Shown here: piece by piece, positions 1-64,000 of the stretch
Layout of the letters: the number at the start of each line of letters is the position of its first letter
Numbering within the stretch: position 1 is the stretch's first letter
Assembly (NCBI GenBank): GCA_027603945.1
Contig: JADIIU010000001.1
Location: forward strand, 310,001-374,000
DNA from: Terramyces sp. JEL0728
Lineage: Eukaryota; Chytridiomycota; Chytridiomycetes; Rhizophydiales; Terramycetaceae
Reading direction: 5' to 3'
Length of the DNA: 64,000 nucleotides
The notes under the pieces: generated by a model
Databases searched by the model: none
Seen by the model: the letters and a program-made list of their open reading frames with translations, nothing else
What the model was told of the DNA's origin: nothing
Translations under genes and position numbers: made by a program

Positions 1-6
1 TCAGGC

Positions 7-1632
7 TCATTTTATTAGTTCCCCAACAGTGTGTTGGTATTCGCTAATATCCTTTATATGCATCCACCGGCTTGCATCTTTCCGCCTTCCAAACCCCCTC
101 ACACTGATTGGGTGTGCTTCAGTATTAAATACATATTCATCTACTACAGTCAAAAATATTTACGAGGCACAACATCATCTGATGAATAAAGCAAATACAG
201 GTATTTCAGAGTTTCGGCTAGAAAAAATGATTCCATCCTGTCACTTTGTTGCAGATTACTACTAAACCCGTGGTAGCCCGCACTATCTCTGGCATGCTGT
301 TCTAGAGCATCAATATAAGTGCTTCCATACGCTCTATAAACAGGGTCGTGAGAGATCCTCCACATGTAAAAAATAGATTCAATTGTTTCAGGGCTAATTA
401 AGAACAGCTTACCGAAGTGTAAAATGGGCATCAGAAATAGTCACCTTCCCGTTGAAAGCAGCCATGATCTCACCTCCAATCCCGTACTTGGACGCTTTGT
501 ACCCTTCCCAACATGCATCGGTAGCCCTTCGCGCAACATCCAAATAATAGGTCCATTTTCCGCGCTTCCAACTGTTTGCTCCTAATCCAAACATCCCGCC
601 AGTGAAGCAAGTTAGATGGTGAAATGTATTGCCAGAATGGCCATTTTGCTTATCAGGAAAGAATACTATTTCCCCCGATTCAACCATCAAATGCTTAGTA
701 ACGGCTTCAGCTGCTTCGTCATACCGCTGACGGAATTTCGGTTCTCCAGTAGATATCCATATTTTGAGCAAGTATTCATAAAACGAATCTACATCCGCCC
801 CAATGCCATATCTGTGTAGGTTATCAAATTGCAAACTTCCTGTATGGACATTGGAGGGGAATAAACCTGGATGTGGTTTATCGATCGAACGTATTTGGTC
901 CATTGCAAAGAAAACTGCATCTTGGTATTTCGGTTCCTGAGTGATATCAGATAAATACTGAAACTCCAACTGCAGAGTACCCATTGTTGCAATTCCGGTT
1001 GTGTGTCCGCTCTGCTTACCCCTATATTAACAAAAAGTACGTTTTCATATTCAAGTACATTGTTGGTATTCCCGTATTGGTATCGAATGCTTTTAACAGC
1101 AAATCCGCAACTTGCACTGCTTTTTCTATATATCTCTTGTCTGGGTCAAAATCATATGCAGATAACAGTCCCCCGAGAACCCTGATTGTGATTTCAAATA
1201 CAATAATCTCCTCATCAAAAGTGCCAACATCCATATTCTGCAAAACCAATTCTTTTGTTTCTTCATATTCCTTCACTAATCCCATTATAAATAGGGTATC
1301 TAGCGAATCTATCGCTGTGAAATACATTGTATTTGTCTTCCAATTCATCTTGGATTTTGTCAGTGGCTTTAATTCATCTGCTCCCCAGGCATAAACCTTG
1401 TAACCATTCCAAGCATGCTTCGTCATCTATATCAAACCCAAAATACTTTTCTAATCTTTTCCAGCATATCGGAATCAGATAGATTTCCTTGAATAAGTGT
1501 GTGTTTGGATTGGTGTTTCGGGTGGGTAATATCATAAATCACGGCTTTCGTGCTTTGTCCAGAGAATGAAACGATTATAAATCCAATAACAAAGATTACT
1601 ATCAGAAATATTAGTCTCTCTTTCGTTTTCAT
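7..1632 (-). CDS. ER class I alpha-1,2-mannosidase (GH47)
   Basis: Glycoside hydrolase family 47 enzyme that trims mannose from N-glycans in the ER or early Golgi. Five exons join across introns of 20, 19, 19 and 20 nt, giving about 515 aa, complete with stop. Visible family motifs are HAWNGYK and WGADELKP near the N terminus, GTLQLEF, the joined LRPETIES (split by an intron near 405-423) and the C-terminal EYVFNTEAHP (split near 150). The first ATG in frame is at 1632. It starts a short basic tail followed by a hydrophobic signal anchor (residues about 6-25), as expected for a type II membrane enzyme. Codons further upstream in this frame are not ATG. It acts in the same ER quality-control pathway as the U-GGT at 20570-25089. 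Identification is secure; the exact family member (ER Man I or Golgi Man IA type) is not. Confidence 0.93.
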
Positions 1633-1684
1633 GATTTGATTTAGTGCAGAGAAAAAGCCAAAAAGTGTACAGCTCAAATTTTAT

Positions 1685-4600
1685 TTAAAAGTTCTCCTTG
1701 TGGAATCTGAAGAGAGTTCTCTTGGATTGAGTAGTGTGCAGGTGCTTGTTTCTCTTTGTCGAGTGCAATTTAGAGGCGGCAGCTAGCTGTTGCGCAATTG
1801 GGTTTGGACCACACAAGAAAACACCAATCTCACTTCCAGCGTGTTTCTTTGCTTTTTCTTTAAAGATTCTATTCCAATTTGGCCGGCCTGCGAATTGATT
1901 GTATGCTTCAACTTTTACATTTTTCAAGTTTACTTCGCCAGTAACATACATATTGAGTTCCAGGTGATTGGAGAATCTGTCAATCTTTAGAATTTGGTCG
2001 AAAAAGTCTTTGAACGAATCGAATTCTGCTTGGTCCCTGCATATCCAGTAGAAATAAATTGACATGCAAGATCCATTGTCTTCACCTTGGGTCAGTTGCA
2101 TTTTGTAGGAGAGAGACTTGATAATTGAAATAAATGGAGTAACACCAATACCTGCACCGACCAGAATAACGGTTTCATAATCAAAAACTTCTTCGCTTGC
2201 GCTACCATAAGGCCCATCAACTCTGAGCACCAATCCGCTTGTCTCGTCTTCATTGTCAGTATCGCCTCCTAGTACTTCAGGCGTTGTAGGTGATCTATTT
2301 ACCAAAGGCATTTCGCCTGGTGATTGCTCTGCAAAGCCAAGGGTTTGGCGAAGGTTGAAAGTCCAGTCCATATCTTTTCTGCATCTAATATGGCATGAAA
2401 AGTAGTTGTCTTCCGGCGCTGAAGTAATTGTGAATGGATGGAATTCGGTTTCGTTGATTTCAGGCACACACAAGAACAAATATTGGCCTGCCTTGTATCT
2501 GAACTTTTTTCTTCCGCTGAGTAATTGCATTTTAAGGCTTAGTACATCTTTTCCAGTCATTTTTGCCTCTACAATTTTCACATCCAATTTTGCCCGTCTG
2601 CTTTGAATGTACTTTTCCAGCAGCAAGAACAAGATTGGGAACACTGAGAATTGCCAGAATTGGGATCCATGCAGCCACATAATAGCATAAATGGGCATCC
2701 ATAACTTGTGGATTTGCAAAAACAGCTTATATCCATCAAATCTATACCCAAGTATTGAATAGATCTTTCTTTTCAAGAAGGCAGTCAAAAACATTACAAT
2801 CATTAAAGTAGCAATGATAAATCCGGTTGGCCCAGGGACGTTTGCCAAAGCACTGATGTACAAAGGTACAGCCAAATAGTTTTGAGCGTAGACAAAGTCT
2901 GCAAAATGGCAACCAATATGTCCACAGGCTGCAATTGCAATTGTATATGCTGTCCATCTGTGGATGTTTAAATTGTCGTCCAAAGGAAGTTTATCAGCAA
3001 CAGCAGTGGTCCTAAGGAAAGACAAGAAGTTGCGCAAAACAGGGATGAGTACAAAGCAGAGATTGAAATCCAGCATTTTGCCAAAGCCCTTTGCATAAGG
3101 GTAATAAGGAAGCGGGCTGGCAGTCAAATTGATGCAATATCCATACAACCACGCACCAACTTGGCAGAGAACAAAGAAAACAAAGAAAAATACTAAAGGC
3201 TGGTTCCAAGAGTACCATTCGGCAAAAGTGGCCAAGAAAGGAACCTTTTCAAAGATGCTTTTTTTCGGAGCTGCTTCCAGCAAATCTGCATTTGAATCAG
3301 CGTCGCTTGGACTAGTGGCTTCGTCATCAATATCATTTGTTTTACACACGCCGTACAGTTGAGCCATTTTTGACTTTGGATGCTTTTTAGCATAAGAAAA
3401 TCCAAAGAACCCACAAGCTGCAGCAATGCCGATGCCTGCAAGACCAATACCTATACCGCCTCCGATAGTGGTTGGGTCTTCAACAACCGTTAGAGTTGTC
3501 TTTTGTTCTCTGTTGCTGAAAGCATTGTTTCTTGTCGACATTAATACAAATTTGCCAAGGTTTTCAGCCTGGACCAACCCAATATTCTGATAGGCAGAAG
3601 CTCTGTTTAGTGTCTACAATTAAACATAGCTACCTTGCAATTATTATTGTCATTTGTGTCGGTTGTGTAATAGTCACATCCGGTTTGATTCGAATATGCC
3701 ATTAAAATAATTTTGTTGTTGTCGTTGCTGAAATGGAGAGGAGTGGAATTTGTTTGTAGTAATGGGTTGAAAGTTGCAGGGTAGTTTTTGCCTAAACTTG
3801 GGATGATAACGATATTGCTTCTGTCAGTTCCTGTTCTGCCATTGCCAGCGTTATTCTGGTCGTTTGCATCGGAGCCAGTCCACTGCACATGCAGATAGTC
3901 GTTTCTGGAAACTTGCAAGTTTGGAGGTACGAAATCATATTCGACGGAAGGATAAGTTTGTTGTATGTTTCCTCTACGACCTCTCACATTCAGGTTGTAA
4001 ATGTTGCATGCCTCATTGGTTCTTAACCCGCAAGGAAGGGAAGATGGCCGCTTTCTAATTTGGAATACATGGCTTCTATCTTGGAAAGTTCTGCCGAATT
4101 GTGCAGTGTTTACATTTAATCTGAGAGGACCAGTAACGTTTGCGCCAAGACCAACAAAATCGCTTGCAGGGTTTGTCTTTACAGGGGAGTTTGCTCCATT
4201 AGCTGCAGCAAAGACATTCCACGAATCGGAACCAAAATCATAAGTAGTTACGTTATATCTAATTCTCAATACACAATTTGCTCCGTCGGCGTGAATACCT
4301 TGAGGAACTTGCCACATGTAATTTGGCGATTGTCCTGTGTTAATAGCGTCGCCATTATGATTGTTTCTAAATTAGTTTCGGCTACCTAGTTGTTGGACAG
4401 ATAGTACAGTTTGGAGGGCCAATATTCCAAGCACCTGAAACAGTCCAAGTTCCGAGGTTGTACTGGCAATCTTTTTGATTATTGTACAACGGATTGCTGC
4501 ATGTTCCCAAGTTGGCTACATTTTGAGAATTTTGTTGGTAGTAAGGACATTGCGTAGGAGTATCTGTGCACACTGCAATATCTCTCCAAGGCGTGGGGTG

Positions 4601-5241
4601 CCAGTAGGGATAATAGTCTCTTTCTTCGGGACATTCCAATCCATAACGAGTTCCAGCCGCGTTTTGTCTGGTATACTGGGCAGTTGTCCCTTGCAAATTT
4701 TGGTCTGCCGTGAACAGACCATTGTTTCTATTTCTAGTGGTGCATTCTGTATACCATTGTTGGTTTTCGTGCTGGCCAAATTGTGAAATATTGGCTGATG
4801 TAGGGTTTGTTGGAATCTTGTTTGTTGTTGAGCCGTCTCTCATTCCTGCAGTATATGTTGTGTCGTCGCACGTGTATTGCAAAATAATCTGGTTGTGCAA
4901 GAAAGGAGATTGGGAACCGTGCTGATTGTTCCATTCTATGTACAGCCAAGAGCCTTCGTAAAACTGCATGGCACCTTGCCCAGCTCCGGGATAGTTTGGT
5001 TGATACTGGTTGTTCCCGTCGGTTGACAAACAGTTTGGAACGCAATTATCACCATGCTAGCTTAGTATATCGTTACTTGATAGCCAGAATTGTCGTTATT
5101 TTGGCTGTTAAAGAGCCGCTGATTGTTTGTTACTGTGTTACTTTGTTCATTGAGCTTATTGTTAGACCCACGAGGATGCTGCATATAGCAATCGCCGCTA
5201 GCGTAAGCAACTAGCAAAGCACGGATAATGTACTTTGACAT
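1685..5241 (-). CDS. NADPH oxidase/ferric reductase-like flavocytochrome with large N-terminal ectodomain
   Basis: Membrane flavocytochrome of about 1165 aa built from four exons (introns 20, 19 and 20 nt). The C-terminal half is a NOX/FRE core: membrane helices carrying paired haem histidines (HRWT...HIGCH and IHKLW...WLHG), an FAD-binding HPFTITSAP, an NADPH loop GAGIGVTPF, and a CGP near the C terminus. The N-terminal ~570 residues follow a signal peptide (MSKYIIRALLVAYASG) and form a Cys/Asn-rich secreted region with motifs such as CVLRIRYN and YLHVQWTG. A glycine-rich membrane segment (GGGIGIGLAGIGIAAA) joins the two halves. Inference: it moves electrons from cytosolic NADPH across the plasma membrane to oxygen or metal. 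No EF-hands or N-terminal regulatory domain are seen. The start at 5241 is the first true ATG in the open frame. Confidence 0.85.
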
Positions 5242-5416
5242 GATCCTGTCAAAACAAAAAGACAATTTTTATATCTTCAGCTCATTGTTCAAAATCTGCA
5301 TTGATATAAACAAAGGGAATTTTGCCATTGGACAGCTAATAATAGCCTATCAATCGAATTATATGCCTAAATTCGGACTATTCTGAAAATGGACCATTTC
5401 ATTTTTTATCTGCAAC

Positions 5417-7245
5417 ATGGGGAAGGGAAGAGACAAGAAAAAGAAGCTGAAAAAGAAAGAAGGAAAGGATGAAAAAGCCGTCAAACAAGACGAAAAAAAG
5501 ATTAAAAAATCAAAGAAGGATGAAGAGGTCGATGATATCGATGCCATTCTGGATGAATTCAGACAGCAACAGACGGACTTGTACAAGGTTACAGAAGAAG
5601 CAAATTGCTCTCCTCCCAGCAGAAGAGCCAATGCTTCACTGTCAGTGAATCCGTTGAATCCAGCTGAACTAATCTTGTTTGGAGGCGAATACTATGACGG
5701 ACAAAAAGTATACATGTACAATGATTTTTTCAAGTACAATATCGAAAAGAAGGAATGGAAAAGAATTACAAGTCCAAATTCGCCTGGACCTAGAAGTTCG
5801 CACCAAATAGTAATCACTCCTGCTGGATTGCTATTTTTATGGGGGGGAGAGTTTGTTAGTCCTAACGAAACAAGTTTCTTCCATTATAAAGATTTTTGGT
5901 AGCGTTTTAATTAATTCAGGATGATGGATTTGAAGACGAATCAGTGGGAAAAGTTGGAAGTGAAAGGCAGACCCCCACCAAGATCTGGACATAGGATGAC
6001 ACTGTGGAAGCATTTCATTGTATTATTTGGAGGATTTTACGATCAATCGAATGATACAAAGTATTATGACGATGTCTGGATATTCGATACCGTTGAATTC
6101 AAATGGAGCAAGGCAGATGTTCCCGAACCGAGACCGCAAGCCAGGTCTGCATTCCAATTCTTACCTTATGGCGACCAAATTATCATGTATGGAGGTTATT
6201 GCAAAGCTGCCACAAAGGGAAAGAAAGTGAATGGCATGGTACATGTTGATGCCTGGAGCTTAAAAATGTCTTTTGATTTGCAAGCTATCAGATGGGAAAG
6301 GAAAAAGAAGTGCGGAGGAATTGTCCCTGGGCAGCGCAGTGGATGTTCCACAGTATTCTTCAAAGGAAAAGGCATTCTCTTTGGAGGGGTTTCAGATATT
6401 CAGGAAGATGAAGAAACCATTGAAAGCGTGGTTCATGGTGATATGTTTCAATATCAAATTGATGGAAATAAGTGGTATCCACTGGTTTTAAAGTCGAAAG
6501 GGAAGAAGCAAAAGAAGGAAAAGAAAGTTGTAGTCGACAGTGATGATTCAGACGGGGACATTTCCGAACAAGTTCAACAAATGGAAATCAACAAACCGTT
6601 ATGGCCGGGAGAACGATTCAATACAATGATGGTTGTCATTAAGAACAACTTGTATTTGTATGGCGGGATTTTAGAAAGTAAAAGCAAGGAAATTACGTTG
6701 AACGACCTATGGACTATAAATTTGGAAAAAATGGATGAATGGATTGAAATTATTAAAGATGACGTTGCCAGTTTGGAATGGTATGGGGTGGATAGTGATA
6801 TGGAAGAAGAAGAAAGTGACGACGAGGAAGAAGAGCAAAGCGAAGAAAGCGATATGGAAGTAGATGACGAGTTGGTTGCAGAGGATGTAAAAGAGGTTTC
6901 TGACGAAGAAGCTGCGCAAAAAATGACACCTGAACAAGTAAATACTTCTTATATTAGTTGAAAGCCCAAGTAGAAAATGATCCCCTTCCTGGAGAACCGC
7001 TGAACGACTACTATGCACGAACAAATATTTATTGGCAAGAAAGGGTTCTAGAAATAACCGGTCGATCTGGAAAAGCTTTGCGAAAGAATGCGTTTGAGTA
7101 TGCATACAGGAGATATCAAGAACTTCTTCCACAAAACAAACTCTTAGAAGAGCAAATGAGAGAGCAAGAAGCTATAATGGCAGCCGAACAAGCAAAGCAA
7201 AAAGAAAAGGGAGAAATGGGTGTAGCGCGACATCGTAACAGATAA
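5417..7245 (+). CDS. Kelch-repeat protein, KLHDC4/Kel3 type
   Basis: About 595 aa in three exons (introns of 21 nt near 5900 and 20 nt near 6940). It starts with a very Lys-rich stretch (GKGRDKKKKLKKK) typical of KLHDC4 and yeast Kel3, followed by an FRQQQ segment and a series of kelch blades (LILFGGEYYDG, HQIVITPAGLLFLWGG, GHRMTLWKHFIVLFGG, RSGCSTVFFKGKGILFGG, NNLYLYGG). An acidic stretch (EEEESDDEEEEQSEESD) and a C-terminal region with YYARTNIYWQ complete it. The family is poorly characterised. The beta-propeller is expected to bind protein partners. Removing the introns restores KDFWMMDLKTNQW and a continuous C terminus, so this is one gene and not two adjacent fragments. Confidence 0.88.
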
Positions 7246-7254
7246 TATAATAAG

Positions 7255-9218
7255 TTACTTTTTATTCTTGCCTGCAAATTCTTCGAATTGCTTCAGATCT
7301 ACAGCGCAAGCAGGCAGCCAGTATCCACCGGGATTTTTAACAGATAGGACATTAGCTAACGCTTTCAAAACATAATCATATTTGATACAGTCCATCTCTA
7401 GATCATCCTGAAGGGCTAGGATACCTGCTTCCCGAAACATTACTTTCAGATCACTTGGGGTATAGTTTTCTGTAACGCTAACCAAATAGTCAATTTGCTC
7501 TGGGGTAAGGGCTGATTTGCTCTTGTTAGATAGCATCCTGATAATATCCCTACGATCTTCCACAGTTGGCAGCGAGATATAAAAATGAAAATCAAGTCTC
7601 CCTGGTCTAGTCAAGGCATCGTCAAGTTGATGTGGTCTATTAGTGCATCCAACCACTATAACACCGCTCAGACCGCTAATTCCATCCATTTCATTCAGCA
7701 AACTGGATAGTACACGTTCATTGACCCCACCAGCGCCATCTTCACTCCACTCTCTTCTAGAAGCAACAGCATCGAGGTCGTCTATAAATAATATACAGGG
7801 TGACGAATTCTTTGCAGTTTGAAATATTTTTCTGATTTGGTATTCAGAATCTCCCAGGTATTTGGAATATATTTGGGAGCTGGGTCAACAAAAAGTTACA
7901 TTTGAATTGAAATAAAATTCATTGACGACAGGTTCGACATTGCATGTACGAGGGTCGTTTTACCACTAATTTAGAAATAATTACCATCCACTAGGGCCGT
8001 AGAGCAGTATCCCCGAAGGAGGCTTGATGCCAAACCTCTCATACACCAGTGGGTTTTCAATTGGCCATGTAACTAGTTGTTGAAGCTTCTTTTTGATCTC
8101 TGAATAGCCAGCGATATCCTCCCAACTCACATCGAGCTTTTCAGTTTGGAACTCGTGTGTTACTTGATTTAAATAAATTAGAGAGCGGAATTCATCAAAT
8201 GACGCCGAGTTTAATTGGAAGTCTCTGTCTCTATTTTCAAACAAGACTCTGCCAACCAATAACGCCAAGTCACCAGCATTATAGCCCACCGTTGCCTACA
8301 GTGAAGTATAATTACCTTTGCCAATTGCTTTTTCAAATCTTCTGCAAGAGAGTATCCTTCTAACACAGAATGTCTCCCTTGAAAATCTAGCAGAGGTAAC
8401 TCTATTTCGCCAAAATCTGAAAAGTTGTTTGGTAATTTGGCAGATTCGCTACAACACGCAATCACTATTATCTGGAAACCCTGAATCTTCTTTAACTGAG
8501 TAAAGAAACTCTCCAGTATTGCGGTCAAATCAAAATCTTTCCAGTTAATCTCGGTGTCAAAGGCTTCCATCCCACTAACCAGTAAAATACATGGCCCAGA
8601 TAGCTGCGCTAAATCTATTATCCTACTCAACGGTGAACTAGTTGGTGACGCAGTAGATTGCGAATAATGGTGCAAATGTGCAGTCTCTTGGTGTACGTTA
8701 AAGTAAATAATTGGCGTTTGAAGTAGAAAAGATATTCGCTTTACCAAATAGTCTTTTCCGCATCTCTTGTGTCCTCGTAGTAGGAAAGTCTGTTTCTGTT
8801 TTATGCCAAGATGGTGATAGTTGAAATACAGATCTAGTCTTTCATATAACTCATCTGATTGCTTTTTGAAAACTGACTCTGAATGAGCTTGGATATGCTG
8901 AGATAGCTTCAATTTTATATCTTGGATATCCAGATTGTCCATTTCTTTTGTCAATTCATCCAAATCTATTTTTCCTTTTGGTTCAGAGATTTCCAACTGA
9001 TTGTCTTCAATGGACAAAATCTGTAGTTTCAGCGCAGTGCCAAATTGATTATTATAATCAATAATCATACCCACAGATAATTCCATTTGTCCAAGATCTG
9101 TTACTAGCTTATCAATCCATTCCTTTGTCTTGACGCTGAGAGAATTATCAATGGGATTTCCGGCAGCGGTGTAGAAAGGAACCCATGACTGATTGATATT
9201 CACAATTTCCAGAATCAT
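7255..9218 (-). CDS. Two-domain AAA ATPase (CDC48/AFG2/PEX1-6 superfamily)
   Basis: About 634 aa in four exons (introns 20, 19 and 20 nt). The first ATPase module (residues ~125-300) is degenerate: its Walker A reads GHKRCGKDYL and no clear Walker B acid pair is seen. The second is intact after splicing: Walker A GPSGCGKTT, Walker B ILFIDDLDA, sensor-like GCTNRPHQLDD and arginine-finger region RPGRLD. It also has NERVLSSLLNEMDG, common in AFG2 and SPATA5L1 proteins. A degenerate D1 with an active D2 is typical of Pex1/Pex6, but D2 looks more like the AFG2 group, so I leave the name open. Likely role: ATP-driven protein remodelling, either peroxisomal export or pre-60S maturation. It converges on the kelch gene with only 9 nt between the stops. 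Confidence 0.75.
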
Positions 9219-9272
9219 CTCCCAATAATTTTTGTTTCGAAATCAAAAAAAAAGTTGTAAAAATCAATAAAA

Positions 9273-9476
9273 ATGTCGAGATTGGAAAGGGTTGCAGATT
9301 TATGTCACAAAGTAATAGGTGCAGGATTAATAGGATTCACAGTGGTTGGATCACTTAACCTCATCACAACAGTTCAATATAAACAACGCAGAAATGCAAG
9401 AGTCAATAACCTATTGGAAGAAGAAACCACAAACGATTTCTTGGACAGAGAATTTTCTAAAGTATATGCAAAATAA
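9273..9476 (+). CDS. Small single-pass membrane protein, possibly COX14-like
   Basis: A 67-aa protein with no intron. Residues ~16-33 form one hydrophobic helix (VIGAGLIGFTVVGSLNLI), flanked by a short basic N terminus and a charged tail (QYKQRRNARVNN) ending in acidic residues. Size and layout resemble small mitochondrial inner-membrane assembly factors such as Cox14, but similarity at this length is weak and the identification is only a suggestion. Its ATG follows an A-rich leader and the stop overlaps an AATAAA (AAAATAAACT). It is divergent from the AAA ATPase gene, with 54 nt between start codons. Confidence 0.5.
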   Translation: MSRLERVADLCHKVIGAGLIGFTVVGSLNLITTVQYKQRRNARVNNLLEEETTNDFLDREFSKVYAK

Positions 9477-9639
9477 ACTCCTTTTAACTTAGCGGTATAT
9501 TCAGGATTGTAGTTTTACGGGATGACTTCAACTATACTCTGTAGCAGCTCAACTGCAGGAACCGCCTCCCATTTATGTTAAACAGAATGAGTCTAAGCAA
9601 AGGCGCAAGAGTGAGTCTGGAATGAGTCATATTTTTGAG

Positions 9640-9648
9640 TATAAAAAG
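9640..9648 (+). promoter_or_regulatory. TATA-like element of the RNA-repair gene
   Basis: TATAAAAAG lies 24 nt upstream of the ATG at 9672 in an otherwise non-coding interval of about 195 nt. If it acts as a TATA box, transcription would start at or just before the ATG, in keeping with the very short leaders elsewhere in the window. Confidence 0.4.
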
Positions 9649-9671
9649 AAACAACTCCAAGAATCCGAAAA

Positions 9672-12387
9672 ATGTCAAAAATTGGCTTGGAGAATTGTAA
9701 AATTACTGTCTATAGAGGAGCGCTTGTATTATTAGGTCGCGCTATTGATGGAATATCGGAGCAAGGTGGTGATAAACACATCACCATTTCTCCACCACAC
9801 GAAAAAGACTTTCACAAGAAAATCAACAAAACTTTAGATTTGGATATTTATGACTTGGGACCAGCTTGCACATCCACGTCAAAGTTTCATGTAATTGCCT
9901 GTCCGCAAATTCAATATGAGAGATCAAAACTTGGACTTGGATGGACAAACCTGCATGTGACAACATTGATAAATGTCAATGATGATCATACCGCTGATAA
10001 AGGTACGGCTTACTAACACAGGCCCGAAATCTTTATTGTTCAAACGCTATACCGCAGACCAATGCTATGCTGTCCTGGAATGCTTAAAGAAACATCAGAC
10101 GATTTTACAAGGCGCATATAGCAAAGAATTGGCTCGCTTTTCCTTTGAATTGATTGACCAGGTATTGCAAAGTACGGATTCTTTGGAATTGTCTTCATTC
10201 AAAGTATATTTGCTGTTCAAGTCGAAAAGATACCAGGACGCAGTTCACCATGCTGAAGAAATACTAACATATCATCCAAACCATGTGCAAACTTTGGTGT
10301 ATGCTGGTGATTCGTACTATAAGCAAGGACTATTTGAAAATGCATTGGAAGCTTATTGGAAAGCTTGCGTGAATTTGAAGCAAGATGAGGAAAAGATTGC
10401 GCATTATCTCGCTGACCAATTGCACAAACTATGGAAGAAATCCATTGTATTGTTGGAATGTATCAAAGAGCCAAAATTGGGATTTACTCGAAACGAAATG
10501 TTGATTTATCAAACTAAAAGAAACACAATTTATTCGCCAACAGACGAAATTGATGAAAATCACTTGAATCAATCTAGGAATAGGATAGTTGTCAAAGGTT
10601 ACAGAATGCCCAGATTCTTTTCGTGGATTGTTCCTTTTGTACTTGCAGGCATGTCGACTCCAAAAAACAAAATGGATATCATCCATTTAGAAACAATTGG
10701 TGTACAAAGAGTCATCACTTTGACTGAAGAGGAACCACTGCCGAAAGAGTGGTTTTCAGATTCAAGAATCCAGCACGAGTTTTGGCCCGTATCTAATTAC
10801 TACCCTCCTGCCATTGCCCATGTAGATGCATTTATCAAATTGCTTGTTCAAACAATACATTCTGATGACCCTGGGAGTGTTCTGGTTCATTGCGGAGGTG
10901 GAAAGGGAAGGGCTGGCTCTTTGCTCGCCTGTTTCCTTGTTTTATTTGGATTATCTGTTCCACCAAAACCTTGCATTAAATGCGAATTCAAACCTGCCAT
11001 ACGATGTACGGACGCCAGTTGTGCTTATGGGCAATATCCAAAAATGAATGCCGCAGAAGCAATAGAGCTTATCCGAAACTTAAGACCTGGGAGTATTGAA
11101 ACTGCAAAGCAAGAAGATTTTATTGCACTGTTTACAAATACTTGTTGGGGCAGAATAGGCTCTCAAGCAGCTATTTATCCTGGTGTAGACCCAAATGCTG
11201 ATATTCCTGGTGAAATCAAATGCACGGGGAAAATCAATTCAAAACCAACATTTATCATACTTCAAGGCTTACCTGCATCTGGAAAGTCTTGGTTTTCTTC
11301 TGTGCTGAGACAAAATAACTGGATAGTTATTTCCCAAGATGAAACCGGCAGTAAGGACGCTTGTGAATCTCAACTATCTCGATATGCAAAACACATTGGA
11401 ACACGCATTGTGGTTGACCGTTGCAATCCAACAAAAAATGACATTCTACATTGGAAATCGTTGGCTGGTAGCCCGAATACCGTGGTAGTGTCTTTTAAAG
11501 CATCACCAGAAATATGCATTGAAAGAGCACAGAATAGATTGGATCATCCAACCATTGCACCGGGAATGGCAAAATCAGTTATTTGTAGTTTTGCGAAACA
11601 AATGCAAGAGATTTCACTGGACTCTGTTCCTACCATTTATAATGTAGAAACTTTTAACGATTCCAAGGTGCTGTTACAACATTTTGGAATCAAGCTTGTT
11701 GAAAAGCAGGAATTCTACAAGTATCCCAGGACGCGGCATTTGATGAACCTTGGCGCAGCAACAAGAGATGACCTAGTATTATCAGAGGCAGATACTAAAC
11801 CATTCTTTAATCCAACTCCTGGGTCATTCGTAACAGTTGAAGAAAAGATTGACGGGGCTAACCTTGGATTTAGACTTGACCAAAATGGTGAAATAGTTGC
11901 CCAAAACAGAAACCACATACTTACTGACGCAGCACATGATCAATTCAAGCTATTGTCTTCATGGATCCGCCAACATCGGCGTGATCTGATGTATGTGTTG
12001 TCTAGCGAACGGATTTTGTATGGCGAGTGGACGTATGCCCTTCACTCATGTTCCTACAACAAACTGTCCGACTATTTTATTGCTTTTGATATCTATGATA
12101 TCAATACAAACACCTTCCTGTCTCGCAAATCCTTTGATGGCATCATTAGTAACACATCACTCGTATCATGTCCCCGCATAGAAGTGGGATTTCCGATCAC
12201 GAGAGCCACTATTGATCAGCTCATTGCTCAGAAATCAACCTTCTCTGACACTACGATCAGAGAGGGCCTTGTATTTCGAGTTGATCGGGACGTCCTGGTT
12301 GACAAAGCAAAGATAGTCCGTACTGATTTCATTGCTGGGAATGATCATTGGAGCAAAGGCCCTCTGAAATTAAATTTACTCGAATAA
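9672..12387 (+). CDS. Multidomain RNA-repair protein: 2H phosphoesterase, helical repeat, DSP phosphatase, P-loop kinase, RNA ligase
   Basis: About 898 aa in two exons (one 19-nt intron near 10007 with a perfect TACTAAC branch site). Domains in order: an N-terminal 2H-type phosphoesterase with two HxT motifs (H36-I-T38, H95-V-T97); a TPR-like helical stretch (~130-250); a tyrosine/dual-specificity phosphatase with VHCGGGKGRAGS, catalytic Cys ~401; a P-loop polynucleotide-kinase-like domain with GLPASGKSW, Lys ~532; and a C-terminal covalent nucleotidyltransferase ligase with EEKIDGAN, adenylated Lys ~719, EGLVFR (Glu ~858) and KAKIVR motifs. The set could open a 2',3'-cyclic phosphate, remove phosphate, phosphorylate a 5' end and seal the break. 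The architecture recalls the computationally defined Swiss-army-knife RNA-repair proteins (2H-SAK, PTP-SAK). The domain calls come from motifs; the pathway is inference. The stop overlaps AATAAA. Confidence 0.85.
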
Positions 12388-12434
12388 AGGTTTCTACATT
12401 TTCAATTTTACATTTTCTTCTGGACAAATACAAA

Positions 12435-15400
12435 ATGTCTCCAGTGATTAGAGCTTACAAACAGTGGAGAAGATTTACATTACTAAAAAGGCGGAAACGA
12501 CAGCAGCTGTTGAAATGGTGTATGAGTTGGTTTACCAGACTTCAGCAAGCCAGACAACGAGAATGGCGTAACGAAATACGAGCGCAAGTGCACCATAACT
12601 ATGTCAAATACACCCTCGTATGGAATGCCTGGATGGATTATGTACATATTCGAAGAGGGAAAATCGCCCAATATCAAGATGCTAGAGTTCATTGTAAGAT
12701 GCACCTAATCTAGATGAATCTAGGCTGCAGCAAAGGAGCTTTGGATTAATCCGAGGATTATATGAAACAAAAAAGAACAAGATAGAAATCTATCGAGCAG
12801 CTGTGGAATATAATCGCCAGTCTTTGCTAAAGATTTTCAATCAGTGGCAAGCTGCATATAGTCGCAGTTTTTGCGATAACGAGACGCTGCGACAATTCCA
12901 AAAGGCAAAAATTAGATTAAAGTTGCGTTATTGGAAGGACAAATCTATTAAAAATCAACATGAACAGAGATTGCGTGATGCTGCTTTCAAGTACCACGCC
13001 AATGTAGCTCTTCGAAAAATACTCTTTATTTGGAGGCAGCAAGTATCACTGAATACGACTGTAGTGGATTCAAAACCAAAATTTTTCAGGAAATGGAAAA
13101 GGATATTAGGGTACCGACAATTCACACATGCACTGGAAGGAGAAGCAGATAAAGCCAATAGTAAATTCTTGGCAATCCAGTCATTCAAGACCTGGAGCAA
13201 TTATGCAGTGTTAAGGAGAAAATCGCATGAATACTATTTAGCATCGCAATACGCAATAGTGGTAAGGATACCTTGATGTAGAAACTGCTATTTTTGAAAT
13301 ATAGAGGCATTAATAGTATGCAAATAATGGCCGAGATACACTCACATTCATTTCTACAAGTGCGTTACTTTCATAGATACCTGGCTAGAATGGATGACGT
13401 TTTAAATTTCAGATTCGAACAGGAACAGATCAAAGGAAAGTCGTACTACGAGATAAAACAAAAGAGTCGGATTCTGCAAGCTCTATCCCTGTATACCCAA
13501 AGTAGGTTAAGAAAGAAAGCTGACAGCCGAAATGCCAAACAGGCTTTTGATAAGAAATATTTTTTCAAATATTTTGAGTTGTGGAATTACAATTTGATTC
13601 TGAAGCAGTCGGAATTAGATATGCAGCGCAGTGCAGACGAATGCCACGAATTGCATTTGCTGAAAGGGAACTTTTGCAGATGGAAAAGTCAAATGGAGCA
13701 AACAGATAAATTCGAATTGGTATTTAATTAACTTAAACAGGCAATTTTAAAGCACGAAGAGAAATTAAAGAAAACGGGGATTTCTGCTTTCCGAAATTTC
13801 AAACTCCTCATGAACAGTAAAAAGGATAACTTAGCAACCGCTGAATATTACCACTATAGTATGGTTCTAAATCAGTCGTATAACACATGGAAAATGAAAT
13901 TGAGCACGTCTCTAAATGCGAAACGTAATGAGAAGTTGGCTCTAATTCTCTCCAAATATGTCACCCTGAAATTGCACTGGAATGTGTGGCAAAAGGTAGT
14001 GTCCTGCTAACAAAGAATATTACAAGACGTGAAAACTTTAAAATCAAATGGAAATTAACGGAGGCTCGATATGAAACGATTATGCTGTCAAAGCATTTTG
14101 CTGCTTTGAAAGTATATACACAAAAAAGACGTCTGCTGAAATCCAATTGCAAGAAATTTACCAACAGACAAAATGTTAACCTAATGGTGAAATACCTCGA
14201 TATTTGGCAATTTTACTTTAAAAATCTAACTCTATACTTTGTAGATGCTAGATATTTTAATCAAAGCTCCGTATTGGCGCACTTCTTTTCAATGCTTAAA
14301 GATAAATCAAACTACCTAACGAATCGTAGATTAAACCTTGAACTAAATCTTCAAAGGTTTCAAAAGAGAAGAGAATTGGAACGAAAACAGAATATAGTGG
14401 AGAAATGGATCAACAGTGCCATTCTATCTTTGAATTTGCGTTATTTGGAGACGAAATCGTCTAAATTGTATCAAAACGTGATATTCGACAAATACTTTGG
14501 CAAATGGATTAAAATTACAAAACATCGGCAATGGGTCAGCCATACAACGAATTTGGCGAATTCTTTTCGTGATTTGCAGTTATACAAGGTTGCTTTTGCA
14601 AAATGGTCAGGATACTCGGGCAATTGGAAGCAGAAATACAACCGACGACACATTTTGCCTCAAACATATTGGGGGCTGAAAGTATGCCATTCTGTAATGA
14701 ACAAGTGGAAAGAATTTTTGGCTGAAAAGAAACAACTTGCGAATAGGATCAACCTTGCCAAACAGTGGCGTGAAGAAAAATTATCTAAAGAAGGGTTGTG
14801 GATGATATATAATGTAATTAATTGCTTATTTAGAAATCTGTGGATCAACAGTTGGACCTACAACGACAAAGCGAGTGGAAATACATGACCGCAAGGCAAA
14901 AACGGCTGGCAATCAAGTACGGAATGAGATGGAGATATAAAATTATCGGCAAGCCGAAGCCGTCGATATTTGATTTCAATATTGACACTAATGCACGTCC
15001 CGCACCTCGGATGCCTTCATTTTTGTTTGAAGGTGTCCAATATCGGACTTCTCAGATTGTTCCGAAAGATCCTTCAATGGAATATGATAAAGTTAATTCA
15101 GAAGGTGGGTTACCAAGCAGGAGCTTTAGCATGTCGAACGAAACTTTGAAAAATATTAGTCGGATGGAAATCCAAGCAGACTGTCCTATTTCAAAAACAG
15201 ACACGGTTTCCGCCGACTCAAACTATTTAAAACTAATTGCAGAGAGGTACCGCTCTCCCGCTAAAGTCAATGTTGAAAGAATACAGGAAAAGCTACTTGA
15301 ATGGCAAAGTAAATCCAAAATATATTATAATGACTTGAAGGATGTCGAGCAATTGGAAGCATTGCTATTGGAATATTGCGACACTCAATACAGCCATGCT

Positions 15401-15547
15401 GTGCAGTTGGACTTTGTCGAAATAACCCATAAATTAAGGGCAACAAGAGCGCGTGTCACTCTATTCCTGCAAGCCAAGGAGGGGATGAAGAATGAGATAA
15501 AAAATATGCAACAACAGCTAGCAACATTAAGAGCGAATAAAATATAA
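12435..15547 (+). CDS. Sfi1-like centrin-binding repeat protein
   Basis: About 1003 aa in six exons (introns 20, 20, 21, 20 and 20 nt). Almost the whole length is helical and carries some 15 spaced repeats with a central Trp, each an aromatic or aliphatic residue two or three positions before W followed by basic residues (for example IRAYKQWRRF, LVWNAWMDY, KIFNQWQAAY, FELWNYNL, NTWKMKL, YLDIWQFYF, FGKWIKI, MNKWKEF). This is the pattern of Sfi1 centrin-binding repeats. The C-terminal ~200 residues lack repeats, are partly coiled-coil, and include a Pro/Ala-rich segment. Inferred role: scaffold of the centriole, basal body or spindle-pole-body half bridge. No centrin gene lies in this window. 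The ATG at 12435 is the first in frame downstream of the preceding gene. Confidence 0.75.
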
Positions 15548-15577
15548 TAATTTTATCATAAACAATGTATTCCTATC

Positions 15578-16183
15578 CTAACTTGCTGATTTCCTTATTT
15601 CTTTTCCAAAAATATAGCTATTAGATGGATGTACGTATTTCTTTTGAGTATATTCAGGAGCTGGTTTAACGTATGTAGGTTGTATGTACGGTTGGTATCG
15701 AACCATGCGCGCTCGTGGAATCGCTTGGGTGACAGCTGGGCGATAGGCGTATGGTACAGGATAAGGGGTTGGATACGAGAAAACTTTAGGTGTATAGTAT
15801 TTTCGTGTAACATATGGCATCTCTGATCGCATTACCGACGAATGATTGGCGGTGGATGGCGGATATGGGTGGGAACTAGAAGGATAGGAGTGAGCAGCTC
15901 TAGGAGGATAAGGACTAGCGTTTGCTGCATAATGAGCTGGCACAGCAGCTATTGGCCGGGTGAATTTGGGTCCCAATGGTAGACTTGCAGAGCCTGTTAA
16001 TTTATCATCTAACACTGCAGTCCTGTCGCTAGAGACCGATTTTTCGTGTTCGCCATCGGCCAATTCCCATTTCGAAACGCCGGTTTTTGTGTCTGAGGTT
16101 AATTCAAGAGTACCAAAGTAGTAATATCTTTTATAGTATTCGTCCCACTGAGCAATAATACCTGTTGGCAAGGAAGAATTCAT
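15578..16183 (-). CDS. WW-domain protein A
   Basis: About 194 aa after removal of an in-frame 21-nt intron (16093-16113, GTACTC...CCTCAG). Without splicing, the WW domain carries a spurious 7-residue insert. With splicing it reads LPTG....WDEYYKRYYYFDTKTG..KWELADG, a WW domain whose first Trp is replaced by Ile in LPTGII. The remainder is Tyr/Pro/Ser-rich (SPYPP, SSHPYPP, YPTPYPVPYAYRP) and ends in a basic tail. A proline-ligand adaptor role is inferred from the domain only. It is a tandem paralogue of the gene at 16973-17213, which has its intron at the same place. It converges on the Sfi1-like gene with 30 nt between stops. Confidence 0.7.
   Translation of the reverse strand: MNSSLPTGIIAQWDEYYKRYYYFGTLELTSDTKTGVSKWELADGEHEKSVSSDRTAVLDDKLTGSASLPLGPKFTRPIAAVPAHYAANASPYPPRAAHSYPSSSHPYPPSTANHSSVMRSEMPYVTRKYYTPKVFSYPTPYPVPYAYRPAVTQAIPRARMVRYQPYIQPTYVKPAPEYTQKKYVHPSNSYIFGKEIRKSAS
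16093..16113 (-). other. In-frame 21-nt intron in WW gene A
   Basis: GT...CAG, 21 nt, with TTAAC six bases before the acceptor. It has no stop and is a multiple of three, so the frame stays open. Evidence that it is spliced: removal restores the canonical YYY-x-xxTG-x-S/K-W spacing of WW domains, and the paralogue at 16973-17213 has an intron at the same point that must be removed to keep its frame. Confidence 0.7.
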
Positions 16184-16972
16184 TTTATAGGTTTTTTTAA
16201 AACAATTAACAAACTCTTAATCACTTTTTTACAATGAATGACGCGATTCATTGTTGAGGTCATCGATTATGCCCTCAAATAGAAAATAAAATTGCCTCGT
16301 ACGTTTAATACGGGTCTGCTCAGTCGTAGTTTATTATCGAATAGAGTGAAAATCGAAATTGCGAGGTTTTTTCCAGTTTCAGCTGTTATCCAGGATGTCC
16401 AATTAATTTCACAATGTATGGAGATTTTTGATTGGCTATCTGCAATCAATAGATGACGCGTTCAGATGATGTAGCATTACTACAATACTACAATGAATGG
16501 AGAATCGTCGATAAAGAAATATTGCAAAAATCCCAATGTTTAGTGAAACAGTGAGATAAGAGTGCCATTAAATTGGTGTATTATTTCAGATATTATTCCA
16601 GTCCTCTAAATCTAAGGATTCACTCTCCTGTCGAAATACATGTGCAGGCTGCAATTCATTTATTTAGCTCTTTGATTAGCACATCTATATGGATCTTATA
16701 AGTCGTTGGTGATTGCCGATAATTAGTTTGATCAAGATTTTTTGGTATTACATTCAGAATAATAAATGGGTGGTACATGTGAAATAATGTTACGCGACAT
16801 TGTAGAGCCAGAACCAGCCAATTGGGGAAACCCGGAACGGACTGGCAGCTCTGTAAACGGAAACATATTAGGCAAACTGTGGAGAAACCAAGCAGGCAAT
16901 TTGAACTCTGCAAACGGATTGCCGGATTTCTTTCTCCTCGTGCCATTGTTAAATTTACATTCAATCAATTGC
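16184..16972 (-). other. Intergenic region without a confident gene
   Basis: About 790 nt between the two WW genes. A 90-codon open frame on the minus strand (17004-16732) overlaps the end of WW gene B and reads SSKGVKEEVKQLIECKFNNG at its start. I cannot place an intron joining it to the WW frame, and it matches no family I know. No tRNA fold, snRNA motif or repeat was recognised. Confidence 0.3.
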
Positions 16973-17213
16973 TTAACCTCCTCCTTCACGCCTTTTGAAG
17001 ACATTTGCGACGATGGGCAAAACTACTTTCGTTCCAATAGAATTAAGGATCATATCAAGCTTTGATGGCTGGCTCGACGTGTTTGAACTCTCTGGGGGCT
17101 CCCAGCTAGATTCTCCAGTTGTGGGGTCTAAAAATCAGTTCAATATAACTGTAATAATAGTAGCGTTTATGAAACTCATCCCATTGGGGGAAATAGCCCT
17201 CTGCCATATTCAT
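16973..17213 (-). CDS. Short WW-domain protein B
   Basis: About 72 aa in two exons. The joined WW domain reads WDEFHKRYYYYNPTTGESS followed by WEPP, a good match to the WW consensus apart from the missing first part. The intron (17128-17149, 22 nt) has a GTTATA donor and a TTGAACTGAT-type branch region. The ATG at 17213 is chosen because it sits just upstream of the domain. The frame stays open further upstream, so a longer N terminus cannot be excluded. The protein ends soon after the domain (FKRREGGG), much shorter than paralogue A, so this copy may be truncated or may continue through an intron I could not find. Confidence 0.6.
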
Positions 17214-17512
17214 TTTCGCGAAGAAAGATTTCAACTCGCATGACATCATCATATTGGCATCATACACCAGTGTAAAAACAATTTCATCTATTGTACCAAG
17301 ATTGAGAATTAGTATTGCGGAATATATCCCAGCTATCCTGGAGAAATGCGTCACCAAATTCTATCGCGTTGGTGATATCCAATCTCGTTTCTATTGCGCT
17401 TTCTCTGGTGCCCCCACTGTACCTCGAATGCGTTTTATTTGATATTCCTTTGCTCGGATTAATGTATTGGTCCGAAGTTTTGCGAACGGCCAAGTTCAAG
17501 CCCCGCCAAAAG

Positions 17513-17520
17513 TATAAATA
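17513..17520 (+). promoter_or_regulatory. TATA box of the MICAL-like gene
   Basis: TATAAATA, a near-perfect TATA box, ends 30 nt before the ATG at 17551. It lies in an interval of about 340 nt (17214-17550) that shows no gene on either strand. Spacing implies a leader of only a few bases. Confidence 0.5.
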
Positions 17521-17550
17521 GTGGCCACAAGTTGTCGTGATAGGATTAAC

Positions 17551-19212
17551 ATGGCGGATCTACTTGCTCTATTCAAAGAATTCCTAATCTGCGATTCAGC
17601 GCTGCGTACCATCGACATTTCAAAGGAGATCAAAGTATTTACTACAAATGGCACCTACGAAGAAATGAAAGCAATCCTATTACCCATCATCCCATATTCT
17701 AGTAAAACGATATTCACGATGCTCGACAAAAGGATTCATAATGCATCACATCTAGTCGCAAAAGAAACAGCTAATGTATTGATTTCGGGAGCTGGTCCAT
17801 GTGGATTACGATCTGCAATTGAATGTGCCCTTTTAGGCTATCAAGTCACAATTTATGAATTGAGATCTGAATGTAGCAGACACAATATCTTGAAAACCTG
17901 GGAATCGACTGCAAATGACTTGATAGGGTTGGGGATCAAGATTTTCTTGCCTTCCTTCAAAGCATATGGCGGCAACCTTCATATCGGAACAAACGAACTG
18001 CAGTTGTTTCTGCTTAAAGTATCCCTGCTTCTTGGGATCACTGTAGAATTTGGACACGGTGTTTGCGGAATCCTGGATCCAGCTGTTTCTCTTCCTAATA
18101 GTCCTGGAGGTGCATGGAGAGCTTGGATTCTACCGGAATTAGAGGCAAGGTCTTTCTTGAATCAGCCGGATCTTTTCAAAACGGATGTCGCAGAGTTGGC
18201 ACTAAAACCCGGAGAAGTCGACGTCTCAAAACATGAGAAAATCAGCTTGGTAAATTACAGAGAAACAGCGCTTTCTGCAGAAGGAGCTATTAGCCGTACA
18301 GAATTCAAACATGATCCCGCCTTGCTCAATAGCGCCAAGTTTGTTGATTTCAATTATTTATATGTAGCTGAGGGACAGTCTTCAAGATTAATCAGAAACC
18401 TTGGCTTTGATAGAAAGCTATTCAGGCTGGCACAAGCGATTGGTATTGTTGTTAATATGGACTTTTTGAATACAACTGGCCCAGAAACAAAAATGCAAGA
18501 ATTCGTTGTAACCAGAATGGCCGCGAAATGGAGAGAAGGCCCATTAGGTCCTATTTATGACAACGGCCTTGAATTGGAGAATTTAGAGTACATGCGTGGG
18601 ACCAAAAATCATTTCCTGGCTGCCACAACTAAATGTGCCTTTTTACAAAGCTATGGAGTAATCAAAGAGGTTAAAGAAACGGTATTTGAAAGTTTGCAGG
18701 CAGAAAATGTCAATATTGATAAGCTGTATGAAATGGGACGGCTGATTGGAAATTCAGTTGGACTCCCAAATGATGCGCCGTTCTGCGAAAAGAATGGAAC
18801 TCAAATCTTTGATTTTTCTTGCAGAGGTTCTTGCTCTGGGCCATTCAAGTATTTCAGGTCGACTGATGGCGCCAACGACATGATGGTGATTCCAATCGGC
18901 GATGCTTTACAAAACCCTTACTGGCCACAAGGCTTGGGTCTAAACGGAGGATTCCATAATTCGCTGGATGGAATTTGGAGTGCACATATCTACCATACTT
19001 TTAAAGATCCTGCATATGTTATTCAAGAAAGAATTGGGTACAACTATCAAGAAGCTTCATATCGCTTGACCGACGGCAAATCTTGGACCGCGGATCCAAT
19101 TTCACGCTATGACAATGAAATCTTCAAGCAGCTTCATCGAGCAGATATTGCTGCAAATGTTCCATTCCGCCTTACAAAAAGAGTCAGAGAACTCATTGGG
19201 TTTAAAGAATAA
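17551..19212 (+). CDS. MICAL-like FAD-dependent monooxygenase
   Basis: A 553-aa single-exon protein. The N-terminal Rossmann motif is ISGAGPCGLRSAIE, followed by a MICAL-like stretch (YQVTIYELR...CSRHNIL, DLIGLGIK, LQLFLLKVSLLLGI) and a distal FAD-contact motif GDALQNPYWPQGLGLNGGF. This matches the flavin monooxygenase domain of MICAL, which oxidises methionines of F-actin using NADPH. The CH and LIM domains that follow in animal MICALs are absent and the protein ends after the catalytic domain. Substrate is therefore unknown; actin is an inference. The frame opens earlier with a GTG at 17521, but 17551 is the first ATG and sits 30 nt after a TATA box. The stop overlaps AATAAA. Confidence 0.8.
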   Translation: MADLLALFKEFLICDSALRTIDISKEIKVFTTNGTYEEMKAILLPIIPYSSKTIFTMLDKRIHNASHLVAKETANVLISGAGPCGLRSAIECALLGYQVTIYELRSECSRHNILKTWESTANDLIGLGIKIFLPSFKAYGGNLHIGTNELQLFLLKVSLLLGITVEFGHGVCGILDPAVSLPNSPGGAWRAWILPELEARSFLNQPDLFKTDVAELALKPGEVDVSKHEKISLVNYRETALSAEGAISRTEFKHDPALLNSAKFVDFNYLYVAEGQSSRLIRNLGFDRKLFRLAQAIGIVVNMDFLNTTGPETKMQEFVVTRMAAKWREGPLGPIYDNGLELENLEYMRGTKNHFLAATTKCAFLQSYGVIKEVKETVFESLQAENVNIDKLYEMGRLIGNSVGLPNDAPFCEKNGTQIFDFSCRGSCSGPFKYFRSTDGANDMMVIPIGDALQNPYWPQGLGLNGGFHNSLDGIWSAHIYHTFKDPAYVIQERIGYNYQEASYRLTDGKSWTADPISRYDNEIFKQLHRADIAANVPFRLTKRVRELIGFKE

Positions 19213-19237
19213 ACTGTCTTGGCAAGAACTAGCTTTA

Positions 19238-20295
19238 TTAGTTTGGTTGAATATCAATAAATGGATGCCTTAGTAGTTTGTGAGTAGTTGGGCGATCATG
19301 AGAGTCAATTGCTAAACAGGATTCCAAAAACGATATCCCGTCAGAAGTAAAGCGTCCACTGCTTCTTGCCTCCTCTAATAACGGATTAAGCTTTGATGTC
19401 ATCATTTGGCCAAGGGAATAATATATGGCAAAAGTGTTATCGCAAGCCTCCCATGGCACTTTTCCCAGCACCATTTCGTACACACAGCATCCTAGGCTCC
19501 AAATATCTTCTGCAGAGTGCTCGTACTGAATTTTTCCGCAAACAGCTTCTGGAGGGCAATAAGCTGCTGTACCAGACATTTTCGGCTGATGTACTTTATC
19601 GCAGCACGGTTGATGCAGCCTTGCAGAACCCAAATCTGTTATATAACAATTTCCATTGTGCATAAGAATATTATTGGTTTTGATATCCCTATTGTCAAAA
19701 TAACAGACCTGTGGACAATTCCATGTGAGTGCAGATAGAATAGCCCTTCGGTAATTTGCCGGGTATATTTCCTTACAACGTCCATATCTTGAATACCTTT
19801 GTTTGAATCGTCTCCGTGTATTTTCTTGAAAAGCTGACCTTCGTTACAGAACCTGGTGTAAACATGTGCTTCGTTCTCCACAACCGTCCAGCCGATATAT
19901 GGATTAATAGACTTGTGTTTTATAGTCTGTAATAAGTTTTGATATATCAAAAATGTCCTTCGTCGAGGCAAACCAACGCCAACAGCACTTCCTAATTGAA
20001 TAATTTTGATTGCAAACAGTGGTTCCCCAGCATCGCTCTCTCCCAAAAATACAGAGCCGGCTTGTCCTTTTCCAAGAAACTTTGTTATTGTATAGGTTGG
20101 ATATTTTTCTACAAACTCTGGATCCTTGTCTTCCGATGGAATTGGAATATTTGGGAATGTTTCTCCATTCAAGTTGGCATGAACAATAGAACAAAACTTC
20201 TCGATTTCCAAGTCTAAAGCGTCTGGTGTTGTCCTAATCGGGCAAGTTGGGTCTCGTTGTAAATATTCTTGCGCTTGTTGAAATATCGTCTTCAT
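19238..20295 (-). CDS. STE/MAP3K-like protein kinase
   Basis: About 345 aa in two exons. The intron (20 nt near 19680, donor GTCTGT) splits the catalytic loop, and splicing restores HRDIKTNNI. Other motifs: glycine loop LGKGQAGSVFLG, AIKII with the ATP lysine, metal-binding DLGSAR in place of DFG, activation segment GTAAYCPPE, and DIWSLGCCVYEM. Cys-rich inserts (HQPCCDKVHQP) are unusual. The N-terminal ~70 residues are not recognised. It is probably an active kinase of the STE group; upstream and downstream partners are unknown. Its ATG lies only 14 nt from that of the divergent small gene at 20310, and its stop overlaps an AATAAA shared in position with the convergent MICAL-like gene. Confidence 0.85.
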
Positions 20296-20309
20296 TTTTT
20301 CAAATCAAA

Positions 20310-20555
20310 ATGCAAAGTTTCCAGCAACTGACAGAGAAGAAAGTGAATCCATTTTTCGCCCAAGAATATCATCCACAGCCTGGAGCAAAACAGCATCCAT
20401 ATGCATTATCGTTCAATCAGACCATACAGGATTTTATTGGAGCCAGAAATGAACCGCGTCATCAAAAACATCAGACGGATCCATTTCAGCATGAAGATAG
20501 CGCAGAACCGAGCTCTAAATACGAATATAAAGTAAACATAAACCAACGTTACTAA
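20310..20555 (+). CDS. Small hypothetical protein
   Basis: An 81-aa open frame, hydrophilic and rich in Gln, His and Pro (for example FFAQEYHPQPGAKQHP, then SFNQTIQDFIGARNEP). No membrane segment or domain is recognised. It is supported by protein-like composition, an ATG in an A-rich context and a stop embedded in CTAATAAACC, the same stop-plus-poly(A) arrangement seen at confident genes here. It starts 14 nt from the kinase gene on the other strand and converges on U-GGT with 14 nt between stops. Confidence 0.5.
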   Translation: MQSFQQLTEKKVNPFFAQEYHPQPGAKQHPYALSFNQTIQDFIGARNEPRHQKHQTDPFQHEDSAEPSSKYEYKVNINQRY

Positions 20556-20569
20556 TAAACCTTGTTTTA

Positions 20570-23500
20570 TTACAATTCTTCCCGTTCCTTTCCGCTATCG
20601 TTACTGGAGGAAGAGAGTAAATTGTTTGAAATCCTATCCCTCACTTGCTGCACTTCCAAATCCAATCCTTCCCACTCTGGCAAAATTCTTTTTGCCCTTT
20701 GCAATTTCGGCTCCTTTGTCAGCGGATTGTTGCAGAGATCGATAGTCTTGGCTGTCTTTAAGGATTCATCTGAACACCAGGTTTCACACCAAAGCCAATC
20801 CTGAGGCAAAGAAAACATTGGGATTTCATGGATCATGTTGTTTGGCAAATCTTGATCCAGATTGGACAATGAGTTTGGATCTGCACTTAACGCATGATAC
20901 TGCTGTCTCAGCCGATCTCCAGCAGCAACAGCCCGGAACTTGACCAAGTCGATAACATAAAGTGCGGAAATATGGTACGGTCTTCCATTCAGATGTTGCT
21001 GCCAGTAGCCAGATTTCCAAAACCGGAAACCATCCATCTCAGTCCTGGATGAGCAGAACGGCGTATACCCATATACAGCACCTTTTAGATCTATATCAAC
21101 CAATTCTTTCAGATCAGCACGAACAACTTGATCTGCATCGACAAAAATGATTCTTTCTACAGAGAGTGGGAATAGTACATCCAAAAACAGTATTTTGTAT
21201 CCCCATATGATGCGCTGTTTTTCGGTCTGCTTTCGCAACCAATGTGGCCATTTGTAAGTTACCAATTCATACTCAAAGTCAAACTGCTTGCTAAGAAAAG
21301 GTAAAAACTCCTATTATCAGCTAATAATTACCAAGAATGATGGAGACAAGAAGTTTTCAATTAACCAAAACTTGACATTGCTTTTTGTTTGTCTTTTCAC
21401 ACTAAGCATCATGATCGCCAAGAAACGTTCATACAGATGGCCAGAAGCAACCGAGAACACGTTGATTGTATCCGATTTCTTTGGCCCCATAATTCTAATT
21501 TAATTTCAAGTTACTTGTTTTTCAGCGAGCCCCAAATTCCACCAGAAGCGCTTTGGTCCCCATCCAATACATCAACTTCTTCCATACCTGGCTTCTTTGA
21601 CACCTTTGGGTGAATCGTGATTCCCTCAAAAGAATTAACAACAACAATGGGGCTTTTGGAATTACCAATACGCGACAAAGAGTAAACCTCGGAGGACTTG
21701 CCTTCGCGAATACCCAAAACCCATGCGCCAGGACCTGCTTTTAGTTGAATATATCCGAGATTGGCCATTGTAATTGTTTCTGCCAGAGCAGGTTGCGAAT
21801 CGGTGCCTAACACAAACTGTAAACCACTTGGCGGCCCTTTAGTGCGGATATCGGCTGCATGGCCTGTGAATAAACGTCTAAATACCTTCAACGAGGATAG
21901 ATTCTAATGAAAATTCTGCGACAAGGCTGGAACTTTTGGGGACAGTAGACATTTTAATGTTGTCCAAATCATAAATGGATTTCTTTGGTCTTACTAACCA
22001 TGAGCCAGGGACTGTGTAAAAAAATATATACCATCCATCCCCAAAGTTAAGAGGGAGGTGCTGGGAATTTTAGAAAAGATGGTGGTTGGGGAAGTTAAGG
22101 ACCTACATGAGACTACAACTACCCTTCTTCATCGAATCTAGGCTCCACTTCAAAATTGAATCTAAAGAACCTTTTCAGGGGAATATCTTCAGAGTTCTGT
22201 CTTGTGCCTGCTGCAAGAACCGCTATCGTAGTTCCTTTAATTTTTTTAAATTTTCCCAGCATACTGAGGATCTTTTGGCCAGTGCTTGTCACTGGCTGAA
22301 CTGCCGCGACAAACTGTAAAGGATTGTTGGCAGTTTCACCATAGGTAAAAAAGCTAAGTAAAGCGATAATTACTTTGGAGAATCTGAAAATTTTAAAAAG
22401 TTGGTCATGCTAATGCGGTTGTACTTGCTTTGTATTGTGGAGGAGTATTTCGTCAAGATAGCACTAGAGAGCAGAATTATATCTGCCAATTCTTTTCGAC
22501 TGGTATCCTTTTCAACATAAAACCCTAAAACCGCACTACCAACGTTAGCAACACGCTGATTATATTCATATCCAACCAGTGTCTGAATGTCATCCTTATC
22601 AAATATGTTTGAATGGTCAAAAGGTCCGATAATTCTACCATTTACAACAATTCCATTTCTGCCCCTTGAAAATCCAGCACTGGAAAGTATCGAGTCAGGT
22701 ATTTCCTGGTTAATGGTAACTTTCGATTTCTTGGTGGAACCGATTTTTTGCAACTTTTCTAGCAAGGTCTTTACAGGGTTGTCATCGTTGAAAATCTCTT
22801 CAAACAATGTGCTTTCACCTGATTCTGAGCTATTGATGACTGTAACACGAACTTTAGAGTCTTCCTCGACTACTTTCAATGACGAAATAGCCAAATCGAT
22901 GCCTGCCTTTGAATCCAAATCTGCAAGGACTACTAAAGAGATAAATGTGGTTTTATCATCTTCGGGTCCTAAGAATTAATTTAGAAATACCATAGTGCCA
23001 CTTGAGTTTCTTTATCAGCTCCATATCTGTGCCAAAGTCCACGAAAGTTAAATCTTCTTCCGGTGCAAAGATTAGCTGATTTCTCTTTGCATAGACATTT
23101 GGCATATCCATAAAGTGGTCGTAAATAGAGTGGTCGTTAGTAATTTTCTTGGACAGCACAACTTTTTGTAAATAATCCAACATTTTAAAGTATGTTTGCA
23201 CAGCTCCACGTGCCCAATCCTAAGTTGTCAACTAAAAAGTACTCCTTGCAGAGAAAAGAATTCACCATTAGCAAACACTCCGCCTTCGTCGGCTATGCCC
23301 AATCTATCTTGCGCATTCTGTAGCTCCTGATACAACTCCTCATCTTCAATGAGTTTGAACTTGGCCCCAGTTACCTCACTGTAAATCTTTTGGACCAGCA
23401 CTTCTGGTTTTCCTCCGGCAACTAATTTTCCAGCAAACTACATTAGAACAAACAAACTGATTTCAGGAACATTTCCATTTTCTCGGCAGAATTCAATTCA

Positions 23501-25089
23501 GCGACCGCATAAACAGCGCTAGCGATAGTTTTGACTATAATTAGTAGCATCCTTACAATGTTCATCTGACAAACTGGAACCTTTGGTTGGAATTATACCA
23601 AACCTGACAGGGATCAGTTGACCGATAATTTGATAAACTTTTGCAATCTCTGAAGCTTGCGATACATCAGTTAAATCCAAAAGAAACAGGATGGTAAAAA
23701 AGTTCTTTTGGACGAATTTGAATTGACCCATGAACGCTGGCTGTGCAAACTTGTCTATGCCAGTTTGAAACCTGGCATATCTTGATTCAGATTCTAAATC
23801 ATTGAGCCAAATAGTTTTGTCAGATCTGGTGTCAAAGCACTCGCCCCAGTCGACAGCTGAAGTAAATGGTTTTACTGCAGATAGTAATTCGATTGAATCT
23901 GAAACTGAAAAGCCCAAGGCAGCAAGTTTTCCGATGTTTTGATTTTCAGATCTCATCAAGGAAAAGATTGTGTATGCGTCAATTGAGTCGATATCGAAGG
24001 CTAGCCCGTTCAAAAAAAGATTTTGATTCTGCCCAGTTAGAGTGCCTATAATGCTGCTGCTAACAGAGTTTACTTTGGAGATGTCTTTTGGCTCTGAAGG
24101 AATCAAGTGTGCCACTTTGGGGAAATTCTGACTTGCAAATGTCAAGGCTGCTAATCCATCAGAGGAATTGGCTGCAAACGCAATCAATCGGTTTTCAATA
24201 TCTAGTATTAATGTTCAGCTACTTGAAATTGCTTCTCTGGACAATTTCACAATCTTTGGTTCATTTTCGTTGAAAATATTTGCATTCTCCTCTTCTTGAT
24301 TTGCGACATTCACACTTGCTTTCAAAGAGTCATCTACAGCACGATCGTCTACCACTGCATATTCCGTACTTTTAATTGCCAATTCAACCCCGTATCCAGA
24401 CAAAGATATACTTGGAAACGTTCGAGTGGAAGGACGATACCGCAGCACGAAATTAAAATTGCTGGAATCGGCAACTTCTTTTAGCTTTTCGTAGTACGGA
24501 ATGTATTTCTCGGAATAGACGTCTGCATACAATATCCCAATATTTTCCGATTTCTTTGTTGAATAATAGTTGTCAAATGCAAGCAAAACTGGTCTGGGTA
24601 AATACTCAATTACAAGTTCTTGGTTTGCATCTTTCCTGGCAGCTGATTCAAATCGCAGTACTGTACTCCATCTAGGTCCAACCAAACTGGACAATCTTTG
24701 ATATTTCGGCCAACTACAACGGATTCCTTGTAATAATGGTAGAAAGCTTGTACGGATGGTGCCATTGCGTGCGTTGCTAGAGCTACTTTCAACAGCTCTG
24801 AAGCTTGATCGTTTCCAACAAACTCTTTGATATGCGAATCTGTGAAAAGAAAATCGTAAATCTTCCTGGGAGATTCGCTGTCCATTAACTTGTTTGATTT
24901 GAGATATTCAATGAATTGAAATGGAGATTTTCCTTCTCCAACAATGTATTGTCTAAGTTTAATTTAGATGTACGTTATTTCAAGCCCTATTGGCGGTGCA
25001 ATCCATTCATCTTTCAAAGTCAACAGCACGTTTAGTTTGGGATTGAATGCATAGACCGCACTCAAGAATGCTATGATGCTGGACAACAT
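20570..25089 (-). CDS. UDP-glucose:glycoprotein glucosyltransferase (UGGT)
   Basis: About 1415 aa from fourteen exons; the thirteen introns are 20-23 nt. UGGT re-glucosylates misfolded N-glycoproteins in the ER so that calnexin retains them. Visible: a signal peptide ([15 protein letters not shown]), tandem thioredoxin-like regions ([11 protein letters not shown].., [23 protein letters not shown]), the conserved [22 protein letters not shown] joint rebuilt by splicing, and the GT24 catalytic domain ([41 protein letters not shown] with Dx[20 protein letters not shown]). It ends in REEL, an HDEL-like retrieval signal. The long run of apparent frameshifts is entirely explained by introns. It is divergent from the Sec2 gene with 23 nt between ATGs. 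Confidence 0.93.
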
Positions 25090-25112
25090 TGTTTTTTCGC
25101 AATCTGAACTGG

Positions 25113-26771
25113 ATGGAAGAAAAGGGAAATGGAATTTATGGAAAGTTGGAAGCAATTTCCCAAAAGCATAAAAGACAAGAATCTACAGACAAGTCTGGTG
25201 TCTCAATATCGATTTCAAGGTTGAGTTCAAAATCATCGTCTGAAGACAATATTCCCCTTGGACACTCCAGAGCAGCGAGCAACACAAGCGTAAACAATAA
25301 TTTAGGCATGCTTACAGCAGATTCGCGAACTAGATCTCTATCGAATCTGTCTGATATCCCCCCTACTCTAGTTAATTTGAAAGAACAAGACAAGAACTGT
25401 GAATGCCGAAAAGTGATAAACAAATCAGATCCTAGAAAGTGCCAAATTTGCCAAGGACACTTTGCCTCGATTGTTAAAGCATTCCAAGACCGAAATTATT
25501 ATACAAAAGAGCTTGAGCAAGCAAGAGCGCAGTTGGAACTCGCGAGGAAGGTGCAAGACAAATCAATGGAAGAAGTCGGCAAACTACGTGCTAAAATTGC
25601 CTCTCTTGAAGATGACATTGATTCAAAGAATGATGAAATTCTAAAATTAAAAAAAGAAATGGAAATTATGGGAGAAAAGCTACTTGAAGAAATTTCAACA
25701 AGAAAGGAACTTCAAACCTCGAAAGATGCCGTCCAGGACGAACTAGAAGAATTGACAAAGTCGCTATTCGAAGAGGCGAATAATCTAGTGGCAAATGAGG
25801 CTAGAGAAAGGCATGGCGCTCAAGTCCTACAACAGCAAACAGCAAAACAGCTTGCAGAAACTAGACTTTATTTACAAACGGAACAGGCAGAACTCAGGCA
25901 ACTAAGAGTAAAGATCAATCAGTTGGAAACCCTGCACGAACAATTATTACAAGAAAAAGTGCAGCAGAAGCCAACGATCCATCCCGTCACTGTATCTACC
26001 TCTGAAGATACCACAACTCCGATTGACGAACTGATTGATCCACAATTATTTGGTCATTTCAAAGAAATGTTTGAACAAGGAGCAAATATGAAAGCTACAA
26101 AGTTTAGGGATTTGATTTTTATGCGCAATGCACTTGAAGACGATGTTACTCCATGTTTGCGCTTCGGGGGTAATCCAAGAACATCTACAAAAAAGTTTAT
26201 TGATGCCATTGTTCTTAATCACTGTTTCATTGAAGAAATGACCCCAGAACAAATCACAGAGTTGGAACAACGAGATGAAAAGAACAAAAAAGCCTCTCAA
26301 CTGTCACTTGAAAAAGAACCACCAACACCGAGCACCTCACTATTCAACAAAACGATGCTTGAAAGACTATCAAACGCGCTGTCCACCACTCCTACGCCAT
26401 TAGAGTTTGGCGGCTGTTCCACCTGTGGAAGAGAAGAAAAATACCAATACTGGTTTAAAATTACTGATGTCCAAGAAGATTCTTGGTACCCAATATGTCT
26501 AAATTGCAAAGATCGATTGCTGGCGGTGTGCGACTTTTATCGTTTGATCAGAAACATTAGACAAGGACTATACTCTACAAAACAACCAGAGCAAGTCTAT
26601 CTCGAAATATTGAACATCAAACGAAAAATGTTCTTTACTAGAATTGGGCTGGGAAATGTCCAAAACGCGGATTACATTTTGACAAAAGTCGAGCCAATTA
26701 GCCCAAACCAGAACCTATTAAATGAAATCAATAATTTAGTAAGCCCTGGGGCAAACACGATCTTCAAATAA
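25113..26771 (+). CDS. Sec2/Rabin8-type Rab guanine nucleotide exchange factor
   Basis: A 552-aa single-exon protein. A Ser-rich N terminus is followed by a Cys cluster (CECRKVINKSDPRKCQICQG) and a long parallel coiled coil (~130-310) that contains the hallmark LEELTKSLFEEANNLVANEA of the Sec2/Rabin GEF domain. The C-terminal region (FGGCSTCGREEKYQYWFKI, SWYPICLNCKDRLLAVCDFY) matches the Rabin8/RAB3IL1 C-terminal part, including paired Cys. It activates a Sec4/Rab8 GTPase for polarised exocytosis or ciliary traffic. The first ATG in frame is 25113. The frame opens earlier with a TTG, which I do not accept as a start. The stop overlaps AATAAA. Confidence 0.88.
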   Translation: MEEKGNGIYGKLEAISQKHKRQESTDKSGVSISISRLSSKSSSEDNIPLGHSRAASNTSVNNNLGMLTADSRTRSLSNLSDIPPTLVNLKEQDKNCECRKVINKSDPRKCQICQGHFASIVKAFQDRNYYTKELEQARAQLELARKVQDKSMEEVGKLRAKIASLEDDIDSKNDEILKLKKEMEIMGEKLLEEISTRKELQTSKDAVQDELEELTKSLFEEANNLVANEARERHGAQVLQQQTAKQLAETRLYLQTEQAELRQLRVKINQLETLHEQLLQEKVQQKPTIHPVTVSTSEDTTTPIDELIDPQLFGHFKEMFEQGANMKATKFRDLIFMRNALEDDVTPCLRFGGNPRTSTKKFIDAIVLNHCFIEEMTPEQITELEQRDEKNKKASQLSLEKEPPTPSTSLFNKTMLERLSNALSTTPTPLEFGGCSTCGREEKYQYWFKITDVQEDSWYPICLNCKDRLLAVCDFYRLIRNIRQGLYSTKQPEQVYLEILNIKRKMFFTRIGLGNVQNADYILTKVEPISPNQNLLNEINNLVSPGANTIFK

Positions 26772-26788
26772 ATCTTGGTTCAATGATA

Positions 26789-27740
26789 TTATATTAATGC
26801 TTGTAATTGCCCAATCAAAACCTTAACTTCAGCCGTATCTTCATTGCCAAGTGCCCCCAGTATATGATCAAACTGGCCCTTCAATACATCACCCCACATC
26901 TCCACTGTTTCTTTGGAGTACGTCCCAACGGAAATTAGCAACTTGAAGCACTGCTCAACCAAATCCAAATCCAATTCGTGCTTTGATAAAATATCTACAA
27001 TCATTTCAAATACGGCGTTCTCCATTATTTTAGTATTAGTAATCTGAATAGTGTTTTGATCTTCTTCGTGCATCAAAGCATCAAACAAGAAGAGAGATCG
27101 TTTAATCATTTGCTCGTTGCCATCTTGACAGGCGGATACGATTACTTTGAAACCGTCATTGCTGGCGAACTCCTGAAAGTTTTGTGGAGAGACTCTGACA
27201 GCGGCTGGTATTAAATAATATTTACCTGATAGACAATATAGTAATTTGATTTTTACAGCTGGATCAGTATCTTTTAATAGCACGCTCAACAATGTGGATA
27301 CTCCACCTGCTCTTGCAAACTAGCATTAACAATAAATTACATCTGCTTGTGCTCGTTCATTATTTTGTACCGCTGTCCCCATAACCCAAGCGACGTTTAC
27401 TCTAACTTCAGGTTCATTTGAAGTCAATAGCAAATTCAACAATTCCGGCCATAGCTTTAAGGGCTGCAAGTCGTTTGCATTGTCGAGGGATTCCACCAAC
27501 ATTTCCAATTCATCCAGAGCCGCCAATTTTTCGTCAAGAGTAGCTTCGCTCTTTACTATTTCTACGCAATCTATATTAGTGACATGTACCTTTCATTCTG
27601 GCAGAGTCTGGTTTTCCCAGGATAATCTCTATCCATTTTGGATCAATTGGTTCTCGATTCCTCACTGGTCTTGCAGGCTCTTCACTGCGGTTCTCTACAG
27701 ACCATGCTAGCAGTTGTGTCGGAGTAACTCTTTCGGTCAT
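26789..27740 (-). CDS. Hsp70 nucleotide exchange factor Fes1/HspBP1
   Basis: About 296 aa of armadillo-like repeats, in four exons (introns 19, 21 and 21 nt). Family features: an N-terminal LLAWSVENR segment, the WVMGTAVQNNERAQADF joint (rebuilt by splicing) and CLSAAVRVSPQNFQEFA, which appears only after removing an in-frame, stop-free 21-nt intron at 27205-27225. It releases ADP from cytosolic Hsp70; a matching SSA-type Hsp70 lies at 43240-45159. It converges on the Sec2 gene with 17 nt between stops. Confidence 0.9.
27205..27225 (-). other. In-frame 21-nt intron in FES1 gene
   Basis: GTAAAT...ACCAG with TTAAT five to nine bases before the acceptor. It is a multiple of three and contains no stop, so gene finders would keep it as coding. 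Removal converts an aberrant SGKYYLIPAAV into the family-typical SAAVRVSP. Confidence 0.8.
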
Positions 27741-27872
27741 AGCTGTTTCTATTTTTTTTTGTTTTTATTTGCTGGAACGAACTTTCTGGAATACGCAGGA
27801 AAAATAAACACATGGCTTACAACTACTGCCAAATCAGACTTGGCAAAGGCCAGTCACTGTATGAGAAAGAAA

Positions 27873-28421
27873 TTATTTATTCTTGTTGGCGTATAGTTTA
27901 AGCATATGTGGTCTTTCAACAAAAACCACCGAGATCATAAACACAGCATACATGAGTCCAGATAACACCATTCCAGTAAAGCTCTGGTAATAAACCGCAG
28001 TCCCAATTAAAACAATTGTAGTTCCGTTGTACTGCGGTTCTTGCATGTACTTGTAAGGCCCATCGGTAACTGGTGCGTCCATCAGGAATCCAAATGAATC
28101 GCCGTTGTACATTCCCTTGATGCCAAGAGCTTTCAGAGTCCATAAATTCATAATAACCCCGATTGCTCCAAGTGCCCAACCAATTGCTTGCATTACTGGC
28201 AATGAAGCAAATGCAAATGACCCTTGGTCAGCTATCACTGCTGCCTGGATGAAATGGTCCCTGATTAGTGCTGATGCTACGAGGTAAACTGCATAATAAT
28301 AAACAGCGTATTTACCCAATGCTTTGGTGAATATCCTGGTCGCATGCTCAATTTGCGCAGTAGCATTGTAGTTGGCTACATGGAGAATAATTGATACTGC
28401 AGCTACAATTATCTTGTGCAT
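27873..28421 (-). CDS. Phospholipid methyltransferase, OPI3/PEMT type
   Basis: A 182-aa intron-less membrane protein with about four hydrophobic segments. The segments YNGDSFGFLMDAPVTDGPYK and YMQEPQYNGTT correspond to the SAM-binding and PEMT signature (YFGDxFG...GPF.Y...PMYxG), and VFVERPHMLKLY matches the usual C-terminal EE/ER motif. It makes phosphatidylcholine by methylating phosphatidylethanolamine at the ER. An in-frame extension upstream of 28421 has no ATG context and is not used. The end shows AATAAATAA, a poly(A)-like signal over the stop. Confidence 0.88.
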   Translation of the reverse strand: MHKIIVAAVSIILHVANYNATAQIEHATRIFTKALGKYAVYYYAVYLVASALIRDHFIQAAVIADQGSFAFASLPVMQAIGWALGAIGVIMNLWTLKALGIKGMYNGDSFGFLMDAPVTDGPYKYMQEPQYNGTTIVLIGTAVYYQSFTGMVLSGLMYAVFMISVVFVERPHMLKLYANKNK

Positions 28422-28599
28422 TTTTTGTGTTGAAAAAACACAATCAGAAAATAAAGACCTCAGCAATAAAAAGCAGCTACTGCTACAATAGCAACTGTAA
28501 AATTCGGGTAATTGGCTGTATTCTTGCAAGTAAGGAATCTTAACAGAAATAAACCAAGGGTACACAAAACACATTTATCTCTTGCGAGATAATATTAAA

Positions 28600-29706
<1,107 letters not shown>

Positions 29707-30131
29707 TATCTAATTGTTGGTATTGTAAAATAAAAAGTTATAGAGTTGATTTGAAACGCGAAGAAAAAAAGATTGCTTTACCTTGTTTAAAATGAGAAAG
29801 AAAAAGTGTGACCAAAAAGCAATGACGACATTCGAAACTAACATAAATCTAAGAGATATCCTCATACATTATGGATCTGTGAAAAAGAGAGATGCATCTG
29901 GCTGTTATTCCTATTCTTCCGATGGGCTTTCCCATTGATTTTCCTATTGTTAGCGAGTGGCGCTTTCCATTTACAAAAGAGGAATTAAAGAGTGATCTGC
30001 GATAAGCATTGATATATTAATTTTTACATGTATCTGGCCGCCTGATTAAGCTTCATTCAGTTATAGCTGATTATTTCTAGGCTGCGGATTTCCGCATTTG
30101 GATTAATGAAAAATTCAAAGACTTTTCAAAA
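29707..30131 (+). other. Intergenic region with coding-like segments upstream of pyruvate kinase
   Basis: About 425 nt. From an ATG near 29893 a 36-codon plus-strand frame (ending TKEELKSDL) is protein-like. A second piece (SGRLIKLHS, then a possible 21-nt GTTATA...CTAG intron, then AADFRIWINEKF) runs in frame into the pyruvate kinase ATG at 30132. I cannot find a normal intron joining the two pieces, so this may be an N-terminal extension, an upstream ORF or chance. Confidence 0.3.
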
Positions 30132-31705
30132 ATGCCCAACTTGAATCACCCATCTGTTCACAACGAAGGCGTTATAAAGACCAAAGTCGCTTGTACTATT
30201 GGGCCAGGTAGTTTACATTAATTTCAGCTTCCTCAAGCCGTGAAATCCTCCAATCTTTTGTCGAGGAAGGTATGAATATCGCTCGGTTGAATCTTTCCCA
30301 CTGCACTCACGAATTCGCTCTTCAAGTAATCAATGACCTGCGCCAAATTCAAAAGGAATTAAACGTCCGATCTGATGTTGCGATTTGGATTGATGTTAAC
30401 GGTCCGAAAGTCAGGTAATCAGCAATTAAATTAGAACCGGAAAGTTGAATGAGCCAGTTACTTTAAACAAGGGAGATGAATTCTTTTTCGTCAACGATTT
30501 ATCTATTGCTGGAGATAATAAGCGCATTGCAACTACTTATACCAAGGAGCTGGTACAGGTTGGAGATCAAATGTGCGTTGATGACGGTGCCATCTCCTTT
30601 GTCGTGGTCGAAAGACTGGAAAATTCCATCAGATGTATCGTTGAGAATACAGGTAATGATTATTAACTCTGGCGTTCTACACGCAAACAAGGGCATCAAC
30701 TTTCCCCAAAGAACAATTGAAGATTTACCGGCCCTCTCCGCAAAAGACAAGGCTGATGTGGCATTCGCTATGGCAAATCAGGTTGACTTTGTTTCTGTTT
30801 CGTGCCTTAGAGACTCGGATGATATCGAAGAGCTTCGGTATTTGCTGTTTAACAACTAGATTTTTCTTGGGCAACTCCAAAATCAAAATCCTTGCAAAGA
30901 TTGAAAACAAGCGAGGTATGGACAACTACGACCAAATTTTGAAACTAGCAGATGGTATCATTATTGATCGCGGATACCTTGGTGCTGAAGTAGACCTTGA
31001 GGTCGTTGTAGTAGCCCAAAAGAAGATGATTAACCAAGCTAACCAACAAGGAAAGCCAATCTTTATTGCAAATCAAATACTCGAAAGTATGAAGACAAAT
31101 ATCAGACCAACGCGTTCAGAGGCTGCTGGTAACTATTGTTGACGGTAGATGTTGCCAATGCGGTTATGGATGGTGCTGACGGCTTGGTATTATCTGCAGA
31201 AACAGCGGTTGGTGATTTTGTTTTGGAATCGCTAACGTTGATGCGAAAGATTTGTTTCAAAGCTGAACAAAACACCAACTACCTTGAATATCAAATGAAA
31301 GCAATGCGAAATGTAACCAAGCCTATACATATCAACGAATCCATCGCCTCTTCTGCCGTGTTGTGTGCAAGACAGGTTGGAGCAACGTTGATATTAATCA
31401 TCACCGAGCTAGGTGGCACAGCCAGACTTGTTGCCAAATACAGACCACTTATTCCAATATTGGCTGCTACTTGTGTATTAAGCACAGCAAGACAGCTTGA
31501 AGCACATTTTGGGCTTGTTCCATTCTATCGCCCTTCCGAGGAAAACGTTATCCAAGAAGCGTTAAGTACGTTATAATTGACCATAGAATACGCCGTTGAA
31601 ATCGGGTTGGCAAATTCTGGAGAAATTGCAGTCATTACCTCTGGCCAAGTCATTGGGTTTAAAGAAGGAACCACAACAAGAATGCAAGTTTTGACAATTC
31701 CTTAA
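30132..31705 (+). CDS. Divergent pyruvate kinase, probably catalytically impaired
   Basis: About 483 aa in seven exons (introns 20, 20, 19, 22, 20 and 21 nt). The fold is clear: TKVACTIGPAS, NIARLNLSHCTHE, IDVNGPKVRTG, a B-domain, ILAKIENKRG, TRSEAADVANAVMDGADGLV, LSAETAVGD. However, the magnesium-binding RGDLG is RGYLG (Asp to Tyr, codon 30975-30977) and the catalytic ATQxLES is ANQILES (Thr to Asn, codon 31071-31073). The catalytic-loop Lys and Glu of AKIEN remain. The normal enzyme converts phosphoenolpyruvate and ADP to pyruvate and ATP; this copy is likely a pseudoenzyme or has changed chemistry. Its third intron ends in TG (see 30653-30671). The stop overlaps AATAAA. Confidence 0.85.
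30653..30671 (+). other. Non-canonical GT-TG intron in pyruvate kinase
   Basis: The 19 nt GTAATGATTATTAACTCTG must be removed to join ...IVENTG to ...VLHANKGINFP in the correct frame. The intron has a standard GTAATG donor and TTAAC branch site but the acceptor is TG. No AG within reach gives the right frame. Confidence 0.75.
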
Positions 31706-31741
31706 TAAAGGTTTTTTGATTTATTAATCGTGACTCTGCTG

Positions 31742-34434
31742 TTACAACCCAATATCATCCATGTCTATCTGATCTAATTCCATTTCCTCGTTCTGCTCCG
31801 GGGCTTCTCTGGTATAGTACTCCAGCGAAAAGATATTCTCGTTGCACCTAACATTAGAAATACTTACAATGAGCTAATGTCGTCAAAATTGGTACTTAGG
31901 CACTTCAAAAGAGCGCGGAGAGTGGGCAGGTATTCTCCAGTGTGATCCTTCAAGTAGTGCGAATTGTTTCTGAAAAAGTTGGAGATCCATTCAAGGTGGA
32001 ATTCTATCCTAGGATTGGTTTCCAGCTGGCGCACCATCATTTTAAGGAACTTGATAAAGTACTTGGATCCGATATCTCTAACAAGCAGTTGCACGTTTTG
32101 TTTAGGAACTTTGTTGTATACTTTATCGATCAAGTTGGTTTCGCCCAATCTGAATGCAATCAGCAATGCTTTTGTGTATTGTTTCGATTCCAATGTGGTG
32201 TTTATGGCTTCTGGATGGATATCCATGTCCAGATCAAATGGATCAAAGTGAATGGAATCGTCCAAAGAATAAATTAATAGACCTTGAGTAGATGCTGCAG
32301 CCCACGATCTTCCTGTTGGCGAAAATTTAACCCCGTGAGTCCTCGCTTCAAGTTTAGTTGACCGGAGCGAAGGATCCCCAGACTGCACACCGGGCAAAGA
32401 TCTGTCGATTCTATCTTCCAAATCCGACAATTCTGCAGCCTCGTCAATCCAGTCCTTTGGGCCAGCTTCCGTCATGTTTTTACTGTTTAGCATATCTTGC
32501 ATTCTATCCAACGATAGATTGAATGAAATTTGGAACTTTTTCAACAGAGATTTGCTTTCAATATCGTATAGACAAACAAACTTGGAGTTTCCGCCAGCCA
32601 ATACGCCTTTACTATCGCTGGTAAAACAGACAGATGTAAAGTTTTTGCCAGCAGCAGAATTTGCAGCTGTCATTTTGTCTTGAGAACTCCTACCAGCAGA
32701 TATGTCCTTTCTTCCTTCTATTATGCTAATAAGTTTAAAATCATCGGTGCTCCAAAAGTTAATGTTCCCGTCCATGGTGGTGGAGCAGATCACACGTCCA
32801 TCTGGTGAATATGCCATTGCCAGAACTTCGCTAGTATGGTTGATTTCCTCGGTTGATTTATCTCTTGAGAATATATCCCATGTGCGAATATTCTTATCCC
32901 ATGATCCGGATGCTAATTGCCCAGTTGAAAAAGAGAAGGCTAGACAAGAAACAGGTGCTTCATGGCCAGATAAAATCTCCAGCAATTTGCCTGTTTGTAC
33001 CGACCATAAATAAATATCAAAGTTGTCCATGCTGGCAGCACAAATGACTTCGCAGCTTTGATCTACAGCCAAGCAGTTAAATTGTTCTGGAGTTGGGGAG
33101 GTGAACGTGCGAAAGTTTCTATATCTAATCAAATCAAATGCCCTGACAGTACCATCCAGCGAGGCAGAGAAAACCACCTGCTTGCGCTTTGCAAATTCTA
33201 TTGCTTTCACAGCACCAGTATGTTCAGTAAAAGTGACAAAGCAAAAACCCGTTTGAGTGCTCCAGATCTTTACTTTGCCATCATCCCCGCCAGTTGCAAT
33301 ATACTGGCCGTCTTTAGAATAATCCAACGAAGTCATATCTTGCTGATGGCCCTGTTGTTTCAAAACATACGATTCAGACTGCCATTCCCATACCAGCAAT
33401 TGTCCAAGTTTAGAACATCCAAATGCCAACCATTCTCCGCTAGCATTGACAGCGACCGTGTTAATTTTCTTTTGTGATATGCTGTAATTAACAACCAATT
33501 ACCTCAAAGTATGAATGTTAATAAAATCTGGCAATTCCCAAATGCCAAAGATGCCAGAATCAAATCCAATGGACAAAAGCCCCGATTGAGAGTGGAAAGT
33601 CGCAGATACCACCTTTGCGTGGTTTTGTTTAAAATAATGACGGCTGCTGCTCTTCCATTTCATGATTGGTTTCACCTCTTCTTCTGCCCGCTTCTTCTTT
33701 TTCGGCATTTGAGATAAGTCATCATCTTTGGACCACTTTCCTCCTTGCATAGTCCATTCAAAAAGCGCTCCATCTTTTGAAACGGAATATACTGATTTCT
33801 CATCATGACTGAACCATGCCCCAATAACTGCGTCTGAGTGCCCGGTTAAACAAGCACCAGCAAAATCTTGTCGATCAATTGCATGTAATCTGGTAGTCAT
33901 ATCCTTGCTGCAAGTCAGGAAATATTGGGAATCCTTTGACCAACAAATTGCGGTAACTAAATCGAAATGCCCTGAATAAGTCTTGTACAAAACGAATGGC
34001 GCGAATTCTCTTGTAAAGCCAGGTGCATGCCAGACTTGGATCTGATTTCCATGAGTAACAGCCAAGAATTGCCCATTAGGAGAAAATTTTAAATCGTAGA
34101 CCGGTTCTTTAAAATTATGGCGATGTAATAAAACTTGTTTTTGATAATTGATTAGTAATGCACGTCCATCTTTGTTAATATTTCCTACCTTCATCTACGC
34201 TAATTAGCAACGTAGCTTTTGGCGAAATTTCTATCCTTGCGATATCCTTTCTGTTTTCAAATGGAAGAGTCACTGATTTGTTGCTACATTAATCTAGAAA
34301 TACCCAACCAAGTCATATACAGACACTCTATTTCCGACCGGGCTGATTACTGAATCGCCATCAGGCGTAAATAAAAGATTTCCTTTCTTATATACTGTTC
34401 CACACAAATTTGAGAACTTGAAGTCGATTTTCAT
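31742..34434 (-). CDS. Periodic tryptophan protein 2 (Pwp2/UTP1), U3 snoRNP WD40 protein
   Basis: About 870 aa in five exons (introns 20, 19, 21 and 20 nt). The N terminus FSNLCGTVYKKGNLLFTPDG and PVGNRVSVYDLV is the Pwp2 signature. WD40 blades follow (VYDLKFSPNGQFLAV, GHFDLVTAICWSKDSQYF, MTSLDYSKDGQYIATGG, APVSCLAFSFSTGQLASGSW), then a basic insert KKKKR, and a C-terminal UTP12 domain (SKQYTKALLIAFRLGE, KFLKMMVRQLETNPRIEFHL). The acidic tail EEMELDQ ends the protein. It acts in the small-subunit processome for 18S rRNA maturation. It is the divergent neighbour of the second PP1 gene. Confidence 0.94.
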
Positions 34435-34630
34435 GTTTTGAAAAAGAAAAAAAAATAAAAAGCGAAAATGAGCTGGAATGTAGTTGTTGCAATACTTGAG
34501 CAGCAGCATTATAGTATCCAATCAGCCATTGCCCTTATCATTGGCTTGGTTGATTCGATTGGCAGAGTCAACTGATGCGGGATTTGTCGCATTGATACAG
34601 CAGCCACACAAACTTTCCAAATTTTCCACA

Positions 34631-35683
34631 ATGATGGTTGGTAAAGAGAGAGTGGACGCAATTATTGAGAGCCTCCTTGAAGGTATTTACGATTTTATAA
34701 AAGTAAGAGGCAAGAAGCCAGGGTTCAATGTGAACTTGAATGAATCTGATATTAACTACCTGCTTTCCACTTCGAGAGAAGTGTTCTTGAAACAGCCGCC
34801 GTTGTTGGAACTCAATGCACCTTTGAAAATATGCGGTACGATCGATTTAATATAGGCGACATTCACGGGCAGTACTATGACTTGCTGCGCTTATTCGAAT
34901 ACGGCGGTTTCCCACCGGAATCGAATTATTTGTTTTTAGGAGACTATGTAGATAGAGGAAAGCAATCATTAGAAACAATTTGCTTGTTGTTGGCTTACAA
35001 AGTCAAATATCCAGAAAACTTTTTCATATTGCGAGGCAACCATGAATACGCAGCAATTAACAGAATCTACGGGTTTTACGACGAATGTACGTTTAATATG
35101 ACGATAGGCAAACGAAGATACAACATTAAACTGTGGAAGTCTTTTACGGATGTGTTCAACTGCCTGCCAGTAGCGGCATTGGTCGACGACAAGATATTTT
35201 GTATGCATGGGTACTCTAGATTAATACTAGTGGGTTGTCGCCTGAATTGCAAAGCATGGATCAAATTAGAAGAGTGGTCAGACCAACAGATATTCCAGAT
35301 ACAGGCTTACTGTGCGATTTAGTGTGGGCCGATCCAGAAAAGGACAGTTCTGGATTCTGTGAAAATGATAGAGGCATCAGCTATACGTTTGGCGCTGATG
35401 TTGTCACTAGATTTACTCAAAAGCATGATTTAGACTTGATTTGCAGAGCACACCAAGTAGTGGAAGATGGATATGAATTCTTTGCCAAAAGGCAATTGCT
35501 GACTTTGTTCTCTGCTCCAAATTACTGCGGAGAATTCGACAATGCTGGAGCAATGATGTCTGTGGACGAAAATCTAATGTGCTCTTTCCAAGTAGCTCCT
35601 TCTAACAATAGGTATTAAAGCCAGCTGATAAACGATTCAAGTTTGAAGGTATTCAGCGTCCTTCCTCTCCAATTAGAAAATAG
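34631..35683 (+). CDS. Ser/Thr protein phosphatase PP1-like, copy 2
   Basis: About 316 aa in six exons (introns 21, 20, 21, 20 and 20 nt). The first intron (34683-34703) is in frame and stop-free; it is inferred because the same joint, LLE to VRG, is an obligatory intron in copy 1. Catalytic motifs are intact ([31 protein letters not shown] after splicing, [18 protein letters not shown]). Differences from copy 1 include RGNHEY for RGNHEC and a short tail without the TPPR motif, so regulation probably differs. It sits inverted relative to copy 1 with pyruvate kinase and Pwp2 between them. Two ATGs are adjacent (34631, 34634); the first is used. Confidence 0.93.
34683..34703 (+). other. In-frame 21-nt intron in PP1 copy 2
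   Basis: GTATTTACG...ATAAAAG, 21 nt, no stop. Retention would add seven residues between LLE and VRG. Copy 1 has a frame-disrupting 20-nt intron at exactly this joint, which supports splicing here. Confidence 0.8.
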
Positions 35684-35737
35684 GTTAATGGTATAGTAGT
35701 GATTTAAATTTGTTCAAGATAAAAGATTTGGAGGTAT

Positions 35738-36642
35738 TTATTCTCTTGGTCGCTCCCACTTTTGTTTTTCCTTTCTTTCATATGTAGGTTCTGGCGTTGT
35801 TTCACGATACCTCCTTTCCCTTGGACTTTTGCTGCGATGTCTGTATTCTTCATGATAGTATTGTCGCGAAGGATGGATCTTGCCACTGGTTGTATCTTCT
35901 TCATGTCTGGACGGCCGTTCTCTACGATCTCTGTGAGATCTATGTTCGCTTTCAGCTCTGTATTCGCCGTCATTCTCGTAATCCCGATTCCTTCTGTCAA
36001 AATGCTCTGGATCACGACGATCACTTCTGTAATAGTCTCTGCGGTCGCTTTTAGAGTATTCCTTATCCCTTCTGTCTTCTCTATAGTCTCTTCTTTCCCT
36101 GTCTTTGTGTCTTGAGCCTTTATCAACATCGCTGTCCCTTTTCGGCTCTTTTTTAGCACTTTCTTCTTCCTTTAGTCTCTTGATTTCTTCAAAGATGGCA
36201 ATATCCCGTTCCTACGTTTAAAATTCTATTACCCGTTGTTTCCTTATCTCTTCCTTTTGCCTGTCCATAAATTCTTGTGGAATGCCCATTGGATTTGATT
36301 GCGCACTAACTAATAGCGTCCATATTTTTTTCATGAATCCAAATGTAGAGTCTTCCAAGAATCCAGTGATTTTCAGCTGAATTTCTTTAGGATCAGACTA
36401 GATTAAATCCAAAATACTTCATCTTCCAATAGGGACATTATAAATTCTATGCAGATATCGTCATCGAATCCAAGAATGCTGCTGACGTTTTCTACAACCC
36501 AAGGTCGGATTGCATCCAGTTGCACTTTCTTTATGTCTACTTTTTCCGAAAATATCTTTGGGAAATTCACCTGCGTCATTAATTTCTTTTGCTTGTCTCC
36601 AAATCTGGAATCGTTATCATGGGTAGTCCCTCTGAATGCCAT
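35738..36642 (-). CDS. PWI-domain splicing factor, SRRM1-like
   Basis: About 287 aa in three exons (introns 20 and 21 nt). The N terminus (FRGTTHDNDSRFGDKQKKLM, then FPKIFSEKVDIKKV) and PWVVENVSSILGFDDDICIEF form the PWI nucleic-acid-binding domain of SRm160/SRRM1. The rest is a coiled, then Arg/Asp/Glu/Tyr-rich tail (RRDYREDRRDKEY, SDRRDYYRSDRRD), a divergent RS-like region. SRRM1 bridges splicing enhancers and snRNPs; in a genome full of 20-nt introns its role is of interest. The stop overlaps AATAAA (GAATAAAT). A different frame gives a long shadow ORF over the tail. The ATG lies 22 nt from the divergent aminopeptidase ATG. Confidence 0.88.
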
Positions 36643-36664
36643 TCAAAATTTACTGATCCAACAA

Positions 36665-38251
36665 ATGAAAAGATTTTTATCAACAAGAATTTTAGGAGTA
36701 GTTTCAAATTAATAAGGTTCATGAATCCTCAAAACTTTCACTAGGAGATGGCAATACATATAAGGCCATTCAGTCTCAATTGGAAGTGTCAAATTTCACT
36801 GGGAAAAAGAATCAATTCCGAATGTAAATGAACTTAACCCTAGATTGTATAATGTCCCTGGGCTGGAACCGGTTGTAGGTGTCGTTGGATTGGGCCCACT
36901 TACCGACTCTGTTCAAAACAGACATAACACACGCGAAGCTGTATTTTGTGCTGATGATAGGCAGCTGTTGCATTGAAACAACTCAGGGCATTGGATACTA
37001 AATCGGAATTGTCAGTAGTGTTTGAAAATATTGGGGATTCACAAGCTACAGCTGAAGGGGCAACACTATCTTCCTATGTGTTTGACCACTATGTGCAACA
37101 ATCCAAAAAGCAGGGGCCAACTACTATCCAAGCTGCCAAGGAAGACGAAGCCTGGAAAACTGGAGTTATCATTGGGGCTGGTATTCATTTATTAACTTTG
37201 CCCAAAATCTGGCTCGTACATTGATGGAAACTCCTGCAAATCTGTTAAATCCAACAATCTTTAGTGAGAAAACAAAAGATTTATTCAGTGGTTTGCCAAA
37301 TGTCAAAGTGATTGTCCGAGATAGAGCTTGGGCTGAAGAACAAAAGATGGGTGCGTTCCTCAGCGTATCTAATGGGAGCGTTCAACCGCCAAAGTTCTTG
37401 GAAATTAGATATAACGGCGGTAAAGAAGGTGGGAGCCCGCTTGCTCTAGTTGGAAAAGGTAGATGGATTTAATGAAGGTGTCACCTTTGATTCAGGCGGT
37501 ATTTCAATCAAACCATCCGCCGGCATGGCCCTGATGAAAGGAGATATGGGTGGAGCAGCCGTAGTACTCTCTAGCTTGCACGGAATTGCATCTCTCGGAT
37601 TGCCATTGAATGTAGTCGCTGCGATTCCGTTGACAGAAAATATGCCCTCTGGAAGCGCTACAAAGCCAGGAGATGTAGTTATCGCTTCAAACGGATTGTC
37701 TATTGAAGTTGATAACACTGATGCGGAAGGTAATATGCCACGTAACAAAGGGAGACTTATTCTCGCCGACGCTATCCATTACACTGCCAAAACATACAAT
37801 CCTCATACGTTAATTGAATTGTCAACGTTGACTGGAGCTATGGATGTGGCATTAGGAACAGGTGAGCAAGCCCTTATTTAAGGATATGCAGGAGTATTCA
37901 CAAACTCTGATATTGTTTGGGAAGAGTTATTATTTGCAGGATTAAAAACCGGAGATGAATTCTGGAGAATGCCTTTGGACAAAGTATATGCTCCTCAAAT
38001 TAAAAGTAAAGTTGCTGATTTGAAAAACGTTGGCGGACGAGGTGCAGGTTCGTGTACCGCTGCGCTATTCTTGAACTCCTTTGTTCCTAGCGACTCCAAA
38101 GTTGGTTTTGCTCACATTGGTAAATGGTTGTAATATAGATATTGCCGGGGTGATGCACAGTGATGCTCCGTCTGATTTGCTAGGTACTGGAATGACTGGC
38201 CGACCTACTCGATCCATTATTGAATTTGCCAATAGACTCTCTTCCAATTAA
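36665..38251 (+). CDS. Leucyl/cytosol aminopeptidase (M17)
   Basis: About 475 aa in nine exons (introns 19, 20, 20, 20, 19, 21, 21 and 19 nt). After splicing the M17 signatures are clear: [36 protein letters not shown] (metal Lys and Asp), [22 protein letters not shown] (catalytic, revealed by removing the in-frame intron 37730-37750), ELSTLTGA and DIAGVMHSD. It starts [11 protein letters not shown], which could be a weak mitochondrial presequence, but leucyl aminopeptidases are usually cytosolic. The fourth intron (37181-37200) ends in TG. It forms a hexameric Zn/Mn exopeptidase in known relatives. Confidence 0.93.
37181..37200 (+). other. Non-canonical GT-TG intron in leucyl aminopeptidase
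   Basis: GTATTCATTTATTAACTTTG, 20 nt. Removal joins IIGA to [14 protein letters not shown], the invariant M17 sequence. The donor (GTATTC) and TTAAC branch site are normal and the acceptor is TG. It closely resembles the pyruvate kinase GT-TG intron (both end TTAACTYTG). Confidence 0.8.
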
Positions 38252-38880
38252 TATATTCAACCTTGAAGCTTTGAGTATTGAGACAAGGATGCTAAATGCC
38301 ATGTCGTTTCTCTGCTGATTGTGCTTTTCCAATCCTTTCAGTTTATCCAGTGGGCACCTAGATAAACCCTTAAGTAGTTTCTAGCGGCCGTATGCTCAAC
38401 GCAAGATGATGCAAAGTCACCCTGATTGTTCAGCGTCCTAGCTGTTTCAAATAGCCCTCCCTTTACCTTACAGTCTTTGACCATGTGTTTTAAAGGTTTA
38501 TGGTGACTATTTTCGGTAGTACACGCACTTCGTGGAGATCCCAGTCATTCTGAAACGCTGGCAAGGGATGAGAAATCACAGGTTTGGACATGGTTTCAAA
38601 AAAGACTTTTTTGAGTTCCGAGAAAGCTTTGTTCACCTATTCCAAAGTTAAACAGACTGGTGTGCATCAAGTATTGCCAAGTGTCTCTTTCCCTGCTTTT
38701 TGTGGAACCATACGTTTAGGTCCCAAATCAGTCTAATTGCGGAAATCATCCACATGCCTAGCCGTCATCCGCGTGAAAATGAGTTGAACCCGGCTTCAGC
38801 CATTTAAATAGACCAAAAATCACCATCGATTGTTTTCAAAGAATTTTCACCCCACATATTTATTTCAGACAACAGAATAA
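38252..38880. other. Long intergenic region, no confident gene
   Basis: About 630 nt, the second longest gene-free stretch of the window after 16184-16972. On the minus strand two short open pieces look protein-like: one from an ATG near 38591 (MSKPVISHPLPAFQNDW) and one from an ATG near 38490 (MVKDCKVKGGLFETARTL, then NNQGDFASSCVEHTAARNYL). I could not place introns linking them. No tRNA, snRNA, SRP or RNase P motif was recognised on either strand. Confidence 0.3.
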
Positions 38881-39385
38881 ATGGATCAGCAACTACTATC
38901 ACTAGCAACACTAGCTGAACAATTTGAAGACTTGATTATTACAGAAGCCGCTGCTGGACTGGCGAAGCTTGCAGAAACTAAAATTACACCTGTAAATTGC
39001 CCAGTTGATCCTATAAAAAAGCTGAAAGGTAATCAAAGTATTAAACATAGCCGCTCACTCGCTACGACAGAATAGAGAAAGACTCCACGTATTTCTTTCG
39101 TATTCCCTGACAATGGAGGAGTTTAAATCGAAATTCAGCCCACCAGAAGAGTATCAGAATGAAATTGATGCTGTTATAGCTAAAGAAAAAATGTTCAGGT
39201 TCGCAAAGAAACGGGCAGCTCTCTATACGGTGCTAAAGCCCGTCACCCTGCCTAAAAAACAATTAATTCCAGCCAAAGCAAAGAAAGAGCGCAAAGTCGC
39301 CAACGTTATACCCTTCCCCCAGCGCCAAAGTCGCAGAAGAAGCGATCGCAGCTGCCTCAGCGAAAGCATAGTTGCAGCACGCTAA
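38881..39385 (+). CDS. Hypothetical protein, 160 aa
   Basis: Two exons joined by a 22-nt intron near 39030 (GTAATC...AACATAG) give about 160 aa. The N-terminal half is predicted helical (MDQQLLSLATLAEQFEDLII), the middle has FSPPEEYQNEIDAVIAKEK and the C-terminal third is strongly basic (KKQLIPAKAKKERK, RQSRRRSDR). The small helical-plus-basic layout suggests a nuclear or ribosome-associated protein, but I recognise no family. Support comes from restoration of one frame by a standard intron. Confidence 0.5.
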
Positions 39386-39867
39386 CAGCCACCTAATTTA
39401 TACATATTGAACTGTTAATATATTCATTTCGTTTACTATCGCCTTATCGTGAATCATCGTTTGGAGACGTCTGTGTGCGACCCTTTAAAATGGTGATATT
39501 TTCTCCATCACACGATCGATGATATCAAAGCTTATCAAGTTGATAAGAAATATGAAAAGCATAAATCACGATTGCAAGTTTACGCAGTAAATTACTGAAA
39601 TAACATTGCACTATTATCTGTGCCTTTACCTCGTCAATTGGTATTTTGCGTAGCTAGCTGTGCTTGATCAATGAATTTTTAACTCTCAAGCCCCGCTTTA
39701 TGATCTTCACATGAAGATTGATGAAAGTTGATTAACAGTCAAGCCTCTGTAACATTTGAAACTCGTACGAGTTGTCATTTACAGTAGATCCAGCCTTTGC
39801 AGCTCGACTGACAGTGCATGAAACCAGTTTCGATCCAGTTGTGAGGTCACGGTAATTCTTTTCCAAA
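39386..39867. other. Intergenic region
   Basis: About 480 nt without a supported gene. It contains a perfect inverted repeat with 8-nt arms and a single central base (CTTATCAA G TTGATAAG, 39531-39547), a possible factor-binding site for either neighbour, and otherwise nothing recognisable. Confidence 0.3.
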
Positions 39868-40506
39868 ATGAACACTACTGAAGAGTAATCTCAAAATTAA
39901 AAACAGAGAATATGACGACGATGACAAGCTATTTAGAGAGCTGGAAGAAGACGACGACCACTTGCTGGATTCAATGAGAGAAAACAGGATGCAACAATTG
40001 AAGAAAGAGTAATATAAAGTAACTCTAGAATCGCACTTGAAAAACAGAAAAGTTTGGGCTATGGATCTCTACAAGTATTCAAGGACGAAAAACAGTTGAT
40101 GTTGATGACCACTTCTACTGCAAAATGTGTGATTCACTTTTCTCACAAGGATTTCAAGAAATGCGCAACAATGGATAACCACCTGGGCAAACTTGCCAGG
40201 TTACATCCGCAGACTAGATTTGTCAAAGTAGACGTGGAAAACGTTCCGTTCTTGGTTGATCGGATGGAAATTAAAGTATTGCCTTGCATCGTATCTTTTA
40301 TAGACGGGGTTGGAGTTGATAGGTAAAGCATAAATAACAAGATTGCTCGGATTTGACGGGATTACCGAAGGAGAAGATTTTCCTACTTGGATGTTGGAGA
40401 AGCGATTGAGCCAGTGCAGTAATTACCATTAACTGTAGAGGTTATTAAACTGCCTGAACTACAAAAGATCATTCAGTTTGCTGAACCAGACAGCGACGAT
40501 GAGTAA
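39868..40506 (+). CDS. Thioredoxin-fold protein, TXNDC9/phosducin-like (Plp1) type
   Basis: About 185 aa in five exons (introns 22, 20, 19 and 20 nt). An acidic helical N terminus (EEYDDDDKLFRELEEDDD) is followed by a thioredoxin-like domain: CVIHFSHKDFKKCATMDNHL, RFVKVDVENVPFLVDRMEIK, VLPCIVSFIDG, GFDGITEGEDF. The redox CxxC is missing, as in TXNDC9 and phosducin-like proteins. Relatives act as co-chaperones of the CCT chaperonin for tubulin and actin folding. The tail (AEPDSDDE) is acidic. Confidence 0.88.
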
Positions 40507-40579
40507 TCGGAACTGGAGAGTGAGGTTAAATATAATATTTTAATACTGACAGTTTATTCCTGATTCGTATTCAGTGACG

Positions 40580-42314
<1,735 letters not shown>

Positions 42315-42342
42315 TTGCGAAATCAGATTTCAACCTGAAAAA

Positions 42343-43050
42343 ATGAATCGGCAATGTCGCTGCCATAACCATGAAATCCGGAAGCAAATATCCAACGGAC
42401 ACAAACATATCATACGGAAGAGTGACATTTCAACTTCATTTCTCGGGTCCAAAGAGCAGTTTTGTCAAGCTTTTTGGCACATTCGCGAAACACCAGAAGC
42501 AGAATTTCAATCTACATGTCTGAACTCTGACAGATGCTCAACCAAACCAGCAGTTGTCATCCTAGTATGCGGCGACTACATTGCGCGATATTCCAACTGC
42601 GCTGATAGAAACCATGCAGAGGATTTCATTTATCAAGATCGGGAGCTCCTTCGGATACTAAAACGCAGCCAAAAGATCACATTGTACATTACATTGCAGC
42701 CTTGCCATTTCTCTTCGAAAAACATAAAGAAAAGCTGCACTCTGAATTTAATTGAATTTGCAAAGAGCAACAAAGTGGAGATTGATATTATATTCACATA
42801 TCCATACCGCACTCATTGGGCGATAATGTCGCAGGAAGATCACGCCAGATATGATGAAGCAATCAAGAACGCCGGAATTGGATTAACGATCCTTCAGCAA
42901 AACTTTAATGTCAGGGCTATGAATGAAAAGGATTGGGAATTTTTAAAGTCGTTGTCTGATGGATTTGATTTAGATCAGGGAATGGAAGAAGAAAGAGCTC
43001 GAATGGACCGCTTTTGCCAAGACGTTATTAATAAATTCAACGGCGTTTAA
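42343..43050 (+). CDS. AID/APOBEC-like nucleic-acid cytidine deaminase candidate
   Basis: A 235-aa single-exon protein. The zinc-deaminase motif is present: H91-A-E93 (NHAEDFIYQD) and P120-C121 (LYITLQPCHFSS), with a third ligand candidate C132 in KKSCTLNLIEFA. A following beta strand reads DIIFTYPYRTHW, similar in position to the YRAHW-like segment I recall from AID/APOBEC-like proteins of invertebrates and algae. The ten-residue gap between the two cysteines is longer than the usual PCxxC. The N terminus is rich in Cys and His (RQCRCHNHE). Predicted reaction: cytosine to uracil in DNA or RNA; substrate unknown. It is divergent from katanin with 28 nt between ATGs. An alternative is a member of another bacterial-toxin-derived deaminase clade. 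Confidence 0.7.
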   Translation: MNRQCRCHNHEIRKQISNGHKHIIRKSDISTSFLGSKEQFCQAFWHIRETPEAEFQSTCLNSDRCSTKPAVVILVCGDYIARYSNCADRNHAEDFIYQDRELLRILKRSQKITLYITLQPCHFSSKNIKKSCTLNLIEFAKSNKVEIDIIFTYPYRTHWAIMSQEDHARYDEAIKNAGIGLTILQQNFNVRAMNEKDWEFLKSLSDGFDLDQGMEEERARMDRFCQDVINKFNGV

Positions 43051-43151
43051 AGACATGTATCTGCGTTGCGCCAAATATCTGGACAGAAAAGAAATCGATC
43101 GCAATACACCTTAACTTGCGATATTGGGTCCATCCAGTTTTTTTTCGATGC

Positions 43152-43164
43152 TTCCAAGAAGTTC
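43152..43164 (+). promoter_or_regulatory. Imperfect heat-shock-element-like cluster upstream of HSP70
   Basis: TTCCAAGAAGTTC, about 75-90 nt before the Hsp70 ATG, contains alternating TTC and GAA units but with spacing off the strict five-base period. TTCTTC follows at 43172. It is suggestive of an HSF site only. Confidence 0.3.
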
Positions 43165-43239
43165 CTTACCATTCTTCAAAGCCACATCTGGAGGTTTTTA
43201 AACGAGAAAAAAAAATTCGTGTTCAACTAATCTACAAAA

Positions 43240-45159
43240 ATGGGAAAAGCTGTAGGTATTGATTTAGGGACAACCTACTCTTGTGTAGGTGTCTGGCAAA
43301 ACGATCGTGTTGAAATCATCGCCAATGACCAAGGTAACCGTACCACTCCATCATACGTTGCGTTCTCAGATTCCGAGCGTTTGATCGGTGATGCTGCAAA
43401 GAACCAAACCGCCATGAACCCAACCAACACTGTTTTCGATGCTAAACGTTTGATTGGTCGCAAATTCGATGATGCAGAAGTTCAATCCGATATGAAGCAC
43501 TTTTCTTTCACCGTCATCAATGTCGGCGGAAAACCAGTTATCCAAGTCGAATACAAGGGCGAAACCAAGAAATTCACCCCAGAAGAAATCTCCTCCATGG
43601 TTTTGCAAAAGATGAAGGAAACTGCTGAAGCTTATCTTGGTGATACCGTCAAGGATGCTGTCGTCACTGTCCCAGCTTACTTTAACGACTCTCAACGTCA
43701 AGCTACCCAAGATGCTGGTATCATTTCCGGTCTCAACGTGCTCCGTATCATCAACGAACCAACTGCTGCTGCTATCGCCTATGGTTTGGACAAGAAATCC
43801 GCTGGAGAAAAGAACGTCCTTATCTTTGATTTGGGTGGTGGTACTTTTGATGTTTCCATCTTGACCATGGAAGACGGTATCTTTGAAGTCAAGGCTACCA
43901 ACGGTGATACTCACTTGGGTGGTGAAGATTTCGATAACAGACTCGTTGCACACTTTGTCGAAGAATTCAAACGCAAGCACAAGAAGGACCTCTCCAAGAA
44001 CATGCGTGCTCTCCGTCGTCTCAGAACTGCTTGTGAACGTGCAAAGAGAACCCTTTCTTCTGCTGCCCAAACCTCCATTGAAATCGACTCCTTGTTTGAA
44101 GGTATTGATTTCTACACTTCTATCACTCGTGCTCGTTTCGAAGAGCTTTGCGCTGATCTTTTCCGTGGTACTCTTGAACCTGTAGAAAAGTGTCTCCGTG
44201 ACTCCAAATTAGACAAAAACTCTGTCCACGAAATTGTCTTGGTCGGTGGTTCTACCCGTATTCCAAAGATCCAAAAGTTGGTTACCGACTTTTTCAACGG
44301 AAAGGAACCAAACAAGTCCATCAACCCTGATGAAGCTGTTGCCTACGGTGCTGCTGTCCAAGCTGCTATCTTGACTGGAGATACCTCTGAAAAGACCCAA
44401 GACTTGTTGTTGTTGGATGTTGCTCCACTTTCCCTCGGTATTGAAACCGCTGGAGGTGTCTTCACCCCTCTCATCAAGAGAAACACCACCGTCCCAACCA
44501 AAAAGTCTGAAATCTTCTCCACCTACGCTGATAACCAACCTGGTGTGTTGATCCAAGTCTTTGAAGGTGAACGTGCTCGCACCAAGGACAACAACTTGCT
44601 TGGTAAGTTTGAATTGACTGGTATCCCACCAGCTCCACGTGGTGTCCCACAAATCGAAGTTACTTTCGATGTTGACGCCAACTCCATCTTGAACGTAAAC
44701 GCTGCAGACAAGACCACCGGAAGATCCAACAAAATCACCATCACCAACGACAAAGGTCGTCTTTCCAAGGAAGATATCGAACGTATGGTTGCTGAAGCTG
44801 AAAAATACAAGGCTGAAGATGAAGCTGCAGCTCACCGTATCCAAGCCAAGAACGCTCTTGAATCATATGCCTATAACCTCCGCAACACCATCCAAGACGA
44901 AAAACTTGCATCTAAACTCAAGGGTGACGACAGAAAGAAACTTGAATCCGCTATCGACTCTGCTATCTCCTGGTTGGACGGAAACCAAGAAGCTGCCAAG
45001 GAAGAATTCGAACACCACCAAAAAGAGCTTGAAAAGGTTGCTAACCCAATCATGTCCAAGATCTATGGTGCTGGCGGTGTTCCATCCGGTGGTGCTCCTG
45101 GTGGTTACCCACCATCTGGCCCAGGTGCTGATGGCCCAACTGTCGAAGAAGTCGATTAA
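43240..45159 (+). CDS. Cytosolic Hsp70 (SSA type)
   Basis: A 639-aa single-exon chaperone. Motifs: [52 protein letters not shown], a substrate-binding domain and the C-terminal GPTVEEVD, which matches the EEVD signal for TPR co-chaperones. Codon use differs sharply from the neighbours: many C-ending codons (AAC, GTC, ATC, CTC) as expected for a very highly expressed gene, and no intron. This bias creates long antisense open frames that I regard as shadows. The Fes1 exchange factor is at 26789-27740. An AATAAA at 45193 is probably its poly(A) signal. Confidence 0.98.
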
Positions 45160-45222
45160 ATTATCGCTTAACCTCATGTTGCATTATTTTTGAATAAAAG
45201 ACAAAATTTAATTGAAAATCGT

Positions 45223-45774
45223 ATGTTTTTTTCACTGCTCACCTTTCTGGGAGTAGCTGCTGCTCTCGGATCGTTTAAGCTGCCTGATTTGCCGTACGCT
45301 TATGATGCGCTTGAACCTTACCTTGACGCAAAAACAATGGAATTGCATCATTCAAAGCATTTCAAAGCATACACCGACAACTTGAACAGCGCTCTGCGCT
45401 CTGTGGAAGGATATCCCAGCTTGGCTTTGTTGTTGACAGAGATTGCACAAGGTAAATTCAAAGATGGGACTGCAATTCGCAACAACGGAGGAGGATATAT
45501 CAATCACAAGTATTACTTTGAAACTCTCAGTCCAAACTCAAAGTTGAACACAAAAACCAGTTTTTACAAAGCAGTGCAAGGGATTAAACGCGACACTGGC
45601 ATTAGCACTGGCATTTATTCTTTAAATAAAACAATTTTATCAGAGCGATTTAATTTCATTGCAGATTCTTTCCAGAGATTTCTTGAATTCCAAAGTCTTT
45701 TCAATTCGATCACCAACATGAGCTTTGATCTTGTTGACAATTTTCTTGTCTTGTTCAATCGTCTGGACTCGTAG
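45223..45774 (+). pseudogene. C-terminally truncated Fe/Mn superoxide dismutase
   Basis: The N-terminal half of an Fe/Mn-SOD is present: LPDLPYAYDALEPYLDAKTM, ELHHSKHFKAYTDNLN (first metal His) and NNGGGYINHKYYFETLSPN (second His), preceded by a hydrophobic leader (FFSLLTFLGVAAALG) that would send it to the secretory pathway. After FYKAVQGIKRDTGIS the homology stops. The C-terminal domain with the Gly/Trp-rich segment and the DVWEHAYY metal ligands is missing, and the frame runs on for ~55 codons antisense to the neighbouring gene, whose stop is at 45640. Two of four metal ligands are absent, so no dismutase activity is expected. ATG at 45223 is the first in frame. It could be an expressed remnant or a pseudogene. 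Confidence 0.7.
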
Positions 45775-47915
45775 ATAAACCTTTTCCATTGCATTTTCCA
45801 CATAGCTTTGGTATACCCTGGATATTTCGAGAGCGATTTGGGAAAGCTCAAAGTCAGAAATGATTGGCCGGTGGTATTCTTGAGGGGTGACTGAGAAATC
45901 AAGCTGTAATACCGTTTGGTTTACTGGAGTTGCGTTATTGTCTCTTTTTGAATGAACTGGAGTGTCTGGGGGGAGTGCACACACAGTTGGTCTGAATATT
46001 TTGCCATTGAATGATTTCTCTGGCACAGAAGCGTTAGCAGTAACATTGATTCTCTTATTTGCCCCTTCTTGCAAATCAGATTTTCTCTTTAGCTGACTTG
46101 TAACGGTTTGGTGAATTGGTTTCCGTGGTGGGGTTCCAGCAACAATTGTATTGCATTTCATATTTTCACTCTTTTTTAGTAGAGTTTTTGATTTGGTAAC
46201 TATGGATGTGTGGTTGGTAGATGGAAATTCAAGGTCAAGTGATTGTGCTTCAGTACCTAAATAATGATTGTCGTTTGTTACTAGAGGAGCCACAACACTA
46301 GATCTTGAAGCTTCTTTTGTCGCTGCAGCTCTTTTTGATTTTCTCCGAGGTCGAGCTTTGGTAGTTGTTGGTTTTGTCTTTTTAGTTGCTCGTTTTTGTC
46401 TTTTAGTTACTTTTGTACTTTCTGCATCAAGGGCATTTGAATCAATGGTAGATATTGCATCCTTTGGAACGCCTGAATCTGAAAACAAATCATTCAAATC
46501 CAGCTTTTCAAGGTTATTTCGCCTTTGCTTTGTGTTTTCAGCTTTAACCACAGAGTTAGAGTGGGCTGTCAATTTATCTTGGTCATCAATCTTGATGTTC
46601 TTTGGGGTAGATGTCACTACCCTACCAAGCTGGGATAGCGATTTTACAGGATTTTGGAATGCGGAATCAAATATATCTGAGACTGTATGTTCAAGTACAG
46701 CAAACTCGCTAGGTTGGATTGCATAATTCTTGATGACTGGTTTCTTGCTCTGGACTCTCGCCCTAATCTTTTGACTAGGAACATATTCACTTCCACTTTC
46801 TGCTGCATCAGAAAATATAAAAGAATCTATGGAAAGATCTGACAATCACGATTCGATTACCTTTGTATGACGGAATTATAGGCGAAACATCACCTAGTTG
46901 AAGTTTTGGATTCACATTCTTTGCCATTGATTTCTCATTTGCTTGGGGCAGGGACACTTTGCCTTCTGAAGACTGTCCATCCATCAGGTCCAATACCGAC
47001 TCTGGTTCCCAATGCTCATTAAATCGACGTGCTGTTGCGTTTCTGTTAACTAAACAGCTGCTGTAGGAACCTTTGCAAATAATAAAATTCAAATTCCACT
47101 TCTGAAATAGTTTTTGCAAAGAATCAACGTCCTTGGATTCGATATTGGTTGATTTGAAATCATCTCTGTTTAATCTCACTTGAATCAATTGTTCATTTCG
47201 AGTATATTCAACAATTTCATCATATTGTATACAGAGGAGGTCCAAAATCGCTAAATTAGATTTGTTACAATCGATGGTTGCATCTTCAAACGCCGTCGGA
47301 TTATTCTGAGGTTAGCTAGGAGTACATTCTATGTTAATTTCGAATTACTATATCAAACATGGTAATCCTACCTCGAATGCTGCATAGATCAATCTTTTCA
47401 TTAAGATTATATTCGTTCAACCATACCCGTGCTGAATTCAAAAAGTTGCAGCCATCAATCTTTTCCATTCCTTGCAAAACAAAGATGTTCTTGCGGGAAG
47501 CTCTGAACAGCAACTCCAAGATTTTCACTTGGTCTTCAACCGTATGTTGATTCAACCTGGACGAGATTTTTAGAATCAATTGTTGATTTTGGAATAAAAG
47601 CACCTTGTTGTTTAGATTTTTAGTAATCAAATGGCAGGCCAAGTAAATCAATTTAATAAACACTCCAGTGTTGAGTAGCTTTTCTAGCAAACCAAAGCAG
47701 AATGAACCAACAGTATCCTTGCCAGAGTTTTCAAAAATTACCAGGAGATTTTGGATTGCTTCATAGTCCTTTCTCTTCAACAGCAATTCGATAATTTCCT
47801 TGACATGCTTGAGCTGGGCACCGGTTGTAATCCTTACTTTTAGAAAGTCCGTGTAATCTGCATGGTTGTGATTGATTGAGTCAATCAGGAGAGACTGTTG
47901 TTTTGCAGACCACAT
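45640..47915 (-). CDS. SYCP2/Red1-like meiotic axis protein (candidate)
   Basis: About 737 aa from introns of 20, 20 and 22 nt. The N-terminal ~190 residues are armadillo-like helices (EIIELLLKRKDYEAIQNLL, VEDQVKILELLFRAS). A probable PH-like beta domain follows (SIRGRITMFDI...LAILDLLCIQYDEIVEY). A long basic, Ser/Thr-rich disordered middle (KRQKRATKKTKPTTTKARPR) precedes a C-terminal coiled coil (ISRVYQSYVENAMEKVYLRV). This order, and a short SGSEYVPSQ segment after the PH-like part, resembles SYCP2 (axis core of the synaptonemal complex) and fungal Red1. Sequence similarity is weak, so the name is a hypothesis. The junction at 47306-47348 contains the proposed 3-nt exon. Confidence 0.5.
47306..47348 (-). 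other. Two abutting 20-nt introns around a 3-nt microexon
   Basis: On the minus strand the segment reads as GTAATTCGAAATTAACATAG, then AAT, then GTACTCCTAGCTAACCTCAG. Each half is a complete standard intron (GTA donor, TTAAC or CTAAC branch site, AG acceptor). The 3 nt between them (47326-47328) would be one Asn codon. Alternatively the whole 43 nt is a single, unusually long intron; the frame is the same either way. Confidence 0.6.
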
Positions 47916-48084
47916 TTTAAAAGTAAATCAAAATTGTCGATCCCTACTTTCGAGGCATTTTAAACTTTCAAAGCTTAATTTTTAAGGTTAAACTTTGGGA
48001 TGTTAAGCCAAAGAAAATGCGGCGATAGTGTGGCTGCAAAGGAGGTGAAATATGTGGAGCATAATTTTACCAAGTTAAAAATCT

Positions 48085-49070
48085 ATGACCATTCCAGTGT
48101 TGCAAGTAAGTGAAAATTGATTAAGGCTATCGGAATCACAACAGTTTGCGTTGCAGTGGTTCTCACTGTTGGGTTTGTTTTAATCGACGAGCATTTCCAA
48201 CGTCAACATCAGCACCAATATTCAGAACGTAAGAATGAGTACAAAGAGCACAAGCAAGAATACAAGGAAAAGGACGATATATTTGAAGGGTTGCGACACC
48301 GTAAAAGTAGTTTTTGCTAACCCAGAACCATTTGTACCTGACAGCAGTCTGATGAGTCAATTTTCGGAAATGGGGTTTGCTCATGGATCTGTTGTTCGAG
48401 CATTAAGAGACACTGTAATTATTGTTAATTTCAGAATAATAATCGAGAAGAAGCATTGGAAAAGTTGCTGCAGGAAACTGCCGTAGAACCACAAGAGGAA
48501 GCTCCACTGATTGATCTTACTCCAGTTGTCAAGCCGCCATCAGTAGCTTCCGAAAGACCTATTGAACTATCAGTATCATCTCCTAAATCTATCTTGAAGG
48601 CCTCATCAGTAGTATCCGATCGAGAGACAAATGTTGAAACTGTAAATGCTTCAATGGAGAATACTGAACTGACTTGGATTTCCACTGAAAGAGAAGCAAT
48701 TCAAAAAAGATTGTCATTGCTTGAAGAATATGAAAGATCAACTCAGTTATTGGCCGATGCAGACAATATCATGAACAATGATTACAAGAAACAACTCTTG
48801 TCAACCCATGAATCATTGAAACTTGCGTTGTCCGAGTCTGGATCATCTGGTCTGTCCAGCTATTGTAACCCAGAAGCCGATTTGGAAATTCACCAACAAC
48901 ACGATCAACAAATGCTGTTCAATAACGAAACCGAATTGGATCTATATCAAAGTGTCTACCCGCCTGTTGAACAAGAAGAAGTTCAAATGGATTCTTTATC
49001 TGTTGTTGATTTGAAATCTTCAAAAACTACCAGCGAATGGGATATGGCTTCAGTGCATACTGATGCGTAA
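48085..49070 (+). CDS. Membrane-anchored UBA-domain protein
   Basis: About 308 aa in four exons (introns 20, 19 and 20 nt). MTIPVLQ is followed by a transmembrane helix (IGITTVCVAVVLTVGFVLID), a charged His/Gln/Glu/Lys linker (SERKNEYKEHKQEYKEK), then a UBA-like domain rebuilt by splicing (LMSQFSEMGFAHGSVVRALR, then NNREEALEKLL). The remaining ~190 residues are acidic and Ser-rich, including a short GAT-like helix region (AIQKRLSLLEEYERST...LSTHESLKLAL). Inferred role: ubiquitin binding at a membrane, perhaps in ERAD or endosomal sorting. The start at 48085 is chosen because it alone gives phase 0 into the transmembrane exon. The stop lies in GTAATAAAT. Confidence 0.7.
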
Positions 49071-49159
49071 TAAATTCTGTACTTTTTGCTTCTTTCTCGC
49101 TGCTCTCAAGGATTTCATTTGGCTCGTATTTTGAACGGAAAAGTTCATTTTTTTGTTGC

Positions 49160-50564
49160 ATGATTGACCAAATATTTCAATATTTATCAGTGAAAACCAA
49201 TATCCCTTGCAGGAATGAAGAGTACAGTGCCTCAAGTGCGGCAGTTGAATTGAAGAAGCACAATGCAGTGCTATTAAAGAATATCGAATCAAGAAGTATC
49301 ACTGAGCCAGGATATTACTCGACACTCAAATCAATTCTAGACAAGGTGCAATTAGACCAAACACAGTACATTTTCCGGTTATTTGAATTGGTAAGAAATC
49401 AATCAGCACAAGTAAAATCAAACCAAGATATGTTTGTTGAATCGGGATTATGGAAACGATCGATTGAAATCATAGAATCGGTATCGGATCCTGCAACTAT
49501 CAGAATGGGAATTCAGATGCTCACCAATTTAATGACTGATAACAGCAACACCCAAAACATTTTGTGGAAACATATCGTGGAGTCAAAGGTACTTTCAATT
49601 GGGTTGTCCAGCACTGAAGATAAGACATTAAAAAGTATGCTAATTGGAATTTATAATTGTACACATAATGACAAGGCGAGCAACGTTCTGTTGTTTTCCA
49701 ACAAGAACTCTTCGGAAATTCTGAATTTGGTCTTGAAAACAACAAATGATTTTGTTCAAGATGAACAGGATATTACATTCGAGCTATCTATTGCGATACT
49801 AACTGGGTTTTTAGAGCTGGATAAACTGCCCGGTATGTGGGAGGAGATACGCGGGATTCAGCTGCAAATTTGCCTACTAAAAGTGCTGGATGGAATTTTT
49901 CATTCTGAAATTGATTTCCAGAAATTGGAAATGTCCAAAACCAGTTTATATTTGCTTGATGTGCTGAAACAGTCTCTGGAGATTATCGAGAGTGTGCGGG
50001 ATTTTGAACAGATTGAACAGCAAACTAAGGATACTTTGCTAATTGCATTCTATATCTTGCAGTACTGGTGTATCATCAGCGAAAAAGTACCGCAGCAGTC
50101 AGATAAGCTGCACGAAATACTTTCATGTAATTATTGGTAACATAGTTGTGCTGGCCGTATTGGAAAAGGTTTCTCCAAAAGTAGACTTGAAACAAAGCAA
50201 GTCAATGACTGATCACCCGCTATACAAGTTCAAATATCATACAATCAAGATAATATCTAATTTAGCCTTTAACAACAAGGAATACCAGAAAAAAGTACTT
50301 TTTGCTAACCCAGTTTCAGCCTATACTGCCCATCATACTGTCAAACTGCAAGATTGACGACCTGAATCCATGTACGATTGCTTTGATTTAGATGTGCGAG
50401 AAATCAGTGTATTTTGCACAAGAAACATGCTCGAGAATAACCAAGAAAACCAAGACTTGATTGATGGGATGGAAGCTGTTGGTATTGAAGATAACCTCCA
50501 AGAATTTGGCGTTGAGGCACGGTTAGAGAACGGAAAGATAAAGATAAAAAAGAATAAACAATAG
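49160..50564 (+). CDS. Ataxin-10/Ctr86-like armadillo protein
   Basis: About 448 aa in four exons (introns 19, 19 and 20 nt). It is helical throughout (armadillo-type), ending in the conserved ataxin-10 domain: KYHTIKIISNLAFNNKEYQK joined by splicing to KFQPILPIILSNCKIDDLNP and then VREISVFCTRNMLENNQENQ. The C terminus is Lys-rich (KIKIKKNKQ). Ataxin-10 proteins act in cytokinesis and neurite or septum formation; the molecular role is unclear. The second intron (50295-50313) is nearly identical to one in the preceding gene. Confidence 0.83.
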
Positions 50565-50662
50565 ATTCTGTTTCTATAGGATTATCCAATGAATTTTTAC
50601 ATGGACCCACATTCACGAGCAGTAGGCAGATTTAATCATAAATGTTTATTAGTAAGATCAAC

Positions 50663-52849
50663 CTAGACAGTGTTGATAATTTGATCGGCTTTTTTCAAAG
50701 CTTCTATCATGCTCTTGCACTCTTTTCTTCTGGCAACTACATGTTCAGATTCTTTCAAATCTTCCTCAAAGCTGTCTTTCTTGTAAAGCTCTGTTAAGAG
50801 TTCACGTTGTAATTCTTCCTTTGTGTATTGAACCAAGTTCAGCATGATGGCTTTTGGAACTAGATCGGAAGCAGTGCGCTTGACAATATTAAAGTAGGAC
50901 ATGACCAAGAGTTTGATCACCTCAGTTTCCATTTGCTCTCTTTCAGACAAGTTGCCAGATGGTTTCAAAAGAGAAGGCGGCTAGTATTAGAAAGTTTTAC
51001 TTGGGAAAGCACTCCAGGAATAGATTTTTGTTTGAAAAAACTTCCAAAGAACCCTTGATTGGTTTGATCAATAACTTCTTGATTGCTATCTCTCGTTAAA
51101 GCCGCAGCTTGTTGGAGAGATGGTGGGGGTAGTTTTGGCTTGTCATTAGGGTTCTTTCCTTGCAATGTATCCATAATAGGCGGAGGATTCTTTTTAGCGT
51201 TCATTCTTTCAGAAACAACAGCCATTGCTCTTTGGCCAGTAATAAAATCTGGATGTCCAGTATTAACATAGGAAATTTCGGAGCTGGCGTTACTAATAAA
51301 TTACTTGATAATATCAGTTACTAATTTTTGTGTAGGTTGCAGACACTTTTGGAAAAAGTTGATGCATACAGTATAAAACTTTTCACGAAGTTTCGGAAAT
51401 CTTTTGAATGTCGGTTTTTGCAGCAACCTAGTAAGGATTCTGACAAGTTCATCGTAGATCATTGAGCAGCATTTGACACTCGGATCTTCTAATCTTTTGA
51501 TTTGTTGCTTAATCAAGATTTCAAAAGCTGCAGCAGCAACGAAAAGAGATGGAGCAGAGCCAGAGGCGTTGTAGAGGACAGTTCTGATATCTACATCTTT
51601 TACTTGGTCAAACGGATCCATTGATCGAATTGCTGAAGAGTAGATTTCATGAAAGACAAAACTAATACGCGCACCTCCAGATAATTCATCACTTGAAATA
51701 TCATTTGCAGTACCACTAATAATGGTACGATATTCGCTGGTAAATTCAGTGATGACATTTAAAACCACATTTGCTTGCATTCCGATTTCATCCAGTCCCA
51801 TTGGATTGCCAAGGGCAGTCAATTCCTGGGTGTATTTCAGGAGCATTGAAGAGATTTTTGCTTTGATTTCAGGCAAAGTGGTTTTGATATGGTGCATCAA
51901 AATTGTATTGAGTTTTTGGGCCAGGAACGGAGTACCACAGTATTGAGCTTTGGTTCTATAAGCAGAATGATTTTCAAAAAAGTTTCTCTCAGCTTCCAAA
52001 GCAGACGAAATCTTTTTCTTGTTGTCGATATCTCTTTGGCCTCTGTTTACAACTGGAACATAGCCTGCCGTTAATCGTCAATTACCCATCCTTAATGGAA
52101 TGATTCTACCAGAGAGAATATCAATCAAATCTGTACCAGGATCCATCAAATCAACTTTAGTCATCACTCCAATGGTGCGCAAACCCTCAGGATCGATTTC
52201 TCTTGCCAATTTCAATCCATCAGAGTTGGCAATGTCTGCATTCGATGGAGTAACAGCTAATATAATTGCGTTTGGCTTTGAAATGAACTTTACAATCATA
52301 TCCTTGATCAACTGTTCAATATTTTTTGGCTGATCTCCAGTTGGCACCTTTGTAATACCTGGTAAATCAACGAGGGTTAAAGTGAGTACGTTTGGCGAAG
52401 TAATCTTGAGATATATTGGTTCTGGTGAAAGGCCAACCTTGGATGAAGTGGTTCTGTCAGTTTCCTTTTCAATTTCCGAACGAATTTCGTCAAAGTTGTT
52501 GAATTTCTTTCCCGGCAAATGCAAGAATTCACCAAACTCCTCTGGAGCTGGCTGGCCGTCAATGGCTGGTTTGTTAACCAGTTGTAGGCACAATGGCCTT
52601 CTGGTAACAATTCCGGATCCTAGCGTCAGTTCGGATTACCTCTCGGTAAGAAATCCTTTCCTACAATATTTTCCAGTACTGAACTCTTCCCTGAACTTTG
52701 CGAACCGACAACAGTAATCTAGGTTATCGATTTAGTACTTGTGGCAAATCAATTGGATTTGCTACACCAACATTTGAAAATGCCTCTTGCAATTGATTGA
52801 CTATTGGTTAGAATCTTTGTTTACCTGTCTGGATTAGATTGCTGTCCAT
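50663..52849 (-). CDS. Dynamin-related GTPase (Dnm1/Vps1 type)
   Basis: About 686 aa in seven exons (introns 24, 20, 20, 21, 21 and 20 nt). GTPase motifs: G1 [14 protein letters not shown] (rebuilt by splicing), switch [13 protein letters not shown]3 LVDLPG, G4 TKVDLMDPG. The stalk follows, then a Pro-rich linker ([10 protein letters not shown]) and a GED domain ([20 protein letters not shown]). No PH domain, as in fungal Dnm1 and Vps1. It drives membrane fission of mitochondria, peroxisomes or endosomal and vacuolar membranes. Dnm1 and Vps1 roles cannot be separated from sequence. Confidence 0.94.
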
Positions 52850-53006
52850 TTCCAAAAAGCGGTGATTTTCGCCACTCAAACCTAAGAATATTCCCTGACT
52901 CTAAAATGATTGAGTTGGGAATCTATTATTCCACGACTTTTCTGGAAAGTGGTTTTGCTGGGGCAGTTGAAGCTGGCTGGACAACTTGGAATATTTTTTT
53001 TCGTCA

Positions 53007-55248
53007 ATGACACCACCTTGGTTATTTCCTCCTTCAGAGCCAATAAAATTAGGAAATCTTAATGCTATTGGCTATTCGAATGGTAGAATAATTTACAAAT
53101 CGAATATTTCCAAGGATATTTACACTCCAGTGACCAAGATACGGAACATCATGCCCAGAACGCACTTTTACTACAACCAAGAAGCAAAATCAGTAGACAA
53201 AATGGTGATGATATTCTAATGTAGTTTGACTATTTACACGAACTGGAAGGGGTTCAAGCAGATTATAGCTTGATATCACAGCACTTGACGGAAGAATTAG
53301 AGCTCAACCAAAGTGTCAGGAGATACGATAAATTTGCTGAAAACAGACTACATGTATATGAAAAAGACGATATTCAGTATTTGGCGGTTGCACGAAAGGA
53401 ACTTATGAATCAGTTGTGTATATACAAAATGGAGTCACTACAGACCATCACTATTCCAAAGAGGTGCACCCGCAAACTTGGGTTCAACACTCCTATATAC
53501 CAAATTGAATCAGATTCAACCAATATTTTTGTCCGGACGTTGGAGGGAATTCATTTAAATAGAAAAGGAACCTCAAAATACTCTACTTTGAATTTAAATT
53601 GCGATTTGTTGCACTTTGCACTCAATCCATATATCAAGTCCAAGGTATGTTTGCAGACGGAGGATAATGGGGTTCATATTTGGGATATCAACACTGATTC
53701 TGTGCTAGAGTGGAAAAAAGGGGAAGGTGAAAAGGTATGGCAATCAGCTAGATATGGCCCGCATCCCCAGATAATGTATTTATGTGATACGTCAAATGTT
53801 TATATTGGTGATTTGAGGGTAACGCTTATCTAATTCAAGACAGCTTCTTCCAAACAAACGAATTTGCATCGAATAAAAAATGGAAGCATCACAGGACTAA
53901 CAAAGCATCCCAGCGAACAATTCCAATTAGCATTTACAACCAATTCCAAGTGTTCAGTTATGGACTCGCGATTTACAACTCATCCACTTTTAGAATGGCA
54001 AGTTGCTCACGGATATGAACATCAAACTCATGTAAATTATTTCAGCAAGCCTATATCCAAAGATTGCAGTTCGTCATTCTATACTTGGGGAAGATTTTAT
54101 GGAGATATAATATCATTCTCCTACGATCAAACAGATTCAGCACCAAAATCAGTTCACTATCAAAACTATGAATCGTTCAAATCACATTTTTTGGTTAAAG
54201 ATAAAACTTCAGAGTATTACCAGTATGATTATATCCCTCATACATGGAATGTGGATACCTCACTAGAAGTTAGTTTTGAAAATCCTCAATGGGATCCATT
54301 ACTAGGGGTTGAATTTATTCAAACGGATAACAGTTTTACGCTATTGCAGTTGACAGCGACGGGCGAATTATTTGCTCAAGGTTATAGATACGGAAAGGAA
54401 CAGGAATATAGCCCTGCAGATGAAGATAGACTTGAAGAAATTGAACAAAAGTTTAAAGCAAAAATTGTAGCATTGAATTCAAAGATAAACATTCCTGATT
54501 TCAAGGCAACCCAAAAAGAACTTGCGTTGGGTAATTTGTTGAATAGTAACCCTCCTTAACATTAGAATGGCAAAGCGATTTGCTTGCTCCTTATTTTGAT
54601 TTACCATTTGCACAACGTAAAACAAAGTATATTCCGAAACTTAAAGTTGAATTACCAAAACCAAAGATATGCTCCAAATTTGAACAAGACATACATGAAA
54701 AATATACCGAAATCAAGCTCATTGATCAATCTTTGTCGGATGAAAGGCTGCCTTCTGCCAAATACAATTTCAATAGAGAATATGCAGAACATGCAAATGG
54801 CCAATTAAAAAAGGATTTAGAATTATCGACTTTGATTCATATTCCAGAACAATTTTGTCACGATATTGTCCTGTATGGAGGCACAGACTCTCATTCAAGC
54901 ACCATTACAAACCCAATACTAGGAGAAAAAGAACTGTTTGGAATGTCATCGTGGCTATTAGAACAGTGGCAAGCGGATTCTCCTTTTGAAGAGTACGAAG
55001 ATACACCTAGAACACCTAGACCTTTCCTGAACAAAAGGAAAGAAATTACTGCTTCCAACCGATTATCAAGTTCTCAGCCATCAGTGGTGACTTCCAAGAG
55101 ATCTTTGAGCCAATCCAAAAGTGCGTTGGATATTGGTTCCAGCAGAATGGCTCTCAGTCAACCAGTCAAATCTCGTGCAGCTGATCCAAATAAGAGAGGA
55201 CATAGTAGCCAACCCCAAAGGAAAGCAAAGAGGAAAAAGGGATTTTAA
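53007..55248 (+). CDS. TAF1C/Rrn6-like RNA polymerase I transcription factor subunit
   Basis: About 726 aa in four exons (introns 20, 21 and 20 nt). A beta-propeller-like region occupies the first half (VHIWDINTDSVLEW, VYIGDLRTASSKQ, LAFTTNSKCSVMDSR), then a helical region (HIPEQFCHDIVLYGG, SWLLEQWQADSPFEEYEDTP). The C-terminal tail is Ser-rich and ends in SSQPQRKAKRKKGF, the Lys-rich GF ending I associate with TAF1C and Rrn6. If right, it is part of SL1/core factor at the rDNA promoter, matching the ribosome-biogenesis role of Pwp2 nearby. The start at 53007 is the first ATG in frame. Confidence 0.62.
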
Positions 55249-55321
55249 CTGCAAATATATTTATTACTCTAATGCTGGCAATGTATCTCAATTTTCATTA
55301 CATTTTTTGCCAATCAAAAAA

Positions 55322-55748
55322 ATGAATGGAAGAATCCAACTAGTGTTAAAACGCTTCAATTCCAGCATAAAAAATATCCCACAATCCATAAATAAAGCAG
55401 AAACATGGTCACCATCCCAAGTGCCAAAAAGCGCAGCAACTTCAGGACCAAGGTACAGTTTTTTAACACAAGATTTGAACAAACGAATTGGGATTTGCAA
55501 GTATTTGGATTTTAATTTAGCCAAATCCAATGTCTGCGCAAGAGTTGATTGCACAAGTGCCTGTTAAAATGGTACATGGCCGTAAAGCATCTTGCGACGG
55601 GGGTAATTCAAATTAACTCAGGAGGTGGTGCGTTAGGTCATCCAAAAGTATACATCAACCTCGTATTTTCGTTTTAATTTAGGATACCGGGAAGCCAATG
55701 ACTTGCGGGTATTGCGGACTTAGATTCCAACAAGAGGAACATCATTAA
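55322..55748 (+). CDS. NADH:ubiquinone oxidoreductase 13-kDa Zn subunit (NDUFS6)
   Basis: About 115 aa in five exons (introns 20, 20, 19 and 20 nt), one of the most intron-dense genes here for its size. Presequence-like N terminus MNGRIQLVLKRFNSS. Spliced motifs GPRFEQTNWDLQPNPMSAQE and the zinc site CDGGGGALGHPKVYINLD...CGYCGLRF are typical, and the GPRFEQT part is characteristic of fungal homologues. It indicates that the organism keeps respiratory complex I, which is lost in several parasitic early fungi. The stop lies in TAATAAA and is 5 nt from the stop of the convergent ENY2 gene. Confidence 0.93.
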
Positions 55749-55758
55749 TAAATTTATT
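55747..55758. terminator. Palindromic bidirectional poly(A) signal
   Basis: AATAAATTTATT is a perfect 12-bp palindrome that supplies AATAAA on both strands. It overlaps both stop codons: NDUFS6 TAA at 55746-55748 (plus) and ENY2 TAA at 55754-55756 (minus). Confidence 0.65.
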
Positions 55759-56104
55759 GTTCTTGTTCTTGTAAAAACTTTCTTATTTTTGTCAAGAGTT
55801 CATTCCTGATGGTCTACATTAACGAGAAAGTACTTCTGGAATCATTTGGCGGGCTTTTGGAGATATTTCTTGAATCAATAAATCTACGGAAGCGTCTTCG
55901 TTTTTCTTTAGCACATCTGCGTTAAACTGATCTTGCCTTTACAGAGGGATTTCAAATCTTCTTTCCAGCCGCAGTCAATTAATCGCTGTCGCAGGTGCTC
56001 CTTTAGCCTGTCTTTTTCTCCGGTTTTCAACAATTTGTCTTCAATTATGGTTTTGAATTTGGTATTGTCACTGGTTTAAGATTTAGCTACTCTAAGGTTT
56101 CCAT
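55754..56104 (-). CDS. ENY2/Sus1, SAGA and TREX-2 subunit
   Basis: About 96 aa in four exons (three introns of 20 nt). After splicing: LKEHLRQRLIDCGWKEDLKS, LCKDVLKKNEDASVDLLIQE, ISPKARQMIPETIRNELLTK, closely matching ENY2/Sus1, a small helical protein shared by the SAGA deubiquitinase module and the TREX-2 mRNA export complex. No open frame over 60 codons marks it, so it would be missed by simple ORF calling. The second intron (55917-55936) begins GC instead of GT. Interestingly, yeast SUS1 is itself an unusual multi-intron gene. Confidence 0.9.
55917..55936 (-). other. GC-AG intron in ENY2
   Basis: GCAAGATCAGTTTAACGCAG, 20 nt, donor GCAAG, branch TTAAC, acceptor CAG. Splicing gives SLCKDVLKK, keeping the conserved CK of the family. 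A 26-nt GT-AG alternative starting 6 nt earlier keeps the frame but loses the CK. Confidence 0.65.
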
Positions 56105-56159
56105 TGAGATTTGTTTTCTTGGGTTAAAAATTTCTAGACACGATAACGTAAATCAATAT

Positions 56160-57129
56160 TTATTTAGCTTCTTCAACCTTTGCTTCATCCTTCTTGATTT
56201 CCTTTACTGGGGGTTTATCTTGGGAATCTTCTGCTTCTCTTAGCACTCCTTTATTTTCAATCAAGTTGTGGAGAGCAATGATGGATCTAATCATTGAGGC
56301 CAAGTATATAATCAACAACTCGTCGTTAGTCTTGACAGCGAATGATTTGACAGCTTCTTCAATATGGACATTTGGCAAGAGATTTAACATGTCTTGCAGA
56401 TTATAGATGATTGCATGGTTGACAGGCAATTGTCCAGCCAATACCTTGTCTAAATATTGTCGGATATCAACCAAATGCTGGTAAAGCCCTTTCAGCGACT
56501 GTAGTTGATTGACGAGATTTGTTGACAAAGATCCAACCGATGTATCCTTGATATCACGCAGTAAATGCTCAACGCCGATTTCCTCTGCTTCTTCTGCCTC
56601 AATAACCGAAGGAATATGATTAAAAGTTCTGGTGGTTGCGGTTCCATCCTAACATTAAAAAAAAGTACATCGTGGATTTCTTCTACTGCAAAGTAGGCGT
56701 CGGTTGGAAGCCCGATATCATTAGGTTGCACATTTATGATGACCAAGACACAGTTTGGGTTGTAAGCTTTGAATAGTTCATTGATTTCCAAATCGCTAGA
56801 TCTTAATTTTGGTCCAGAGTGATACCAGCCGATAAATCTTTCTTTTGCGTTTACTTTACGGAACATATCATACATGGCTTCGTGGTAATTGTGGTCCAAA
56901 AACCATACAGAAGGGTCTTTTTCATCTTCTTCAAAAGGTACTAAATCAACATTAAAATACCTGCATAACTGTTCGCTACGTTGACTTTGTTTCCTGAAAT
57001 TTGCCCTAATAAAACCCCAACCACACGTTTTTTTGTATTCTTTGCCGAGCGATTGTAATGATCTACAACGGATAATAATACTAATGGATGAACTACCACT
57101 TCAGTAGGTACATTTACGGTTACTGTCAT
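56160..57129 (-). CDS. 26S proteasome lid subunit Rpn8/PSMD7
   Basis: About 309 aa in three exons (two 20-nt introns). MPN domain: [35 protein letters not shown]; it lacks the complete JAMM zinc motif, as expected for the inactive partner of Rpn11. The joined [17 protein letters not shown], followed by [19 protein letters not shown], is diagnostic. C-terminal coiled coil and a Lys/Glu tail. The stop overlaps AATAAA (AAATAAATATT). Confidence 0.95.
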
Positions 57130-57202
57130 TTTTAGATTACTGCAAGGGTTTGAAAAAATGTTGAAAAATTGAAAGAGTCTCAAGGATAGTTCTAAGTCTA
57201 TA

Positions 57203-60200
57203 TTATAATTTAGCATAAGATGGTGGACTGATGCACCACGATATTTTCTTGTATAAATAAATTGGGAGGGAAGTAACGGAAACTATCAGCGATACTTTCC
57301 AAATGAAGGAATACGAGGATATAAAATTGGAATCTAGTTAAAATAGTGTTACCGAAATAGTTGGGCAAGAGCATCATCGAGGCAATGTATATTATCATGG
57401 TTCCTATTTGCGAAGTCACCATAACTCCGTGCCAAGTATGCACATCTATTGCAACCATAAACAATTCGTTGAATATCAGTGCGGTAAAACTGATGCTAAC
57501 CACCCTGATGAATTCATTTTCAAACAACCAGATAGCAAGAATCATAATAGCACCTCCTTGATAGACGCTGATCAACAGCCATATAAAGAATGTCTTGTAC
57601 GACAAAGACCGACCTTTCTTTAATTCTTTATATAGCTCCGGATAAGTCAGGGCCGTGCTTTCGGAAATGTCTCGATCGTACACCAGCGAGAATACTGGAG
57701 CCATGGTGTAAATGGTTGTATATCCCACAAAAAGCATATCTTGGAACAGCGCTATGGGGGCGAAATAGAACAGTGCTGAAAAAACTGCCTGCATAATAGA
57801 AATGATCAACCTACATTAGCATAGTCTACCCTCTGTGAATTACAAAATGAGCTAGTTTAGCAGCCCGTTTGTACGAATTACGGCCATGCCATAGCAGCAA
57901 CCGATTCAAGTGTGAAAAGGTAGTGATAGAGAAATCAGCAGCCAAAGATGCTTGCATCCCTTCTTTGCCAACCAATCCTATCCCAACATGCGCAGATTGA
58001 ATCATTGAAACATCATTCCCACCATCTCCTATAGCACATGTGCGCTTATCGGTAGAGTTTTTGATCAATTTCACAATGTCTGATTTTTGGGTTGGGTTAC
58101 ATCGCGAGCAGACTACAACAGGGATTGATAGAGCCAGCGAGATGAATTCTTCGGGTAAATGGTCCAGATAAAACTGCAGTGATTTACCATCAATAATTAA
58201 GCATGGATCCACAAGCAGTCTTACGTTATCCAGCTCCTCAAAAGCTCCCTCGATGTTTTTCACTATCTTAATTTCTACTAACCTTTTGTAATCTGATGAA
58301 TAGGCTGGTAGCGCTCCACCAATTTTGAAGAAATGGCTATACATCGTGCTGTCTCAATCTTGTCTCCTGTCAACATCCATATTTTGATCCCTGCCTGTCG
58401 TAACAGTTGAAGTGTAAGTTTCACGTTATCTTGGAGTTTATCTTCAACCCCAGTTAATCCTAATAATTCCAAGTCTCGTTCCAAATAAGTCCCGATTACA
58501 GACTGGATGCTCTCTGCGCGTTTCTTTACCGCTGTTTTTGCTACTTTAAACCTCAAATTAGGTAAATAATACTGGCTTTGAAATTCTTCATAATGTTCAG
58601 GAGAGAGGATCTTTCTTCCAAAAACAAGAGTCCTTAGCCCTTCATTCGCCATATTTGAACATGCTTCGTCCAGCCATTCATTGTTCGATACTATTGCAGA
58701 CATGATGGAATCGGCACCTTTTTGGTAAAATGTAATCACTCCTGTTTTGGTATCCTTCAATATTATGCCCATTCTTTTCAATTCAGAGGTAAAGGGAAAC
58801 GAATCCAAAATCTTATACTCTAGAGTTATCCCATTGAAATCCAAACGGATATAGTCCAAATCTCTAAATACCAACTTCAACCCAACCGATAAAGCCCATT
58901 TAACTATTGCGATTTCATCTGGAGATGCTGCCTGATAAGAAGTATTCCCGCTTTCATCTGTAACTGGCGTAACCGTATGACATAAAGCCAATGCAGTGAC
59001 TATTTCTTTGACTCGATGTGATTCAACAGGGTCCTTTTGATAGAATACATTTTTCCCTGCACCTGGCGACAAAGCGTTATAAATATGACTGAACACATCC
59101 TGAATAGAATTTGATTCAAAAACTTCTTTGCCAATATGCAGCTTTTGAAGTTCCATTTCTATCATTAATATTTTCGCACCATTCTTGGTTAATGTGCCAG
59201 TCTTGTCAGTTAGTAAATAGTCTATCCGTCCTAATTCCTCTGGTATGGTGGAGGTTCTTACGATGGTATCCGGAATATTCTGATCCCTCATTATTTGGTA
59301 AGAGTAAAACGTTTTCCCCATATCAAGATTAACTCGTAAACTAGTTTTAGCTCAGCTTACCTAATAGGGATGATTGAGGAAAACAAGATGAGAAATCGAA
59401 AAACGTAAATGTACCAAAGCCCGCGAAACCCATCCAAGGCAACCATTGTAATCGAAAGAGCAAGGGTTACGGCAGCCAATATTTTCGATAACTGGTTTAT
59501 TTCAAGGTCCACAAGTCCCATTTTTGTCGATACAAAATTTGTATTCAATCCAGCCTTTGTGTCTTTTCCCGTATACACGATTAATCCTAAAGCTGCATCT
59601 GAAACCACAACAGTGTTCATCCACAAGGTGTTCTCGACATTCAGCGGGTCGATATGGTTTCCGGACGAATAATTCCATCTTATTGTTCCGATAAAAGAAT
59701 GGATATCCTTGTTTGGCTTTTCCGCTATATTAACTAAACGAAACCATAAATTGTAGCGGATTCGTCCAGTAATGAGTGGTTGCTCTGTTTCCTTTGTGAG
59801 GTTGCAACGGCAATTCTATATTTAAACAAACAAACCTCACTTTCCAATCAGTTTCTCCATCAAGCTGATCTGTTCTAATAAAACAAGTCCCTGTTTTGTC
59901 TGTTGTCCTCAACAGAATGCAATCTGCTGGCACTTTGCAGTTCTTTTCAATAATTATCAAATCGCCAACTTGGAGTTGAGAGCTGCGCACTTTTTTAGTT
60001 CCAGATTCAGTCAATCGTTCATACTTTTGGGAATTTGCTTCCTAAATGAATTTGCAGTCCATACCTGATCCCTGCAAAATCGAATATAGTCATCGTACGC
60101 TTCCTTTAGCATGGTCACCTCCAATACAAATATCAGCGGTCCGAAATATGTGATTATATATCCAATCTGTAGTTCCTTTATCAACTGCGATAATGCAACC

Positions 60201-60520
60201 AGCAGAAAATACAGGTTTAGAAAATATTTAAATTGTTCATATAGTACTGAGGGTATAAAGGTAACGACTGAATATTTCTGATTCTGCACGATATTAGGTT
60301 CCAATCCAGTTGATTGCTCTCCAAGGTCAATTATCCTTGCTCGCGGTGGTTGTTTCTCCCAGAACCTCCACGATTTTTTAGCAGGTTCAATCTCTGGAAT
60401 ATCATATTGATGAGCTGTTGGACTCGCAGTTTCAAAAGTTTCAAGTGGGATTGACTCTGAATTTAACGATACGTTCGAAACATTTAGGCGTTGGTATTTT
60501 GCTGATTGAGCTCCAAACAT
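57203..60520 (-). CDS. P4-ATPase of the Neo1/ATP9 type (lipid flippase)
   Basis: About 1051 aa in nine exons (introns 23, 20, 20, 20, 21, 20, 19 and 19 nt). Motifs: [10 protein letters not shown] (actuator DGET), DKTGTLT phosphorylation site, [21 protein letters not shown], and the ATP9/Neo1-specific [16 protein letters not shown] and [15 protein letters not shown]. The end PPSYAKL, recovered only by splicing the last 19-nt intron, is the Neo1/ATP9 C terminus. One intron (59159-59179, 21 nt) is in frame, and its removal gives TLTKNEMELQKL. It flips aminophospholipids in Golgi and endosome membranes; Neo1-type proteins need no Cdc50 partner. Confidence 0.95.
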
Positions 60521-60625
60521 GAAAATTTAAATTCACCTTCCAAAATTAATATTTCAACACTATAAAGATTCAAATTTCCAATATTATGGCTGCTTCAAGG
60601 TGACGTATTTATAATTCTTTCAAAA

Positions 60626-62797
60626 ATGCCGCAACGAAATCTCAAAAAGTATAAAGCACTAACAGTAGACACAGAAACTGGGTAAACGCAGTCAATTCCC
60701 ATTACGACCAGCTTAAAGCCAATCCAGATAAAATCGCCGTTGTTGAATCAGTAAAGAAGCAACAGGATAAATTAAATATGTTCTTGGCGAATATTATCGT
60801 ACAACTAAATAACAATAGGGTTCATCTGTCGAAATTAAGCTCTCGGACGAAAGCAAGTTTGAAGGAGTCTTTTGTGCAGCCAATCCAAACGATTTGTCGC
60901 TTTCTTTGAAGCAGGCAAAAAAAGTAGGAGACGCAAAGATTCATCCAAATTTGAATTTTTCAGGATCTACAGTTCATTCGTTATCAGTAAAGGGGCTCAA
61001 GAATGCAGATATTGTACGATCAGGTAGATTTTTCATTGATAAAGTTGGGTTTCAAACAGACACGGCTATTTCAAAGAATGCCCATCTAAAGGAAAGGGAA
61101 TTGGAAAAGTGGAAACCAAGCGAGGAAGTTGAATTAACAATGGATACCGACGGTTTGTTCTTCTAACGATAGGAAATAACGAACCGTGGGACCAATTTGC
61201 TACTAACGAACAGAAGTTTGGGGTATCTACAGATTTCAATGAAGATATGTATACTACAATATTGGACAAGTCTGGACACGATTTCAAAAAGAAGGAAGCG
61301 GAAGCAGCGCGCATTGCAAGGGAAATTGAAAAAGGAGTTTCAAGCAACCCACACGTTGCAGAGGAGCGAGGACAAGCTATAGCCCAAGCAGATTCAGATG
61401 AAGAAACAAAGTACTCGTCCGTTATACGAAAAACAGCGATTCAAACCAATTCTTCGAATGGGAGGCCAATATCCTTCCCTGCGGGCATTGGCTCTTCATT
61501 ATCCCCTACAAAGTCAAACTTGAAGCCACCTATTAAATCGGTAATCCCAAAACCTGGAGAAATTCAAAAGAAAGCACCGATTAACGCTCCAATGATCAGA
61601 AAGACTTCAATTGACCAAATTTCTTCAGTGCCAAGATTAATGAAGTCTGCAAATGCTGTAAAGCCTACGGTTTCTATACAGGAAAATCCGGTAAAAGATG
61701 GTCCAAAGTCTGCAAAATCTAGCGAACCACCAATAGACGGTGATTTACATTTAATTGTAGAAATCGCTCGAAGCTTTAAACCATTTTCCAAACATCTTAC
61801 AAATCACTTGATTGATCGCAAACAGGAGATTCTTAATGAAGGTAGAAGGGGTATGATTGAGAATCTCAAACAATTTTCTCTTGAATTTCAGATCCCTTCT
61901 TCATTAGCAAAGAAAGATGTTGAAAATAACACAAAAGAGCAGTTAAACAAAGCAGAAGAAAGATCGGTTTCTCCAACCAAGAAACCACTCGCTAAAGCCG
62001 CGGAACCAGCCAAAACTGTTCAACCTGGTGTCCCAACTGAAGTTAGAGGAGTAAAAACTAGTGCACCAACTTCCCACCCAAGACATGCGGATGCAAAGCC
62101 TCCAAAAGCTGCTCCTAGAAAGGAGGTTAAATCTTTGACGGCAGTAGAAGTCAAAGATGAAATTGCAAAGCAAACTGCCAAGAGATCCCCAAGCCCTCCA
62201 AAAGAATCCAAAAAGACGGTGGAGATACACAAACTGGATAGCAAAATTGAAAAGTTGTCAGAAGCAGCAGACTTGCAATCGGTTGTCTCGGAGGCAGATT
62301 CTCACGCTACAAACACCACAAATGCATCAAAGAAAATTTCAAAGCTGAATGCAAACGCTGCGGAATTTACCCCAAGTTCGTACCCTGCTTTACCGCCAAA
62401 TAACTTTTATAAAAAGAAAGAAAAGAATCACAAATTCAACAAACAAGGAGGACCGCAGTATTATCCACAAGAAGGATACTATGTGCCTGATCCCAACTTT
62501 AATCCGCAATATTATCCTCAGCCTGGCTATTATCCTCCACCAATGCGGGGCTATCCACAAGTCCCAATGCAGCCAGTGTACCCAGGACATTATATACCAC
62601 AAATGAACTATGCTATGATCCCTAATTACCCTGGAGGTATTTATTTATTAAATATAGGACCACCACCACAATTTGTAATGATGCCACCACCATATGGATA
62701 TGAACAATCACCTGAAATGTATCAAAATCAAAATGAAGGGCAGCCTGCTGAGGATGTTGTTGCAGTTGAAGATATAGAAAATAATAATGAAAATTAA
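60626..62797 (+). CDS. Ataxin-2/Pbp1
   Basis: About 689 aa in six exons (introns 20, 20, 21, 20 and 21 nt; the two 21-nt ones at 61024-61044 and 62637-62657 are in frame). Order: short helical N terminus, LSm domain (MFLANIIGSSVEIKLSDESK...FEGVF), LsmAD domain (DQFATNEQKFGVSTDFNEDM, AEAARIAREIE), a long disordered region, and a PAM2 motif SKLNANAAEFTPSSYPALP that should bind the MLLE domain of poly(A)-binding protein. The end is Tyr/Pro/Gln-rich. It regulates mRNA stability and stress granules. TGACGT at 60600 lies in the 105-nt divergent promoter shared with Neo1. Confidence 0.93.
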
Positions 62798-62821
62798 TGC
62801 TAATATATCCTTCCAAAGTTA

Positions 62822-63768
62822 CTACTGTTTTGATGAACTTGGTAGCATGCTTCCTTTAGTTACCAGCGCTGAAGATTTGCACTCTATTGTATCCCAGCCG
62901 TTAGAAAGCACTTCCATAGTAACCTTTTGAATTTTTTTGAAAATCATAGTCATAAATATGATATGCGACATTGCCATATTAGCTCCAACTATTCTATATT
63001 AACTACAGCTTGCCCAAAAGCAATGGATTCACTCCCAGTAAGCACAAATGAGCATCCCCACAATGCGAGTGCTATCCAATTGTTGAGCAGTGATGCTACC
63101 ACCCACACAAATAATGATTTGAACTTGCTTATTTCATACAACTGTTTTTTTGCAAGTCTATGTTTCCGCTTCACTTGTTCATAGATGCTCACAGCAACAT
63201 AGATTGAGTTCCAAGTTTCAAATACTACGCACATAAATGCGAGCGCCAAGTATCCCATATTGCTATAGAGGATCAGGAATTGAGGTCGCTGGTGCCCAAT
63301 AACGAAGATAGAACCCAAGGATCCGCTCAGCATAACGAGAAACAGCGGTGGTATACAATACTGTGCCATAGTTAGCCATTTGTACGAGAGAAATGAACTG
63401 ATAATAACAAAAGCCTTTAACAACTCTAGTTTCCTAGTTCTAACTGAATATTACCCTACGACAAGTAGCTGAAATCCGATGGCACACACCATATTCAACA
63501 TCCATCCAATAAATGGAGTTGGCCACAGCAATCCGTCAATCATTTGCATAATTTGCCATGTCAGTAAAATCGACAAGGAAGTGAATACGAAATAATACAA
63601 TTTTTGTTTAGGTCCATACCAACCGTGTAACATCAATATTATAAAGCATGTTGTTCCGAATGAATAAATACCCGTCATTATCATAGCGAATTTTCCAAGG
63701 GATGTCGATAAATCCAGTATATCTGTAGGGTTTCCATCGAAATCTATTCCGACAGTAAATGCAGACAT
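62822..63768 (-). CDS. Seven-helix membrane protein of unknown family
   Basis: About 301 aa in three exons (21-nt intron near 63440; 20-nt GC-AG intron at 62994-63013). Seven hydrophobic segments can be counted, the last (IVGANMAMSHIIFMTMIF) appearing only after splicing the GC-AG intron. The extracellular N terminus is short and acidic, loops are basic (EQVKRKHRLAKKQ) and the cytosolic tail is Ser/Lys-rich. The topology suggests a GPCR-like receptor, but I see no DRY, NPxxY or retinal-lysine motif, so no ligand or family is proposed. Confidence 0.65.
62994..63013 (-). other. GC-AG intron in the seven-helix gene
   Basis: GCAAGCTGTAGTTAATATAG, 20 nt, donor GCAAG, TTAAT branch, TAG acceptor. 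Splicing extends the protein by a further hydrophobic helix and tail to a stop at 62822. An 18-nt GT-AG alternative inside it would end the protein after about a dozen residues. Confidence 0.55.
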
Positions 63769-63776
63769 TTCAACAA

Positions 63777-64000
63777 ATGACGTAAAGATATTTTGTTTGA
63801 TTAATTAATAGGTTTGACACTACGGATGAACGATCCATTATTCCTCTATATTCGTTAGAACTACACCGAATCTCTGGATCTTGCCGAATGCTTTATTATG
63901 GATCAAATTTCGTAAACATATTTACAATGCTGATTCCTCGAGATTACAAAGTTACAGAAGACCAATTCAAAAGTCAATATATTTGCAATCTGTCTCTAAT
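63777..64000 (+). CDS. 5' part of a gene running off the window
   Basis: From an ATG at 63777, a 30-nt intron (GTAAAG...TTAATTAATAG) can be removed to give MTFDTTDERSIIPLYSLELH, followed by RISGSCRMLYYGSNFVNIF and an open frame to the window edge (TEDQFKSQYICNLSL). The frame is protein-like but no family is recognised. The first exon would be only 5 nt and the intron is longer than usual, so the start is uncertain. It would be 8 nt from the ATG of the divergent seven-helix gene. Confidence 0.4.

What the first reader, a model, noticed from the sequence alone, without database searches (positions are those of the whole stretch)
7..63768. Genome-wide ultra-short spliceosomal introns (19-23 nt)
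About 120 introns in some 30 genes fall almost all between 19 and 23 nt, with a GTANNN donor and a compact (C/T)T(A/G)A(C/T) branch site whose A lies only about 4-8 nt from the acceptor. In each multi-exon model the spliced length is a multiple of three and family motifs (HRDIKTNN, LRPETIES, NTDAEGR, CDIHG-type joints) are restored. Only nucleomorphs and some ciliates are known to me with comparably short introns; in an opisthokont-like genome this would be extreme and raises how the spliceosome fits donor, branch and acceptor on 20 nt.
Basis: partly seen in the sequence, partly recalled or inferred. Interest (0 to 1): 0.88.

Follow-up and report, generated by a model that had tools for sequence, protein, structure and literature searches.

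The report
Chytrid fungus with 20-letter introns
Most genes of a chytrid fungus are interrupted by introns of about 20 letters, close to the smallest the splicing machine is known to remove, in a member of the fungus-animal lineage whose splicing parts, as far as they were found, look mostly ordinary.

Summary
Confirmed. The window is on contig 1 of Terramyces sp. JEL0728 (Chytridiomycota, Rhizophydiales): my spliced model of its UGGT gene, 13 introns of 20-23 nt, equals the deposited protein HDV01_000165 letter for letter. A gene finder free to choose introns of 15-120 nt puts 97 of 156 GT..AG introns at 19-23 nt; 17 decoy dinucleotide pairs give 6-21. After training, 398 of 421 introns in 264 kb are 19-23 nt, mode 20. 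Geometry is tight: branch A at nt 14-15 of the intron, then 5-6 nt to its end. Homologs restore joints. In deposited proteins of Boothiomyces and Globomyces, 5 of 6 insertions at the same joints decode as retained 21-24-nt introns, so relatives probably share the trait. U2 snRNA, SF1, U2AF65, Slu7, Prp18 and the Cwc25 plug are present, but the Isy1 N-terminus, also altered in tiny-intron Stentor, is replaced. No RNA reads were available; U1 and U6 were not found. Ultra-short introns are known from ciliates and nucleomorphs; my searches of the held library showed no report for a fungus.

The parts
7..1632 (-). g1, GH47-like mannosidase (name by eye): introns 144-163, 394-412 (LRPETIES joint), 1022-1040, 1427-1446
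1685..5241 (-). g2, ferric-reductase/NADPH-oxidase-like protein (by eye): introns 3614-3633, 4367-4385, 5057-5076
5417..7245 (+). g3, Kelch-repeat protein (by eye): introns 5899-5919, 6938-6957
7255..9218 (-). g4, AAA ATPase, Pex1-like (by eye): introns 7880-7899, 7966-7984, 8296-8315
9672..12387 (+). g5: intron 10003-10021
12633..15547 (+). g6: introns 12694-12713, 13262-13281, 13720-13740, 13996-14015, 14814-14833
15578..16183 (-). g7, WW-like protein (by eye; low-scoring model): intron 16093-16113
19238..20295 (-). g9, protein kinase: intron 19689-19708 (HRDIKTNN joint)
20570..25089 (-). g10, UGGT, 13 introns: 21311-21331, 21495-21514, 21864-21885, 22012-22031, 22103-22122, 22354-22373, 22969-22990, 23220-23242, 23438-23457, 23535-23556, 24202-24222, 24594-24613, 24953-24973. 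Spliced protein identical to deposited HDV01_000165
26789..27740 (-). g12, Fes1/HspBP1-like (by eye): introns 27205-27225, 27320-27340, 27571-27589
28600..29706 (-). g14, protein phosphatase 1: introns 28714-28734, 29022-29043, 29221-29242, 29474-29496, 29629-29648; no gap over 317 aa against PP1-beta
30132..31705 (+). g15, pyruvate kinase: introns 30208-30227, 30415-30434, 30653-30671 (GT..TG, corrected by hand), 30838-30859, 31129-31148, 31566-31586
31742..34434 (-). g16, PWP2: introns 31848-31867, 33482-33502, 34170-34188, 34284-34303
34631..35683 (+). g17, second PP1: introns 34683-34703, 34836-34855, 35087-35107, 35211-35230, 35592-35611; four positions shared with g14, the fourth intron in order is not shared
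35738..36642 (-). g18, PWI-domain-like (by eye): introns 36212-36232, 36398-36417
36665..38251 (+). g19, leucyl aminopeptidase: introns 36698-36716, 36824-36843, 36941-36960, 37181-37200 (GT..TG), 37459-37477, 37730-37750 (21 nt, no stop, NTDAEGR joint), 37862-37882, 38120-38138; the two marked ones corrected by hand
39868..40506 (+). g20, phosducin-like (by eye): introns 39885-39906, 40009-40028, 40323-40341, 40419-40438
40580..42202 (-). g21, katanin-like AAA ATPase (by eye): introns 40787-40806, 40944-40962, 41228-41247, 41329-41349, 41868-41888, 42016-42035, 42154-42173
45640..47915 (-). g23: introns 47306-47325 and 47329-47348, separated by a 3-nt exon; the 34-nt 46827-46860 is doubtful
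48085..49070 (+). g24: introns 48106-48125, 48307-48325, 48415-48434
49160..50564 (+). g25: introns 50127-50145, 50295-50313, 50372-50391
50663..52849 (-). g26, dynamin-like: introns 50981-51000, 51284-51304, 52065-52085, 52620-52639, 52719-52738, 52801-52824
53007..55748 (+). g27: introns 53205-53224, 53819-53839, 54546-54565, 55121-55142, 55453-55472, 55501-55520, 55603-55621, 55663-55682
55754..56104 (-). g28 (low-scoring model): introns 55814-55833, 55917-55942, 56071-56090
56160..60520 (-). g29, P4-ATPase fused by the finder to an Rpn8-like gene (by eye): introns 56649-56668, 56941-56960, 57811-57829, 58263-58282, 59341-59360, 59725-59744, 59816-59835, 60042-60064; the 98-nt 57198-57295 is the fusion
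60626..62797 (+). g30, ataxin-2-like (by eye): introns 60649-60668, 60799-60818, 61153-61172, 61740-61760, 62637-62657

Best explanation
These are U2-type spliceosomal introns shrunk, across the genome of the chytrid Terramyces sp. JEL0728, to about 20 nt. The usual one has a GTA donor; a yTnAy branch site whose A is nucleotide 14 or 15; and an AG 5 or 6 nt later. Splicing would give a 14-15-nt lariat loop and a 5-6-nt tail. Shown here: the length class, its geometry, and protein joints that homologs bear out; presence of U2 snRNA, SF1, U2AF65, Slu7, Prp18, Cwc25 and Isy1 genes. Supported by decoded insertions: the same introns in Boothiomyces and Globomyces. Inferred: removal by the spliceosome, which sets the length by two nearly separate spacings, donor to branch A and branch A to AG. 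The second equals Stentor's and may be a physical floor. The first leaves only four or five free nucleotides between U6-bound donor and U2-bound branch site. More tentative: the replaced Isy1 N-terminus relieves a clash with the tightly bent intron.
For: Length peak without any motif, against 17 decoys; in that untrained set 77 of 97 have the branch motif at the right distance, against 0-4 in each of eight decoy sets of 6-18. Trained set 398 of 421 at 19-23 nt. Branch A at nt 14 or 15 in 355 of 401, tail 5 or 6 in 377 of 401, correlation of the two spacings 0.007. UGGT identical to the deposited protein over 1415 aa. PP1 without a gap over 317 aa and 5 introns. Three more distant chytrids with no gap at 12 of 13 UGGT joints each. 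LAP score rises from 349.6 to 408.9 bits and PK from 293.1 to 305.1 when tiny introns replace the finder's long ones. Five of 6 insertions of 7-10 residues in relatives at the same joints are compatible with retained GTA..yTnAy..AG introns; background 0.08-0.32%. Spliceosome parts.
Against: No RNA evidence; the deposited protein is itself a gene model, and I do not know whether RNA went into it. U1 and U6 snRNA were not found, through the limits of the search, assembly gaps, divergence or interruption. Independence of the two spacings is not perfect: a pooled table gives p 0.015. Two homology-backed introns end in TG, not AG. One of the six insertions does not decode as an intron, and a second lies in a stretch where other homologs also carry extra residues. 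The Isy1 start is complicated by tandem intron-like pieces. Cwc25 is unchanged, against a general steric-clash account.
Confidence: 0.95

Rival explanations
1. Gene-model artefact: the 20-nt pieces are chance GT..AG strings chosen to join frames, or assembly errors.
For: Decoy pairs also give 6-21 such pieces, mean about 13, so perhaps one in eight of the untrained calls is false.
Against: Decoy control; branch motif at the right distance in 77 of 97 introns chosen without it; identical deposited protein; homologs without gaps; decoded copies at the same joints in three other genomes.
Confidence: 0.02
2. The pieces stay in the mRNA and the ribosome skips them, or a frame shift deals with them.
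For: Most are not multiples of three (305 of 401), and no RNA data were at hand.
Against: GT..AG ends, a yTnAy branch site matching a canonical U2 snRNA and a set of splicing proteins. Structures known for bypassing were not looked for.
Confidence: 0.01
3. Minor (U12-type) introns.
For: Branch motifs such as TTAAC sit close to the acceptor in both kinds (recalled).
Against: The commonest donors are GTAATT and GTATTT, not RTATCCTT (recalled consensus), with little conservation after +3, and U2 snRNA is present. U11, U12, U4atac and U6atac were not searched for in the genome; the window alone has no Rfam match.
Confidence: 0.01
4. Ordinary spliceosome, no adaptation: the introns simply drifted down to the floor that any spliceosome could handle, and the Isy1 N-terminus is unrelated drift.
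For: SF1, U2AF65, Slu7, Prp18 and the Cwc25 plug are kept; the Isy1 body is also diverged (69 of 135 identical to Fimicolochytrium).
Against: The Isy1 N-terminus is 6 of 17 identical while Homolaphlyctis, with a body of 74 of 135, keeps 16 of 17; the same N-terminus is reported as non-conserved in Stentor (PMC9505925, section 2.6).
Confidence: 0.5

Closest known systems
Stentor coeruleus 15-16-nt introns (PMC9505925; abstract, introduction, sections 2.1, part of 2.2, 2.4-2.6 and table passages read)
   Same: One very narrow length class, firm GTA donors, branch A usually 5 nt from the end, Isy1 N-terminus not conserved, SF1 and U2AF detected.
   Different: Stentor: branch A at nt 10 of 15, no strong branch consensus, 18% of genes with introns, Cwc25 plug changed, Slu7 and Prp18 not detected. 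Here: branch A at nt 14-15, strong yTnAy, 103 of 122 gene models with introns, Cwc25 plug, Slu7 and Prp18 kept.
Bigelowiella natans nucleomorph introns (passages in PMC5014332 and PMC12316389)
   Same: Length about 18-20 nt, one size class.
   Different: A relict endosymbiont nucleus, not a fungal genome; its branch sites were not compared here.
Paramecium introns (PMC12862383, passages)
   Same: Ultra-short, U2-type.
   Different: Median 24-25 nt, with a range of 15 to 100 nt in P. bursaria.
Trichomonas vaginalis type B introns (PMC12316389, passages)
   Same: About 23-25 nt with a branch motif close to the acceptor.
   Different: Only 24 such introns in an intron-poor parasite.

Membership tests
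U2-type spliceosomal introns | GT donor and AG acceptor | tested here: met
   GT..AG stands out against 17 decoys; two introns, in PK and LAP, end in TG
U2-type spliceosomal introns | branch site able to pair with U2 snRNA | tested here: met
   yTnAy in at least 328 of 401 introns (sum over the 30 motifs listed); one U2 gene, 140.2 bits, with the GTAGTA stretch
U2-type spliceosomal introns | branch-site and acceptor factors SF1, U2AF65, Slu7, Prp18 | tested here: met
   (U2AF65 best match 251.7 bits, under its whole-protein cut-off of 310.3; the search goes exon by exon)
U2-type spliceosomal introns | U1 and U6 snRNA genes | tested here: inconclusive
   no U1 match; two U6 matches of 27 bits, below the cut-off, one read and by eye inside coding sequence; two U6 patterns without a hit; only top candidates are scored. 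U4 and U5 were not searched
U2-type spliceosomal introns | removal from RNA as a lariat | not testable with these tools
   no RNA reads on hand
ultra-short-intron genomes | nearly all introns at or below about 25 nt | tested here: met
   401 of 421 at or below 24 nt in the sample; at least two of the longer ones are wrong calls. Sample: 264 kb of 15.0 Mb
U12-type introns | RTATCCTT donor | tested here: not met
   donor matrix and hexamers; consensus recalled

The most novel reading that the evidence does not exclude
Chytrids of the Terramyces-Boothiomyces-Globomyces group have independently reached the spliceosome's minimum intron, and they did so by rebuilding the Isy1 N-terminus that reaches the branch helix, the same part that is altered in Stentor. 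A floor of 5-6 nt from branch A to acceptor and a loop of 10 to 15 nt would then be general limits, and Isy1 a length gate for introns.
Probability: 0.3. Interest if true: 0.88.

Novelty: new variant of a known kind. Interest (0 to 1): 0.76.

Why it matters
It brings the question of the smallest removable intron into the fungus-animal lineage, with splicing proteins close enough to the yeast and human ones for structures to be compared. Because close relatives with tiny introns and more distant chytrids can be compared, the order of events (introns shrink first, or Isy1 changes first) could be read from genomes. There is also a practical side: deposited proteins of relatives seem to carry retained tiny introns, so gene catalogues of this group need checking.

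Tried and rejected
Rejected: Intoshia, an aphelid or another small opisthokont genome as source (first guesses from genome size; homologs point to Terramycetaceae). The 49-nt (PK) and 98-nt (LAP) introns of my finder. U6 candidates (the one read, L030, lies by eye in coding sequence; the other was not read). Loss of Slu7 or Prp18 as an explanation for the short tail: both present. A general steric-clash account through Cwc25: its plug is intact. TG acceptors as a frequent class: with TG allowed 5 introns appear, no more than with TT (5) and few more than with AA, CT or GA (3 each). One 10-aa insertion in Globomyces at joint 855 does not decode as an intron. The corrected PK model found nothing at my first, too strict threshold of 1e-90; repeated at 1e-82.

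Led nowhere: paper searches for introns of chytrids and aphelids (two of the listings are short excerpts, 20 of 3,999 and 25 of 276); one genome paper not held; a 590-species intron survey, searched for passages, has no occurrence of 'chytrid' in its main text. Independence of the two spacings: supported by the correlation, not perfectly by a pooled table.

Left out before counts: 20 of 421 introns outside 18-24 nt for the branch analysis. Of 14 gaps at UGGT joints in three relatives, 7 are deletions and one is a 5-aa insertion; these 8 were not tested, and the six insertions tested were picked by eye. Of seven more distant UGGT hits three were aligned; of 29 Isy1 hits eleven were aligned.
Full report
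What it is. The window lies in contig C1 (520,119 bases) of a 15.0-Mb genome in 231 contigs. PWP2 from the window is 94% identical to Boothiomyces macroporosus, Isy1 from the same genome 93% to Boothiomyces sp. JEL0838, and UGGT 100% over 1415 residues to HDV01_000165 of Terramyces sp. JEL0728, whose record lies on a contig of exactly 520,119 bases. The source is therefore Terramyces sp. JEL0728, family Terramycetaceae, order Rhizophydiales, phylum Chytridiomycota. Soil and saprotrophic habit are recalled, not tested.

Is the length class real? Without any branch motif or length preference, a codon-based gene finder allowed to use any GT..AG piece of 15-120 nt chose 156 introns in 264 kb (the window plus 20 samples of 10 kb), of which 97 are 19-23 nt. 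The same finder with 17 other dinucleotide pairs chose 6-21 in that range, mean about 13. Of the 97, 88 begin GTA and 77 have yTnAy with 5 or 6 nt after its A; in eight of the decoy sets the latter count is 0-4 of 6-18. After five rounds of training on its own introns the finder gives 421 introns in 122 genes: 83 of 19, 185 of 20, 93 of 21, 28 of 22 and 9 of 23 nt, and 23 of other lengths. A plain count of GTA..yTRAy..AG strings by length peaks at 20 nt (161, against 18-42 per length from 15 to 18 and from 23 to 40 nt). In the window: 116 introns in 26 of 30 models, 110 of them 19-23 nt.

Are the joints right? PP1 aligns with PP1-beta of a solved structure over 317 residues without a gap across five introns. 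The two PP1 genes of the window share four intron positions with different intron sequences and lengths, and each reads straight through the place of the other's remaining intron. UGGT equals the deposited protein letter for letter; that protein is a gene model, so this is agreement of two predictions. Three more distant chytrids have no gap at 12 of 13 joints each, the exception lying in a variable stretch. PWP2 has no gap at any of 4 joints against three of six homologs, and at one or two joints against the other three, whose records are cut short there. Where my finder had used long introns, homology asks for tiny ones: leucyl aminopeptidase rises from 349.6 to 408.9 bits with a 20-nt and a stop-free 21-nt intron, pyruvate kinase from 293.1 to 305.1 bits with a 19-nt intron in place of a 49-nt one.

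Evidence from relatives that the finder never saw. Deposited UGGT proteins of Boothiomyces sp. JEL0866, B. macroporosus and Globomyces sp. JEL0801 show gaps at 6, 2 and 6 of the 13 Terramyces joints, while 8, 4 and 17% of all positions lie near a gap. Of these 14 gaps 7 are deletions, one is a 5-residue insertion and six are insertions of 7-10 residues. Five of the six can be back-translated, in the phase of the Terramyces intron, as a piece that begins GTA, ends AG and has yTnAy with six nucleotides after its A (4-7 were allowed); of about 16,000 windows of the same proteins 0.08-0.32% can. The sixth, in Globomyces at joint 855, cannot. One of the five, at joint 151, lies where other homologs also carry extra residues. 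So relatives very probably have introns of 21-24 nt at the same places, and their public models retain some of them by mistake. The trait would be at least as old as the split of Terramycetaceae and Globomyces. The relatives' DNA was not on hand.

Anatomy. Of 401 introns of 18-24 nt, the branch A is nucleotide 14 or 15 in 355, and 5 or 6 nt follow it in 377. The two spacings are uncorrelated (r 0.007), though a pooled table hints at a weak link (p 0.015). Only GTA is firm in the donor; +5 is T in 49% and G in 17%. There is no room for a pyrimidine tract after the branch site. Introns are 30% GC; density is 2.08 per kb of coding sequence; 103 of 122 gene models have introns.

The machine. One U2 gene with the usual branch-pairing stretch; SF1, U2AF65, Slu7 and Prp18. 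In Stentor, with introns of 15-16 nt, the published survey detected no Slu7 or Prp18, and reports a changed Cwc25 plug and a non-conserved Isy1 N-terminus (PMC9505925, section 2.6 and table passages). Here Cwc25 begins MGGGDLNLKKSWHP as in human. Isy1 does not begin with MARNEEKAQSML: it begins MAPKTLAQKQE, also in Boothiomyces sp. JEL0838. Over the first 17 positions it shares 6 with Fimicolochytrium; Globomyces shares 10; Homolaphlyctis (same order, recalled) 16; three other fungi 15-17; Capsaspora 15; two animals 10; B. salamandrivorans shares 7, but its deposited model starts late (11 of the 29 hits were aligned). The human and yeast alignments start only at residues 38 and 41 of the Terramyces protein. 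The exact Terramyces sequence after residue 11 is uncertain because three intron-like pieces follow each other there. U1 and U6 were not found; that search scores only top candidates, so this does not show absence. U4 and U5 were not searched.

How it most likely works. Shown: sequence, geometry and parts list. Inferred: U6 pairs with nt 4-6 and U2 with the branch site, leaving four or five free nucleotides between them; the AG is taken at 5-6 nt from the branch A. Equality of the tail with Stentor (5 nt), reached in a distant lineage, suggests a physical floor for docking the acceptor, while the loop can vary from 10 to 15 nt. A changed Isy1 N-terminus in both is the most interesting common change and could make room for the tight bend; that is a hypothesis with modest support.

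Known or new. Ultra-short introns are known: Stentor 15-16 nt, nucleomorphs 18-20 nt, Paramecium about 25 nt, a few of 23-25 nt in Trichomonas (papers read in part). Searches of the held library for introns of chytrids, Rhizophydiales, Boothiomyces, Globomyces, Terramyces or aphelids listed no title or abstract that reports such introns in a fungus; some listings were capped, the papers themselves were mostly not opened, and the library lacks most subscription papers. At least one deposited gene model (UGGT) already contains such introns.

Noticed in passing
window 37181-37200 and 30653-30671: Two introns end in TG instead of AG yet have normal length and branch site, and protein homology asks for them. 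A scan of 264 kb shows TG no more often than TT, so a read or allele error is possible.
   Followed up: partly
window 47306-47348; L048 about 1690-1760: Tandem ultra-short introns separated by an exon of 3 nt (g23) or, in one reading, by exons of 1 and 3 nt (start of Isy1); nested or alternative splicing cannot be excluded.
   Followed up: partly
L044/L045 (C30, C33), L004/L005 (C44), L002/L003 (C90): Near-identical copies of about 2.7-3.7 kb within the fetched pieces, 98-99% alike, within or between contigs: recent segmental duplications or uncollapsed alleles.
   Followed up: no
Deposited proteins P0151, P0152, P0153: Public UGGT models of Boothiomyces and Globomyces seem to retain tiny introns as 7-8-residue insertions, or lose residues at the same joints.
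   Followed up: yes
window 28600-29706 and 34631-35683: Two PP1 genes 5 kb apart share four intron positions, with intron sequences that look unrelated beyond the splice signals.
   Followed up: partly
L048 about 1790-1827: Isy1 and an ATG12-like gene (by eye) start about 30 bases apart on opposite strands, a very compact divergent pair.
   Followed up: no
window 1685-5241: A gene model joins a secreted, cysteine-containing N-terminal half to a ferric-reductase/NADPH-oxidase-like half (by eye).
   Followed up: no
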